Assembly (NCBI GenBank): GCA_021018995.1
Contig: CM037588.1
Coordinates: 141,109,725-141,173,724 of the forward strand
Direction of reading: 5' to 3'
Origin: Chloranthus sessilifolius
Lineage: Eukaryota; Streptophyta; Magnoliopsida; Chloranthales; Chloranthaceae
DNA: 64,000 nt
The position numbers were made by a program, and so were the translations under genes. The notes beneath the pieces were generated by a model that made no database searches, had not been told where the DNA came from, and was given only the letters and a program-made list of their open reading frames with translations. How positions within the stretch are numbered: position 1 is the first letter of the stretch; each line of letters begins with the position of its first letter. Shown here in pieces: positions 1 to 64,000 of this stretch.

Positions 1-44
1 TGTAAAGCAAAACACACAATTTACCTCGCATATCAATGAAATAA

Positions 45-410
45 TTGAGGGTATTGCTCACAAATTTCGGCTTCGCGCTCCTAGGTAGCCTCTGCAAAAG
101 AATGATTCCACCACTTGACTAGCACAAATGGAATCAGCTTAGTCCGTAACACCTACTCCTTACGGTCCAGAGTCTTTATAGGTTCCTCTATCAGAGTCAA
201 ATCCCCTTGAAATTCAATCGGTTGAAAATCCAAGACATGGGTTGGGTCTTTCACGTATTTCTTCAGTATGGAGACATAGAATACGTTATACATGCTTGCC
301 AGCTGTGGTGGCAGCACAACCTGATACACGACTTCTCCAACCTGACCCATTACTTCAAAAGGTCCAATGTCACATGGACTTAGCTTTCCATGTTTCCCAA
401 AATGCGTCAT
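45..410 (-). pseudogene. Integrase C-terminus (GPY/F module) and chromodomain
   Basis: The minus-strand frame opens with the GKLSPCDIGPFEV module typical of the integrase C-terminus, then the NVFYVSILKKYV motif common to Tekay/Del integrases. A chromodomain-like tail follows, with aromatic residues in a VKWWNHSFAEAT context near 90-125. Two in-frame TAG stops, at about 153-155 and 81-83, stand where CAG is usual. In live elements the chromodomain reads histone marks and guides integration. This copy cannot be translated through. Confidence 0.85.
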
Positions 411-604
411 GCCCTTTATTGATGAGATCTTGACAAGGACCTTGTCTCCTAGCTGAAAACAATTGTTAACTCTATTCTAATTGAGCAGACAAGGAAAACT
501 TAAAGTATTGAACACAATCAAGTAGATCTGAAACTTAACTTGCATTCGATAAAGATCGGCATAACTTTTCTTGCGACTTTGAGCAACTCGTAATCTCTCG
601 CAGA

Positions 605-1505
605 TCAATAGAACCATCTTAGTTGTACTGTCCATGATATCAGGTCCCAAAATAAGTTTCTCATTGACTTCCTCGCATTCAAAGGAGATCTAGATCGTCG
701 TCCGTATAAAGCTTCGTAGGGAGCCATGCTAATACTGGACTGATAACTGTTATTGTACGCGAACTTAATCAGAGGCAAGTGTTGATCCCATGACCCGTGA
801 AAATCTAATATGCACGCACACAATATATCCTCTATGATCTGGTTTACTCTTTTAGTCTGCCCATCTGTCTGAGGATGAAACACTGAGCTGAAATAAAGTC
901 TAGACCCCATGCCTTCTTGGAATCTCTGCCAGAACTACGATATATTTAACGGATCATGATCAGACACAATACTAATTGGTATACCATGTAGCTAAACAAT
1001 CTCTTTAAGATATAGCTCTGCAAGCTTGTTGGTGGTATACGTAGTACGATACGGTAAAAAATATACCGACTTGGTCAGTCTATCCATAATCCCAGATGGC
1101 ATTGTGTTTCCTCAACATCTTTGGTAACCCCAATATAAAATCCATAGAAATGGATTCCCATTTCCATTCAGGTATAGGCAAAGGTTGTAACAATCCCGTC
1201 GAATTTTGATGATCTACCTTTACTTGCTGGCAGACTAAGCATCTGGACACGTATTCTGCTACATCCTTCTTCAAGCCTCTCTACCAGAAGCTTTTCTTCA
1301 AGTCTTGATACATCTTGGTACTCTCAGGATGTATTGCGTACATTAATTTATGAGCATCTTCTAAAATAGTTTCTCGAAGCTCAACACTAGTAGGTATACA
1401 CACTCGATCCCGAAATAACAAAGTATCATCCTCCCTGATGGATAAATATGCTCGGGTTCCGCTGATCACTCCTTGTCTAATGGTCATAAGTTCATCATCG
1501 ACCAT
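605..1505 (-). pseudogene. Integrase (zinc finger and DDE core), broken
   Basis: The HHCC zinc finger is spread over 1080-1505: an H-rich EDAHKLMYAIHPESTKMY segment, then CLVCQQ. The core follows with SMDFILGLP (first Asp), a VSDHDP segment near 950 (second Asp), and HPQTDGQ at about 857-877. The glutamate normally three residues after DGQ is a lysine here (codon 851-853), so the DDE triad is lost even without the frameshifts at about 910-1080. The domain order matches gypsy integrases. It sits downstream of RNase H, as expected. Confidence 0.85.
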
Positions 1506-2044
1506 TTAGAGTTTGCGAATATTGTCAAATAGTGTTGGCCTGATAACAAGGGTGGCCATCAAAGAACTTGAACCTTTAACATCAAATCTTGTATCACATA
1601 AGGGCATATCCTCAATCAAACGCCACCGATGCACTCTCATAATGAGATGCGATGACTGAGCCGAAAACTTCTGGCTCAAAGCATCCGCCACTACATTGGC
1701 CTCCTAGGGTGGTACTGGATGGAACAATCGTAATCTTTCAAGAACTCTATCCATCTTCGATGTCGCATATTTAAGTCCTTCTGAGTAAAAAGGTACTTGA
1801 GGCTTTTATGATTGGTGAAGATATCAAATGCCTCACCGTACAGATAGTGCCTCAAGATCTTCAAAGCAAAAATCACCGCTGCTAACTCCAAATCATGAGT
1901 GGGATAATTCTTCTCGTGGTTCTTGAGTTGTCTAGAGTCGTAAGCGATAACTTTCTTGTCTTCATTGAGTACACAACCCAATCCACTGTAAGATGCGTCA
2001 CAGTATATTGCAAAACCTCCTTCACCAGAAGGTATAGCTAGCAC
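1506..2044 (-). pseudogene. Gypsy RNase H domain, broken
   Basis: The frame at 1691-2044 shows [10 protein letters not shown] (catalytic Asp), [11 protein letters not shown] (Glu) and the [10 protein letters not shown] motif. The Asp of the usual TDHKSL is Asn here (codon 1811-1813), a G-to-A type change. A last acidic motif, MADALS, follows in the next frame at 1506-1691. In a live element this domain degrades the RNA of the RNA:DNA hybrid. Both the frame break and the D-to-N change argue that it is inactive. Confidence 0.88.
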
Positions 2045-2350
2045 TGGTGTTGTAGTTAAATGAGTCTTGAGTTTTTGAAAACTCTTCTCACACTACTCCG
2101 TCTAATCAAACTTAGCATTCTTCTTTGTAAGTTGAGTAAGTGAACCTGATAGTTTAGAGAACCCTTCTACAAACCGTCTATAGTATCCCACCAAGCCAAG
2201 GAAACTACAGACTTTTATTACTGTCTTCAGTTGCTCCCAATTCACTATAGATTTGATCTTTACAGGATCGACTGTTATACCCTCCTCAGAAATAATGTGA
2301 CCTAAGAAGCTGACCTGATCAAGCCAAAACTCACACTTGCTAAGCTTGGC

Positions 2351-2930
2351 TTATAGTTGGTTGTCCCTGAATGTTTGAAGAGCAACTCGCAAATGTTGCA
2401 CGTGTTCCGCTCTTATTTTGGAATAGATGAGAATATCGTCAACAAAAACTACTACTGATTTATCAAGATGTGGCTTGAATACCCGATTCATCAAGTCCAT
2501 GAACAATGCAGGTGCGTTCGTTAGCCCAAAAGTCATAACCAAGAGCTCATAATGACCATACCTTGTGAGAAATGTGGTCTTGGAAATGTCTTCCACTTTA
2601 ATCTTTAGTTGATGGTAACTTGACCTCAGATCAATCTTTGAGAAGAACCTTGCGCCTTGCAACTGATAAAAAAAGTCAATCCGCGGAAGTGGGTAACGAT
2701 TCTTAATCGTCATCTTATTTAGTTGGCGGTAATCGATATACAGCCGCATTGAATCATCCTTCTTTTTAACAAACAATACAGGTGCTCCCCAAGGAGACAC
2801 ACTCGGCCTAATAAAACCTTTGTCCAACAGTTCCTAAAGTTGATCCTTCAGTTCCTTTAACTTAGTAGGCACCATTCTGTACGGAGCCTTTGACAATGGT
2901 TCAGTACCCGGTGCTAACTCGATTGTGAAT
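2351..2930 (-). pseudogene. Ty3/gypsy reverse transcriptase
   Basis: Clear RT palm motifs are visible: [57 protein letters not shown] and the catalytic [10 protein letters not shown] (FVDD at 2435-2446). FVDD is a normal variant of YVDD in plant gypsy elements. A TAG stop at 2834-2836 and a TAA at about 2930-2932 replace expected Gln codons and separate this domain from the protease frame, so the polyprotein is dead although most of the palm is readable. Thumb and connection sequence continues in broken form to about 2045. Confidence 0.92.
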
Positions 2931-3490
2931 TAAATCTCTCGATCAGGTGGCAATCCAAGTAATTCCTCAGGGAAAATATCTGAGTATTCACATGTAACTG
3001 TGATGAGAGCGATGCCCCTTTTCTTATTCTGATGATCTTGCAAGTAAGCAAAATATCCATAGCATCCATTCTTCATCATATGCTTCGCTCGAATAGCTGA
3101 AATGAACGGTGCGACTTTAGATTTGATTCCACAAAAGCGAAAGGACTTTATCTTTGGAGGTCGGAAGGTCACAATCTTTCGAAGACAATCCACACTTGCA
3201 TGGTATGCTGACAGCCAATCCATTCCATGGATCACGTCAAACCCTTCCATATTCAAAGTAATCATATCGGTCATCATTTCATGATCCTCAATTATCACGA
3301 TAATTGATTGGCATACTGTATCCATGCTTACCGAGCTTCCCGTTGGGACAGATACAACCAAAATAAAATCAAGAGTTTTGGAAATGATGCCTAACTTCTT
3401 AGAGAATGAAGGAGTGATAAACGAATGACTAGATCGGGGATCTATCAATACACGAGCATCTGCTTGACTCACGTCGCCTTTATGACGCAT
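2930..3490 (-). pseudogene. Retroviral-type aspartic protease and pro-RT linker
   Basis: A 186-residue frame contains ARVLIDPRSSHSFI, which aligns with the D-[STP]-G active-site loop of plant gypsy proteases. The glycine is Arg here (codon 3434-3436), which should abolish activity. A hydrophobic GFDVIHGMDWLSAYHASVDC segment follows, the usual second half of the fold. The frame ends in a TAA before the RT, where a Gln codon is expected. It lies between gag and RT as in the family. Confidence 0.85.
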
Positions 3491-3639
3491 GATAAGTGTA
3501 CCTTATTTTTTAAATATTAAACTGACAAAGTTAAGTGTACAACAATCATGAATACCCATATGCATAAAATTATCAAAACATGCTATATTATACGAATATC
3601 AATGAATCAATTTAACTCTCAAAGCGTAATGGTACCTTG

Positions 3640-4911
3640 AATGACGTCGTTTGATGTCAGGGCATCAGTTACTGTGACAACATGTGCTCGACCTTGAATA
3701 GTAGGTTGAGAAGATCTCTGAGTAGATACCGATCCAACCCTTTCCTTACTTTCCTTGCTCTCCTCAGGACAATTCCTAACCATGTGGCCCATCTTGCCAC
3801 ACCTGAAGCAAGCTCCCGCATCTCTCCTATAGTCCTCTATCTTGTGTGGCTTTTCACACTTTGCACATGATGGAGTCGGAGTAAATGAAGAGACTCAAGA
3901 AGATCCCTGTGCAATAGAAGCTCCACTAGCAGAAGATTCAGAAGATATGAATGGTCTGGATGACACAGGTACCACTGGCCTCTGATAAGAACTCGATCCT
4001 GAAGATACTGCTGGTCTAAAATGAGTAGGGTATCTAGGAGGTCTTGAGAACCTAGCCCTCTTGTTTGACTGAACATGGTCATTAGATTATCCCTGAAATG
4101 ACCTCTCCTTGTTCTGCCTATCTCTCCATACATATTGCTTTTGATTTTCTTCTTCAGAAATGAGAGCCTTGGACATAACACCCGCATATGTCTCTAACTC
4201 CCATAGGGCTACTTCTTTCTGTAGGTTTGGCCTCAAGGCAAGTTAAAATTTTTAAGCTTGCATTAACTTGGTGGATATATGTTGCGGAGCAAATCGTGAT
4301 AATCTATCAAACTTAGCACCATACTCTCACACTGTCATAGCTCCTTATTCTAACTTTATAAATTTGACTTCCCACTGATGCCTCACAATCTTGGAAAAGT
4401 ACTTATCGTTGAATGTTTTAATGAATTCAGCCCACATGGTAGTGGGAATTTCTTGTTCACGGTGTCTCGATACCGATTTCCACCAAGGCCCAACTTCACC
4501 ATCAAGCTTGAAGGTTGCCCAACGCACCTTCTCGACATCGGTTTATTGAAGCATCTCAAAGACTTTCTCCATCTCTTCTATCCATCCCTCAACCTCAATC
4601 GGATCTATTTGACTTGAGAAATTAGGAGGTCTTATTCTCCTAAACTCGGTAAAACCTTCGGGTTGATAAGGCGGTCTCGCTGTTTGTTGATTCATCGTAA
4701 CGGTCTGTTGAGCTACATTGGCAGCCAAAGCTTCCAACACTTGCACCATTCTACCATCACCACCTCCTCGTTCTATTCCTAAGGGAACAACATTAGAAGC
4801 AGAAGCAAACCTTGGTCCACGTAAAGGGCCAATGCTCTCATCTATTTCTTCCACACGAACCGTTCTCGATCTGTCTCTACCTCTGCCACGTCCTCTAAAC
4901 CATGGGGCCAT
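3640..4911 (-). pseudogene. Gag (capsid and zinc knuckle) of the chromovirus
   Basis: The start at 4911 opens an Arg/Gly-rich MAPWFRGRGRGRDRSRT terminus typical of Tekay-type Gag. A capsid segment follows (FRRIRPPNFSSQIDP, then RWATFKLDGEVGPWWKSV at 4345-4527). A CCHC zinc knuckle CFRCGKMGHMVRNC is coded at 3769-3810. At least three frame breaks lie between. Gag packages the element RNA; this copy cannot give a full-length product. Confidence 0.87.
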
Positions 4912-5008
4912 AATACTGGTCAGTCATTGTAAATATAATAATATTGATCAGTACACATTGTAAAAATAATTAAACCTATAATCCCTGTGGTTCGACCTAG
5001 AGCCTAAT

Positions 5009-5020
5009 GCTCTGATACCA
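5009..5020 (-). promoter_or_regulatory. Primer-binding site (initiator tRNA-Met type)
   Basis: TGGTATCAGAGC on the minus strand is the standard complement of the plant initiator tRNA-Met 3' end. It sits three bases inside the LTR end and about 100 bases before the Gag start, which fixes the polarity of the element. Confidence 0.93.
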
Positions 5021-5023
5021 ACT

Positions 5024-7690
5024 ACAACAGCCTGAATTTTTGCACCCAAAAACTCGTGCCATCAGGATCATAAACCTTGATGATCTCCAAAATAAACCAG
5101 AGTGTCTACTCATCTAGTGGAAATCAGAGCAGACACTATCTAAAGAGGCAGATCGAGTCATCATATAAGGCTCTAAATAAAAATTAAGGAAAAAAAATAT
5201 AAATATATATAACAAAAGAATATACATCCTCTAAAAGCACCAAGAAGAACCACTAGTGATGGACATTCATCACCCAAAATAATGGTTCCCAATAGTGGTT
5301 CCTATTGAATGTATAAAACCATAAATAAACATCTACAGTAAATAATACAGAACAGTGGCCACCAGACACACAGATAATCTAAAATACACATGTATAGATC
5401 CCAAAATAATATAAGACTAAATACCCAAGCTACGGATAGAACTTGTCAGCTAGGATATTAGTGTCCTCCTCAGCCTCAGCCTCAGTCTCAGGCTAATAAT
5501 CTGGATCACTTTCTGTACCAGGAGCCCTAGCCTCGAAATCTATGATATAAAATCAGGGGTGAGCCAACCATCTAAGCTCAATAGAAGAAAGTTAATTAAT
5601 TTACATCTAAAATGTAAAATATGGTTTATAGAACATAGCTTAGAACAGATGGAATAATAAAAAACGCAGACAAAAATAATCAGATGACTGATGCAGAACT
5701 TTAAAGAATAGAACATATGCAGAAGATCAGAAAACAGACTTTATTCTCAGAGTTTTTAGATGCTATGTATACAGTAATTAGTGACTTAAATTCTGTACTT
5801 AAATAACTCCCGTAAATATAACACGTGATAGCCAGATGTTTGTCGATGGATAATCCCGACCATCGTTGTTCAATGAATAATTTCAGATATTTACATCAAG
5901 CCTCTTTAAAGAAGAGCAACTTGTGCCATGGGATTTACAAATCAGATACATGAATATCCCGTCGTGCCGGTGTGGATATCCTGCCACGTTAGGGGGATTC
6001 ATCACATGAACTTTAAATCAATGCATATATAGAACATCGAGAGTCAAATAGCAGATATCAGAATACAAGAATTAGAGATGATACCATTTTTATTGATATG
6101 CAAGACATGCTTTTAAAATAACAGAAGTCATCTTTAGATGCTAGGAAACCATGCAGTCATAATAAGATATAAGTTAAGTTAAATTTTCCCTACCTCAAAT
6201 AAGGTCTTTCTAAGTAAATCCAAAGCTTTTTAAAGTGTCTCGGTCTTAACCTAGACCATACATATAGTGTACTAAGTGTCAGAGATGTCAGAATAATCAC
6301 TGGTACAAGGTCCAACAATGTTTTTCCTAAAAAACCAAAACAAGCAAAACAAGAGAATTCGATCGATCAAATTTCCTATTTGATCGATCGAATTCACCAT
6401 CTGATCAATCAATCACTTTATTTGATCGATCGGACCCCATAATATAGCATAGATAGAATAGGGGAATCTGATCGATCATCGATCAAATCCTCAATTTGAT
6501 TGATCGAAACCTAAACTTTTACATATACAGAACAGAGGATTTTGATCGATCAACTTGCTCTTTTGATTAATCGAATTCTAAATTTGATCGATCAATTCTC
6601 ATGTTTGATCAATCGAATTTCAAAGTCAAAATTTCAGAATTTCAGACCTCCTGTTCTGTAAGGGTTTCATACAATTCGATCGATCATTTTCCCAAAATGA
6701 TCGATCAATCTCACAGTTCGATTAATCAATTTTCCAATTGATCGATCAGTTTATCACTTGATCCATCACTTTATAGTTTGATCGATCAGTTCCAAATTTG
6801 ACCGATCAAATCCCAATTTGATTGATTGGATTTATCGGGCATCAACTTCCTTAAAATCACCCTCCTGTTCTATAGGAAATTCATATAATTCGATCGATCA
6901 ATTCCTAAATTTGATCGATCGAATTAGAATTTGATCGATCAAATACTCAATTTGATTGATCAAAAATGATAGTTTCTGTCATTAATGAGGTTCGTTGATT
7001 TTAACCTATTTCTTCTTCCATGAATCATTATGATTCTCCATGAATTACACAAGTACACATATCTATGCATTTATGACATCTAATACAAATGCATAGTAAC
7101 TCACCTCTTTTAGCGTTGGCTCAGTGACTCACGACATCCTCAGCTCAAGGTGGGTTTCAGATTCAAAATTCCAAAGTATGTCGATTTGTTTTGCCTTATA
7201 TCACCACGTCAAAACACAGATGTGTTTTGCCTTTTCAAACAGATTTGACATACACACGTTGATTCCTCCACGTTCTAATTCGGAGGATCTACAATCTTGG
7301 TTTCCTCTATCCTTAATTTCACAACAAAAAACTTCAGAACTCAATCTCTTAGCTACAGATCCACAGGACAGCAAGGAGGAGTAGGGAAAAGGATTCTAAC
7401 CCCCTTCCTTCCCTTATAAGCTATCAAAGAGAAATATTCAGGATATTTATATTTCTATATCTCTCGCTCCAGTGTTGAGCACATACACTTCATTTGGTGT
7501 ATAACATTCCACCATATAGTGCATTAGAACTCAGACTCGCGTAATACTTGACCTAAGGCTTCAAGTGCTTACAAATTAATAGTATCAATTCTAATATTAT
7601 TATTATAAAATTTTAAGTTTATCTCATTTTCTGTGCCAGGCACATATACCAAAGTAGTTAAGTATATTTTAGATTTTTAAGGTCGTTACA
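5024..7690 (-). repeat. 5' LTR of the chromovirus element
   Basis: The outer end is TGTAACGACC at 7690. The inner end near 5024 reads CTGTTGTA just before the primer site, probably a mutated CTGTTACA-type terminus. The last 100 bp resemble the end of the solo LTR at 54153-56638, and both carry a related GATATCC-x-GCC motif (about 5970 and 55090), so the two LTRs are relatives. A dense array of GATCGATC words occupies 6358-6970. No second LTR is in the window, so divergence cannot be judged. Confidence 0.82.
6358..6970. repeat. Array of self-complementary GATCGATC words in the LTR
   Basis: About 13 exact GATCGATC octamers, most flanked by TT and AA (core TTTGATCGATCAAA), recur every 20-60 bp with many one-base variants. 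Each word is its own reverse complement. The array lies about 1.3-1.9 kb from the LTR 3' end, the same relative place as the word arrays at 43262-43402 and 55645-56050. Confidence 0.92.
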
Positions 7691-8270
7691 CCTTTGGTGA
7701 AGGCTTTTTTGTATAATATTTTATCGTATATGCAGAATCAGGCCCATCGGTTCCTTATAATCTTCCGTTCGATCTTTGTGGCGTATGGAGGAACGGTTGA
7801 TGCTTCAGGAAGTTTCAGATATTGAAATACCATGGCTGTCGTCATCGGTTGGCGATTTGTCAAACCTGAATAAAGCAACTTCCATTTCTGACTTAACGTG
7901 ATTTTTCAGAGTGGTTGCTTCATTTGGTCCCATGCTTGCGCGGAGGACTGATAATTATCTCTCAACTATCCATGCTACCTCGTGGACAAGCACTATCAGC
8001 TTTTTGATGAAAAAGATCTTGGTACTTTGTTTGATGGGTATTTGGATGACTGAGGCTAAAGTGGCAAGGGAGTTTGCAAGCTCATTTTCTAATCTAGGGA
8101 TGTGCGTGAAAGGGATTCTTTCAAATTTCTTTACCAAATATTGAGCGATTTTTAGATATGCCATCAGTCTCCTTTCCTTGGTCTTCCATTCTCCTATAAC
8201 TTGTGAGATTTTAAGCTTGGAATCACTGATGGTTTTCAACTTTTTAACACCTAATTATAGTGCAGCTCAT
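7691..8270 (-). pseudogene. Archaeal-type RNase H end and integrase linker (Tat)
   Basis: The 7955-8239 frame reads VIGEWKTKERRLMAYL and then FTHIPRLENELANSLATLAS, the C-terminal half of the plant-type (aRH) RNase H with its ENELANSLATL acidic motif. The next 250 bp hold a frame with VALFRFDKSPTDDDSHG that is also found at 61380-61450 on the other strand. The upstream half of aRH continues to about 8500 in broken frames. The coding region is truncated at 7691 by the neighbouring LTR. Confidence 0.8.
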
Positions 8271-8499
8271 AGTCCAGCTATGAAAGCTTCGTATTTCGCG
8301 ATATTATTAGTGACAGAGAAGTCTAGTTGAAAAGACTTAGGTATGACAACTCCTTCCGGGGATAGCAGGACTACCCCGATGATTTTTTCTTTGTGATTTA
8401 GAGCACCGTCAAAACAAAGGGTCCATGACGTCGTATCAGGCTCTTCATTATGAATTATGAGTAGGTTTTCATCGGGGAAATTCGTGTGTATGGGCTCAT

Positions 8500-9900
8500 T
8501 GCTCGGGAGCAGGAGGTCTGTGAAGTAATCGGCGATTGCTTGTCCTTTGATCGACTTCTGCGTGATGTAAGTGATGTCGAATTCTTACAATAGCATATAC
8601 CAGCGAGCGATCTTTCCTGATATTATGAGTTTTTTGAAGACGTACTTCAGAAGGTCCATTCGGGCTAGTACTAATATCTTATGTGCTCCAAAGTAGTGTC
8701 GTAATTTGGTTGAGGCTCACACCAATGTGAGGCAGGTCTTCTCCATTGAAGTAAATTTTTATTCATACTCGACCATCATTCTACTAAGGTAGTAGATAGC
8801 CTTTTATCTCTTGTCGTCTTCTTCATATTATCCAAGAATTACTCCTATTACTTTATTATTCACTGAGAGGTAGAGGATTAGGGGTCTTTCGGGGATTAGT
8901 GGTGATAGTATTGGAGGGTTAAGGAGGTACTTCTTGATGTTGTCGAAGGCTTGCTGACACTGGTCATCCCATTTGTACTCAGTTCCTCCTTTAGCTAGTC
9001 TGTAGAAAGGATCACATCTATCTGAATGCTAGGAGATAAATCTCCTGATGAATTGTAATATTTCTATCAGGCCTTATAATTTTTTGATATTACTGGGAGG
9101 TGGCATCTCAAGGATGGCTCTGACTTTTGTAGGGTCGACTTCGATTCCTCGCTTGCTGACTATGAAATCGAGTAATTTTTTGGAGGTGACTCTGAAGACA
9201 CATTTCTTTGGGTTTATTTTTAGCTGATACTTCCCGACTCTTTATAGTACCAGCCGGAGTGCTTTAGCATGTCCTACTCATGTTTGGGAATTCACTAATA
9301 TGTCATCGATATAGACTTCTACACATTTATGTATCATGTTGTGAAAAATAGCCATCATAGCGCGTTGGTACGTGACTCCCACGTTCTTGAGCCTGAAAGG
9401 CATGACGACGTAGTAGTAAGTTTCCCATGATGTGGTAAAAGAAGTCTTCACTTGGTCGGACTCTGCTAATTTGATCTGATTATACCCAGAGAAACCGTCC
9501 ATAAAGGATAGCATCTCATGTTCAGCGGTGTTCTCGACTAGAGTGTTAATGTGCGGAGTGGGAAGTCATCTTTTGGGCATGCCTGATTGAGGTTTTGAAA
9601 GTCAATGCAAACTCGTACTCTACCGTCTTTTTTAGCGACAGGTAATATATTGGCGACCCACTTGGGGTAGAGGATGACTCGGGTGAATTTGGCTTTGTGC
9701 AATTAGTCAACTTCTTCTTTAACTTAGAGGGCTATTTGTTGGTGCATCCTTTTGAGTTTCTACTTAACAGGCTTTGCATTAGGCTCCAAGACAAGGCAGT
9801 GTTCTACTAAACTTGGGTCTAGACCAGGCATATCTTCATAGGACCATGCAAAGGAGTCGAGGTTCTCTTGTAATACTTGTACGATTTGTTGGCATTCCTT
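8500..9900 (-). pseudogene. Tat-lineage RT and first RNase H
   Basis: The best frame (9278-9514) reads MLSFMDGFSGYNQIKL, then YYYVVMPFRLKNVGVTYQRAM and YIDDILVNS (YIDD at 9302-9313). Upstream, broken frames give VRVCIDFQNLNQACPKDDFPL and, near 9830, WSYEDMPGLDPSLVEH, the usual start of Tat RT. The family GLKNAG motif is RLKNVG here. RNase H remnants extend to about 8500. Several TAG/TAA stops stand in Gln and Leu positions. Non-functional. Confidence 0.87.
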
Positions 9901-12200
9901 GGAACTGAGCGTTGTGCTAATTAGTAGCTTCCTGGGTTTCTCTTCAGTGCCAAAGTTGATTTCTTCTGTAGGCTTCTCTACAGCTTGGGTTTGCTCGTCG
10001 AAACGCTTGATGACCCGTTGGAAGTCCTGCGCTTCCTCGGTGACTGGTGTCCTTCTTCATCCTCGGTAAGCTCATACACCGCAAAATTACTACACTGAGG
10101 ATTTGATTATGTGAAAGGTAGCCCTTCATCGGCATAATTTATGACTGAGAGATATTTAGTAAGGTGAAGGTCAAGGCCATTGATTCCTTTCTCAAAGTCG
10201 GGAAGTATCTCATTTGGTATGATCATTGATTTGTTATTTTGCCCGGATGCCTTGCGGCCTCGTGCAGGTGAGGGGACAGAAGCCTTAGGAGAAAAGTTTC
10301 CTTGTTGGTCGCAAAACTGATTCGAGATGAAGGGTTCCCTTTTTTTTCTGAGGTTTTGTGATTTTTTTAGATTTTATATTTCTAAATTTATAAGGTTTTC
10401 TGCTTTTTCTATTTTTTAAAATTTCGATAGTAGATATGCTACAAAGTTGGTCACCTCAAGAGGCACCGTGAGAGTTGCTTCCTCTAACTGAGGGAGCGAG
10501 ATGGCTGTCGAAGCCATTTAGGCGATTCTTTGAGAAATATAGACTTATTCTGAATTTGACATTTTTTTTGGAGTCCTCATCTAATAATATCTTTTGAATA
10601 AGCATTTTCGGCGACAACGGCACTGACGTTCAGATTTCCTCTATCACATTGATCGCCTCTTCCTCGAAGAAGCTCTGGAGATTGTAATCGATCGAACTAT
10701 CATCTATTGAGTTATAATGTAATTGCTCCTCCTGTCGAGGGTGACCTCCTAAGGGATTCCCAGGGGTAGTAAACTCTTTCCCTTGAACTTCATAGTATGT
10801 TAGGATGAACATGCATGTTTGGCAGGGAGGCTGATAATGGTGAGAAATGCAGGGAGATTCCCAAGGGCATTCCCATCCTTTAGGGCTGGAGTCAAGGCTG
10901 GTATCGAACTCATCTTCTTGGTCTGACAATGCCTAAAGTCCTTGGTTGGTCTGCTCTGCTAACTTGAGTGCAGGAAGGTCTATCCTGTAGTCATCGTCAT
11001 CACTCGGAGGGGGTTACCACTCTTCCTCGAGAGATTTCTAGAATATTAAGAATTATGGTGCATTTGGGGATGGAGGAGTGTCTTGTTCAAGCTCCTCTTC
11101 AAACTCTATGACAACGATGTGAGTATTATCTTCGGGTCGACCAGATGGCTGTTGGAGTTTTCTTCTTATGCCGATAGCCGAGTTGGTAGGCCATTACTTG
11201 CTTCTATCGTTATGAGGTCGAGATTGTTTGATCTTACTATTACTAAATGTCAGATCCAGCTAGCGAAGCGTTCTAATATGCTGGTACATGCCCTACAGCG
11301 GGATTTGTATGGGTGAGTGATACAAGGGAAATCCCACGGGCATTCCCATCCCTCCAGGCCAAGGCCGAGGCGGATGCTATGCAAGCTAAAATCTTCTTGT
11401 GGGGTGTTATCCTCTTCCCATGTTGACTATAAGTGCTCTTCATCATCTTGCAAGGCTGCTATGTCAAGATCTTCATCATCGGTGGATTCCCAATCTCCTA
11501 CTCGCGGCTTGAGTTCTAGAGGTTCTTCCCTTCTCCCATCTGTAAACTCCTTGTTGTCAAATAAGGGTTTGATTCCCTCGAGTGGTTTGTTAATATCGTC
11601 ATTTAGATTCGTTAAATCATTGAATGCCTTAGCTATTCGTTCAATCTCTGCTTCTTAGGATTTAGTGAAGGACACTTCCTTCTGCCTTGGTATATTTGCT
11701 TTGTCAGTGCTCCCGTAAATGAAGTGGTCATATAGAAACCATTTTGGTGAGATAGGGAACACGTTGACTTTGGGCCGTCCGATTGGTAACCTAATCCTAT
11801 GTGTTTGCGTCTTTTCCTTGGGACGATAAGTCCTACACAACCTTACTTATTTTCATCGAGTCCGGTGTGGGGGATGTACCTGAGCTGATATATAAGGTCC
11901 CATCCTTTTATCATGGTTGGGTTGATGTCGTAGAGTTTTGCGAGGTCTGGGCCAACCTGTCTTCTCATTAATTTTTGTTGACACATTGGGGAAGAATATG
12001 GAGGCCTATGTTCAATACAGAATCATGGGGATTCGGGTCTTCTGAATATGGCCTATGTTCAATACAGAATCATGGGCTGTCGGAATGCTCACTGCGTAAT
12101 CAGTGTTCATCTCCTGGATGGGTGCATCAGTGTATATATAGACAATGGAGTCCTCGTATGAGAATTTAACGCATTAGTGGTATGTGAATGCGATGGCCTT
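9901..12200 (-). pseudogene. Protease-RT linker of the Tat element, decayed
   Basis: No domain is recognised here. Minus-strand fragments (for example 10630-10929, acidic, rich in Asp and Glu) fit the long variable linker that Tat elements carry between protease and RT. Two stretches, about 10740-10920 and 11270-11420, share the words GGGCATTCCCATCC and GAYTCCCA and look like an internal duplication. Plus-strand ORFs at 11083-11658 are antisense shadows. Confidence 0.5.
12003..12096. repeat. 47-bp direct duplication in the Tat linker
   Basis: GGCCTATGTTCAATACAGAA starts at 12003 and again at 12050, with matching sequence on both sides, so a 47-bp segment is present twice in tandem. It adds to the frame damage. 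Confidence 0.85.
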
Positions 12201-12206
12201 CATCGA

Positions 12207-12617
12207 TTATAACCATTTTCTTCCTAAGATAAGATTGAAAGTACTGGAGGAATCGAAAACATGGAAAGTGACATCCTTTATTACAGGTCTGAGACAAACC
12301 TGGAGTTTGATGGTTCCTTTGATGAAACGACGTGATCCGTCAGAAGCTATAAGAGATAGTGCTGAAGGCCTGACATCCTGCTCCGTGTACTTGAGCGTCT
12401 TTAACATTGTGATAGGACAGATATTGAGTCCTGCTCCTGTATCAACCAACGCATGGGGTATAAAGAATCCTCTAATTATGACCTTAAGGTATATGAGAGC
12501 TAAACTTTCCCGGGGTGACTCTTTAGGCATGTCTGCGTTCGTGAAAGTGAGTACCAAAGGTTGTGCTATGACCGAGGCGATTTGATGTAACCCATCCAAT
12601 GTTGTGTCTTCGTCCAC
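12207..12617 (-). pseudogene. Tat-lineage aspartic protease, readable domain
   Basis: A 136-residue frame contains the intact active-site loop ALVDTGAGLNICP, then an ASDGSRRFIKGTIKLQ segment and FHVFDSSSTFNLILGRKWL, which close the retropepsin fold. This is the best-preserved domain of the element. It lies between gag (right) and RT (left). Flanking frames are broken, so it is only a relic of the polyprotein. Confidence 0.85.
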
Positions 12618-12707
12618 TTGTATATCCTCAAGCGTCCTTATCAGCAGTCGATGATGATCAGGAGATTTCTTGATGAGTTATAGTATTGATATTTGGGCTG
12701 GGATCTT

Positions 12708-15364
12708 TTAGAGATGCCGCAGAAGGTCATATTCTTGCCCTGACTCGAGTGCAATTTCTTTACCCGTGTGAGGAGCCTTGGGTGTGGGTGGTTGGAGTAA
12801 TTGAGGTGTAGGGATTGGTGGAGGGATATTATGAGGTGGGGGAGGTAAGTTACCTTCTTTTTCTCTCATGTTCTCCTCTGGTGGTTGTGCATTCGTGGAC
12901 TCCTTATTTCGAGGAAAAGGCGAAGGTGGATAATTAGTTCTTAACTTAAGGATCAGACAAGTCGGTTGTTGACCGAGCCCGGTGTTTCTTGAAGTTGATG
13001 TATCTGTGAAGTGAGTGAAACTCGAGGACAGAGCGCGTGCTTGCACTGTGCCGCTCCAAGTGGGAGGTACTGTGTGTAATACTCTTTTAGAAAAGCTGAG
13101 ACCAGTGTCTCACACGGGTCAGGATGTCCTTCTTGTTCACTCTCTTCTATGTTTAGCAAACACTCAGTCTTTGTCTCGTCTTCTTGGCTTGGGGTCTTTT
13201 GGGTGACTCTGTCTACCCATGCGACGATTTTGGTTGCAATTTGAAGAACATGATCTTCATATTCAGGTTTTGTATCGGACGAGGGAAGCGGAAATGGTGT
13301 TGGTTCAGGATTTAGAGGGGTTGTAGGTTCTGGTGGGTGACTATGGAGGAATGGTCTTTGGGTCCTAAAGGAGTGGACTCGTATCTGAGTGAATTTTGGG
13401 TAAGGAGGTGGGCTCAGCGAGGCGATTCGGGTGATCAAACCCGAGGGGTGTGAGGATGGATGAGCTCCCACAGGGGTGACAAAAGTGTTGGAAGGTTGGA
13501 TGCGAGTGATTAAGGTGGAGGGCTAGAAAGAGGATTGACTAGGGAGATCTACGGTGGTGACCTGGGCCGGTGTTCCTTGGTCGTGGTTGGGCATGGGATT
13601 ATTAATGATTCCTAAGTTTTCTGGGGTTGACTATTATTAGGGTTAAGATTCCTGAGCGCTTTCCAATCAATTTGGTTCCAGTCATTCTTGTCATAATTAT
13701 ATCCCAGAGGACCCAACAGTCTTCTAGATTATGTCCCGCGTACCGATAGAATGCGCAGTATTTGCTATAATCTAGATTCATTGGTCAAGGTCGAGGTCTT
13801 TCCTATAGGAATTGAAGGAGATTCTGAGTGTTAAAAAGATGGAAGATGTTGGGAATTATATCAGATAAATGGAGATAATGTTCCCGTCTCGGCTGATAGG
13901 GACCTCTAGTTTGGTTGAAATTTTAATGTAGCTCTGCGTGTGGGCCAGCCGATTCTGTGTTGTATTCTAGTTTTGGCAAGTGTTGGGATATTGGATTTTA
14001 TTCTGGTATTGGCCCTGATTCTGGTTCTGGCCTTGATTCTGATTCGCATATCTTTGTTTATTCATGCCTTGATTTTGGTTTGCGTATCGTTGCTGATTTT
14101 GATTATGCCCAAAATTTTTCAGCTGGAAGTTTCCGTTCCTAGGGTTCTGTCTTTGATTGACAACGATGTTGACCTACTCGGTTTCTAAGGCTTTCTTGCT
14201 ATTTTTTGACTTTGATTGACTGGAAGAGCCCACTCTCGACGTGACTATGGATTGGGCGAGGTCTTCACCTATGATGTGCCGCTCTAGTCGGGATGCCCGA
14301 GAGTGGAGTGCAGTGAAATCGGGATAGTCACTTATGATAAGCGCGCTCTTTAATGGTTCTCTAGTGTTATCGATGATGATGTCAACCGAGTCTTTTTCTT
14401 TCATTGAAGTGTTGGTCCTAGCGGCAAGTTTCCTCCATTTGGAGATGAAGTCGGAGAACTCTTCATCGGGTCCTAGCTTTGTCACCATTAGGTCACTGAG
14501 ACTGACTATCTCTTGGATCAAGTGCTTGTATTGGTCGAGGAATTGACCGACTAAATTGTCAAATGTATTTATCTTATATAGCAAGAGTCTCACAAACCAA
14601 TCTAGAGCTTCTCCTTCTAATGAGCATTGGAAATAATGGATGAGAAGTCCTTAATTGTCGCATATAAGTCAACAATCGATTCAAAAGAGGGCCAAGTGAT
14701 GGTTTAGATTTCCCGTGCTGTTGTATTTGGTAAATTTTGACGGTTTGAATTCCGTAGGTAAGTTAAATTCGACATCCCGACAGAAATTTTCGAATTCGAA
14801 TGAGTGACCAGGGCGCTCCCTCTTGGCCATGTATTCATCGAGCATTTTGGGGAGATCTTCGATTTTGATGGTGTTATCTTTTGGAGCAACCCACGAGTAA
14901 ACCTTATTTAAAGAATCATCATTGAAGAATGTGTGAGAAGGTTGTCTCAATGGTGAGGCATGGGTTGACACTCTGCTCGGGGTAGGTGGCGACCTCTCTT
15001 ATCGTTCTTGTTCTTCTGAATATTGTCGTGCCCTAACAATTTCGTATACAGCAGCCAGTCTTCGAAGCAATTCCTCAGCGTCATCATCTCCTCTTTGTAT
15101 TCTCTGAATCCCGAGTTCTATAATTTGTTGAGCAGTGAGATTTTGTCCAATGTTACTATCTCTTCCATTGTAGTTATTACCGGTGTGCGGTGTAGAAGAG
15201 GGATTTTCTTGATCGCTAGCCATGTTAATCTCAGGTTGTCGTAGGCTGAAATCGGAAGGTGAGTCTTCCTCGTATATGGGGCTGTCGTGATATCCCCATA
15301 ATGACGGGTCTCCTAGACTCAATCTTCGTATACCGGACATCTCGAGTCTTTGGCGAAGACTCAT
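12708..15364 (-). pseudogene. Gag of the Tat element
   Basis: The start at 15364 opens MSLRQRLEMSGIRRLS. The capsid core follows in pieces: PTEFKPSKFTKYNSTGN (14681-14971) and a 14174-14593 segment with LVGQFLDQYKHLIQEI and SDFISKWRKLA. A degenerate zinc-knuckle-like CAFYRYAGHNLEDC is coded near 13725-13770. A proline-rich tail follows at 12708-13471 (PPPPHNIPPPIPTP), typical of Tat Gag C-termini. At least four frame breaks. Confidence 0.8.
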
Positions 15365-15456
15365 ATATTAAAGGAAATTTGAAATAATGCGATGGAAAGA
15401 AAAAGAAAAAGAAATAAAAAGCTAACTATCTAAACAAGGGTTAGTTTGGCAAAAGT

Positions 15457-15474
15457 GTTCCATCGCTATCGCCA
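15457..15474 (-). promoter_or_regulatory. Putative primer-binding site of the Tat element
   Basis: TGGCGATAGCGATGGAAC on the minus strand lies three bases inside the presumed LTR end (...CACCAACA at 15478) and about 90 bp before the Gag start. Position and the TGG opening fit a PBS. I do not recognise the matching tRNA with confidence. Confidence 0.6.
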
Positions 15475-15769
15475 GTCTGTTGGTGCATGCTTTTTTTGGT
15501 TTCCTTTCGTTCCCCGTGAATCAGTGGCTCAATTTTGTCCTGAGTGGACTCTGGCAATGCGGTGTTTTGAATATTAAAAATAAAAGGAGATTTCTAGGAA
15601 GGTTTCTAGTTTGTTGCGATCGCCAGCTGCAGATATTTAACGATGCTGCAACACATCAGTGATCACACTTTGGAGCGGGTTTGGGTTACTTCTTTACTGA
15701 ATCATCAGCCTGCCAACGTCAACAACACTGGCTCTTCTTGAAGTTTAGATAGTTTAGTTTTCATATTTA

Positions 15770-16520
15770 TTGTTGTAATTCTAATTGGCTTTAGTTTCCT
15801 AGTTCTATTATGAGTCTAACTATGTGAGCCTATTGTGGTGAATTAATCTAATATTTTAGTGTCCTAATCCTAGTGTGAGTCTACTTGATTTAAATATTCT
15901 AATATTATTGGCAGTCTAACTAGCTTGGAGTCTAATTATTTTTGAGCATCCTGCCTTTATTAGAATTCTATTGTGATTAAGTGTCTTAATGCTATTAGAT
16001 TCTAAACGGTCTCCTAATGCTATTAGAAGTCCAATTGATTTTAGTATTTTAATCTTATTAAAAATTTAATTAATTTAAATGTCCTAATTTTATTAAAAGT
16101 CTAATTAATTTAAATATTCTAAACTTATTAGAAATCTAATTAATTAAGTTTTCTAGTCCTACTAGGAGTCTAATTAATTAGTCTCCTAATCATACTAGGA
16201 ATGCAAATATGCTAACTCTAGTGAAACTCTAGTTGAAATAAGTATACTAATTGTACTGAAATTCTAAGTAAAGCGATTGTACTAATTTCACTGAAATTCT
16301 AATTAGAGTAAGTAACCTAATTTTACTGAAATTCTAATTTAAGCAAATATACTGATTGTACTGAAATTCTATTTAAAGTAAATGAACTAATTTTACTAAA
16401 ATTCTAATTAAAGTAAATGAATTGATTTACTAAAATTCTAATTCAAGCAAGTAAACTAATTTGACTGAAACTCTAATTAAGGTAAATGAACTAATTCTAC
16501 TAAAAATCGAAGAAAAGGGG
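15770..16520. repeat. Degenerate AT-rich tandem repeats, about 34-35 bp
   Basis: Units of the form ACTAATTTTACTGAAATTC plus TAATTAAAGTAAATG repeat about ten times between 16180 and 16520. The left part (15780-16180) holds an older, more diverged series around TCTAATTAATTT and CTATTAGAAGTC. No coding frame. Confidence 0.8.
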
Positions 16521-17744
16521 TTTTGGGCCTGCTATGCTAAGGAGGATCAGCCTCGTTCCCGAGTACTCTCTGTAAGCTCTCTTGGGCAAATTGAGTGGTT
16601 GAGATTAAAGCAAATTGAATTTTGAATTATAAGATAGTATTTTTTTGGGATTTTTAAAGTCGATAATTTTGGGTTATAATTATGAATTAAATTTTGAAAT
16701 TAGAAATTAAGAACTGAACTATGAATTGGGATTCTAAAAATCTTAAATTGAGAAATTAAAACTAAGATTTAAATTCTAAGGACTGAATTCGGGACCAAAA
16801 TTAAAAAATCAGACCGTATGATTAAGGACTGGTTCTAGAAACCAAGAACTAGAATCAGAGATTAATAATAGGACTGGAGATTGAGATTTCGGAACGAAAT
16901 TGAGGTTTAAGGTCGGGGATTAAGCCATTTGATTAAGGACTGGTTCTAGAAACTGAGAACTAGAACCAGATGTTAAAAATTACGATCTAAAAAAAAAGGG
17001 TGCTACGGTCTAAGACTGAAAATTCAATATTAATAGTTGAAACTAAGAACAACCTAAATCTAAGAATTTAAAACTAGAGTTGAAAACTAAAAGCTAAATT
17101 TTACCTAAAGCCGGGGCTGTAGAGAGGAATCTCAAAATTCGAAGCTTGGATGCGGGGGACTTGAAACTCGAATCACGAAGTTGTTGTTGTGTTTCTCTCT
17201 GTGTTTGCTCTGTGTGTGTGTGTCTCTCTCCCTGTGGCTGAAAAAAAAAAAGTCATTCATAGGTTTTTTCCAATTACGCGCCCTATTTCAGACATTTAAC
17301 TGAATTGCGCACCGGTTAATCGGCGCTTATTCGCTTTGAGTCAGTCATCGACTCAGTGAGCGATCGGCTAACTAGCTCAGCCGAGTTCCCTAGTTCTAAT
17401 CACATTAGGACTAATTATGCGCTTGGTTTGGAGTGTGCAATCCGATTAAGTACTTCATTCTAAGCGCTTAATCGTGAAATCTTGGTGGTTAAGAACTGTG
17501 AGACTAGGTTGGGCGTAGGCCAATTGCGCACCTATGATGGAACGCTCAATCCGATCATGTGTGCCATGTGAAGCGCGTAATCGAGTCTCGAGGTGGTCTA
17601 AAGAAAGGAAGTTTGGTCTGAAAAGGGATCGATTGCACATTTGTAGGTTTGCGTGCAATTGAATTACGCACGTGGTTTTAGGCGCATAATTCGGTGTTGT
17701 CCGAGTTCGGGTCGGGTCTGAAATGCCAAACTATTTTTTCAGTC

Positions 17745-18250
17745 TGCATTTCAACGATATACTATTATTTCAGTATATAGTCTCCCTACATTAGAATCTG
17801 AGCCATAGAGCTATTATTTCAGCTTGTGTTCAGCCATAGAGCTATTGTTTCAGCCTGTGTTCAGCCATGTACTGTTATTTCAGTGCATGGTTCCCACGTT
17901 AGGGTTTAAATGGTCTGAGCCACAGAGCTATTATTTCAGCCTGTGTTCAGCCATATACAATTGTTTCAGTATATGATCCCTATATTAGGGTTAAAGGGGT
18001 TTGAGCCACAGAGCTATTGTTTCACTCTGTGTTTACCCATATACTATTATTACAGTATATGGTCTCCATATTAGGGTTAAAGGATCTGAGCCACAGAGCT
18101 ATTATTTCAGCCTGTGTTCAATTATATACTATTGTTTCAATATATGGTCCCTATATTAGGGTTAAGGGATCTGAGCCACAGAGCTTTTGTTTTAACATGT
18201 GTTCAGCCATGTACTATTGTTTCAGTGCATGGTTCCCATATTAGGGTGGT
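17745..18250. repeat. Minisatellite, about 85-bp unit with hairpin
   Basis: GAGCCACAGAGCT recurs at 17917, 18003, 18088 and 18173 (spacings 86, 85, 85), with partial units from about 17745. Each unit holds CCATATAC and GTATATGG flanking a short ATTGTTTCA-type spacer, so each can fold as a hairpin. Small plus-strand frames across it are repeat artefacts. Confidence 0.93.
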
Positions 18251-19420
18251 GAAACTTTTAGAGAAGGAAGTCCTTTCCGAAAAGCCACTAGCAAGGTTAA
18301 AGGTTGATCGAATGATTTTATATGTTCCAAGAGGGCAAATGGGGGTGTCTATACCGGCCCGTTCTGTAACTCGGCTTGGTCGATAATCAGACTCGAGTTA
18401 TGACCTGATCCAGTCCATGGTCCTATCCAGTCTATTACTCAACCCAACCCATGAGCCATGACCCGATCCGCCCCATGGTCCGGTCCAGTCTATTACTCAA
18501 CCCAGCCCATGATTCATGATCCGATTTAGCTCATTTAGACACGATCTGTTTGCCCTTAAGGCCCCATTTTGACCCATATTATTTCTTAGTCTTTTTTTGC
18601 CATTTCTAGGCTATATACAGGTCCAATTTTGGGACATTATATATGAATTTTAACTTTCTCAAATATTTCAAATATGTTTTTGGATAGAAGTCCTTTGTTG
18701 TAACGTTTTCATGACCTGATGTCCTTTTGACACTTTTTTAATCGTATAATTATTTTATATTTGAGTGCTTTTAATTAAAGTTGTAATTAAATTTAAATTC
18801 ATGATTTATTTGTATTTATTTGCTTAATGATAAATGTCTTATGACCACTCATAAAGTTTTATCATTCATGAAATATTCACTTGAGGTTTTGATCTATATG
18901 TTTAATTCACTTAAAGTTATGTACTATCTTTTCATGTTAAATTTCAAATTATTTTGATGTTAAATAATTCAACTTAAAGTTAAATATGTGAACATATTAA
19001 AGTTGAATTGGACTCTATTCCTTATATTTTTAATCTAAACATGTATAAATTTAACAATGGATCCCTAATTCTAAGAACTGAAATACCACATTTATGGATC
19101 ATAGGGGTTGGTTCTTTCCTAGTGTGTGCGAATAGAATAGTCTTATATGAGATGGTTAAATAGGATAACCCTATTTGCTCAAAGGTATAAGAAGTGTTCG
19201 ATTCAATTCAAACTATAGAGGCTAGGTCTATGGCGTATTTTATGTGGTTAGAAGTAAAGGCAAGTCATGGTGTGTGCTCAAAGGTGAGTCGTAACATTGC
19301 CAAGTGCTTTCCTTGAAGATGGCATGTGCATATAGTGCCACTTCATACGTTTGAACCAAAACCCATAATTTAAGCGAAAGCGATTAAATCTAAAGAATTG
19401 ATTAAGTTTCATTTTTATGT
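18251..19420. other. Non-coding, diverged TE sequence
   Basis: Near 18400-18540 a stretch of about 60 bp (CAGTCTATTACTCAACCCA...) is present twice. The rest is AT-rich with no frame. The part from about 19080 may be the leader of the copia element that begins to code near 19430. No LTR boundary could be set. Confidence 0.4.
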
Positions 19421-19429
19421 TAACTTTCA

Positions 19430-19777
19430 AAAGGTGACCCTAAATTAAAATTTTTGCAGCGATAGATCTCTTGTCAATTACCAAACACATAGCAGGAGTT
19501 GAGGCGCTTTATGGGCCCAATTTCAATACTTAAAAAATGACTTTCGACATTTGTTTTGGAATTTTAGACACGTCTTTTATATTTATCACACCTTAACCTG
19601 CGAGGGTTACCCAGGATTTTCCTACAAAGGATAAGAAATTTTCAAAGAAATGGAATAAGGTTAACTTGTTAGCAGTATTGATGATCAGGGACAGTATTAA
19701 TGCTTCATACAGGGATGACATACCTGCTATAGAGACCGCTTTTGAATTAATAGCTCTCATTAAGAAATAATATATTG
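19430..19777 (+). pseudogene. Copia Gag, N-terminal part
   Basis: Broken frames read ITKHIAGVEALYGPNFNT and then KKWNKVNLLAVLMIRDSINA and AIETAFELIALIKK, matching the start of plant copia Gag (UBN2 type), where a tryptophan-rich segment precedes a helical capsid core. At least one frameshift and two stops. The domain is cut at 19782 by the next insertion and resumes at 47742. Confidence 0.72.
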
Positions 19778-19782
19778 GCAGT

Positions 19783-20537
19783 TGATCGTTTTAAAATAGT
19801 ACCCTTGCAAGTGCACAAGTTCAATGAATAAGGGTGAGTACAAATATGTCGAACCCACATGGAAGCGTGAAATTTAATTAATTTCTAAAAGTGTAAAAAG
19901 AACCTATGAAAGTAATCATTTTAGCATGCAAATGTTTATTCTAAAAAACCGATGCTATGATAATTCCACTGCTGTTTATTCCAATTAATCCACTGATTCG
20001 ATCCTTAGACTAATCTTTCATCTATGCCTAGAGTGTCGTGTGTGCATGTGTCAATGCTTAAATTGTTCTATCGTCGGATTAATCCACATCGGGAATCATC
20101 GGATCCCAAGTCCAAGTCTCGACTCAATCCTCACCTTAGGTATACACTCAAAACAGAATCGCTCCGATGAATGATTTACTTTTTCACCCTCATGTGAGAT
20201 AGAGTTACAATACGAATTAAAAGATCTCACATGATATAAGAAAGATGGTGCATCAAAGAATTAAAAAAAAAAAAAAATTTCATAAGGAATAATGTTTGTA
20301 TCCTAAGTATGTTATACCAAGTACCATAGTTGTTGCATCATCACTCTCCACAAGACATTTATCAACCGTATACAAACCTTGAGTGCAACCTTTGATTTGC
20401 TTTGGTATATTGAGAAAGAAGGATAGGGAGGAGTGGATACATGTGTGGATAAATCTGGGCTAATAGTTGCTCTAGCAGTAATGTTAGAGATGGACTAATT
20501 TTGGAGTCCGACTGATTGAAGCTTGTTGATTAGATCC
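19783..20537 (-). repeat. Left LTR fragment of the outer insertion
   Basis: The first 130 bp (19783-19915) match 45911-46040 closely, including TGATCGTTTTAAAATAGTACCC-type opening and GTCGAACCCACA. Beyond that the two LTRs are not alignable by eye. The last part, from somewhere after 20240, probably belongs to the beginning of the Tekay-like LTR that resumes at 43071. No coding frame. Confidence 0.55.
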
Positions 20538-20917
20538 TGTAGACACCCAAATTTGGCCCAAGGCCCGATCGAAATACCTTTCGAGAGAGGTGCAATTCTG
20601 AGCTTTTGATGGTATGAATGGAACCCTTAGAGATCACTCCAAACCCTTAGGAATTACCCTATATCCCTTAGGAACCTATCCCAAACCTTTAGAAACCGAT
20701 CCCAACCCTTAGAACACATCCCGAACCTTAAACCTAACCTTCCCAGGCAATGGATGAAGAGTGGTGCACCAAGACTAGATGATGTCTTTTATTGATATCA
20801 AATCATATACCATTGGAAAGAGGACTTCTCCAGCTTTCTAACGAGCCAAGAATCACCCCAATCGGAGTTGTACATCAAAAGCTATGGCCATTTGAAACAT
20901 TTTCCCCCTGGATTTGC

Positions 20918-21090
20918 CTGGCGCAACTAATAGTTGCGCCAGGTATTTTTCCCCCAGAAATGGCCTGGCGCAACTATTAGTTGCGCTAGGAATAAGTGGG
21001 TCCCCCAGCCCCTCGCGAGGCTAACTTCCAGGGAACTGTGCAGCACTGTTTTACTGTACATTTGCCTGGCGCAACTAATAGTTGCGCCAG
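20918..21090. repeat. Palindrome array A in U3 (3 copies)
   Basis: CTGGCGCAACTA, one central base, then its reverse complement, at 20918-20942, 20965-20989 (one mismatch) and 21066-21090. The first two are 47 bp apart. In the first and third, one more base on each side also pairs. All lie 280-460 bp upstream of the TATA box. Confidence 0.97.
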
Positions 21091-21372
21091 GCATATGAAC
21101 AGTAACTGTTCAGTTTTGCCCCAAAATTCGTGATTGGGGTTTGACTTGTTGACCACCTCGACCTTTGGGGTGTGTTTTGATAGTCCTGTTGCACCCATTC
21201 CTTACCTATTGGCAACCCCTTTAGTGGCTTAAGGCCTCTCCCCATCATCCACCATTGGAGGACCTTTCCACACCTTTCAAAGCCCCAAAAACCCTAGGAA
21301 TCCTTAGATGCAAGATTACCTAATTGATAAACCCAATTAGCATCTAAGTGGCCCCCTAACCCACCCATTTCC

Positions 21373-21380
21373 TATAAATA
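21373..21380 (+). promoter_or_regulatory. TATA box of the 5' LTR
   Basis: TATAAATA in a C-rich context (CCTATAAATAGAGCCCC). It is conserved in the 3' LTR at 42341-42348. Transcription should start about 30 bp downstream, near 21405, which would make everything to its left U3. Confidence 0.8.
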
Positions 21381-22105
21381 GAGCCCCCCACCCCTTGGTT
21401 TAAAGGTTGAGAATTTTGCTTAAGAGAGAAAGAGCTTCAAAGTGAGAAGTTCTTCCTCCCTTTGCTGCACTATTTTCACCTAAAATTCCAGACTTCTAAA
21501 ACCCCTTCCAAGCTTGTTCTTATATAAAAAACCCATAGCCTAGGTGTGTGTGATCCCCTAGCCTCCCTTCTCCTTCCCTTAGCTTCAAGCCTTAGTGGTT
21601 AGAACCCATTTCTCTACCATTCAAGCCTTCAAAAGCTCATCAAAGCCAGCCAAGCAAGGCTCCTCTACGGTGCTACAAGGGCCCGAGGGCTCCGGCTCTC
21701 CCCTTTCTTCTCCTATCTCTTTCTAGCTCCTTCCATCCTCTCATTTGTGCCGTTACGCCGCCAAATTTTCGGTAGGAACGGAGGGGCACAAATAGCTTTG
21801 GAGGTCCATTTGGGCAAGAGAGAACCATTTCCTTTTCTTTTACATCATTTTATTTTTGGCCATTAGTAGAGACCGCATTAAGCGGGTTGATCGGGTGCTT
21901 AACTCCTTCCCGATCGATAACCGAAGCCCCTACCCAAGAGCCTTTGGTGTGGACCGGATTCAGAGTCATATTTTTAGCACTTCGGTGCTCATAAAAATGA
22001 ACTAGGTATCCCGGGACACAGAAAGCTCTGGGTGGCGACTCTATATTTTTCGTCAGAGAGCGCATCGTCGCGACAGGACCGTCATGGATCCCACGGTTGT
22101 ACAGA

Positions 22106-22123
22106 TGGTGACTCTGCTGGGGA
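22106..22123 (+). promoter_or_regulatory. Primer-binding site of the giant element
   Basis: TGGTGACTCTGCTGGGGA starts two bases after the LTR end. The form resembles PBSs of Ogre/Tat elements, for which tRNA-Arg has been reported as primer; the exact tRNA is inferred. Confidence 0.85.
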
Positions 22124-22239
22124 GTAGCTAGTAGAGCTTCCCCTTGAACTAGGCCTTTTTCTTTTTTATTTTTCTAACATTTTATTGCTGTTTTTTTATT
22201 ATTTTTGCTGTTTTTTTTGTCACTCACCCCTCCGATTAC

Positions 22240-22530
22240 GTCATTTTACTCACCCCTACAATTCCGCTTTAAATTTCTGCAATCTTTGCCTAGTCACTTG
22301 ACTGGCACCTTTTTTTACTCACCCCTACGATTCCGCTTTAAATTTCTGCAATCTTTGCCTAGTCACTTGACTGGCACCTTTTTTTACTCACCCCTACGTT
22401 TCCGCTTTAAAATTTCAGCAACTTTTTGCCTAGTCGCTTGACTGGCACTTTTTAAATTTCAGCAACTTTTTGCCTAGTCACTTGACTGACACTTTTTAAA
22501 TTTCAGTACTTTATATTTCCCGCCTAGTCG
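22240..22530. repeat. Leader tandem repeats, 69-bp then 44-bp units
   Basis: ATTCCGCTTTAAA recurs at 22261, 22330 and about 22399 (period 69). Then AATTTCAGCA recurs at 22411, 22455 and 22499 (period 44), the shorter unit being a derivative. Every unit carries a GCCTAGTCRCTTGACT word. Located between PBS and gag. No coding frame. Confidence 0.9.
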
Positions 22531-23025
22531 CTTGACTAACCCTGTTATTTTATTTATCATATCCTAACAGTGGACGCCGGCCCATAGTGGTGGCACTGGA
22601 TAATCACCCCCGGTCTTTGAACTAAAGAAAACTTTCAAAAAAAAGAGAAAAGTTTTGAAAAATTAAAATTGAACCAAGTTAGGGAGCTTAATAAATCTGT
22701 TTTGCGGGATAGATTTTTCAAAAGGGTTGGTTTAGGCACACATACAAACACCCGGGTCTTAGTATGGCGGCAGCCCCTAGTGGTGATGATCCAGAAAAGT
22801 CCCAGCCCACCTAGTATTTGAGAAGGCGCATACTGGGAAGTATATCTGGGTTCCCATTCCTACAAAGCTTAAAACCCTTGGGGAGCGCTAGAATGAAGTT
22901 ATACGGACTCAATCCTTTAGGCGTGGTGAGGAGAATTGATCATTAAGAAGCCTAGCCTCCACAAAAAATTAAAAAGAGACTCATTTCGGGCATCGGGCTG
23001 CTCGTTTCCGAGAGGCAGTATTTAT

Positions 23026-23193
23026 CTGGCGCATGTATTAGTTGCGCCAGTGTAAAAACACTGGAATTTATAACTGGCGCAACTAATAGTTGCGCCAGCT
23101 TTAAACTCCCATATTTTACCTTGGCGCAACTAATAGTTGCGCCAGTGTAAAATTTGTCCCTTGCAACCTTGGCGCATGTATTAGTTGCGCCAG
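23026..23193. repeat. Palindrome array B before gag (4 copies)
   Basis: Copies at 23026-23050, 23074-23098, 23121-23145 and 23169-23193, spaced 48, 47 and 48 bp. The second is a perfect palindrome. The first and fourth share a CATGTA variant in the left arm, suggesting that a two-unit block was duplicated. The array lies about 500 bp upstream of the gag start, in the transcribed leader. Confidence 0.97.
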
Positions 23194-23689
23194 GTGTGTT
23201 CAGCAACACCCTAGCCCGAATCTGTGGCCTTTTCACCTCCCGAGTTTCCCGATTAGTGTGCTCAGTACCTTCTTTGGGCCCCGCCACCTCCGACACCCAA
23301 TACGCTCCCTCCAGTCAAAAGAGGATAACTTCTTTTGGCTCATTCCGGGGGATCGGGTTGTTTGCCTCATTTTTCGTACCTTCAATAGATCGGAGGTTAT
23401 CCTTCGATTCTTCCGAAGTGCATCGGAATCGTCGCCGTGGGTCTTGAATTAAGGTACGAAGGCCACCCGAAAAGGGAATTCCAAGGCCTCGGAACCTCTA
23501 TTTTTCAAAAAATCTTCATAAAATTCAAAAAATATAAAAAAAATAATAAACAATTTAAAACCCAAAAAATAGATAGTTTGTGGTGCCGGCACAACGACAT
23601 CATCTTGTCCTCCGTCATCCCATAGGGGAAGAAGGAGAAAGATATTTGGGCCTTACCCAAGGCACCCATACCCGACCCGATACCGAGAC

Positions 23690-25785
23690 ATGTCGTGGGT
23701 AGTGGACCCGGCTTACGCCGGTCCTGACTCATCCCCACCACACTCTCCAACCCACTCCCATTCGGGAGAAGTCTTTTCCACCATCCCCCTCACGCAACCT
23801 CCCTTTACCGTCACCGGCCCATTTGGCGCCCCCATATTCCCAACCACTACCCCCCAAAATATCCAAAATCTAACCCCTCATTCCCCATCTTTTGCCCAAA
23901 CCATGCAAAACCCTAACCCATTCTCCCAATCCACATCCATGCCCCAATTCCCATCATCCCCCTATAGACCCGATCCGCCCTCATTCACCTATGTCACCTT
24001 TGCCCTAACCAATCCCCCACAAATCCCCCCATCTACACAGGTCATGCCCGTTTTTACCGAGGCCATGCCCAATTTTTCCCAAGCACCCACCCTTTACCCT
24101 CCATCATCTTTAAACATCTCCAACCCATCCCCCTTCACCAATGCTCCCCATTCCTTTAACCCCTCCCATATCCCATCACCTACCGGGGCCATGCCCAATT
24201 GTCCCCTCACATCCACCCCATCCATACCTAACCATCCATTAAATCCACCATCCACTTCCGATCCTTCCTCCATGGCCATGATGGAGGAGATGTTCCAAGC
24301 CTATTCCATATGGAAGGCTTCCCAAAATACCTCTCCTCCACATCCCACATCCATGAACCCATCCCATACCTTAGCCAATCTCCATGCCTCACTCCCCCAT
24401 GACCCTCATCAACCCCCCATAATCCACACCATCCAAACCCCCTTTTCCCACATGCCCCAAGGCCCCATGGCCCAAACCCCCTTTTTCCATACACCCCAAG
24501 GCCAAATGGCCCAACCTCCAAACTCCCACATATCCCAAGGCCCATTGGCCCAAGCCCCCTCTTCCCACATGTCCCAGGGCCTAATGGCCCAACACCCCAT
24601 CACCCATGCTCCCCAAGGCCCATTGGGCCAAACCCATCAAATCCAAACCCATAAGGGGCCCATGACCCAAATCCACCAATGGCCCATCAAGGCCCATTGG
24701 GCCAGACCCATCAAGGGCCCATGGCCCAGACCTAGCAAGGCCCATCGGGCCAGACCCACCAAGGGCCCATGGTCCAAACCTACCCTGGCCCATTGGCCCA
24801 AACCTACCAGGGGCCCATGGCCCAAACCCATCAATGGCCTATGACCCAAAATGATCAAGGGTTTGTGGCCCAAACCCAAACCCCATACTCATACCTTCCA
24901 CAATACCCCCAACACCTAACCCAACCTTCACAGCTGGGTCAAACCCATGCTGTCCCCCAAACCCAATTCCCCCATGGCCCCACACCCCAAGGCCATCCCC
25001 AAACCTTCCCTCACACCCAATGGTCCTATCCGACCCCACTTCAAAACCAAATTCCCATCACTCAACAAGCCTTTCCACACCCTCAATGGGCTCACCCAAC
25101 CCCTACTCATGTCATTCCCATCCAACCCATGCAGCAACAAGTTGAGAATCCCGTCTTCACTGCACATTACGCCGATCAGCAGTATGAAGAGGATGAGATT
25201 AGAAATAGCGGGGCCTATGCTGGGGCATTGACCAGCCTTCACCCTCCTCCCATAATTTTCCATCCCCTGATAGCCCAGAGTGAAGTCCAACCAACTGTCG
25301 AGAAAGCAGCTCCCGTGTCCAAAGAGTCAGAAGAGCTGAAAGAACAGTTGGATAAAATACAGAAGCAGTTAATGAAGATGGATGGTGCTGAAATCCACGC
25401 CACAGACTTCACAGACCTATGCCTGTTCGTTGAGGTCCCCTTGCCCCCCAAGTTTAAAATGCTCGCCTTCGATAAATATAATGGCACGGGCAATCCTATT
25501 GCGCACCTCAAGTCCTATTGTGGGGACATGTGCCAATACGGGGAGGATGAAAGACTGCTGATAAAAGTCTTTCAGAAAAGTTTGACTGGGCCGGCTTTGA
25601 GATGGTTCACATCCTTAGAATCATCTATGATGAAAACATGGAGGGACTTAACGCACCTCTTTCAAGAGCAGTATGTCTACAACATAGACATTGAGCCGCG
25701 CAAGTCCGACTTGGCCCGTTTAAAGCAGAACCAGAACAAGACCTTCAGCGATTACTTGGGTCGATGGAGAGCGCTGACAGCTTAG
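23690..25785 (+). pseudogene. Gag of the giant element (Pro-rich N-terminus, capsid core)
   Basis: The start at 23690 opens MSWVVDPAYAGPDSSPP, followed by nearly 330 residues dominated by Pro, Gln, Ser and Met, then octapeptide repeats of GPMAQTHQ type. A one-base frameshift near 24680, inside the repeats, moves the frame. The shifted frame continues to 25785 and holds the capsid core: LPPKFKMLAFDKYNGTGNP, ALRWFTSLE, MKTWRDLTHLFQEQYVYN and FSDYLGRWRAL. A TAG at 25783-25785 replaces an expected Gln; the homologous text runs on to about 25960. Structural protein of the particle. Confidence 0.88.
24650..24880. repeat. 24-bp minisatellite inside gag
   Basis: Units of about 24 bp around AGGGCCCATGGCCCA, eight or so copies, coding for octapeptides of GPMAQTHQ type. 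Most carry the palindromic word GGCCCATNGGCC. Longer, less regular units precede it from 24450. The reading-frame switch of gag lies at its left edge. Confidence 0.88.
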
Positions 25786-26107
25786 ATCAGGAACAGAATA
25801 CCTGATGAGGAACAGATAGAGATGATTTCGAAGAGCACTCTGCCAGTGATCTCTGATTTTCTTGTATACCAACAGCAGTCTAGTTTTGCCGACTTGGTAA
25901 GGAATGCCAACCGATGCGAGGATGCCATCAGGGAGGGACGTCTAAGTAAGAACACACCGAGTGGACCCAGTGGGGTTAGAAGGTTTTAAGAGTAGAGGAA
26001 TGAGAAAAGAATAGGGGGGCGATGTCCAAAACATAGCCAACACCAGGCCCAATAATAATATCGCCTGCTCCAATTTTAGGCATTTCAGCACCGCTAGGCC
26101 TGAGCAG

Positions 26108-27340
26108 ATGCAGAGAATGGGGAATGGGCAAGGAATGCAGATGACTCCGGAACAGAGGAGAGCTCGCTACGATCGAGTCTTCACACCTCTGGGGCAATCT
26201 TTGAGTGTACTTTTGCCCCTGTTAGTAGAAAAGGGATTAGTGGCTATCCGCCAACCGCAACCTCCCCCTCACCCGATCCCAAAGAACTATGACCCAAATA
26301 CCCACTATAATTTTCATCAGGGTCCGGGCCATCCTACTGATCACTGCTTCCCATTGAAGCACGTGATCCAAGATTTGATAGAAGCCGGAAAAATCATTCC
26401 CCCTGCACCCTCTCAGCACGCTAATATCCACCAGGTGCCACTACCCCCACATCCCACTGAAGGAGCAGGTCCCAGACCCACCATCCGAATGATAGAGGAT
26501 GAGGAAGAGTTTGAGTTTGACCCATTTGATTATGTCAGTGACCGGGAGAGTTATGTAGCACCATTGTTAAAAAATATTGAGGAAAGGAATATTGGGGTTG
26601 TTGAACCCCTGAATTTGTCAGATTATTTTCCCAACCCGACTCTGCAATTGGAACCTTTGGATCTCAGGGCATATTTTCCACCCACCACACCTGTTAATTA
26701 TGTGAATATAAATGCATACCAACCATATACCACAAATCACCCAATAAGCCACCAGGCCCCCACTCCTATACCCACACCCACCAACTACCAATGGCCGGCG
26801 CCCGCCCCATTCCAGCTACCGCCATATACCACAACCCCCATCAACTACCCCATAAACCACCAAGCCCCCAATCCAAAACCCACACCCCTCAGTTATCAAA
26901 GGCCTATGCCCATCCCATCATCCCCAATTCAGCCGCCAGAAAGCCCCATCACCCCGGTCAACTACCTGACGGCTCATCAGGCCCCTCATATCCCATTAGT
27001 ACCCACCGGCTATCAATGGCCTGCTTTTACCTCTTTTCCTTCGGTGCCACCACACCCAAGCTTCACAAACCCCATTTGGCCTAATCTTTCCACCCAACCC
27101 ACAGCCACCGAGGTGAACCAAGTATTACCCCCACTTCCTGAGATGATAGTACAAGTGCCTCAAGCACCGGCAGCCATACCTTTCCAGCTCTTGGGACCAA
27201 CCTATGATCCTCATCAGGTCCCACTGAGCTACGAACAAACAGATGTCAATGCCGGTAGTAGAAGCAGAGAAGGGGCAGTAGATTTTGTTACTAGGTCTGG
27301 GAGGATATCAAAGCAGCCGGAAGCACCAGCAGCAGCATAG
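26108..27340 (+). pseudogene. Gag C-terminal part (nucleocapsid-like, Pro-rich tail)
   Basis: An open frame of 410 codons. PEQRRARYDRVFTPLGQSLS opens it, then HYNFHQGPGHPTDHCFPLK, which aligns with the Tat-type Gag zinc-knuckle but has Asn where the first Cys is expected. An ATFP-type linker to the protease follows, very rich in Pro, Thr, Asn and Tyr, with several near-repeats of an NYQWPAPAP motif. The first ATG here is not the natural start: this is the continuation of gag after the stop at 25783. Confidence 0.8.
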
Positions 27341-27370
27341 GCCCAACCCGAAGGAAAGAAAGATAGCGCG

Positions 27371-27904
27371 GTGAACCCCTTTGAGAAGATGAGTCGAGAA
27401 CACATATTGGAGACTCAGCTGAGAAGAATGCCGGCCCATATCACTGTATGGGACCTATTGATGACGTCCCCACTCCATTTCCAAGTATTAATGGGGGCGT
27501 TGAAGAATGCGCATGTATCGCTCCAGGTCATCCCAGATGAAGTTGGGCAGATAATTGGGCAAGTGATGTCTCCGAATGCCATTTTGTTTTCTGATGCTGA
27601 TTTGCCAGAAGAAGGGTGTAGCTATTCCAAGTCTTTGAATATAATTGTTGAGTCCGGAAACATGGTCATTCCCTTAGTACTAATTGACAACGGGTCTGCA
27701 TTGAATATATGCCCGTTAAGAACCGCCACCAAGATCGGGGTTGACCCATGCATGTTAAGGCCCACCAGAACCAGCGCTAGAGGATTTGATAATACCAGAA
27801 GAGAAATAATGGGAGAAGTTGATCTTGAGCTATTGATAGGGCCAACGACCTTTTCCATCTTGTTTCAAGTCATGGATATTAAATCTTCCTTTAACTTATT
27901 ATAG
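27371..27904 (+). pseudogene. Tat/Ogre-type aspartic protease
   Basis: A 177-residue frame. LIDNGSALNICPL is the Tat-type active-site loop, with Asp-Asn-Gly (27686-27694) in place of Asp-Ser/Thr-Gly, as is normal in the lineage. Upstream is the HITVWDLLMTSPLHF segment that precedes protease in these elements. The fold closes with VMDIKSSFNLL and then a TAG; the usual LLGRPW motif is disrupted just after it. Confidence 0.88.
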
Positions 27905-28025
27905 CGGAGCCATATCGCCACTTTACACCGTAAGCTCAAATTTGTGTCTCGCATAAATCATTACAATCATTGGGGAGGGGCATGGTGAGAAAGAAAAAGC
28001 CACCAATAGTGTTGAAAAACCTAAT

Positions 28026-28529
28026 ATGCTGGATGTACCACACACCGCTGAGGACGTCGACCTCCACATTTTCGAATACGAGGTGTCGGCAATACTCCCA
28101 GAGCCCATGGAGGGCATCATGTCTAAAACGGGAGGCGGTATGGTAGCAGCAGTGGAAATGCTCCAAAAGTGGGGCTATAAGAAAGGAAGGGGTCTGGGAC
28201 CCAAATTACAAGGTAGAAGAGAGCCAGTTGTGGCTAAGGGACAAAAAGTAAGATTTGGGCTGGGATACAAGCCCACAGAGGAAGAGGTTCGAGAGGCCAA
28301 AGAGAAAGCCAGGGTCGCCGCAGCTACAAGAGCTCGAGGAATCAACATAGAAGAGAAACCTCGCCCTAGGCCACACATCAGGGATTCCTTTGTCAGCATA
28401 GGGGTCGTAAAGATTGATCAAAATGGGGCAACCCATTTGACCCCACAACCATCCACCAATCCGATCTCCTTCCCAGGAGATAGATTTGGCCGCATTGTCC
28501 CTTTTCGAGGAACGACGGTCGGTACCTGA
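28026..28529 (+). pseudogene. G-patch-like domain and linker downstream of protease
   Basis: A 167-residue frame. Residues 39-84 (28140-28275) read VEMLQKWGYKKGRGLG, then RRE and KVRFGLGYKPT, with the glycine spacing of a G-patch. Such a module after protease is seen in plant Tat-type polyproteins and, independently, in betaretroviruses, where it binds nucleic acid. The frame differs from that of protease, so at least one frameshift lies at 27904-28030. Function in this element is inferred. Confidence 0.72.
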
Positions 28530-28842
28530 ACAAGCTCCCCCTGTGGTGAATCACCACAAAGTCATGTTAACATTTGAGGATATCATCTCAGATGAAATGG
28601 GGATTAACATGATGGAGGCTGGCTCCAATAAGCCATATCAGCCATCACCCTCCATCCCAACAGGTAAGGAAGGCGGCCCTCAGTGCAGAATCGGGCATCT
28701 TGCCCCAAACTCGAAGGTGAAGTGGCCTAAAGTTTGGCGCCTGCTTCCCAAAAAAAAATAACCTATAAGAAGTGAGATAAGCCCTTGGCTGGCAATACCT
28801 TGTGTATATAGCAAACTGCCTTGCCAAGGGCCCATCTCCGAA

Positions 28843-28985
28843 GAAAACAAAAATCTCAAAAACATCGAAGAAAACAAAAATCTCAAAAACATAGAAGAAA
28901 GCAAAAATCTCAAAAACATGGAAAAAATGCAAAAATTCAAAAACATGGAAAAAATAGAAAATCCCAAAAACATTGAAAAAATCCA
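28843..28985 (+). repeat. 27-bp in-frame repeats, Lys/Asn-rich
   Basis: Five units of nine residues with consensus NKNLKNIEE (TCTC marks at 28854, 28881 and 28908, period 27). They lie in the RT frame between the G-patch region and the RT start. The right-hand units are more diverged (KNMEKMQKF, KNIEKIQSP). Possibly a short coiled-coil or RNA-binding spacer. Confidence 0.85.
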
Positions 28986-30700
28986 AAGTCCAAAAATATT
29001 GTCATTTAAAATTCCAGAAAATGCCCCACAAAAGGATGCCTTAATCGAAATACCCATCCCATGTAAAATCGACCCCTTTCCTGTAGAAATACAAAAAGAG
29101 GAAGGCATTACGAGTTTGGACGAGGATGTCCCCCTCGAGGAGCTCCCCAATGAGCTCCTTGACCGATTTGCCGACTTTGAGCATGGCCCTACCTCAATTG
29201 TCGAAGAGACCGAAGACGTCAATCTAGGAACTGAGGAGGTTCCCAGGATAACCAAAATTGGAACATCACTATTTCCTGAGGAAAGAAAGAGCATGATCGA
29301 CTTCCTTCGGTCATACCAAGATGTTTTTGCCTAGTCATATGAGGACATGTCTGGTCTAGATACCGATTTGGTCGAGCATGAGTTGCCCCTCTACCCCGAT
29401 GTGAAGCCAGTCAAGCAGAAGCTGAGACGTCTCCGACCCGAATGGATGCTGAAAGTCAAAGATGAGGTCATCAAGCAGTATGACGCGGGGTTTCTCATGG
29501 TATCCAAGTACCCACAGTGGCTAGCCAATATCGTACCTGTACCAAAGAAGGATGGAAAGGTCCGCATGTGCATCAATTTTCGCAATTTGAACAGAGCGAG
29601 CCCAAAGGACGATTTCCCACTGCCACACATCGACATCTTGGTCGATGACACAGCTAAGCACGGGATGCTCTCTTTCATGGATGGATTTTTAGGATATAAT
29701 CAGATTAAAATGGCAGAGGTTGATCGTGAGAAGACATCGTTCATTACCCCCTAGGGAACCTTTTGCTATCGAGTCATGCCATTCGGGCTGAAGAATGCCG
29801 GTGCGACGTACCAGAGAGCTATGACTGCACTATTTCATGACATGATGCATCGAGAGATTGAAGTATATGTCGACGACATGATAGCAAAATCACCAGAGCG
29901 AAGTGACCATCTGGTAAACCTTCAGAAGCTGTTTGAAAGGCTGAGGAAATATCGACTACGTCTGAATCCACAGAAGTGTGCATTTGGCACTATGTCAGGG
30001 AAACTGCTAGGGTTCATCATCAGTAGAAGGGGGATCGAGGTTGACCCAATCAAAGTTAAAGCCATCACTGAAATGCCACCGTCGCCCATCGAGAAAGAGG
30101 TTAGAGGGTTCTTGGGTAGAATACAGTACATTAATCGGTTCATTGCACAACTAACTCCTATCTGCACGTCGATCTTCAAGCTGCTAAGGAAGAATTCTCC
30201 CGTTGAATGGAATGATGATTGTCAGGCAGCGTTCAATAAAATTAAAAGCTACCTCCTGAATCCACTCGTTTTGGTACCACTTGAGCCGGGAAGACCACTC
30301 TTAATGTATCTCTCCACAACGAAAGTTTCGATGGGATGTGCTTTGGGGCAGCACGATGAAACAGGAAGAAGAGAGCAGGCCATTTACTATCTGAGCAAGA
30401 AATTCACTGATTACGAGACACGCTATTCTCACCTGGAGAAAGCATGCCTAGCCCTTGTATGGGCTACCCAGAGGCTCCGCCACTACTTTCTGTCTCAAGC
30501 CGTTCTACTTTTAGCCCGAATGGACCCGTTGAAATACTTATTTGAGAAGCCGGCTCTTACTGGGCGGATTGCACGATGGCAGTTGTTATTATCTGAATTT
30601 GACATCACGTACGTCACTCAGAAATCGATCAAGGGGCAGGCACTTGCTAACCATCTCGCCGACAATCCTTTACCCGACTATGAGCCGTTAAGGACTGAGT
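28918..30700 (+). pseudogene. RT and RNase H of the giant element
   Basis: One frame runs from 28918 to 31065, broken only by TAG codons at 29332-29334 and 29752-29754, both at expected Trp positions (FAxSYEDMSGL and ITPxGTFCYR). RT motifs: LVEHELPLYPDVKPVKQKL, VRMCINFRNLNRASPKDDF, MLSFMDGFLGYNQIKM, MPFGLKNAGATYQRAM and YVDDMIAKS (YVDD at 29866-29877). The first RNase H follows (LEKACLALVWATQRLRHY) and lacks the first catalytic Asp (MYLSTTKVS), a known Tat trait. Without the two TAGs it would be a full-length RT. Confidence 0.93.
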
Positions 30701-31145
30701 TCCCAGATGAGGATATCTTGTTCATGACGGAGGATGATACTGAAGAAGCAGAAGAATCATGGGTAATGCACTTTGACGGGGCTGCCAATGCCGAGGGTCA
30801 AGGAGTTGGCGCCATTCTGATTTCGCCAAAAGGATCCCACATACCCGTCTCTATCAAGCTCAACTTTCCTTGCACTAACAACATGGCTGAGTACGAAGCT
30901 TGCGTCACTGGTCTGCAGGCAGCTCTCGATCTGAATGTAACTCACCTTCGAGTATTTGGCGATTCACAGTTAATCATATGCCAGACGAATGGTGACTGGA
31001 AGACGAAAGACGAGAAACTGATCCCCTATCACGAACACCTCGAGGACCTGATAGCTTGCTTCTAAGATGTGACTTTCTCATATGTCCCCCGGATAAGGAA
31101 TTGCTTTGCTGACGCATTAGCAACCTTGGCGTCAATGATTGAAAT
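30700..31145 (+). pseudogene. Archaeal-type RNase H (Tat hallmark)
   Basis: MHFDGAANAEGQGVGAILIS (first Asp), NNMAEYEACVTGL (Glu), VFGDSQLIICQTNGDWKTKD (Asp) and, after a TAA at 31063-31065, NCFADALATLAS (last Asp). All four catalytic acidic positions are present. The domain was acquired by the Tat lineage in addition to the ancestral RNase H. Only the stop in the C-terminal helix breaks it. Confidence 0.92.
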
Positions 31146-32495
31146 CCCCTATGGTGTTGAGATGAAGCCGATAATGATCGAGCAAAGGAATGAGCCGGCT
31201 TTCTGCCTCCAGATTGAGGAACCTACAAAGCCTGATGATGAGCCATCTTGGTTCTCAGATATCAAGAATTTTCTCGAGACCCTAACTTTCCCAGAGGGTA
31301 CATCCAAGACAGATAGACGGACCATTCGACGTTTAGTGGCAGGTTACGTCATTTGCGGGGAATGCCTCTATAAGCGATCATACAACAATGTTTTGCTCAG
31401 ATGCCTTACAGAAAGTGAAGCGGTCAGTATTATGAGAGAAATCCATGAAGGAGTATGTGGAGCTCACGTCAGCGGTCACATGCTCGTTAAGAAAATTCTG
31501 CGGCAAGGATACTTTTGGACCACTATGGAATCGGATTGCTGCAAGCATGTTTAAAAATGCTACAAGTGTCAAGAACACTTCAGTCTGATACATGCTCCTG
31601 CCATCGATCTTCACTGCATGACCACACCTTGGCCATTTGCTACCTAGGGCCTTGACGTTGTCGGAATGATTAATCTAAAAGCATCAAACGGACATCGGTT
31701 CATCCTCGTCGCCATCGAATACTTCACCAAGTGGGTAGAAGCGGCGTCATATGCTAACATCACTGCCAGTCATGTCGAGAAGTTTCTCAAGAACAATATT
31801 GTGTGCCGATTTGGAGTACCCAAAGATATCATCACAGATAACGGCACAAACTTTTCGAATAAGCACATCCGAGACTTCTGTGAGCAATACAAGATCAAGC
31901 ACCATCGCTCATCCCCTTATCGGCCTCAAACTAATGGAGCAGTGGAAGCTGCGAACAAGACAGTCGTCTGCATCCTTGAGAAAATGGTCGTCACTTATCG
32001 AGATTGGAGAGAAATACTACCATTTGCTTTGTGGGCCTACCGAACGTCGATCCATACCGCTACAGGAGCAGCACCATTCTCCCTTGTGTATGGAACCGAG
32101 GCCGTCCTCCCGGTGGAGGTTGAAGTACCATCACTCCGAATCCTCATGGAATCAGGCTTGCCCGAAGCAGAAAGAGAGAGATCACACTTTGATCAGCAGA
32201 ACTTGATGAAAAGAGACTCCTAGCCTTATGCCCCACTCAAGTTTACCAAGGGCGAATTACACGCGCTTACAATAAACGTGTCCGCGGTCGAGATCTAAAG
32301 GTAGGAGACACTGTGTTAAAGAAGATCTTCCCATCCCTCCACGCCGACCCAAGAGGAAAGTTTAAGCTGAACTGGGAAGGACCATACGTCATTCGAGAAG
32401 TGCTGCCGGGATACGCCATCCGCCTCGCCACCATGGACGGAGATCATCTTCCTGAGCCCATCAACGCTGGATACGCCCGACGGTTCTACTCTTAG
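31146..32495 (+). pseudogene. Integrase of the giant element
   Basis: Zinc finger: HEGVCGAHVSGHMLVKKI, then CCKHV, a TAA at 31552-31554, KCYKCQ. Core: GLDVVGMI, after a TAG at 31645-31647 in place of Trp; TKWVEAASYANITA; ITDNGTNFSN (second Asp); RPQTNGAVEAANKT (Glu). So the DDE triad is intact. A frameshift and TAG at about 32221 precede the C-terminal module (FKLNWEGPYVIREVLPGYA), which ends at 32495 with a natural-looking stop. Inserts cDNA into the genome. Confidence 0.92.
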
Positions 32496-33888
32496 TCAAT
32501 CGCGATAAGGTAAGTATTGGTGAAACGGATACGTGACTGCTTAAGAACTACCCGAAAGAGGCCATCATTCCAAGCATAATAGCCCAAAAACATCCCTAAA
32601 AATGATAATATCTTTTGCTACCCCATTTGAGCCTGGGCCTTTCTTTCAATAAACCCATTCCCCAAAAAACAAATATATATATACGTGTACATATACCAAA
32701 AAAGAGAGAAAAGATGCATGTGTATAAAGTTACTATCAAAATCCAAAAAAAATTGAAAAAGCAAACCCTCAAAAAGAGATTGCCTGAAATGAAGCAAAAA
32801 GAACAAAAAAATCTAGAAGAATCACGGGGTACGTACAGTAAAACCCCCAAGGAAGAAAGTATGTTGAGAAAACTGAAGCCATATCAAGGAAATCCTTTTA
32901 ACCCAGCGTACCTTCAAATCCTAACCTAACCCATGGCCAAGCTACACCCTGAAGGAAGCCCTCTTTGTAGGTTCGCAAGCAATCATAATATCTGTTAAGT
33001 CAATATGAGCTGAGTCGTGAGACAACACCAGAACCCCATCCAACCGGCTATGACGGAATCAAGGTCTATGTCGTGGCTATTGAAAAAAGAAAAGAAAATA
33101 AAAAGAAAAAATAAAATAAAATAAAAATACAAGCTCAAAGCAAGATGGACGTGGTGAAAACCGGCATTACGGTAAAACAATGAGCTTAGTGACTCAGTGA
33201 AAACGAAGGGCGCTTAGTAAGAAAGCTAAACCCACTGGACGTGGTGAAAACCCAAAAGGGCGCTACTAAAAAAAAGAAGGAGATAAAAAGAAAAGAAAAA
33301 AAGAAGAAGAAGAAAAATTGATTAAAAAGAAGGTTGAATGATTGATTGATGCTTAAGAAACCTTTGTTACTCTTCTTCCTTCGATCCGCCATGCTAAATC
33401 GATCAGTCCGACAAATTGTCTTTGTGAAACCACATTGTCAAACATATGACCCGAGGTGAGGAGAAAAGTTGGACTCAATCCAAAGGGATTAACGTTCCAG
33501 CCTTGGTGAATTTGAAAACCCACTCAAGACCGATTGCATGAAAAGGGCTCGGCCATGCTCAAAATGGCACCCATGATTAAGGCTAAAAAAAAAAAAAAAA
33601 AACAACCAAAAATGCATAAAACAAAAAATGCAGCCAAAAAGCCAAAAAGCCTGTGTAGATGTATATAGTAAACTGCCTTTCGCACCACTCACACCACATC
33701 CCAAAATTAGTCGGTGTGGTGACTAGCGTGCTTTCCTTTTTACAAGTATAAAGCGAAAACAAACAAAATAATAAAAAATAAAATATATAATAAAATATGT
33801 ATAAATGTGTGTGTATCTGTAAAGGATTTTTCATGCCCCTTTTTCTGTGTATTTGATCTGTGTAAAAAGTTTCATGTTCAGGAGGGAA
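32496..33888. other. Non-coding spacer between integrase and the antisense genes
   Basis: A-rich sequence with short runs of AAAAG and a GACGTGGTGAAAAC word present twice (33147 and 33239). Frames here are artefacts of homopolymers. It is the convergent 3' end region for the sense pol unit and the antisense DUF7745-like gene. Confidence 0.6.
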
Positions 33889-34182
33889 TCAGCGGCCCAG
33901 CTCACGCTTCAAGGCGCTAATCTCAGCATTAAGGTCATCCTCTCGGACATTCCTCTTAGTTAGCCAATGTCCATGCAAGCTCTTAAACCTCTTCCCAAGC
34001 GAAGGACCTCACTCTCCCTCAGACGGCTCTAACCTTCTCATGCGCCAAAAGCTCTTGCAGAGCCCTCTTCTCGTCCACCAGAAAGTTGATGCGAGCTCGA
34101 AGTGCCGTCTCTTTCTTTGGCCAAGGACCCCCAATGTCAATGATCTCTGACGAGTCTGGGCAATCCGTATCAGGTCGCTCAG
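33889..34182 (-). pseudogene. Frame-broken C-terminal tail of the DUF7745-like gene
   Basis: Immediately downstream of the stop at 34183, other minus-strand frames read EIIDIGGPWPKKETALRAR, then INFLVDEKRALQELLAHEK and, near 33889-33950, REDDLNAEISALKRELGR before a TGA. These charged Leu-rich stretches look like one coiled-coil tail broken by two or three frameshifts. The ancestral protein was therefore probably about 480 residues. Confidence 0.6.
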
Positions 34183-35343
34183 TCAATAGCCAGGCCTCAT
34201 CTCAGGAGAAACCCTAACTGAGTCTCCCTGCTCAATGTCGCACATCAGCGTCGATTGACGCGTCTCCCAAAGAGCAGCAATCCGATCCATTTCCCCAGAT
34301 GATCCCCTAGAAAAACTCACATCGCATAAAGGAGGCCTGGCCTCACAAGGAACCTGTTGAGAGTAGCCAAACTGGAGCAGTACCCGGAATGGGAAGTAGA
34401 AGGTACTGCCGGTCAAGCCTAGGAGGGTGATGCACTCTTGGTCTCTAGAGCGAATCACTGGGAAGGTCCGATCCAACCAAGGGAGCCTCCATATCAGCTC
34501 AGCGTCAACCAACCAAAGTTTCAGAGCTGGCACGTCGCCCTGTGGAAGCAGGTGGCATCTACCTAGAAAACATTGAACCACCTCACCTCGGGCGATATAA
34601 AAGCGGGGCACAGGCCCCAGAACAGCAAAATGCTCACCCAGCCAAACCTGGAGCAACAAGGGACATCCCCGAAGACCCTCCGCCTTACCCAGAGCAAAGG
34701 AGTCAAGGCATCGATATAGCTCGGCCAGCACCAAATGCATCAGGGACCGGCCCGCCTCCAATTCCATCAAAACATCACAAATTGCCAATGAGAAGCTATC
34801 TCCCCCAGTATAGAAGAGGATTTCGGAGATGAGACCGAGCGCTAGAGCTTTCACATTAAAGGCGTTCCTTACTGGCAATTTTCGTAGACTTTCATCGCCG
34901 AAAAGTTCTTTGAGGAATTTTAGCGAACACCTTGTGGGCCCCCCGACGAGACTTTTCTCATACTCGGATTTCTTCAAACCAAGAATAAGGTGGACAGATT
35001 TGGAATATCCCGGTCGGGGCATGACTCTGGCAAGGACCCGGTGAAGCTTTAGGTCAGATAGATTGGATAGCTCTTCAAGGGTTGGGGTCAGCTCCCGCTT
35101 CCCAAAACGAAATACGTGGGAGCTCACATCCCAAAATGAAGCAGCAGCATGAAGAAATTCCCATCGGAGAGGAACCTTTAAGAAGGAAGGAAGGCGAGAT
35201 AGCCCAAGGCATTCCAAATCGGCGAGCTCGCTCTCATTCAGGCTCCCAAACCAAGCCATTAAGAATTTAGGCCCCCCACCCAACAAAGAGGATAAGTCGG
35301 CTCCGGGCCCTCCACGTAAGGGAGGGTTAGAAAGCGGGTCCAT
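34183..35343 (-). CDS. Antisense accessory ORF, DUF7745-like (plant-mobile-domain-related)
   Basis: An uninterrupted 386-codon ORF on the strand opposite gag-pol. It shows WEFLHAAASFWDVSSHVFRF and then ELTPTLEELSNL, the WxPxxxxFxFxxxELxPTLEE pattern of DUF7745/plant-mobile-domain families, and further on FSLAICDVLMELEAGRS and GCPLLLQVWLGEHF. These families are found mainly in transposon-derived plant proteins; their biochemical role is unknown. The start at 35343 gives MDPLSNPPLRGGPGADLSS, and palindrome array C lies 165-335 bp upstream. It is the longest undamaged frame in the right half of the element. The family call is from memory of its motifs, so moderate. Confidence 0.72.
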   Translation of the reverse strand: MDPLSNPPLRGGPGADLSSLLGGGPKFLMAWFGSLNESELADLECLGLSRLPSFLKVPLRWEFLHAAASFWDVSSHVFRFGKRELTPTLEELSNLSDLKLHRVLARVMPRPGYSKSVHLILGLKKSEYEKSLVGGPTRCSLKFLKELFGDESLRKLPVRNAFNVKALALGLISEILFYTGGDSFSLAICDVLMELEAGRSLMHLVLAELYRCLDSFALGKAEGLRGCPLLLQVWLGEHFAVLGPVPRFYIARGEVVQCFLGRCHLLPQGDVPALKLWLVDAELIWRLPWLDRTFPVIRSRDQECITLLGLTGSTFYFPFRVLLQFGYSQQVPCEARPPLCDVSFSRGSSGEMDRIAALWETRQSTLMCDIEQGDSVRVSPEMRPGY

Positions 35344-35507
35344 GAATGCACAAGGATCTTTTGAGAGGATAAAAGTCAGTGTATGGTGATGGACCCGCCT
35401 TGGAAAAATGAGAGCAGAAAGAACCGGTCAAAGGAGCCAGGTCAAACAGAAAGAGCTGATTTCTGGGCCCACTTTGGACATATAAAAACCCATCACGACA
35501 GTTTGAG

Positions 35508-35676
35508 GTGGCGCAACTATTAGTTGCGCCAATGAATTGTTTCCCCCAAATAAGCCTGGCGCAACTAATAGTTGCGCCAGCATCTTCTGGCTCCCAAATC
35601 CTATTGGCACAACTAATAGTTGCGCCAGCATCATCTGGCCCCCAAATCCTGTTGGTGCAACTATTAGTTGCGCCAC
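35508..35676. repeat. Palindrome array C upstream of the antisense DUF7745-like ORF (4 copies)
   Basis: Copies at 35508-35532, 35556-35580, 35604-35628 and 35652-35676, spaced exactly 48 bp. The second is perfect; the others have one to three mismatches in the outer arm. Spacers of 23 bp share a CCCAAAT-type core with one another and resemble the spacer in the LTR array. Frames that read LAQLIVAP repeatedly are only translations of the palindrome. Confidence 0.97.
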
Positions 35677-36053
35677 ACCACGGTCCCCCCCCTCTACAGC
35701 CATGTTCAAAACTATTTTGAGGGGGGACTTTCACCCTTTTTGCTGTTTATTTTGTACACCTGCTTTTACGATCACTAACAGTTTAAAGCATCACTTTGTT
35801 ATGTGCAGGAGCGATCCTACATTGGGGCATTTAAAAACCGCTTTCTAAGAAGCGTTGGGCAAGCACATCCTGCAGAGAGATAGACATAAAGAACAAGGAA
35901 ACTATGACATGAATTCAAAAGCAAAGGTATTAAGAGCATTGTCAGAGATATATATCCAAAAGAAAATCATCACATCATCCATCCCATAAAATGTCTACAA
36001 ATCCAAATCCAACCGTAAAGGTACTGAATTTTAAAAGCAAAAAAGACTAAAGC

Positions 36054-38439
36054 CTATTCTTGGCTCGCCCCCTTGGACTTCTTGCGACGGCGAGAGGAGC
36101 TCTAGTAGGTCCTCATGTCCCCCACTCTGGACCATGCCTGCGAGATCCTACTCAGCAGGGAGCGCGACTCCTTAGCCCTGGCACACTGCAAAGCAAAATC
36201 AAGGCCAAGATCAGTACAGGGGCCAACAACAAAAAAGGAGGGAGAGGAGTTAAGCAGCCAGGTACTCACCGTCTCCACCTCCCCGAGCTCAGCCAAGTGA
36301 CGGTGATACTGTGCAAATTCCATTGTCGAGTTGAAGTCCTGCCAGATAATGATCAGTTGTCAAGACACCCCTAGCAGCTTGTGTAGAAGAAAACCAAAGT
36401 AGAGGGGGATTGACACATCAGAAGGCTTACCCCTGGAACCACCTCGGGAGGGGGAACGCTGGCCCCCTCAATTGAAAGCCGGGCCTGTCGATCCATGTCA
36501 GCACAGAGGCCTGAGAGGAAACTATCATCCAGGCGCCGGAAGGTCCCATAAATCACGGACGGGCCGCTTCCAGGGATATCCGCCTGAGAGGTACCCGATG
36601 GACCGGCACCCGAGGAACCATCACCCGAGGGACCTACACTGGAAGGACCAGCACTAGAGGGATCTACGCCAAATGCATCAGCAGTACTCGGCCCACCTTC
36701 ACCATCCGAATCATCTCCCGGAGCAAACTGGGAATAAAAGAAAGGATCTACTGAGACAAGGGCCGATTTAAAAAAAGTAAGGGGAAACTAATCTAAGTTG
36801 ATTACCTGATCAACCGGGCCGCCAAATGCCAGAAAGTTAGCGCTAGGGACCAAGCGCGGCAGGTTGAATCGATGAGGCAGACACTCGTACCAATAATGAT
36901 AGTCTCCAGGCACCTGAAGGGCATGAATGGGGAACCCATGGTTGAAGAAAGCCACCGTCAGCTCCTCAATGCTACCAGTAGGACTCCAAACATCTGCCGA
37001 AGGGTCTACAGGAATGGCGTAGTAGCCCTGGAACTGGTGTATCACCCTCTCCCCCAGATAGTAGCACCGAGCCCATGACCCGTAAAAGAAGATGGTGTGG
37101 CGGTTGTTAAATAGACGGGAGGCGCCCACAACTGCTCGATCCCAGAAGCGTGACGTCAGGTACGGGTCGGGGAGGATCTGCAACCAAGGAAGAGACACCA
37201 AGCAGGCAACACCTCAGCAAAGAAAAAAGAGAAGAAATGTCCAAACTAGAAGCGAACGAAGGTCGAAAAGTTGTCACCTGCTCAGGGACCATCAAATCAA
37301 GCTGAGACCTCAAGCCCATCTCTAAGTGCTTTAGGCCCACGTCGCGACGCCGGGAATGGTTCCAATTGCGGAGGAGGGGATAGGTAAACACCTCCGAGAA
37401 TAGGAGCGAGCGCACAGGGTGGAAGTGGTGATATCCCCACACCTGAAATGGAAGCAATGGCACAAAAAGCAGATCAGTAGCACATAAAGACCCTTCATTC
37501 AAAAATGGCAAAAAAAAAGGGATGAGGAATTACCTCCAAAGCAGCCCAAAATCCTCACAGACTTGAGTCCCCAACAGGACCCGTGTTAGGTTGTACATCA
37601 ACCATGCATATCCGCCCCTCCCAATCATACCTAGGAACGCCGCCCCAAGGATCCATCACGCTTAATAGGCCAGTCGACTGCCCCCACTGGCATTTGTAAA
37701 GAGGGTCTTGCCCAGCAGAAGTAGGAGAGTGATACGAGCCAGAACAATCGCACGCTCCGGCGTGATATAGAGCTCCTGGTCCGGATGACCCAGGTCCACC
37801 ATCTCATCAGCAGTAAAAAGGGAGGTCAACCAGGACATCTTGACCTCTATGCCGTGGGTCTACCCACGAGGAGGATAGGCTCCGATCAACCGAGTAACGT
37901 CCTCACGGCTCGGTGCTGCTAGAGTGGAGATCGGCACCCCCCAGATCCGGATACCAATAATCATGGCCCAATCAACAGGCGTTAGCATCATCTCTGCATA
38001 GGGAATGTGGAAGGTCATGGTCTCAGGCCGAAACCTCTCAATCAGACCGCTCTCATAAAGGTGATGAACTCTCCAAAGCCCACCTGCTCCAACAGGATCT
38101 TCACCACCGGAGGGACATAACGATAGAACTCATGGAAGTCGAGCCACCCCCCACGAAATACAATGGTAGGCAGCTCCTGCACCCAAAGAGATACACATCA
38201 GATTGCAGAAGTAGGGTAAAACTGCGCAAAAGAAAGAAATTGAACCTATCTGTTACCTTGCCCGCTATGCCGAAGTTTGAGATGTGAATGTATCACGATG
38301 TAAGAGGCCGACCCGGCAGCCTCACCTGCATCTCGAGCCATGGACCCGCCTCCGCTCCACCCAGGATAAATTGCTCTCGGGACCATACACTATCTCAGGC
38401 CCGCTCGACCTTCCTCGGATGTGCTCTTATCACCGACAT
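36054..38439 (-). pseudogene. Antisense multi-exon plant mobile domain (PMD) gene
   Basis: Seven minus-strand exons separated by six introns with GT-AG ends: 38177-38256, 37443-37533, 37178-37277, 36728-36805, 36339-36430 and 36186-36269 (78-100 bp each). The joined frame starts at an ATG (38437-38439) and reads PMD text: FRGGWLDFHEFYRYVP, FRPETMTFHIPYAEMMLTPVDWAMIIG (split by a frame break upstream), ELYITPERAIVLARITLLLL, VWGYHHFHPVRSL, ILPDPYLTSRFWDR. A TAG at 36102-36104 interrupts before a basic SSRRRKKSKG tail that ends at 36054. At least four stops (two TGA in exon 1, one in exon 2, this TAG) and one frameshift make it a pseudogene. PMD proteins of the MAIN/MAIL type act in the nucleus in silencing and meristem upkeep; the role here is unknown. 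Confidence 0.8.
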
Positions 38440-39640
38440 GTCAGGGGCAACAAAACAATATCAGTGATAAAAGAACCATTTATGTGCTACACGCCAAGGG
38501 AAGGTGAGTGTGCCCACCCCTTTTCCTCTTTCTCTAAAAAAAATAATAATACATAAAGATACACACACAAATAAAAATACCCCCTTTTAATGAGAAGAGG
38601 CCAAAAAAAAATCCCTTCCCTTTTTTATCTTCAAAAGCAAACAAAAACATCTCTTTCTCTTCCCATAAAATCAAAAATCAAAATAAATAGGTCCCGTAGA
38701 AAAATAACAAGAAAAACCAGGAATAAAATCCTCTTCCTTAATAAAATAAAAAAAAGAAGACACCCAAAACCATTTTTCCTTAACTTTCAGGAATAAAAAG
38801 GCAAAAAAAAAGATCCCTTACTTTCAATAAAACAAAAAAAAATCCCTTATCCTAAATAGGAAAAAGAAACAAAAAAATCTCTCTTCTCTACCTTGAATAA
38901 AGAGGCCCAAAAAAAATCTTTCAAAAAAATCCCTTATCCTAAATAGAAAAAAAACCTCTTCTTTACCTTGAATAAAGAGCCAAAAAAAATCTTTCACAAA
39001 AAAAAAATCCCTTACTTTAAAATAGAAACAAAAAAAAATCCTCTACCTTAATTAAAATGCAAAAAAAAAAGAGAGAGAGAGTAAAACCAAAAAAAATATT
39101 TTTAAATTAGGATTCAAAAATGTATAAAAAAAAAAGAAGAGAAAAAAAAATCATCATCATTGCTTTATATACAAAAAAAAAAAAAAAAAAAAAAAACAAC
39201 AAAAATGAAATCCCTTCTATATACACAAACAAACAAAAAAAAAGAAAAAAAAAACACAAAAAAAAAAATATATATATATATTAGGTACAAAAAAAAAACT
39301 ATAAAACACCAAAAATGGGGGCATTATTCATGAAAAATTCTCAACTCATCATCACTAAACATGCTCATAATAAAAATAAAAATCATTTATCATCAAGGAA
39401 ATACAAGATCATGATCACATTCACATAAAGGAGCAAGAAAAATCAGGAAAAATGAGTTTAAATGGTTACCCTATGAAGAAGAAGGGGTCTTTGCTGATCA
39501 ATCCTGAATAAAACAAAGGCAATGGGCACGTGAAGAGGCAATGTAAAGGACTAGGTAGGGGAGGCGTTATAAGAAAGAAGAGGAAGAAAAAATTGAATAA
39601 GACCCCACGACCGTGTTCGGGTGCCTTTTTAAACTCATTT
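38440..39640. other. A-rich low-complexity region upstream of the PMD gene
   Basis: Long A runs with interspersed ATCCCTTAYC and CTTGAATAAAGA words that recur between 38600 and 39060, giving weak tandem structure. A 25-A run lies near 39173-39197 and an (AT) run near 39267. On the antisense strand this is a T/pyrimidine-rich stretch between palindrome array D and the PMD start. No convincing TATA box. Confidence 0.6.
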
Positions 39641-39644
39641 AAAC

Positions 39645-39717
39645 CCGGAGCAACTAATAGTTGCGCCAGGCTATTTTGAGGCCTCTAGTGGCCTGGCGCA
39701 ACTATTAGTTACGCTAG
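39645..39717. repeat. Palindrome array D upstream of the PMD gene (2 copies)
   Basis: Copies at 39645-39669 and 39693-39717, spaced 48 bp, each with two mismatches to the consensus. They lie about 1.2 kb upstream of the antisense PMD start. Confidence 0.92.
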
Positions 39718-39719
39718 AC

Positions 39720-41505
39720 ACTTAGGCCAGGTCTTGGGCCGGGTTTGGGCCAGATGAGAAGAATGGGTCCCCCCTTCCCTTTGGATGGTTCATTCCGCTG
39801 CTCCCGTCCGATGCACGCGCCCCCAGGACGGCGTTTCGATTATCCTTCGACTTGCCGTGGAAGCCGTGCTAAAATAAAATGGACCAGGGTCAGCAAGTAC
39901 CTCGGTCCTACAAAAATCCCCAGCAGAGAAGCCAGAAGCATTCACAAAAGACTTCACAAAAAAAAAAGGGTAACACAATAAACTTCAAAGTTCCATAAAA
40001 TCCAAAAATATATACATATATATAAAACTCCAAAAAAATTCACATAAAATGATAGCTTTAAAAAAAAAAAATTTCAAAAAAATTCACATAAAATGATAGC
40101 TTTTAAATTTCAAAAAAATTCACATAAAATAATAGCTTTTTAATTCCAAAAAATTCACATAAAATTATAAACTTCAAAAAATCCCAAAAATCATACAAAA
40201 TAACAATCAGAAAAAATAAAAAAAATCATCATAAATGATAGAAAACCAAAAAAAATGGATTCCCCACAGGACGCACATGCGTGTTTCGATGCGGTAAAAT
40301 AATGTTTTATCGATAACGCAGATGTGCAAAATTAATGTCCTAGGTCAAAGGTTCGCCTTGGATCCATGGATCCTACTTCAAAGTAGGAGCAACGGTGTCA
40401 GTCCCGATCAAACAGTCAATGTTTCGATTGGGTCAACTCCACTGCTAAATGTTTTGAGCAATGAGCGCTTTGTTTTGGATTTGTGTGAACTTGAGTTGTC
40501 TTAAGCTTCAGATTCTCCGTTGAAAAAGGTTAATCGTTGGTTGAGACCAACCTGTTGGGAATGAGATTATGTGTCAATCAAACTATGTGCAACTATGCAT
40601 TCAGAAGGGTTCATTTCCCTTTTATTTTCTGCAGGCTTAAAACCTGTATAGGCAGTGGTATCCCTATAAAGTGTACGCCATGCGTCTGGGTATCCGTATG
40701 ATGGTCGTTTGTCCCCGTAAATTGTACCCGAGCAGGTCCGGGTCGGGACTTCCATCGCCTTTGTTGTTGCTTATTGCCCTAATGGGTGCATGATTATGCA
40801 TAGTTAATTGATGATTATGATCATTATCAAGAGAGGCCAGGATTGGATGCCCCCTTTTGGGAGGTGCCCAATGTTTGGCTGGATCTGTTCAAGGAAGTCG
40901 AAACTGGATCCTCTGGGTCATGTGGATCTGGGGCACGTTTTGAAAAATGGGACGCACTCCTAAAAAGCGTTGTGACATCTATTCACTTCGCTCAGGTGGT
41001 CATGCTAAATAAACTTCGGGATCGATGGGTTCGCCCAAAGATCTCGAACCCTGCTTTCCGCAGGGGCACCCGTGAATAATCCAATAAGGTCATCAAATGC
41101 CTTGTAGGATTGGACGCAAACTGTGGAGCCTTGCCTATGTTTACTTCGCACCTATCTTTGAATGTGGGTCGATCACTCCTCTTACTTACGAAGCTGTTGC
41201 ATTTATAATGAATCTCGAACATCGATACCTTCAAAATCATCCTGAGAAGTGAACATCTTTCCCGACTATAGGGAGTTCGCAACTCATTCCACCTCGGTTA
41301 TGCCCAGTAATGTCGCTAAGCGCTTGGGAACTGATTACCTCGAGAAACAAATGATTAGCCTGGCACTCCAGGACTTTCGTTTTCTCACAGTGTTACTCAC
41401 TTGATGTTTGAAGTTCATTCTGAATACAACGGACCCGTCAGTATTGCCTTGGGCCTCTTTGGATGTCTCTTTTCTTTGGCATACGATCACTAGTGATCGG
41501 ATACC
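39720..41505. other. 3' non-coding region before the 3' LTR
   Basis: From 40033 to 40165 an ATTCACATAAAATGATAGC-type unit of about 43-45 bp repeats three to four times. The rest (40260-41505) is unique-looking with no frame above 78 codons and no recognised domain. Confidence 0.5.
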
Positions 41506-41514
41506 AAAGAGGGG
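41506..41514 (+). promoter_or_regulatory. Polypurine tract
   Basis: AAAGAGGGG lies four bases before the TGTAGACG start of the 3' LTR; this is the expected primer for plus-strand DNA synthesis. Confidence 0.85.
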
Positions 41515-41518
41515 CATC

Positions 41519-43065
41519 TGTAGACGCCCAAATTTGGCCCAAGGCCCGATCGAAACACCATTCGAGAGAGGTGCAATTCTGAGCTTTTGATGGTATGAAT
41601 GGAACCCTTAGGGATCACCCCAAACCCTTAGGAATCACCCTATATCCCTTAGGAACCTATCCCAAATGTTTAGAAACTGATCCCAACTCTTAGAACCCAT
41701 CTCGAACCTTAAACCTAACCTTCTCAGGCAATGGATGAAGAGTGGTGCAGCAGGACTAGTTGAGGTCTTTTACTGATATCCAATCATATACCATTGGAAA
41801 GGGGACTTCTCTAGCTTTCTAACGAGCCAAGAATCACCCCAATCGGAGTTGTACATCAAAAGTTATGGCCATTTGAAAATCGGGCAGAATTTAGCCATTT
41901 TCCCCCTGGATTTGCCTGGCGCAACTAATAGTTGCACCAGGTATTTTTCCCCCAGAAATGGCCTGGCACAACTAATAGTTACGCCAGGCATAAGTGGGTC
42001 CCCTAGCCCCTCGCGAGGCTAACTTCCAGGGAACTGTGCAGCACTATTTGACTGTACATTTGCCTGTCAGTAACTGTTTAGTTTTGCCCCAAAATTCGTG
42101 ATTGAGGTTTGACTTGTTGACCACCTCGACCTTTGGGGTGTGTTTTGATAGTCCTGTTACACCCATTCCTTACCTATTGACAACCCCTTTAGTGTCTTAA
42201 GGCCTCTCCCCATCATCCACCATTGGAGGACCTTCCCACACCTTTCAAGGCCCCAAAAATCCTTGGAATCCTTAGATGCAAGATTACCTAATTGATAAAC
42301 CCAATTAGCATCTAAGTGGCCCCCTAACCCACCCATTTCCTATAAATAGAGCCCCCCACCCCATGGTTTAAGGGTTGAGAATTTTGCTTAAGAGAGAAAG
42401 AGCTTAAAAGTGAGAAGTTCTTCCTCCCTTTGGTGCACTATTTTCACCTAAAATTCCAGAATTCTTAAACCCCTTCCAAGCTTGTTCTTACATCAAAAAC
42501 CCATAGCCTAGGTGTGTGTGATCCCCTAGCCTCCCTTCTCCTTCCCTTAGCTTCAAGCCTTAGTGGTTAGAACCCATTTCTCTACCATTCAAGCCTTCAA
42601 AAGCTCATCAAAAGCAAGCCAAGCAAGGCTCCCACGGTGCATAAATGAGGGCTTCGCCTCTCCCCTTTCTTCTCCTATCTCTTTCTAGCTCCTTCCATCC
42701 TCTCATTTGTGCCGTTACGCCGCCGAATTTTCGGTAGGAACGGAGGAGCACAAATAGCTTTGGAGGTCCATTTGGGTAAGAGAGAACCATTTCCTTTTCT
42801 TTTACATCATTTTATTTTTGGCCATTAGTAGAGACCACGTTAAGCGGGTTGATCGGGTGCCTAACACCTTCCCGATCGATAACCGAAGCCCCTACCCAAG
42901 AGCCTTTGGTGTGGACCGGATTCAGAGTCATATTTTTAGCACTTCGGTGCTCATAAAAATGAACTAGGTATCCCGGGACACCGAAAGCTCCGGGTGGCGA
43001 CTCTATATTTTTCGTTAGAGAGCGCATCGACGCGATGGGACCGTCACGGATCCCACGGTTGCACA
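41519..43065 (+). repeat. 3' LTR of the giant element
   Basis: TGTAGACGCC to GGTTGCACA, 1547 bp, followed by the TSD GATCC. Co-linear with the 5' LTR. Differences include scattered transitions, an extra 17 bp near 41878 and a loss of about 30 bp at 42067 that removes the third palindrome. TATAAATA is kept at 42341-42348. Confidence 0.95.
41916..41987. repeat. Palindrome array A' in the 3' LTR (2 copies)
   Basis: Copies at 41916-41940 and 41963-41987, 47 bp apart, with one and two mismatches. They correspond to the first two copies of the 5' LTR. Confidence 0.95.
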
Positions 43066-43070
43066 GATCC

Positions 43071-44702
43071 GGTGCTTGGAAATTGGATCAACGGAAGCCA
43101 AAGGAATCGACATTAAAAGGTAGGTTTGAAATTCTTTTGATTAAGTCAATTGTTACATAGGTTAGATGAGATAAACTGTGAATATAGAATGGATGGTAGT
43201 ATGGTTTTTGGAAGGAAAATCAAGTCAGGAAGAACAAAATTCGAACAACACAAACCTGGAGAAATTTGAGGTTTGAATTCAAATTTGAACATCGAATTTG
43301 GATTCGAGGTTCGAATTTTGGGGCTGCTGTCTGATGCACTTATGGGGGAATTCGATGGTCGAATTCAAATTCGAACATTGAATTTTGAATTCGATGATCG
43401 AATTTTGTACTGTTTCTGGCCTTCTAAATTTTCTTGGAAAATTTATGGGCAGCTTTTGTTTGGACTCGTAGACTCTATTAACACTTTGTGGTGTTAATCC
43501 TTATAGGTTATAAATTGAAAGAGTCCACTGTAGGGATCTTTGTGAGAACTTAGACCAATTCAAAGTCAAGGTAGGGGAACCTTCAAACTTATGGCATTAT
43601 ATATAAGCATTGTTAATCTGTTTCCAAGCATAGATCCTGAAATTATTAGAATATAAACATGATGCTGAGTAGCATTACTTTGACTTAAGAAATTCTGAAT
43701 AAACTTTGTAATAAATATGAACTCTGAAATTTTGGAACATCCGAACCTCACCTTTGAATCTAAAATATGTATTAGAACTTTAAAAATCAGGAAATGTATT
43801 AATTACATAAAATTCGATATATTTAGTATCTGCATGTGATTTGAGGTTAATTAGAATGAAACCCTTGATTTTACAAACCGTGTTGACGGTAAATCAACCT
43901 AGCGCAAGTTTTTCTCATGACGCAGGGGCTTATTGCACTTTCAGAAAAAAGGTCCATTGAACGATGATGGTTAGTTGGGTTTCCCATCGGTAATACTTTT
44001 ACTCTCATGATATATTAATTTGAGAGATAATCTGAAGTTATAAATTTAAGGCAAGAAGCATGCATGAAATCAGAATCTGAAGACATAAGAACTTTAGACC
44101 TGTTAAATTTCTCCTTTGGCATACTGTTTTAGAATTGAAATTTAGTAATCAAAGCATTTTTTAAAAACCATATCGAATCTTATTTTTGTTTTTGAAAACC
44201 ATTGGCTGTGATAAAATGTGCATAAATAAGTTTCCTCCACTGAGCTTCGATGTAAGCTCACCCCGACTATACATAACAGGAGTTGAGACTGACTTAGGCT
44301 CCAACAACCTTGATCTTTAGGACTCTGACTACATCCCTGAGGAGGAGCCAGAGATCCCAGCAGAGGAGTTCTTTCCCTGATCTAGGTTTACTTTTTGATA
44401 TACCTTGTCTTAGAATATTTTTTTGAATTATGGGCCCAAGGCCTTATTTGGATATTTTTTTAATATCATTCTAAGGAACCATTATTTAGGTGATTGGATT
44501 GACCACCACCGGTTGTTCTTCCTAGTTCCTCTTTGAGATATATCGATACTATGAGATATGTTCTTGTCTTATTAGTTTTGTTTCTGTTTAGAACAATGCT
44601 TATGCTACCGACTTTAGTTTGATATGCGGCTTATTGAGAAATCAATAAGTTGGCGAACCAACCTTTCCTATACCATGAGGATTGGAAAAGTTGGGTTGTC
44701 AC
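43071..44702 (+). repeat. Fragment of a Tekay-like LTR (3' part)
   Basis: Ends ...GGGTTGTCACA at 44702, the terminus type of the solo LTR at 54153-56638. It shares with that LTR a GATGTAAGCTCACCC-type motif (about 44250; antisense at 54640). The 5' part should lie left of the giant element, before 20533, but I could not find its start or a TSD. A word array at 43262-43402 sits about 1.3-1.4 kb from the end. Confidence 0.6.
43262..43402. repeat. TTCGAATTC-type palindromic word array
   Basis: Short self-complementary words (GAATTC, TTCGAA, ATTCGAAT, AATTCAAATT) alternate over 140 bp. Same relative slot in its LTR as the GATCGATC array at 6358-6970 and the CGATTAATCG array at 55645-56050. Confidence 0.8.
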
Positions 44703-45495
44703 ATGAAAATACAACTATAAAAAGCTAACTAAATCTAGAAACAAAGGTGCGTACCTTAGCCTCTTACGGGCGTCTCTTTCGAAACCTTGGTAAATTCGAA
44801 CCTCGATCTCCAAATCTGGAAACAATTAAACTATAATTAGAAAATTACTAATACAAATAATCTAAAAAGGCAATAAACTTTAAGAAACCTATAAATCAAA
44901 CAATCTTAAAAATCTAAAATTTCAAAAATTCAAATTTCAATTTCAAATTTAAAATTCAAATTTCAAAATTCAAATTTAAAATTCAAAATTTAAAATTTGA
45001 ATTCAAATTTAAATTCAAATTTAAAATTATAAATCAAAATTTGAAATAATTCAAATTCAAATTCTAAAAAGAAATCCTACAAATCCTACATAAGAAAAGA
45101 AAGAAAAGAAAGAAAAGAAAAGGAAATCCTACCAATCCTAAAAAAAATCCTACACAAGAAAAGAAAGGAAAGAAATAAAATCCTACCAATCCTACAAATC
45201 CTAAAAAAATCTTAAAAATCCAAAAAAACTAAAAGGCCTAAAAGGCAATAAACTAAAAAGTAATAAACTAAAAGGCAATAATTCAAATCCTACAGAATCC
45301 CACAAATCTTACACAATAAAAGAATGAAAGAAAATAAAATAAAATCCTACAAATCCTACAAATCCTACAAAATTCTAAACTTTCAAATTTTCAAAAATTA
45401 AAAAATTCCTAAAAACTAAAAAAAATTCAAATTCCAAAAATTCAAAATTCAAAATTCAAATTTAAGATTTTAAAAATCCTAAAAGTCTGAGTCCC

Positions 45496-45541
<46 letters not shown>

Positions 45542-45886
45542 TAGGCTGCCGAAGAGTTTAAAATCAATCGATTGGTTTTAATAAATCAATCGATCGATTT
45601 GCCACAGTATTGACAAGTTTCCACTTCTAAGTCAATTGATTGATTTTCATAAATCGATCGATTGACCTGTCACAGTGCATAGAATAGTACCCTGATTTTG
45701 AAATAGTATCATGATTTTGTGTGTCAGTCAATCGATTGAATCTCACAAATCAATCGATTGACTGACAAAACAGTGAACAAAAATCCACAGCCCAAACAGA
45801 AGGAAGAAATTTAACCATCCATAGATTTTTTTTTCTTTTTCAAAACAATACAAAACACTCTTAAAAGTTAATAAAATTCCGTTGCT
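44703..45886 (-). other. Surviving leader of the tRNA-Asp-PBS element
   Basis: AT-rich sequence between primer site and the Tekay-like LTR. It contains AAATTTGAATTC-type low complexity (44920-45065), AATCCTAC words (45075-45370), a (TA) microsatellite and a CAATCGATTG word array (45555-45770). No Gag frame was recognised. Confidence 0.5.
45500..45535. repeat. (TA)n microsatellite
   Basis: About 17 uninterrupted TA units followed by TAAATAAAT. Confidence 0.97.
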
Positions 45887-45904
45887 TCCCCGATAACGGT
45901 GCCA
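45887..45904 (-). promoter_or_regulatory. Primer-binding site, tRNA-Asp type
   Basis: TGGCACCGTTATCGGGGA on the minus strand is two changes away from TGGCGCCGTTGCCGGGGA, the complement of tRNA-Asp that Athila-type elements use. It lies six bases inside the LTR end at 45911. Confidence 0.75.
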
Positions 45905-45910
45905 AAAACT

Positions 45911-47736
45911 TGATCGTTTTAAAATAGTACCCTTGTAAGTGCACAAGTTCGATGAATGTGGGCGAGTACAAAGGTGTCGAACCCACAGGGAAACGTAAAA
46001 TTTAATTAATTTCTAAAAATATAAAAAGAACTTAAGGAAGTATCAAATGTAAGATTTATCTATGAGGAAGACTATCAACTACACAAAATGTGATTAATGA
46101 AATCTAAACAAAGTTTATGCATGAAAGATAATGATTAATCAAACAATGATGAAAAGATGATCAAGGAGTCCGCTAACCCTAGATTTACAATTTTCCTACC
46201 AACAATTAATCACATATTTTAATGTCAAATTATTTGCCATCATTTAACTATAAGAAAAATGATTCGATAAAAATATGACTGATAATCGACATGCACTATC
46301 CTAACACTATGGCACATTCAATCACGAAATGAATCATGTGAAAAGTATAACGCATCATAAGCACATAACCACAACAGAAAAAGCAATCATACAACATCCT
46401 ATATCGATTTAGGTGGAATAACTCGTTTATTATTGCTAATCACAAGGTCAACGACTATAAACGAGTATTCGATGATAACATAATATGCTCAAACTGAAAG
46501 TTGTATGATTCAATAATTATGATAAGGAATACAAATATTAACCATTATTTTACTATAAGTAAAATGATTCGAAAAGAATGTGATTATTGATTTGACATAC
46601 CCTATCTCAACACTATGACGCATTCAATCACGACATGAATCATGCGAAAGGCACAACATATCTCAAATGCGAAATCACAACATTAATAATCAATTGTATG
46701 ACATCCTACGGTTTATAAGATCAATCTAGGTGGAATGACTCTTTTATTATCATCGATAACCAAGATCGACGGCTATAAATGAGTATTCGACGATAAACAA
46801 TAGGCGGACAGTTAAAGTCATACGATTCAATATTTATAAAAAGCAATGATTGAATTGAAATAAATTAACTACTTATCTAGGGTTCGCTTCCTCCTTGAAT
46901 GAGTGGTTTTACCCGTTCATCTCCGATCCACACGCATGGCACAAATTCAAAACCATCATAAAAATGCTATTTGATTATCAAATACTCAGATATTTTAGGA
47001 AAAGATCTAAAACTGTACAAAGCTTTGATTCCTAATTACAAACTACTTATCAAAGGCTAAACTAAGCACTAAAAAAAATTAAGGAAAAAAACTAGGAAAA
47101 GACTAAGAAAATCTGTTAAAAAGAGGCCCCAAAAGAGGACCAAGAGGCTCTCTAAAACCCTAAACATTGTTTTGTTCATATAGGGCCCAGACTAAAAACC
47201 TTCCATAAACAAGTCAATCGATTGAATCTTGGGATTCAATCGATTCAATTCAAAATCTGAATTTTGGTGCAGAATCATTTGAATTTGAAATAAATCTTTT
47301 GATTTTAGGAAATCAATCAATTTGAATTTAAATTCGAATTTGAGAGGGAAATAATTGTCATTCAACTCAATCGATTGATTTCTGAAATTTAATCGATTGA
47401 TTTTAAATTCAGATTTTGGGCGATAGAACAGTTATCATAACCTCAATCGATTAATTTTCATAATTCAATTGATTGAGTTTGACCTGTGACATTTCTAATT
47501 CTCTTAGCAATGGATGGATCAATCAGTTCTTTTTGCGGGTTTTGGTGCTTCTGTTGGCTTTATGGTTCAATGCTCCCATGTTGTCCTTAATTATGCTCTT
47601 TTATGATTTTGTACGATCCAACAGACAAAAATACCTGAAACCACTAAAACTACACAACAATCGTTAAAATGCCTTCATTGGATGGCCAAATATTGATATT
47701 AAGGTACGAAATATAGTTATATTTCGGTATAGATCA
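45911..47736 (-). repeat. 5' LTR of the tRNA-Asp-PBS element
   Basis: TGATCTATAC (at 47736, minus strand) to ...CGATCA (45911), about 1.83 kb. It contains two tandem copies of about 305 bp (46240-46850) and a CAATCGATTG word array (47211-47470). Only its terminal 130 bp match the left LTR at 19783. Confidence 0.7.
46240..46850. repeat. Tandem duplication of about 305 bp in the LTR
   Basis: ACTATAAGAAAAATGATTCG at 46247 is matched by ACTATAAGTAAAATGATTCG at 46552. The co-linear words CACTATG, GCATTCAATCACGA, GGTGGAAT and GAGTATTCGA follow in both. Divergence by eye is 15-20 percent, so the duplication is old. Confidence 0.85.
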
Positions 47737-47741
47737 ACAGT

Positions 47742-48240
47742 AAGAAGCAGGTTGTATATAATTATATGCATGATCTCCTGCACCTTTGGTACGATGACAA
47801 TGGGAATATGAGAGACCACTTATTGAAGTTATCTCAAATCTTTTTAGGTATTAAAGAACACGGGCTTAACATAGATGAAGAGTTGATAGTCTACATTGGG
47901 GTTGCTTCCCTCCCTAAGGCTTTAGACATTTTTAAGGTGAATTATAATTTGTAAGATCAGAACAGGGACTTGAACAAGTTAAATCAGATGTGTGCCATTG
48001 AAGAAAAGAGGTTTAAAGGCGAGCGACATGATTCTGCTCATTTAGGGACTTCCAACTTCAGCAAAAAGAATTTTAAGAGAAAGGAAATCAGGCACAACAA
48101 AAATTTTAGAATAAGGGTAAAGGCAAGGGCCAAACTTTTAGAAAGGCAACACGTCCTCAGGGTCAGTCTGAAAGCGTAAGCGGTTGCTGGTCTTGCAGCA
48201 AAGAAGGTCACTTCAAGAGCAAATATGTAAATTATAAGAA
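47742..48240 (+). pseudogene. Copia Gag, C-terminal part with zinc knuckle
   Basis: YNYMHDLLHLWYDDNGNMR, then DHLLKLSQIFLGIKEHGLN and LNQMCAIEEKRFKGERHDS are copia Gag text. Stops occur at 47953-47955 and 48177-48179. A knuckle CWSCSKEGHFKSKY follows at 48187-48228; its last Cys has become Tyr. Continues the block at 19430-19777. Confidence 0.78.
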
Positions 48241-49580
48241 GTGACTAGCGAAGCAGTCTGAAGGTGCTAAGAAGCAGGAGAAGACCCAAACAGGAGGATA
48301 AATTATTCCTTGGGAACGACCAGGCGATGCAGGTGAAAAGCGTCGACACATGCAATTAGTTTTGAACTCTGGACATACTCTGACTTTACATGGGACATAT
48401 TTTATTCCCTCTTTTAGGAAGAACATTATTTCGTTACCTAGACTTGCAGACTATAGTTATATTTTTACTTTTAGCAGTATGAGTTTAGATATGTCTTTTG
48501 ATGGTTGTGTGGTTGGTCGTAGCATTTTAGTTGATGGCTTATATTTGTTACCTATTGATTCTTCTCACACCATTGCGTTGGTTGCTAAGACTTCGAACTC
48601 GACACTGTTCGGGTCAAAGAGCTCTTTGCTTAGAGATGATTCTGCAGTCTTATGGTATAGGAGGTTAGGTCATACATGAAAGAAAATACTAGAATCGTTA
48701 GTAAGATCTAGTATTATTAGACCATTGAATTTCACCGATTTTAAAAATGGTGTGGATTGTATGAAAGGTCAAACTTCCAAACTTAGGAAGTTCTCTGCCT
48801 CTCGGGCCACCGAGGTTTTATAATTGATACATACTAATATTTGTGGGCCTTTTCCGGTTGCTGTTAGTGGCGGCAAAAGATATTTTATTACCTTTATTGA
48901 TGAGTGCTCTAGATAGACATACATATTCTTATTAGATACGAAATATCAAGCTTTAGAGGTCTTCAAGACCTATCAGTTGGAAGTAGAAAATTAATTTGGG
49001 AAGAAGATAAAGATTGTGTGTTTAGATAGAGGAGGAGAATATTTCGATAGAATAGGCTCTGATGGTGTTAATCATGAACCATTCATGGAGTACTTATAGA
49101 CTTAATGCATTATTCCACAATATACTTCTCCTGACACTCCACAGCAGAATGATGTTTAAGAAAGGAGAAATCATACTTATTGGGAGGCTATTTGTGGCAT
49201 ACTTAGTCACTCTACACTTAAAAAAGATATTTTTGGTGAAGCCTTAAAGATAGTAGTTTACATTTTCAACAGGGTTCCTTGCAGACTGTACTGGAGACTC
49301 TTTATAAGAGATGGACAATTAAGGATCCAAAACTCGGGCATTTACATATATGGGGTTGTGAAGTTGAAGCTAAGTTTTATAATCCCAATATTAAGAAGTT
49401 GGATCTTCACACAGTTAGTTATTATTTTATTCGTTATAGACATCAATCTAGAACTTAGAGATTTTATTATCCTGAAAGAGTCATTGATATTATTGAGACC
49501 CATATAGCTAACTTTCTGGAGAATGGCGAATCCAATAGGAGTTCGCATAAGAATAATATAATTTTTATTGAGAACTTTGA
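48241..49580 (+). pseudogene. Copia pre-integrase and integrase
   Basis: HLTLHGTYFIPSF-type pre-integrase text (48350-48679) leads to LWYRRLGHT, then DCMKGQTSKLRKFSASRATE, the zinc-finger end. Core: HTNICGPFPVAVSGGKRYF, CLDRGGEYFD, and PQYTSPDTPQQNDV, after which the Glu position is a stop. The first Asp (HTDICGP) is Asn. More than eight stops. Dead. Confidence 0.82.
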
Positions 49581-49639
49581 ATTTGACTTTATGCCTTTAT
49601 TTGGTAGTAATGCTTTTCTTCCTACACCACTTGATCTCA

Positions 49640-50344
49640 TAGATATTGAAACTTTGATTCAGATGAATCCAGTGACGGCTCTAATTGAAGAAGAATGTCC
49701 TATTCCACCTCATGTTTCACTAGTATCACTGGCTCAATTCTGAAGATCTGAGCACTAGCGTAAACATACTATTCCTGATTTCTACGAGGTGTATGCACAA
49801 GAGGCTCAGTTTAAGGGTATTGATCTTGATGATCCATTGACTTTTCAGCAGACTATTGGTAGCAATGAATCCTCACACTGGCAGAAGGCCATGAGAGAGG
49901 AGTTATTGTCCATAAAAAAGAATAATATTTGAGACTTCGTAAATTTGCAAGAGGATCGCAAGGCAGTTGAATGCAAATGAGTTTGTAAAAGAGACTCTAA
50001 TGACAATATTGAAAGATTCAAGGTGAGACTTGTCATGAAGGGTTTTAAATAGAAGGAAGATTGACTATGATGAGACCTACTCTCCAATCTGTTATAAGGA
50101 TTCATTATGGATAGTGATGACTTTAGTTGCACATTATGATATTGAATTATATCAAATGGACGTGAAGATTGCTTTTCTAAATGAAGACCTTATAGAAGAG
50201 ACTTAAACAAACATCTAGATAGTGGTATTTGAAATTCAATGAGGTTATCACTACTTATGAGTGTAAGGAAATATTATTAGAAATAGTACCAGCAAATTTA
50301 TGATTCCGATTCTCTAAATGGATAACATATTACTTGTAAGTAAC
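49640..50344 (+). pseudogene. Copia RT, N-terminal and palm part
   Basis: SHWQKAMREELLSIKKNNI, a TGA for Trp, DFVNLQEDRKAVECK, then ERFKVRLVMKGFK and YQMDVKIAFLNED. The catalytic YVDDILL appears as a MDNILLVS variant at about 50318-50344, so the Asp pair is reduced. The frame stops at 50344, where the CACTA-ended insertion begins. Confidence 0.8.
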
Positions 50345-50500
50345 TGCCATAACAAAATTATCAAACTTCTTCCACCAAATCTCTTATCTCGATATCCTAT
50401 TCTCAGTTATCTCCTTCTCATTTCTCTCTTTTTTTCTTTGTAAAAAATTAGGCTTAGGGTTTCCACCAATGCAAAAAACCCGTCTTTTCAATAATAATTA

Positions 50501-50815
50501 ATGGCTGAAGAGAAGAGAGGGGCATCTCTTCTTAAAGGTCAAGCCATTATGATTCCATTCTCCATGGCGTCATCTCCCTTAGTGCAACTCGTATCATCCC
50601 CTCTTCCATCACTGTCTGATCCCACCATAGATGACATGGCCGCCATGTCATGGCATGGCACCGAAACATCCAATACCTCCTCAACATCTCCGCCATCGGC
50701 TGCGCCTACTGCATCTTGATTTTCATTTTCCTCAAGCTCTGCAGCGATCACCGCATGCCATGCCTTGCTGCGCTCGCCGCGAAGATCCTCGCCGTGTGGC
50801 ACGCTAACACTTCCT
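50501..50815 (+). pseudogene. Captured gene fragment, OSCA4.1/CSC1-like N-terminus
   Basis: After a UTR-like leader with TTAGGGTTTCC, an ATG at 50501 opens MAEEKRGASLLKGQ. At about 50670 a one-base shift moves to a frame that reads [20 protein letters not shown], then [14 protein letters not shown] and [10 protein letters not shown]. This resembles the first transmembrane helix and loop of plant CSC1-like (OSCA4.1, ERD4-related) channel proteins. The fragment ends after AVWHA with no further homology. Most likely a transduplicated host exon inside the CACTA element. Identity is from memory of the family and should be tested. Confidence 0.5.
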
Positions 50816-53335
50816 CTTGTCTCATTTTAGGGTTTAATTTACAGCTTTCTTTATTTTATGAATTAAGGTTTAATTGTGATTTTTTCTTACATTGTAGTTG
50901 TTATCTCTGTCTCAGGCTTTAATTTACAATTTTTTTATTAATGAAATAGGGTTTAATGTATGGTTTTTTCTTTCATTGTAGATATAATCTTTGTATTTCT
51001 CATCTTTTCTCTTCTTAGGGTTTTGATTTTAGTCGTTGTTGGTTGTTCGCCACGTGAAGAAATCTCATCCTCGCTAAGGAGATAGAAGAGGAATAAGAAA
51101 CGATATTCATCAAGAAAGCCATTAGACTTCTTCTAGCAAGATCAAAGGCAAGATTGCTTTATTAATCCATATGTAAATTCTATAAATTCATTCTTTTTTT
51201 TACCTTGAAGGCCCATGTACGAATTATCTCTACTTTCCTTGATGTTATAAATAAGAATAGTTTCAATGTTATGATTCATGTATTTGATATGAGGCATGAT
51301 TGAGATTTCATTTTGATGCACATAATGTGTTTGATGTTTGGTGTAGAAGAAGGAATGCAGACCATTTCCATGCAGTTTTAAATTTTAATTGAGTTGATGA
51401 CAAAATTATTGAGTTGATGTTTGAAGAAGTGTTTGATTGGGTATTTTAATACATCATAAGGATTAATAGTTTAATCTACTGTAGATGGGTATATTGTGTG
51501 TCTGGAGTCGAATTTTCTTCATGATTTTTTTGTATTTTTAGACTTTTTAGGGGCAGGGCACTACAAACCCATTGCTTTCTGAGCAAAAAAAGGTTACAAA
51601 TTATGCACTTGCTTGTGCTCAAACTTTCATTTTGACATGTCTACATGAATAAGATTTCTGTTGTTTATGCTTGCAACAGAGTATTCCATCCTACTCTCAT
51701 ATTTGTGCTGTGGAAATTATTTCCCCTTCTGTTGTTCAAATATTTATATTTGAATTGTGTCTTCATGATACTGAAATGATCACGTCTTTGCCCAATGGGT
51801 TCAAATGGGTCACCTCAACACCATGGGTGAGGTTTGGGTTCAGATTTCCGACCTGCTAGGTCGAGCCAAAAAATATGAATCGTTTATAAAACAGGTTGGG
51901 TTTCAGATGAGGTTTCTTGGTCTAAAGCTAACCTGTACTAGATCGAACCCATTTGCACCCCTACTTTGAGATCAGCTGATCCGATCCGCCTATCGTGATT
52001 GGTTTTGATCCATCCGCCTATCTCTGGAATTCGTTCTTTGAAATGCGGTGACTGGGTCTGATTTTTCTTTCAATTTGAGGTTGGACCCCAATGTAAAGGT
52101 GGAGCAAGAGAGGGAAGTAGGAGATTGACCCATTACAACCACATAACATAACACTGTACAAATACACTAACAACACCAACAATCCTTGTTATTTCTGTTC
52201 TCTGTCTCATCCTATCTAATTCCCATAGAATTAATTGGGCGTAAACGACATCATAAGGTTATCAAATTTATGAAGCAATAACTTTACCATTTTAAAAAAT
52301 GTTTATGAAGCAGCTTTTTGCTGTCGAGTCCTTTATGACTTACATATTTCTAAGGGCCCTGACATCGGTGAAAATTTACTTTTGACAGTATTTGAGGGCA
52401 TAGCATAGACAGCGCTTAATTACCATCATTACCTTTTGATGCCGATGAGGAGTGTCAATCTCATTCCAAAAAGTTGACCAACATAAATTAAAATGTAGAT
52501 TTATTGACTAAGAGATGTAATGCTTGTCTAGTATCTGAAAGTTTGAATATTTGATCTAAAGATTATGTCTGCATTTGGGATGATTGTCTGAAAATCATTT
52601 TCTTTTAACTATTTTATATTTGTAAGTAATTGGCTTTGGCTTTCTGTATCATGCCTATATTTCTAGGAAGATGAAGTAAAAAAGGAGAGGTGGAAGCTGA
52701 CAAAGATCGAATAGAGAGTATATGGCTCAGTTAGATGTTGAGAGAGCATGCATGCTTGCCCAAGGGAGGAACCATTTGCACAATAAGTCCAAACATAAGC
52801 AGGGTAGATATAGAAATATAAAAGTTTCTTATTGTGCACTGTTTGGATTATTTTTTTTGGATCATCATTCAAATATTCATAATATTCTTTTGTCAAGTTT
52901 ACCCAGGCTGTGCTAAAGTCAATGATTTTAGAAAAGATCTTGAGTTTGAATTTGATGATTAGAGAGTTAACTCGGATGACTTCCAATTTGATCAATGAGT
53001 TTTGAGCATTGGTTTCTGTTGCTTATAATCTAAATATCTTTTTTCTAACTAGAAGACATGCCAATGCAGAGAGAAAGGAAAAGGATATCAAAAAAAGGAA
53101 CAACAAAAAGAGAAAAGTTCGTTCAGCTCCTAATGCAGGAATTATGCTTCTTTACTACCTAAGCAATGCTATTGTTTCATGCATATTTTCTTCTGTTCTT
53201 GGAGTTATTTGATCCATACTCATATTAGGAAGTTTTCTCAAATGATAAACTTGTTTTGACCTTGAACTTTGGTAGCTTGGCTTACTTCTCTGATTCCGTA
53301 CAACATGGTCCATGATGTTTCCATCATAATGATAA
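50816..53335. other. Intron-like sequence with exon-like islands
   Basis: T-rich, intron-like sequence. Possible exons after AG acceptors: 51680-51780 (SIPSYSHICAVEIISPSVVQ), 52667-52735, 52906-52995 (YPGCAKVNDFRKDLEFEFDD) and 53053-53140 (basic, KKRNNKKRKVRSAPNAG). I do not recognise the gene. A stretch at 51790-51960 is a diverged repeat with ACCCATTTGCACCCCTA. Could be further captured pieces. Confidence 0.35.
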
Positions 53336-53340
53336 AAATA

Positions 53341-53788
53341 GGGGATCCACTCCCCTGACCGTCATTTAAACACCAAATGGTGTTTAAATGATCTTACACC
53401 ATTTATTGGCTTAGGATCTTGGAAATCCAAACCTTCAAAGCGATATATTATCAATTGAAGGGCTATGGGTCCAAAAATCACACTTTTTGGGAGATTTGAA
53501 CTATCCAATCTGTGCACTCTAATACCAACAATGGTTCTTAATTTTGATGGCTGTAGTGAAAGTTCATCGATCAGATTGTTTACATCCATTTAGACGCGTG
53601 ATCCATTGGCTAGGACATGTTCCAACGATGGATTGCCACTTGGGCAATTTAGATTGATCATAAATGTGTGCCACAGGGTACAATGATGAATCACACTTCA
53701 ATGGAGTGAGATAAAAAGTGACATTTTAGTGATGTAAGATCATTGAAACAACATTTGGTGTTTAAATGTTGGCTAGGAGCCATTATCC
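53341..53788. mobile_element. MITE with long terminal inverted repeats
   Basis: The left end holds CATTTAAACACCAAAT followed by GGTGTTTAAATGATCTTACA (about 53366-53398). Its inverted match, TGTAAGATCATTGAAACAAC then ATTTGGTGTTTAAATG, is at 53734-53769. The inverted repeats extend about 60 bp. About 450 bp in all, no coding. TSD not resolved; possibly Mutator-like from TIR length. Confidence 0.7.
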
Positions 53789-53938
53789 TTGCAAATAAAT
53801 TATGTTTGCATGATTCCTTCACTCTTTAATGATAAAAACGAGTTGAATTGGATGCATATGATAAAGATGAGTTGCAGTCATGATGTGAAGGTTTGTAACA
53901 ATTTTTAAGAGATTTTATATTATGATTTTGATATGTTT

Positions 53939-53955
53939 ACTGAGATTGTATGATT
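53939..53955. repeat. LINE target-site duplication, left copy
   Basis: ACTGAGATTGTATGATT, 17 bp, directly followed by the LINE poly(T) on the plus strand. Exact match at 57952-57968. Confidence 0.95.
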
Positions 53956-54147
53956 TTTTTTTTATCATTAACAAACGATTGCATGAGAAAAACCAGGGAG
54001 AAGCTAGAAAAGAAATGCAAGCATCCAAAAAAAACAAAACAGAAACAACATGGCTAACCCCTAGCCAAGGGAAGAAAAAGAGCAAGGTAAAAGGGCAAGG
54101 CAAAAAGAGAACAAGCCCAACATCCCAGCCCAGATCAAACCGCGACT

Positions 54148-54152
54148 GAACC
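54148..54152. repeat. Solo LTR target-site duplication (GAACC)
   Basis: GAACC here and at 56639-56643, directly abutting TGTAAC and TACA. Confidence 0.92.
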
Positions 54153-56638
54153 TGTAACAACCCGGATTTCGGCACCCCGAAACCCATGCCATCAGCACGA
54201 TCATCTTGACCGTGCCCCTTAGCTATGCACGGAACATTGGTATATCAAACAATGAACTGCACTGAAATAATGAATAAAGTAGCGGAATTAAATTATCATT
54301 TAAATATTTCTCAAAAGACAGTTCTACCTTCATGCCTCTGCATGAATGGAGAACCGATCCGAACCATCGATGATCGCTGATCATAAATGATGGTTCGCCC
54401 CAAAAGAATAATCTCATGACTTAATTACATTGTTTAATGAAAATAAGGCTTGACATACCAAGCCGCACAAAACACGCTCACAAAAACTCTCAAAGCTGCA
54501 CAACGGAGTCCTCTAGAAGAAGTCCTCAGGAGGTGGCTCCAACTCGTCTCCAGGTGTCGGGTCTGACTCACCAGGGTCAACGTCCCCTGAAGCCTCGGTA
54601 GCTGCTAATAGTGGACCTGCGACGTATAGTCTAAAGGGTGAGCTACATCCTAGCTCAATAGGGAACAGAACACAATTGAACATATAAATTACAACTCACA
54701 TATATTCCATGATATGCCATGCATGATGTGTCTATGCAATTACTAATGAAAAATAGTTGAAAAGAATCATATTTTACTGGTAGTTTACTCATGTCTTTTG
54801 ATTATTCATGAATGACGCTGAATAGGCCTAAAGCAAAACTTAACCTTTCAACTTAAGTAATCCCCGAGCAATATAGCATCGAGCCCCGATGAGATACCCA
54901 TCATCGTCATCTATATAGACAGTTTTAAACGTATTCCCTGAGAATACAATTAGTACCCAAGCCCCTTTCCCCTGAGGATCGGTGGCGGGGTTTCACTTAT
55001 CTCAACTCAACACCCCTGGGGTGTGCTTACTGTATACGGATAAGCCTCCGCACTGGCCTACGGTTTTGCCGCCGTATCAATCACAGATATCCTGCCGTGC
55101 TAGTCGTGGGTATCCCGCCACGTCGGTGGGGTACCCTATCAAACCTCAAATAACAAAAATATCAGGTGCTTTACATATAGTTATTCACCGTGTAAGTGTG
55201 CTATCTTATATCCGTTAGGCCTTATCAGACATAATTCAATCTTGGATACATCCCTGGGATGTATCCATTCACTTGCATCACACCTGATGCTCTTATTTCT
55301 TTACTTCCTCATCCCCTGGGGATGGCTCATTATGATTACTCTTTTAGATGTCACACACGCACACTTTTCACAAACTCTTAAGAAACAAAAACAGTTTGAA
55401 TTGAATTCTATATTACTACATACATGCTCTTGCAAAATAAAGTACATGTTCAAGCTGTTCCCTACCTCAAGTCTCTGTTTGATCATGCATCAAGGTCCCA
55501 TGTGGCTCCTTGTGCCCAAGTTCACACGTACCACCTATGGTACCACATAACATATGAAATACATCACTAAAGATGTAACCAAGAAGGTCCAAGACCCTCA
55601 AAGAATCTTAAAGTCAAACTCAAAAGTCAACAAAAACTGGCACAGTCGATTAATCGAACTCCAAAATCGATTAATCGAAATTCAAAATCGATTAATCGAG
55701 ATTCCCATTCGATTAATCGAATCCCAATTCGATTAATCGAAATTCTCCACTCTATCCATTCGATTCTCAATTCGAGTAATCGAATTCCCAAAATTGATTA
55801 ATCGATCCCAAATCGATTAATCAAAATTCTAAATCGATTAATCGAAATCCCATTTCGATTAGTCGATTTCTCCAAGTCCTTTTTCTTCCCTCCTGGAGTT
55901 CCTTTGGAGGTTCGAAATGATTAATCGATACCAAAATCGATTAATCGAAAATCAAAATCGATTCGATTAATCGATTAATCAAATCGTCTTTGACTTTTCA
56001 ACTTCTTGGCTAAAATCGTTTAATCGAATCTCACTTTCGATTAATCGAAATGGTCAGATTCAGCCCCCTTTTGGCTGTTCTTCCCAATCTTTTTCCAAAT
56101 GATTTTTCTTTCTTTTCTAAGCCATTATCCTATGATTTTAGCTATTTCTAACTACGATTAAACCCTTCAATCTATGCATTTAATTTACAAGAATTTTACT
56201 TTCAATCAATCTCCAATTGATTAGGTCAAGTGGTTGGAAAGGCTAGGGTTTCCAGCTTTGCTTCTAGTGGATCCCTTGTGTCAAATCAGCCTTTTAAATG
56301 CTTGAATCCCCCTTCCAAACACTCACAATAACTCCTTGCTTAACCACCTTCTTTACTCCTCTCTCTCTTCTTTACTTCTCTCTCAACAACCAAAACCTCT
56401 ATTTTAGGGTTCTTAAACCCTTTTATCTCTCCTCTAGTTTGTGTGTTGAGCACATGCACCGTAATAGGTGTATGTGACTTCAGATTTACATCACACTCCA
56501 CATACTCACTCAAATTTTCACATCTCATCCGTTCATCGCACCCTATGCCAACTATTGAACTCCTATTTGGTCAAACCTATGACCAGTTGGGCACGGATCC
56601 CGAGGTCATTGTTTAACGTGAATTTTCAGGATAGTACA
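54153..56638 (-). repeat. Solo LTR of a Tekay-like element
   Basis: 2486 bp, TGTACTATCC (minus, at 56638) to ...GGTTGTTACA (54153), with a perfect 5-bp TSD and no internal region: a solo LTR from intra-element recombination. The last 100 bp and a GATATCC-x-GCCGTG motif are shared with the LTR at 5024-7690. It carries a CGATTAATCG word array at 55645-56050. Confidence 0.92.
55645..56050. repeat. CGATTAATCG palindromic word array in the solo LTR
   Basis: About ten exact CGATTAATCG decamers plus variants, separated by AAATTC-type links, 1.5-1.9 kb from the LTR 3' end. Plus-strand frames such as RLIEIQNRLIEI are translations of the array. Confidence 0.92.
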
Positions 56639-56666
56639 GAACCTACACTAACCTCCCATACAAAAC

Positions 56667-57200
56667 TCAATACCTCCTGCCCCAGCGGCACATTGTGTCC
56701 TTGATGAGATTTAGTAAGGAACCAATCAGGCGTCGTTTGCGATTGAAGATCCTAGCATTTCTCTCTAGCCATAAGTTCCATACCACTGCATACATTCCCA
56801 CTCTCCAAAAAGCTCCCATGCGACCTTCCCACTTCAACCCACGCCAAGAGAGAATAAACTCAGGGAGGGTCTTAGAGGCCACCCAATTGAGATTAAAAGA
56901 CCTGAAAACGGTGCCCCAAACTTGGGAAGCAACCCCACAATGGATCAGCAGATGGGGGATCGATTCCTCTTGCATAAGACACATTGGGCATCGATTCGAA
57001 ACGTCTTTGCCATGAACAATCAGCTGGTCTAGCGTAAGGATGCGCCCTCTAACTGCCATACAAACAAAGAATTTGACTTTAGGGGGGATCGGCGCCTTCC
57101 AAATAAAGTCCCACTTGACTTTGGTAGGAGGCCTGGCCATGAGAGTTCAGTAGAAAGATTTCACCGAGAAGACTTCTATCTTGCAGGCCACCCACAGTCT
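56667..57200 (-). pseudogene. LINE ORF2 C-terminus with zinc-binding RT domain (zf-RVT)
   Basis: A frame of 157 codons (56667-57140) reads VKWDFIWKAPIPPKVKFFVC, then RGRILTLDQLIVHGKDVSNR and the zinc motif CPMCLMQEESIPHLLIHC (C-x2-C...H-x4-HC), ending FNRKRRLIGSLLNLIKDTMC. This is the zinc-binding domain that follows RT in plant L1-type ORF2. The tail is intact; the upstream RT was lost by 5' truncation. Confidence 0.9.
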
Positions 57201-57951
57201 TAGATCAGTACCATGCCTGTTAGAGAAAGACCATACAACATGGCAAGAAGATCTTGATAGGAGTCCATCTGCTCATCTCTGAACGCCCTTCGAGTGGTGA
57301 TATCCCACAGAACCGAATTCCCATTCAAGGAATAAAAGTCTGCAATCTTGCCCCCGGGGTTCACTGAGATATTGAAGATCGATGAAAGGCCGATTTCAGT
57401 GAATACAAAAGGAGCCAAGAGTAATCCCAAAAGAGATTCAAGCCCTGTCGCCCAGCTGAACCGAATCCAACGAGAGAACTCCGTCTTTGCCACGAACAAT
57501 CAGCAGGTCTAGCGTAAGGATGCGCCCTCTAACCGACGTCCAAACAAAGAATTTGACTTTAGGGGGGATCGACGCCTTCCAAATAAAGGCCCACTTGACT
57601 TTGATAAGAGGCCTGGCCGTGAGAGTTCGGTAGAAAGATTTCACAGAGAAGACTTCTTTCTTGCAGGCCACCCACAGTCTTAGATCAGTACCATGCCTGT
57701 TAGAGAAAGACCCATACAGCCAGACAAGGAGATCTTGAAAGGATTCCATCTCCTCATCTCTCAACGCCCTTCGAGTGGTGATATCCCACATAACCGAATT
57801 CCCATTCAAGGAATAAAAAACCGCAATCTTGCCCCCGGGGTTCACTCAGTTATTGAAGATAGATGGAAAGGCCAATTTCAGCGGATACAAAAGGAGCCAA
57901 GAGTCGTCCCAAAAAGAGAATCGGCCCCGTCGTCGCAGCTAAACCGGATCC
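57003..57951 (-). repeat. 480-bp tandem duplication at the LINE 5' end
   Basis: GTCTTTGCCATGAACAATCA at 57003 is matched by GTCTTTGCCACGAACAATCA at 57483, and the copies stay co-linear for the full 480 bp (for example CCCGGGGTTCACTSAG at about 57353 and 57833). They differ at roughly one base in ten. The second copy ends at the TSD, so the LINE 5' truncation falls inside it. Confidence 0.95.
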
Positions 57952-57968
57952 ACTGAGATTGTATGATT
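57952..57968. repeat. LINE target-site duplication, right copy
   Basis: ACTGAGATTGTATGATT, identical to 53939-53955. Confidence 0.95.
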
Positions 57969-59165
57969 AGTGATTATCTTTTATTTTTCTTTTGTTTTAG
58001 CAGCTTTATCTGTAGACATTGTTTTTATTGTGTTGGAAAGACACTACTTGAATGGTGTTGATGGCTTGATGCTCATCTTTGGATTCTTGTTGAATTTTCA
58101 TTTTTTATATTTTTCTTAATTAATACAGATATTGTTTCTCCAGCACAAGAGTGCATGAAGGTATGAGATGGACTGTGCAGAATTTTAAACTAGACACTCA
58201 TGAGAATCTAGTTAAGGGTCTGATAACCATATAGAGGTTGAATTGAAAATTTAGTTATAATGGTTCCAAAGACCTCTTTTTAACCATCAGTTTTTCCACT
58301 TGGCTAATTAGTGCTTGCAAAACCATTTAAGTGGCTCACATCACATGCCAGATAATAAAATGGGGTTTTGAATTTTGTTTTATAATTCAAATTTTTATTT
58401 AATGAATACTTGGACATCATATTATTTTCACTTATCTTAAATGCTGCATTTTTTTTAATGATTTTGTGGTTATTTTCTATATGATTCATTCCGTAGGGTG
58501 GCTGTACCAGTATTCAGCAAGTTGTCATCCAAGGTCCTTTATCAGAGGAGTATTATAAAGTCCGCGAGTATCTCTATCCACAATTTTATTTGTTATAGTG
58601 GAATTTTGGTGATTAAAGCCTATTGAGAATTTTGAAGAAGCTTGAAGAAATATATAGAGCCTTTCTGATTGGGTCTTCCATTTTGGGTTTTGCTTGTGAT
58701 CCTTTGATTTTAGAAATGTTACAAAGTTTGCTGGTTTGCAGTTTTGGTTCGTGGCTGCAATAATATAACGTTTGCAGTTATGCAAATGGTAGTTGAGATG
58801 GGTGGATTGATATATATTTTGTTCCATGGATTGATAGAAGTTTCTTTTATAACACTGTATAAGGGAAAAAAAGGAATCATTACTTGTATATACAAAGTTG
58901 GCACAAGCACACAACTTAAAAGGAAAGACTATTTTGGGAGCTTATGCCATGTCAAATCACCATCTAAGCCATCTAACCATGATCGATCTTTGGTGGAAAA
59001 GATTGGCTCGAAATACATCTTTATATTAATGATCTTTAGATGATGACCTTCAAATTAAATGGCTTAGATGGTATTTCCGTATGAGAGATATTCTAAAGTA
59101 CAATTTTTCATTTAAAAAGTGTGTAAGGGGGGCCAATTTTGTGTGTGCAAGGAATGATTTTATTT
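57969..59165. other. AT-rich interior of the CACTA-type insertion with two exon-like islands
   Basis: Mostly intron-like. Two short islands are flanked by plausible splice sites: 58132-58160 (IVSPAQECMK, then GTATGAG) and 58497-58603 (GGCTSIQQVVIQGPLSEEYY and KVREYLYPQFYLL before a TAG). Not recognised. They could be the 3' end of a captured gene. Confidence 0.35.
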
Positions 59166-59169
59166 TTTT

Positions 59170-59519
59170 TAAATAAAACCTTTACCGGCGATTTCCAAGA
59201 ACGCCAGTAAATATATAGCTTTTACTGGCAGTTCAAATTGTTGCTAATAATATTAAGCAGCTACCAACCATAGGAAACATTGGCAACTTGTAACCGCCAC
59301 TAAAAAGTATAACGCCGGTTTAAAACCGCCACTAAAAGAGGCAGACTTTTAGTGACGGTCAATGTATAACCGCCACTAAAATTATCCCTAACGCACCCAA
59401 GCACGACGGTTTTGACAACCGCCACTAAAAGTATTAGCAGCAGTTAATGAATCATTAGCGACGGTTGAAGTATTAGCGGCGATTTTCAACCGTCGCTAAA
59501 AACGATATATTTTGTAGTG
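59170..59519. repeat. CACTA subterminal repeats and terminus
   Basis: AACCGCCACTAAAA occurs exactly or nearly at 59292, 59323, 59367 and 59418, with inverted forms TTTTAGTGACGGT (59348) and TTAGCGACGGTT (59455), ending at TTTTGTAGTG. Subterminal motif clusters of this kind bind CACTA transposase (TNPA) in known elements. Confidence 0.88.
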
Positions 59520-60060
59520 GACATTCATTTTCTCCACGATACCAAGAGTTTTCTCTCCAAGGCATTTGATATGAAGGATTTGGGTATTACTGAGAAAGTG
59601 TTTGACATCAAAATTTATTGTGAACTTTCGTAGAAGGCCTACGTCGAGAAAGTACTAAAATGATATGACATGGATAGATGCGCTATAGGTGAAGCACCTG
59701 TTTTGAAGGGTGACGTTATTTCCCAAGATCTAGAGTTCAGAACTGGGGCAGAAAGGCAACAAGTAGATACAAAGGAGTATGCTTCAGTTGTGGGTAGTCT
59801 TATGTACGCAATTGTTTGTCTACGTCCCAATATCAGTTTCGCTGCCACCCTACTTGACCGATATTAGTCTAATCTAGGTTTTGCACATTGAAAAGTTGAG
59901 AAGGTACTTAGTTATTTACAGAGAGTCAAAGATTTTATGTTGACCTACCTTAGGTCAAATGAGCTTAAGGTTATCGGATACCCAGATTTTGATTTTGTTT
60001 GCTGTAAGGACAGTGTCAAATTGATAGTAGATTATTTGCTTCTACTTGTGAAGTATGGAC
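59520..60060 (+). pseudogene. Copia RT end and RNase H
   Basis: DIHFLHDTKSFLSKAFDMKD opens directly after the CACTA end. RNase H-side text follows (EYASVVGSLMYAIVCLRPNI and SYLQRVKDFMLTYLRSNELK, then GYPDFDF for the usual GYSDSDF). At least four stops. This is the 3' piece of the copia pol interrupted at 50344. Confidence 0.83.
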
Positions 60061-60330
60061 AAGTTTCTAACCTACTTGGCTAACCTATTTAAAGGGATGT
60101 AGAGTCCTTTTTACACACAATATACGCATCAATTAAATTAGAAGAATTCGAGGGAAACCCATATTCCCTAAGGTATGCAAAGAAAGAGAAGGGTCTCCAT
60201 CAAATCATCGATCGCCGGATTATTGCTCGGATTGCTCAAGACTAAATCCTCACGTAAAAAACTCTACGGTATAAGGTATGCTAAAGTTTTATTTAATTCT
60301 ACTTTTGATTGCGGGAAGATCCTAATAGTT
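60060..60330 (+). repeat. Probable 3' LTR remnant of the copia element
   Basis: A CTATTTAAAGGGATGTAGAG promoter-like segment, ACACACAATATACGCATCAA, and TTGATTGCGGGAAGATCCTA resemble R/U5 parts of copia LTRs. There is no clear TG start; the U3 seems deleted. Confidence 0.5.
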
Positions 60331-60397
60331 TTCAATAGAAAATACTAATTATTTGATTCTCTGAAGGATTTATTTATGAGAATAATGAGGTTGGTTA

Positions 60398-60600
60398 CAC
60401 TACGTGAAAATGTGAAAAAAATAACATTAGCATTATGAAAAAAATGACTGCTGAAAGCAGTGGTAAGCTAATTAACTGCCTAATGCAGTCATTTAGTACC
60501 TTATAACTGTTATTTTTTAAGAAAAGGATAGATGGGTAATTGTTTTTTAGAAGGGAAAACTTGTCCTTTTAAAAAACTTCTATAAATACTAAAAAGTGAC
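60398..60600 (+). mobile_element. Possible second CACTA-like terminus
   Basis: CACTACGTGAAAATGTG starts at 60398 and is followed by repeats of a CTGCTGAAAGCAGT / AACTGCCTAATGCAGTC kind, as in a subterminal region. The other end was not found. Confidence 0.35.
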
Positions 60601-60944
60601 AAAAAAAATAGCTAAAACCTAATTCCAAAGGTTCTCTCTCCTTTCTTTCTTCCTAATCCTGTGGTCATCGAGAGAGATGTACTCGACCTGCATCTCTCGC
60701 CTCTTGCATCTCTGGCCTCCGATTTATCCTCAAGGACCGCTGTTATTATATCTACAAGAACGAATTCCCAACTGTATTTTTTAGAAGGTTAGGATTTCTA
60801 TGATTTTTTTGGTCGTTTTGTACTACAAGGATTTGTGGTTTCTCATTGAGAGCATCATCATGTTGTTTATCTTTATATATGACCTATTTATATTTTTGGT
60901 AGAGTAATTAGGGGGAATGATGCTGGGGTAATGAAGATCTTTAG

Positions 60945-61268
60945 GGCTCTTGTTGAGTGGGGAGTATCGATGTGGGGTAATGAAGATCTTAAGGGCCCCT
61001 ATCAAGCGGGGAGATGCAGTGGAAGCTATAAAAAGGGTTGTGCTAGAAGGTTTGAGGCTTATTCATTCCATATGCATGGATCTTGTTGTCATCATAACAG
61101 ATACACAAAATGAGATCCAACGGGCTGTTAATGGTAGTGAAAATCCATGGAGGCCGGCTAAAGCTATTTGATGAGATTGGGGATTTTCTTCATTCTGGTT
61201 TTAGGCATGTCCATAGGGATGCAAATATTGTGGCTGATTCCTTAGCAAAATGAGGAGTTGAGGACTCC
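60945..61268 (+). pseudogene. LINE-type RNase H (RVT_3-like) fragment
   Basis: Frames read RGDAVEAIKRVVLEGLRLIH, RAVNGSENPWRPAKAI and, after a frame change, FRHVHRDANIVADSLAK, then TGA for an expected Trp. These match the ELLAIREGL...HVxREANxVADxLA pattern of RNase H domains at the 3' end of plant LINE ORF2. It abuts the Tat integrase fragment at about 61270. Confidence 0.65.
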
Positions 61269-61269
61269 T

Positions 61270-62306
61270 AGTTAGTCCCGCTCATGAGGTAGCATGGACC
61301 GTTAAAAGAGAATTACCAATCCTTCCCACGAGCATAGGATCGCATGAAGCAATCACTTCAAAAAATCACGTCAAGGCAGGAATTGAAGTCGCTATGTTCA
61401 GGTTTGAAAAATCGCCAACTGACGACGGATAGCCATGGTATTTCGACATCTGAAACTTTCTGAAGTATCAACACATCCCTCCATACACCATAAAGATCGA
61501 ACGGAAGACTTTAAGGAACCGATGCGCCCGATTCTGCATACTCGGCGAAACACTATACAAAGAAGCCTTCACCTAAGGAGTACTGCTACGATGCGTAACA
61601 ATCGTCGAAGGACAATATATCATCCGAGAAGCACATGCCAGTACCTGCAGCACCAACGCCGGTAGACAGAGAGTCGCTGATCAAATCACCCGACAAGGCT
61701 ACTTCTGACTGACAATGATAAGAGACTGCCACCTCTACGTCTAATTCTATAAATAATGCCAAGAACACACCGCACTTATCAAAGCTCCATTAGTTGCATT
61801 AAACACCATGATCTCGTCATGGCCGTTTTCGATATGGGCTTTTGATGTCATCGGACCTTTCACAGGCACCGTTGAGAACACTCACAAGCACGCGTTCATA
61901 CTCATGGCAATCGAATACTACACAACATGGGCAGAAGTTGAATCCTACGTCAGAATCACCACTTTGACACTCGTGAGGTTCATTGTTCGGAATATCATCA
62001 CTAGGTTTGGAGTACCCAGGATGATTGTCGCCGACAACAGACCGCAGTTCATTGCAGAGAAGATGAAGAAGTTATGTAAGAAGTTTGACATCGATCTACA
62101 CCACTCATCAATATTCTACCCTCAAGCAAATGGACAAGCAGAAGCTATAAATAAAACGCTGATTCGAATCCTGAAATGCATAGTAGAGACGAGCAATGGA
62201 GCCAACTTGCCCAAACAACTACCAGAAGCACTTGGGGCCTATAGGACCTCTATTCATACGACCACTGGCCAAACTCCCTACCTCCTTACCTACGGGATGT
62301 AGGCAG
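61270..62306 (+). pseudogene. Tat-lineage integrase fragment (same family as element 2)
   Basis: The first 300 bp match 7691-7990 in inverse orientation, including the SHGIS segment, so this is a second copy of that family. Zinc finger: REAHASTCSTNAGRQRVADQ, then weak CC. Core (61808-62302): AFDVIGPFTGT (Asp), VADNRPQF (Asp; the Gly of DNG is Asn-Arg here), YPQANGQAEAINKT (Glu), AYRTSIHTTTGQTPYLLTYG. The 164-codon core frame is intact, but the fragment ends abruptly at 62306. Confidence 0.85.
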
Positions 62307-64000
62307 TTGTTGGCTATTCTTCCAGTGTGCTGATTTATTGTGTGGTGAGAACAAATTAAAATCAGAGTAAAATAAAAGATGGAAACAGAACAACTAAAAA
62401 TCCTAGACCTGTAAGATATAGGGCAATTATAACAAGTTTTGATAAGTAAGAGTTTGTCCCACAGAGAAATTAATCTAGAACCCAAAATAAGCTATAATAG
62501 TAGGCCTCCAGATCTGCCTACAGATCTAACAATCATAAAGAAAGGGAGTTGGGTGTTACAACTATACTAAATTACCTATGAAAGGAAAAAAAATAAAGTG
62601 CAGTCCTATCCTAAGAGAGGATTATAAAGAAGGTAGTGATGGTGTGTTAAAATAAAGATAAAAGGATGGGATGTAAGCAGTCTAAGCTAAGGTTAATTCA
62701 GTTATGTAACTCAGGTTTAGGGCTGTCTCTGCAGCAAATCCTTACTGAAGTGCTATAAAAAATCTCAGGAAGGGAGAAGAATCCAACCTAACCCATACCA
62801 TTTAGACTACTCTTAAGGCTATAACCTTTCTACTTAAATGGTCACAGACTATCCAATAGAGTTTGTCAAATCCAATTGATTAAATAAGAAAACTAACATA
62901 ATCCAAAGGAGTGGACTGATCTTAAGGATATAATCTATCCACTTAAATGGTCACAGACTATCTAATAGATTTCTTCCAATCAAAGAACTAAATCAGATCA
63001 TGAATACCATTGCAGACACTATATTTGCCAGGCTACAAGCATCCCAGATCTAGCAGATATTCATAGGAGTAAACAAACCTTGAAAACCTAGTGGGAACCA
63101 CAAGGTTTCTCGGGCTGAATGAGGATTTAGAATCAGCTGGTCATTACTACAACATGCCTATAATGACCCAGCTCACAAGTCTACAATCACTATAGAGAAG
63201 CCAATCTAACATCTGATAGTGGTCAAGTAAACAGAGGGGAGCCTATTCCTGCAACAACCTCTCATGAGGCTACAAGCTCAAGTGCAGAGGAGAAGAATCC
63301 TTCTCAGATCTGTGACCAAGACCTGCCCTAGGGCTATAGTCTGTCCACTCAAATGGTCATAGGCTATCCACAGAGGTTACCTTATCCACAGATGATGAGA
63401 TGGAACATGTAAACTACTGCTGTCACCATGGTCCCAGGGCTACAAGCTCAAGCTTCCATGGGCCATTTAATAAGCTCAAATCCTAAATGCATGCTATAGC
63501 CTGAACAAAACTATGGGCAAATAGAAAAATAATAGATTAAATAAACGTTTAAAATACAAATTCCATTGATCTAAATTACCAACAATGCAATTTCCATCGT
63601 GTGAAAGATTGGGAAGACAAATGATCTCCATCATATGATTCTACCAAGTCAATGTGTTTCAGTGTTGGTGAACTCAAAGATTTGGTGGGTAGATTTAAAG
63701 GTACTCTTAGGTTTAATTGGATACTTTTAATGGCACCTACAAACTATTGTTGGGCACCTACGCCCATAATCAATGATTGCTTTAAATCAGAAGATGGAGA
63801 CCGTCTTCGCTCCAATCTTCCGCACAAGGGATCTCCAATCACTGAACTTTCCATCAAATGGTCAGTTCTCAATTCCAAATGGTACAGATTCCGAAAATGT
63901 GGTCCTAAAGTCACTTTTGCGCATGATGTGTGCAATGTGATTTTACGACCACTTTTTGGGATTTGTGACATATGGAATCGAAAACTAACGTATGATAGTA
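62307..64000. other. LTR-like sequence with internal repeats, unassigned
   Basis: It begins next to the integrase truncation. A GTTTGTCCCACAGAGAA motif near 62454 resembles the GTCGAACCCACAGGGAA element at the ends of the LTRs at 19783 and 45911, which suggests a minus-strand LTR end. Three copies of an about 55-bp element lie at 62811-62872, 62919-62980 and 63321-63385. No protein domain was recognised. Confidence 0.45.
62811..63385. repeat. Dispersed about 55-bp repeat (3 copies)
   Basis: Each copy reads roughly AAGGCTATAACCTTTC, a short link, then CTTAAATGGTCACAGACTAT (with variants), at 62811, 62919 and 63321. Unequal spacing (108 and 402 bp). Confidence 0.85.

What the first reader, a model, noticed from the sequence alone, without database searches (positions are those of the whole stretch)
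20918..41987. A 25-bp palindrome repeated 15 times, always in front of a transcription unit of the giant retrotransposon
CTGGCGCAACTA, one base, then its reverse complement occurs in five groups: U3 of the 5' LTR (20918, 20965, 21066), before gag (23026, 23074, 23121, 23169), before the antisense DUF7745-like ORF (35508, 35556, 35604, 35652), upstream of the antisense PMD gene (39645, 39693) and U3 of the 3' LTR (41916, 41963). Within groups the spacing is 47-48 bp (one gap of 101). Spacers share a CCCCCARAAAT-like core, so the real unit is a 48-bp module. Seen: sequences and spacing. Inference: a dimeric DNA-binding protein, possibly one encoded by the element, recognises these as operator or enhancer sites and coordinates sense and antisense transcription. 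Alternatives: RNA hairpins for dimerisation or packaging, or mere tandem-repeat birth, which is common in Tat elements.
Basis: partly seen in the sequence, partly recalled or inferred. Interest (0 to 1): 0.88.

Follow-up and report, generated by a model that had tools for sequence, protein, structure and literature searches.

The report
Shared palindromic promoter site in retrotransposon
A giant plant jumping gene carries the same palindromic DNA tag beside its main promoter and beside two backward-running genes, and related copies keep the tag in the same places, so it is probably a protein docking site that co-controls the element's genes.

Summary
The 15 palindromes are real and exactly where listed. 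They belong to one Ogre-like Ty3/gypsy element (LTRs 20538-22103 and 41519-43065, GATCC on both sides, LTR divergence 0.047). The host genome holds 45,397 sites with up to 2 mismatches; reversed control 0. In 20 loci picked by the palindrome, 95 of 95 palindromes map to the same four places of the family. In copies picked without it, the array is present before the antisense PMD/DUF7745 ORF in 19 of 20, before a second PMD-like gene in 9 of 10 and in 8 of 8 assessable LTRs of 10 stretches fetched. Ten loci of another PMD family have none. At the first promoter, palindromes are 0.83 identical between copies, spacers 0.55. Both antisense arrays adjoin TATA-like boxes; the gag-leader array does not. 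RNA-stem covariation is absent. Best reading: a promoter-proximal DNA site for a symmetric protein, shared by sense and antisense promoters. The binder is unknown; the element's own PMD protein is possible, not shown. Sirevirus palindromic motifs are a close precedent.

The parts
20538..43065 (+). Ogre-like Ty3/gypsy LTR retrotransposon that carries all 15 palindromes
   Evidence: LTR pair, GATCC at 20533-20537 and 43066-43070 read, gag/RT/RNase H/integrase domains
20538..22103 (+). 5' LTR; TATAAATA at 21373
20918..21090 (+). Array 1: three palindromes in U3 of the 5' LTR (20918, 20965, 21066)
   Evidence: same place in 8 of 8 assessable LTRs not picked by the palindrome
23026..23193 (+). Array 2: four palindromes in the 5' leader, about 500 bp before the gag ATG at 23690
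   Evidence: present in 7 of 7 leaders seen, all in loci picked by the palindrome; no conserved TATA after it
34183..35427 (-). Antisense ORF 1 (PMD/DUF7745 domain); first Met of the frame at 35343
   Evidence: dN/dS 0.18 and 0.17 against two copies; 107 scored relatives
35479..35485 (-). TTATATG, TATA-like box of antisense ORF 1
   Evidence: TTATATG or TTATATA in 18 of 20 copies; a stricter scan for TATAWAWA with one mismatch did not report it
35508..35676 (-). Array 3: four palindromes upstream of antisense ORF 1
   Evidence: in 19 of 20 copies
36052..38390 (-). Second antisense gene, PMD-like, in several frames or exons; limits not determined
   Evidence: one piece (37860-38129) matches PF10536 at E 5.3e-07, 29.6 bits, below the curated cut-off of 34.9; other pieces weak or none
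39626..39633 (-). TTTAAAAA, TATA-like box of the second antisense gene
   Evidence: TTTAAA-type box in the 9 copies that have the array, TATATAAA in one of them
39645..39717 (-). Array 4: two palindromes upstream of the second antisense gene
   Evidence: in 9 of 10 copies
41519..43065 (+). 3' LTR; TATAAATA at 42341
41916..41987 (+). Array 1 in the 3' LTR: two palindromes; the third is missing
   Evidence: 30-nt gap opposite 21069-21098
20999..21006 (+). GGTCCCCC just after array 1
   Evidence: one of only three in the window, both strands
35682..35689 (+). GGTCCCCC just after array 3
39766..39773 (+). GGTCCCCC 49 nt after array 4

Best explanation
The palindrome is a transcription-control site of a large Ogre-like retrotransposon family. 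It works as double-stranded DNA, bound by a protein or protein pair with two-fold symmetry. Arrays at 47-48 bp spacing lie next to the LTR promoter and next to the promoters of two antisense PMD-type genes, with one more array in the leader before gag. One binder would thereby act on the sense transcript and both antisense genes together. Shown here: positions, recurrence in other copies, conservation above the spacers, TATA-like boxes beside both antisense arrays, purifying selection on antisense ORF 1. Inferred: protein binding, its symmetry, activation rather than repression, co-regulation. The binder is not identified: a host transcription factor and an element-encoded protein are both open.
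For: 15 of 15 sites confirmed, 0 in 100 shuffles. 45,397 genome sites, reversed control 0. 95 of 95 palindromes in 20 palindrome-picked loci lie in the same four places. Not picked by the palindrome: 19 of 20 ORF 1 promoters, 9 of 10 second-gene promoters, 8 of 8 assessable LTRs. Another PMD family: 0 of 10. Palindromes 0.83 identical between copies against 0.55 in spacers; gag and DUF arrays unit by unit: 9 of 100 palindrome bases differ, 50 of 68 spacer bases. Spacing 47-48 bp in 42 of 44 and 15 of 16. TATA-like box beside array 3 in 18 of 20 copies and beside array 4 in 9 of 9 with an array. No compensatory changes as an RNA stem would leave.
Against: No binding, expression or transcript-start data. 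The leader array has no conserved TATA, and its palindromes are not clearly more conserved than the rest of the leader. At ORF 1 the palindromes are no more conserved than the stretch between array and ORF (0.83 against 0.80, p 0.34). The spacer of array 4 is better conserved than its palindromes (0.92 against 0.87, 91 aligned bases). The TATA-like boxes are mostly not canonical, and the strict scan missed the one of ORF 1. After insertion the palindromes are not spared (5 of 50 bases against 65 of 1482 outside), which fits selection on the replicating lineage but shows no use by the host.
Confidence: 0.75

Rival explanations
1. Narrower form: the binder is encoded by the element. An antisense PMD protein binds the palindrome and activates, represses or de-silences its own family, an autoregulatory loop like VANC in VANDAL transposons.
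For: Array 3 lies in front of the protein's own gene in 19 of 20 copies; the protein is under purifying selection, dN/dS 0.18 and 0.17; the palindrome was seen with this family and not with another PMD family (0 of 10). In print: PMD proteins MAIN and MAIL1 are needed for expression of genes sharing a promoter motif (PMC7156037, passages); VANC proteins bind tandem motifs of their own transposons (PMC5735166, passages).
Against: No DNA-binding domain was recognised in ORF 1 beyond PMD/DUF7745 and no solved relative exists to model it on; structure prediction never ran. A host factor explains the same arrays. Only one other PMD family was compared.
Confidence: 0.25
2. RNA hairpins: the palindrome acts in the transcript, for dimerisation, packaging or stability.
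For: The exact palindrome folds at -18.1 kcal/mol, z -7.05. The leader and 3' parts are expected in the genomic RNA.
Against: No pair with changes on both sides in the window set of 12 distinct rows. In 188 palindromes of 50 loci, Watson-Crick double changes number 10 against 18.0 in shuffles. Two leader units share a change that breaks the inner stem on one side. Arrays 3 and 4 lie upstream of the putative antisense starts.
Confidence: 0.07
3. Neutral tandem-repeat birth: the arrays are by-products of slippage without function.
For: Two neighbouring spacers of array 3 are 87% alike; Ogre and Retand relatives often carry tandem repeats (Retand: PMC11963269, sections read). Copy number per array varies.
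Against: Between arrays the palindrome stays alike where spacers do not, and across copies palindromes are more conserved than spacers. The four places recur (95 of 95).
Confidence: 0.08
4. Boundary, silencing or methylation target: the palindromes mark or insulate convergent units, or nucleate host silencing.
For: Convergent gag-pol and antisense genes share the element. The commonest changes in palindromes are C to T and G to A, as expected for methylated cytosines (established knowledge, not measured here).
Against: The U3 position and the closeness of arrays 3 and 4 to TATA-like boxes fit promoter control better. No methylation or small-RNA data are at hand. A host silencing target would not obviously be conserved by the element.
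Confidence: 0.1

Closest known systems
Sirevirus palindromic repeated motif, RM (Bousios et al. 2010, PMC2829016; section 9 and passages read)
   Same: Element-specific palindromes in many copies, clustered in the LTR before the TATA box and again before an extra gene between pol and the 3' LTR.
   Different: Carriers are Ty1/copia and the extra gene is a sense ENV; 12 of the 13 motifs have a CGG-CCG core and their clusters form CpG islands. Here the carrier is Ty3/gypsy, the extra genes are antisense PMD-type, there is a further array in the leader, and core and CpG island are missing.
Antisense extra genes of Tat-clade elements: maize Grande gene23, Retand TRP28, PMD in Ogre (PMC7264820 parts 1-2 of 3; PMC11963269 sections; PMC6317226 passages)
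   Same: [quoted passage not shown] Grande gene23 is reported to have its own promoter.
   Different: In what I read no palindrome shared by LTR and antisense promoters is described.
VANC and its target motifs in VANDAL transposons (PMC5735166, passages; PMC10398659, abstract)
   Same: Short family-specific motif repeated in tandem in several noncoding parts of one element.
   Different: DNA transposons; motif not palindromic in the passages read; the binder is known and element-encoded, here it is not known.
Promoter motif linked to PMD proteins MAIN and MAIL1 in Arabidopsis (PMC7156037, passages)
   Same: PMD-type proteins tied to a DNA motif in promoters.
   Different: Host genes and domesticated PMD proteins; the motif sequence was not seen by me and was not compared.

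Membership tests
Sirevirus RM | Dyad-symmetric palindrome in at least eight copies per element | tested here: met
   15 copies, 4 of them exact
Sirevirus RM | Clustered in the LTR upstream of the TATA box | tested here: met
   Arrays at 20918-21090 and 41916-41987, TATAAATA at 21373 and 42341
Sirevirus RM | Further copies before the ENV gene | tested here: inconclusive
   No ENV sought or found; copies lie before two antisense PMD-type genes instead
Sirevirus RM | CGG-CCG core | tested here: not met
   Sequence is TGGCGCAACTA-N-TAGTTGCGCCA
Sirevirus RM | RM clusters form CpG islands | tested here: not met
   CpG observed/expected 0.58, 0.95, 0.58, 0.78 and 0.31 in the five arrays, GC 0.43-0.51; window 0.63. 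No CpG-island program was run
Sirevirus RM | Carried by a Ty1/copia Sirevirus | tested here: not met
   Integrase domain lies after RT and RNase H, Ty3/gypsy order
Ogre lineage (Ty3/gypsy, Tat clade) | Additional RNase H between RNase H and integrase | tested here: met
   RT_RNaseH at 178-282 and RVT_3 at 340-436 of ORF 29755-31065, integrase in 31648-32223
Ogre lineage (Ty3/gypsy, Tat clade) | PMD in an extra ORF (reported in 57% of Ogre elements; Retand has Transposase_28 instead) | tested here: met
   PF10536 in antisense ORF 1, no Transposase_28 match listed
Ogre lineage (Ty3/gypsy, Tat clade) | RT phylogeny and primer-binding-site type | not tested
   No tree built, no tRNA compared
VANC-type self-regulated transposon | Family-specific motif in tandem in noncoding parts | tested here: met
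   95 of 95 palindromes in 20 loci lie in four noncoding places of the family
VANC-type self-regulated transposon | Element-encoded protein binds the motif and removes silencing | not testable with these tools
   Needs binding and methylation assays

The most novel reading that the evidence does not exclude
A retrotransposon-encoded regulon: an antisense PMD protein of this Ogre-like family is a dimeric DNA-binding regulator that recognises one palindrome at its own promoter, at the second antisense gene, in the leader and in the LTR, so that the family controls or de-silences itself in trans through tens of thousands of sites in its host. It would give the orphan PMD extra ORFs of Ogre elements a function.
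Probability: 0.25. Interest if true: 0.88.

Novelty: new variant of a known kind. Interest (0 to 1): 0.6.

Why it matters
Antisense extra genes of giant Ty3/gypsy elements are described as having no known function (PMC7264820). Here one conserved site ties the LTR promoter to two antisense promoters in many copies of a family, and it gives a short probe for a direct test: what binds it? If a PMD protein does, the site would explain why these genes are kept and would parallel VANC; if a host factor does, it names the signal that can wake an abundant element.

Tried and rejected
Exact 21-mer in viral contigs and genome contigs: 0 matches; genome contigs is prokaryotic and viral contigs is viral, so this says little. 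RT relatives in viral contigs: none confirmed. Antisense ORF 1 against the large protein set: none of the 8000 scored candidates. Against solved structures: none. The string TAGTTGCGCC in papers: 7 papers, unrelated by their titles, none opened. E2F-like and TCP-like sites (consensus sequences recalled, from no call): too few to build on. Helical phasing: 37-38 and 47-48 bp differ by about one turn, but the longer gaps (96-101, 130, 146) do not follow, so I do not rely on it. Mirror-symmetric conservation (Spearman 0.96): not used as proof, since decay of any perfect palindrome gives it. A spacer test with cheap gaps inflated spacer identity and was replaced by an ungapped one. Ten ORFs from elsewhere in the window were scanned to place the other palindrome arrays; this placed none of them.
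Full report
What is there. The window lies in a 2.17-Gb genome (G000:C5:141109725-141173724). From 20538 to 43065 it holds one LTR retrotransposon: an LTR pair, GATCC directly outside both ends, pol domains in Ty3/gypsy order with a second RNase H-like domain before integrase, and in antisense between pol and 3' LTR a PMD/DUF7745 ORF and a second PMD-like gene whose best piece is below Pfam's cut-off. The LTRs differ by 45 transitions and 25 transversions in 1532 aligned bases, K2P 0.047. Domain order and PMD point to the Ogre lineage, where PMD is reported in 57% of elements (PMC6317226, passages); no RT tree was built.

The palindrome. After them the next best window has 9 mismatches. Between arrays palindromes are 84-90% identical. 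Spacers are at chance for gag-DUF (0.33, shuffled 0.34) and gag-PMD (0.31, 0.31), slightly above for LTR-gag (0.41, 0.33) and DUF-PMD (0.37, 0.31), clearly above for LTR-DUF (0.48, 0.33) and LTR-PMD (0.59, 0.32). Unit by unit, gag and DUF arrays differ at 9 of 100 palindrome bases and 50 of 68 spacer bases. Three of four arrays are followed by GGTCCCCC, which occurs only these three times in the window on either strand; of up to 2000 random quadruples (close ones skipped) 112 shared some 8-mer among three members and 2 shared one as rare. This was noticed after looking. The arrays may be old copies of one block.

Other copies. The 23-base pattern has 45,397 sites with up to two mismatches in the genome, the reversed control none. 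I fetched 20 loci of 9.9 kb, the first 20 of about 39 clusters in the printed list, all on contig C1 and all chosen by the palindrome. They hold stretches 65-88% identical to the element, and all 95 palindromes with up to 4 mismatches map to the same four places: LTR 58, leader 22, second-gene upstream 8, ORF 1 upstream 7 (sites outside an alignment were placed by extrapolation from a hit within 600 bp).

Copies not chosen by the palindrome. Of 107 scored relatives of ORF 1 (13,143 first-look candidates) I took 20, about every fifth row. At up to 5 mismatches 19 carry the array, beginning 128-222 nt from the ORF start; one of these (L028) has a single site with 5 mismatches, and the twentieth (L034) shows four more degenerate copies by eye. 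Of 150 relatives of a second-gene exon I took 10 from the first 92 rows; 9 carry the array (L049 has none in the stretch fetched). For the same 10, stretches expected to hold the 3' LTR were fetched: 8 reached the array region and all 8 carry it, one stopped short, one had no LTR. Leaders were seen only in palindrome-picked loci, 7 copies, all with the array. Ten loci of another PMD family, chosen among 128 matches for open frames, have 10-12 mismatches at best and no palindromic array; they are alike and count as one family.

Conservation. In the ORF 1 promoter alignment of 20 copies, mean pairwise identity is 0.83 in palindromes, 0.55 in spacers, 0.80 between array and ORF, 0.87 at the ORF end, 0.70 beyond the array; palindromes exceed spacers (p 1.8e-13, columns not independent) but not the stretch towards the ORF (p 0.34). 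In the 20 palindrome-picked loci, identity to the window for palindrome/spacer/flank is 0.90/0.76/0.79 (5' LTR), 0.90/0.73/0.80 (3' LTR), 0.91/0.80/0.79 (leader), 0.88/0.55/0.74 (ORF 1), 0.87/0.92/0.75 (second gene). The second-gene spacer goes against the trend, and in the leader alignment the palindromes stand above their close flanks but not clearly above the rest of the leader. After insertion the palindromes are not spared: 5 of 50 bases differ between the two LTRs, 65 of 1482 outside. I read this as constraint on the replicating lineage and not on the resident copy.

Promoter anatomy. LTR: TATAAATA 283 bp after the last palindrome in the 5' LTR and 354 bp in the 3' LTR. ORF 1: TTATATG or TTATATA some 20-30 bp gene-side of the array in 18 of 20 copies, one changed, one deleted; a strict TATAWAWA scan reported none in the window. 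Second gene: a TTTAAA-type box 10-20 nt gene-side of the array in the 9 copies with an array, canonical TATATAAA in one; its coding start lies over 1 kb further on, so a leader intron is inferred. Leader: no conserved TATA between array and gag. So three of four places look promoter-proximal.

DNA or RNA. The exact palindrome folds well as RNA. But no pair shows changes on both sides in the window set, and in 188 palindromes (up to 6 mismatches) from L005-L054 Watson-Crick double changes are 10 against 18.0 in shuffles, 494 of 500 shuffles at least as high. This favours a DNA site.

The antisense protein. Against two fetched copies ORF 1 has dN/dS 0.18 and 0.17 at dS about 0.53: a protein the lineage keeps. 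In print, MAIN and MAIL1 are needed for expression of genes sharing a promoter motif (PMC7156037, passages), Grande's antisense gene has its own promoter (PMC7264820), and VANC proteins bind tandem motifs of their own transposons (PMC5735166, passages). An element-encoded binder is therefore plausible, no more.

Known or new. The Sirevirus repeated motif is a close precedent (PMC2829016), but carrier, core and CpG richness differ, so this is not a Sirevirus RM though it may work like one. Searches that could have shown such palindromes in Ogre or other gypsy elements (titles and starts of abstracts, few papers opened) showed none, in an open-licence library only.

Noticed in passing
21069-21098 against the 3' LTR near 42066: The third palindrome of the 5' LTR is missing from the 3' LTR (30-nt gap), so one LTR lost or gained it after insertion; loss at a hairpin is the simple reading.
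   Followed up: partly
6356-6964, 45560-45765, 47215-47480, 55646-56050: Other repeats rich in short palindromes with different motifs (TTGATCGATCAA-like, CAATCGATTG, TCGATTAATCGA), outside the element; perhaps LTRs of other families with their own motifs.
   Followed up: partly
27957-28529: A G-patch domain (PF01585, E 1.9e-11) in the pol region between protease-like and RT ORFs.
   Followed up: no
L045-L054, gene-side of array 4: Just past the TATA-like box of the second antisense gene, copies share an inverted repeat of the type GCCCGAAC-CGGGC.
   Followed up: no
L065-L074: A different PMD-bearing repeat family has internal tandem repeats but no palindromic array upstream of its PMD exon.
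   Followed up: partly
2354-3502 and 12207-14650, minus strand: RT, protease-like and gag fragments of other retrotransposons in the window.
   Followed up: no
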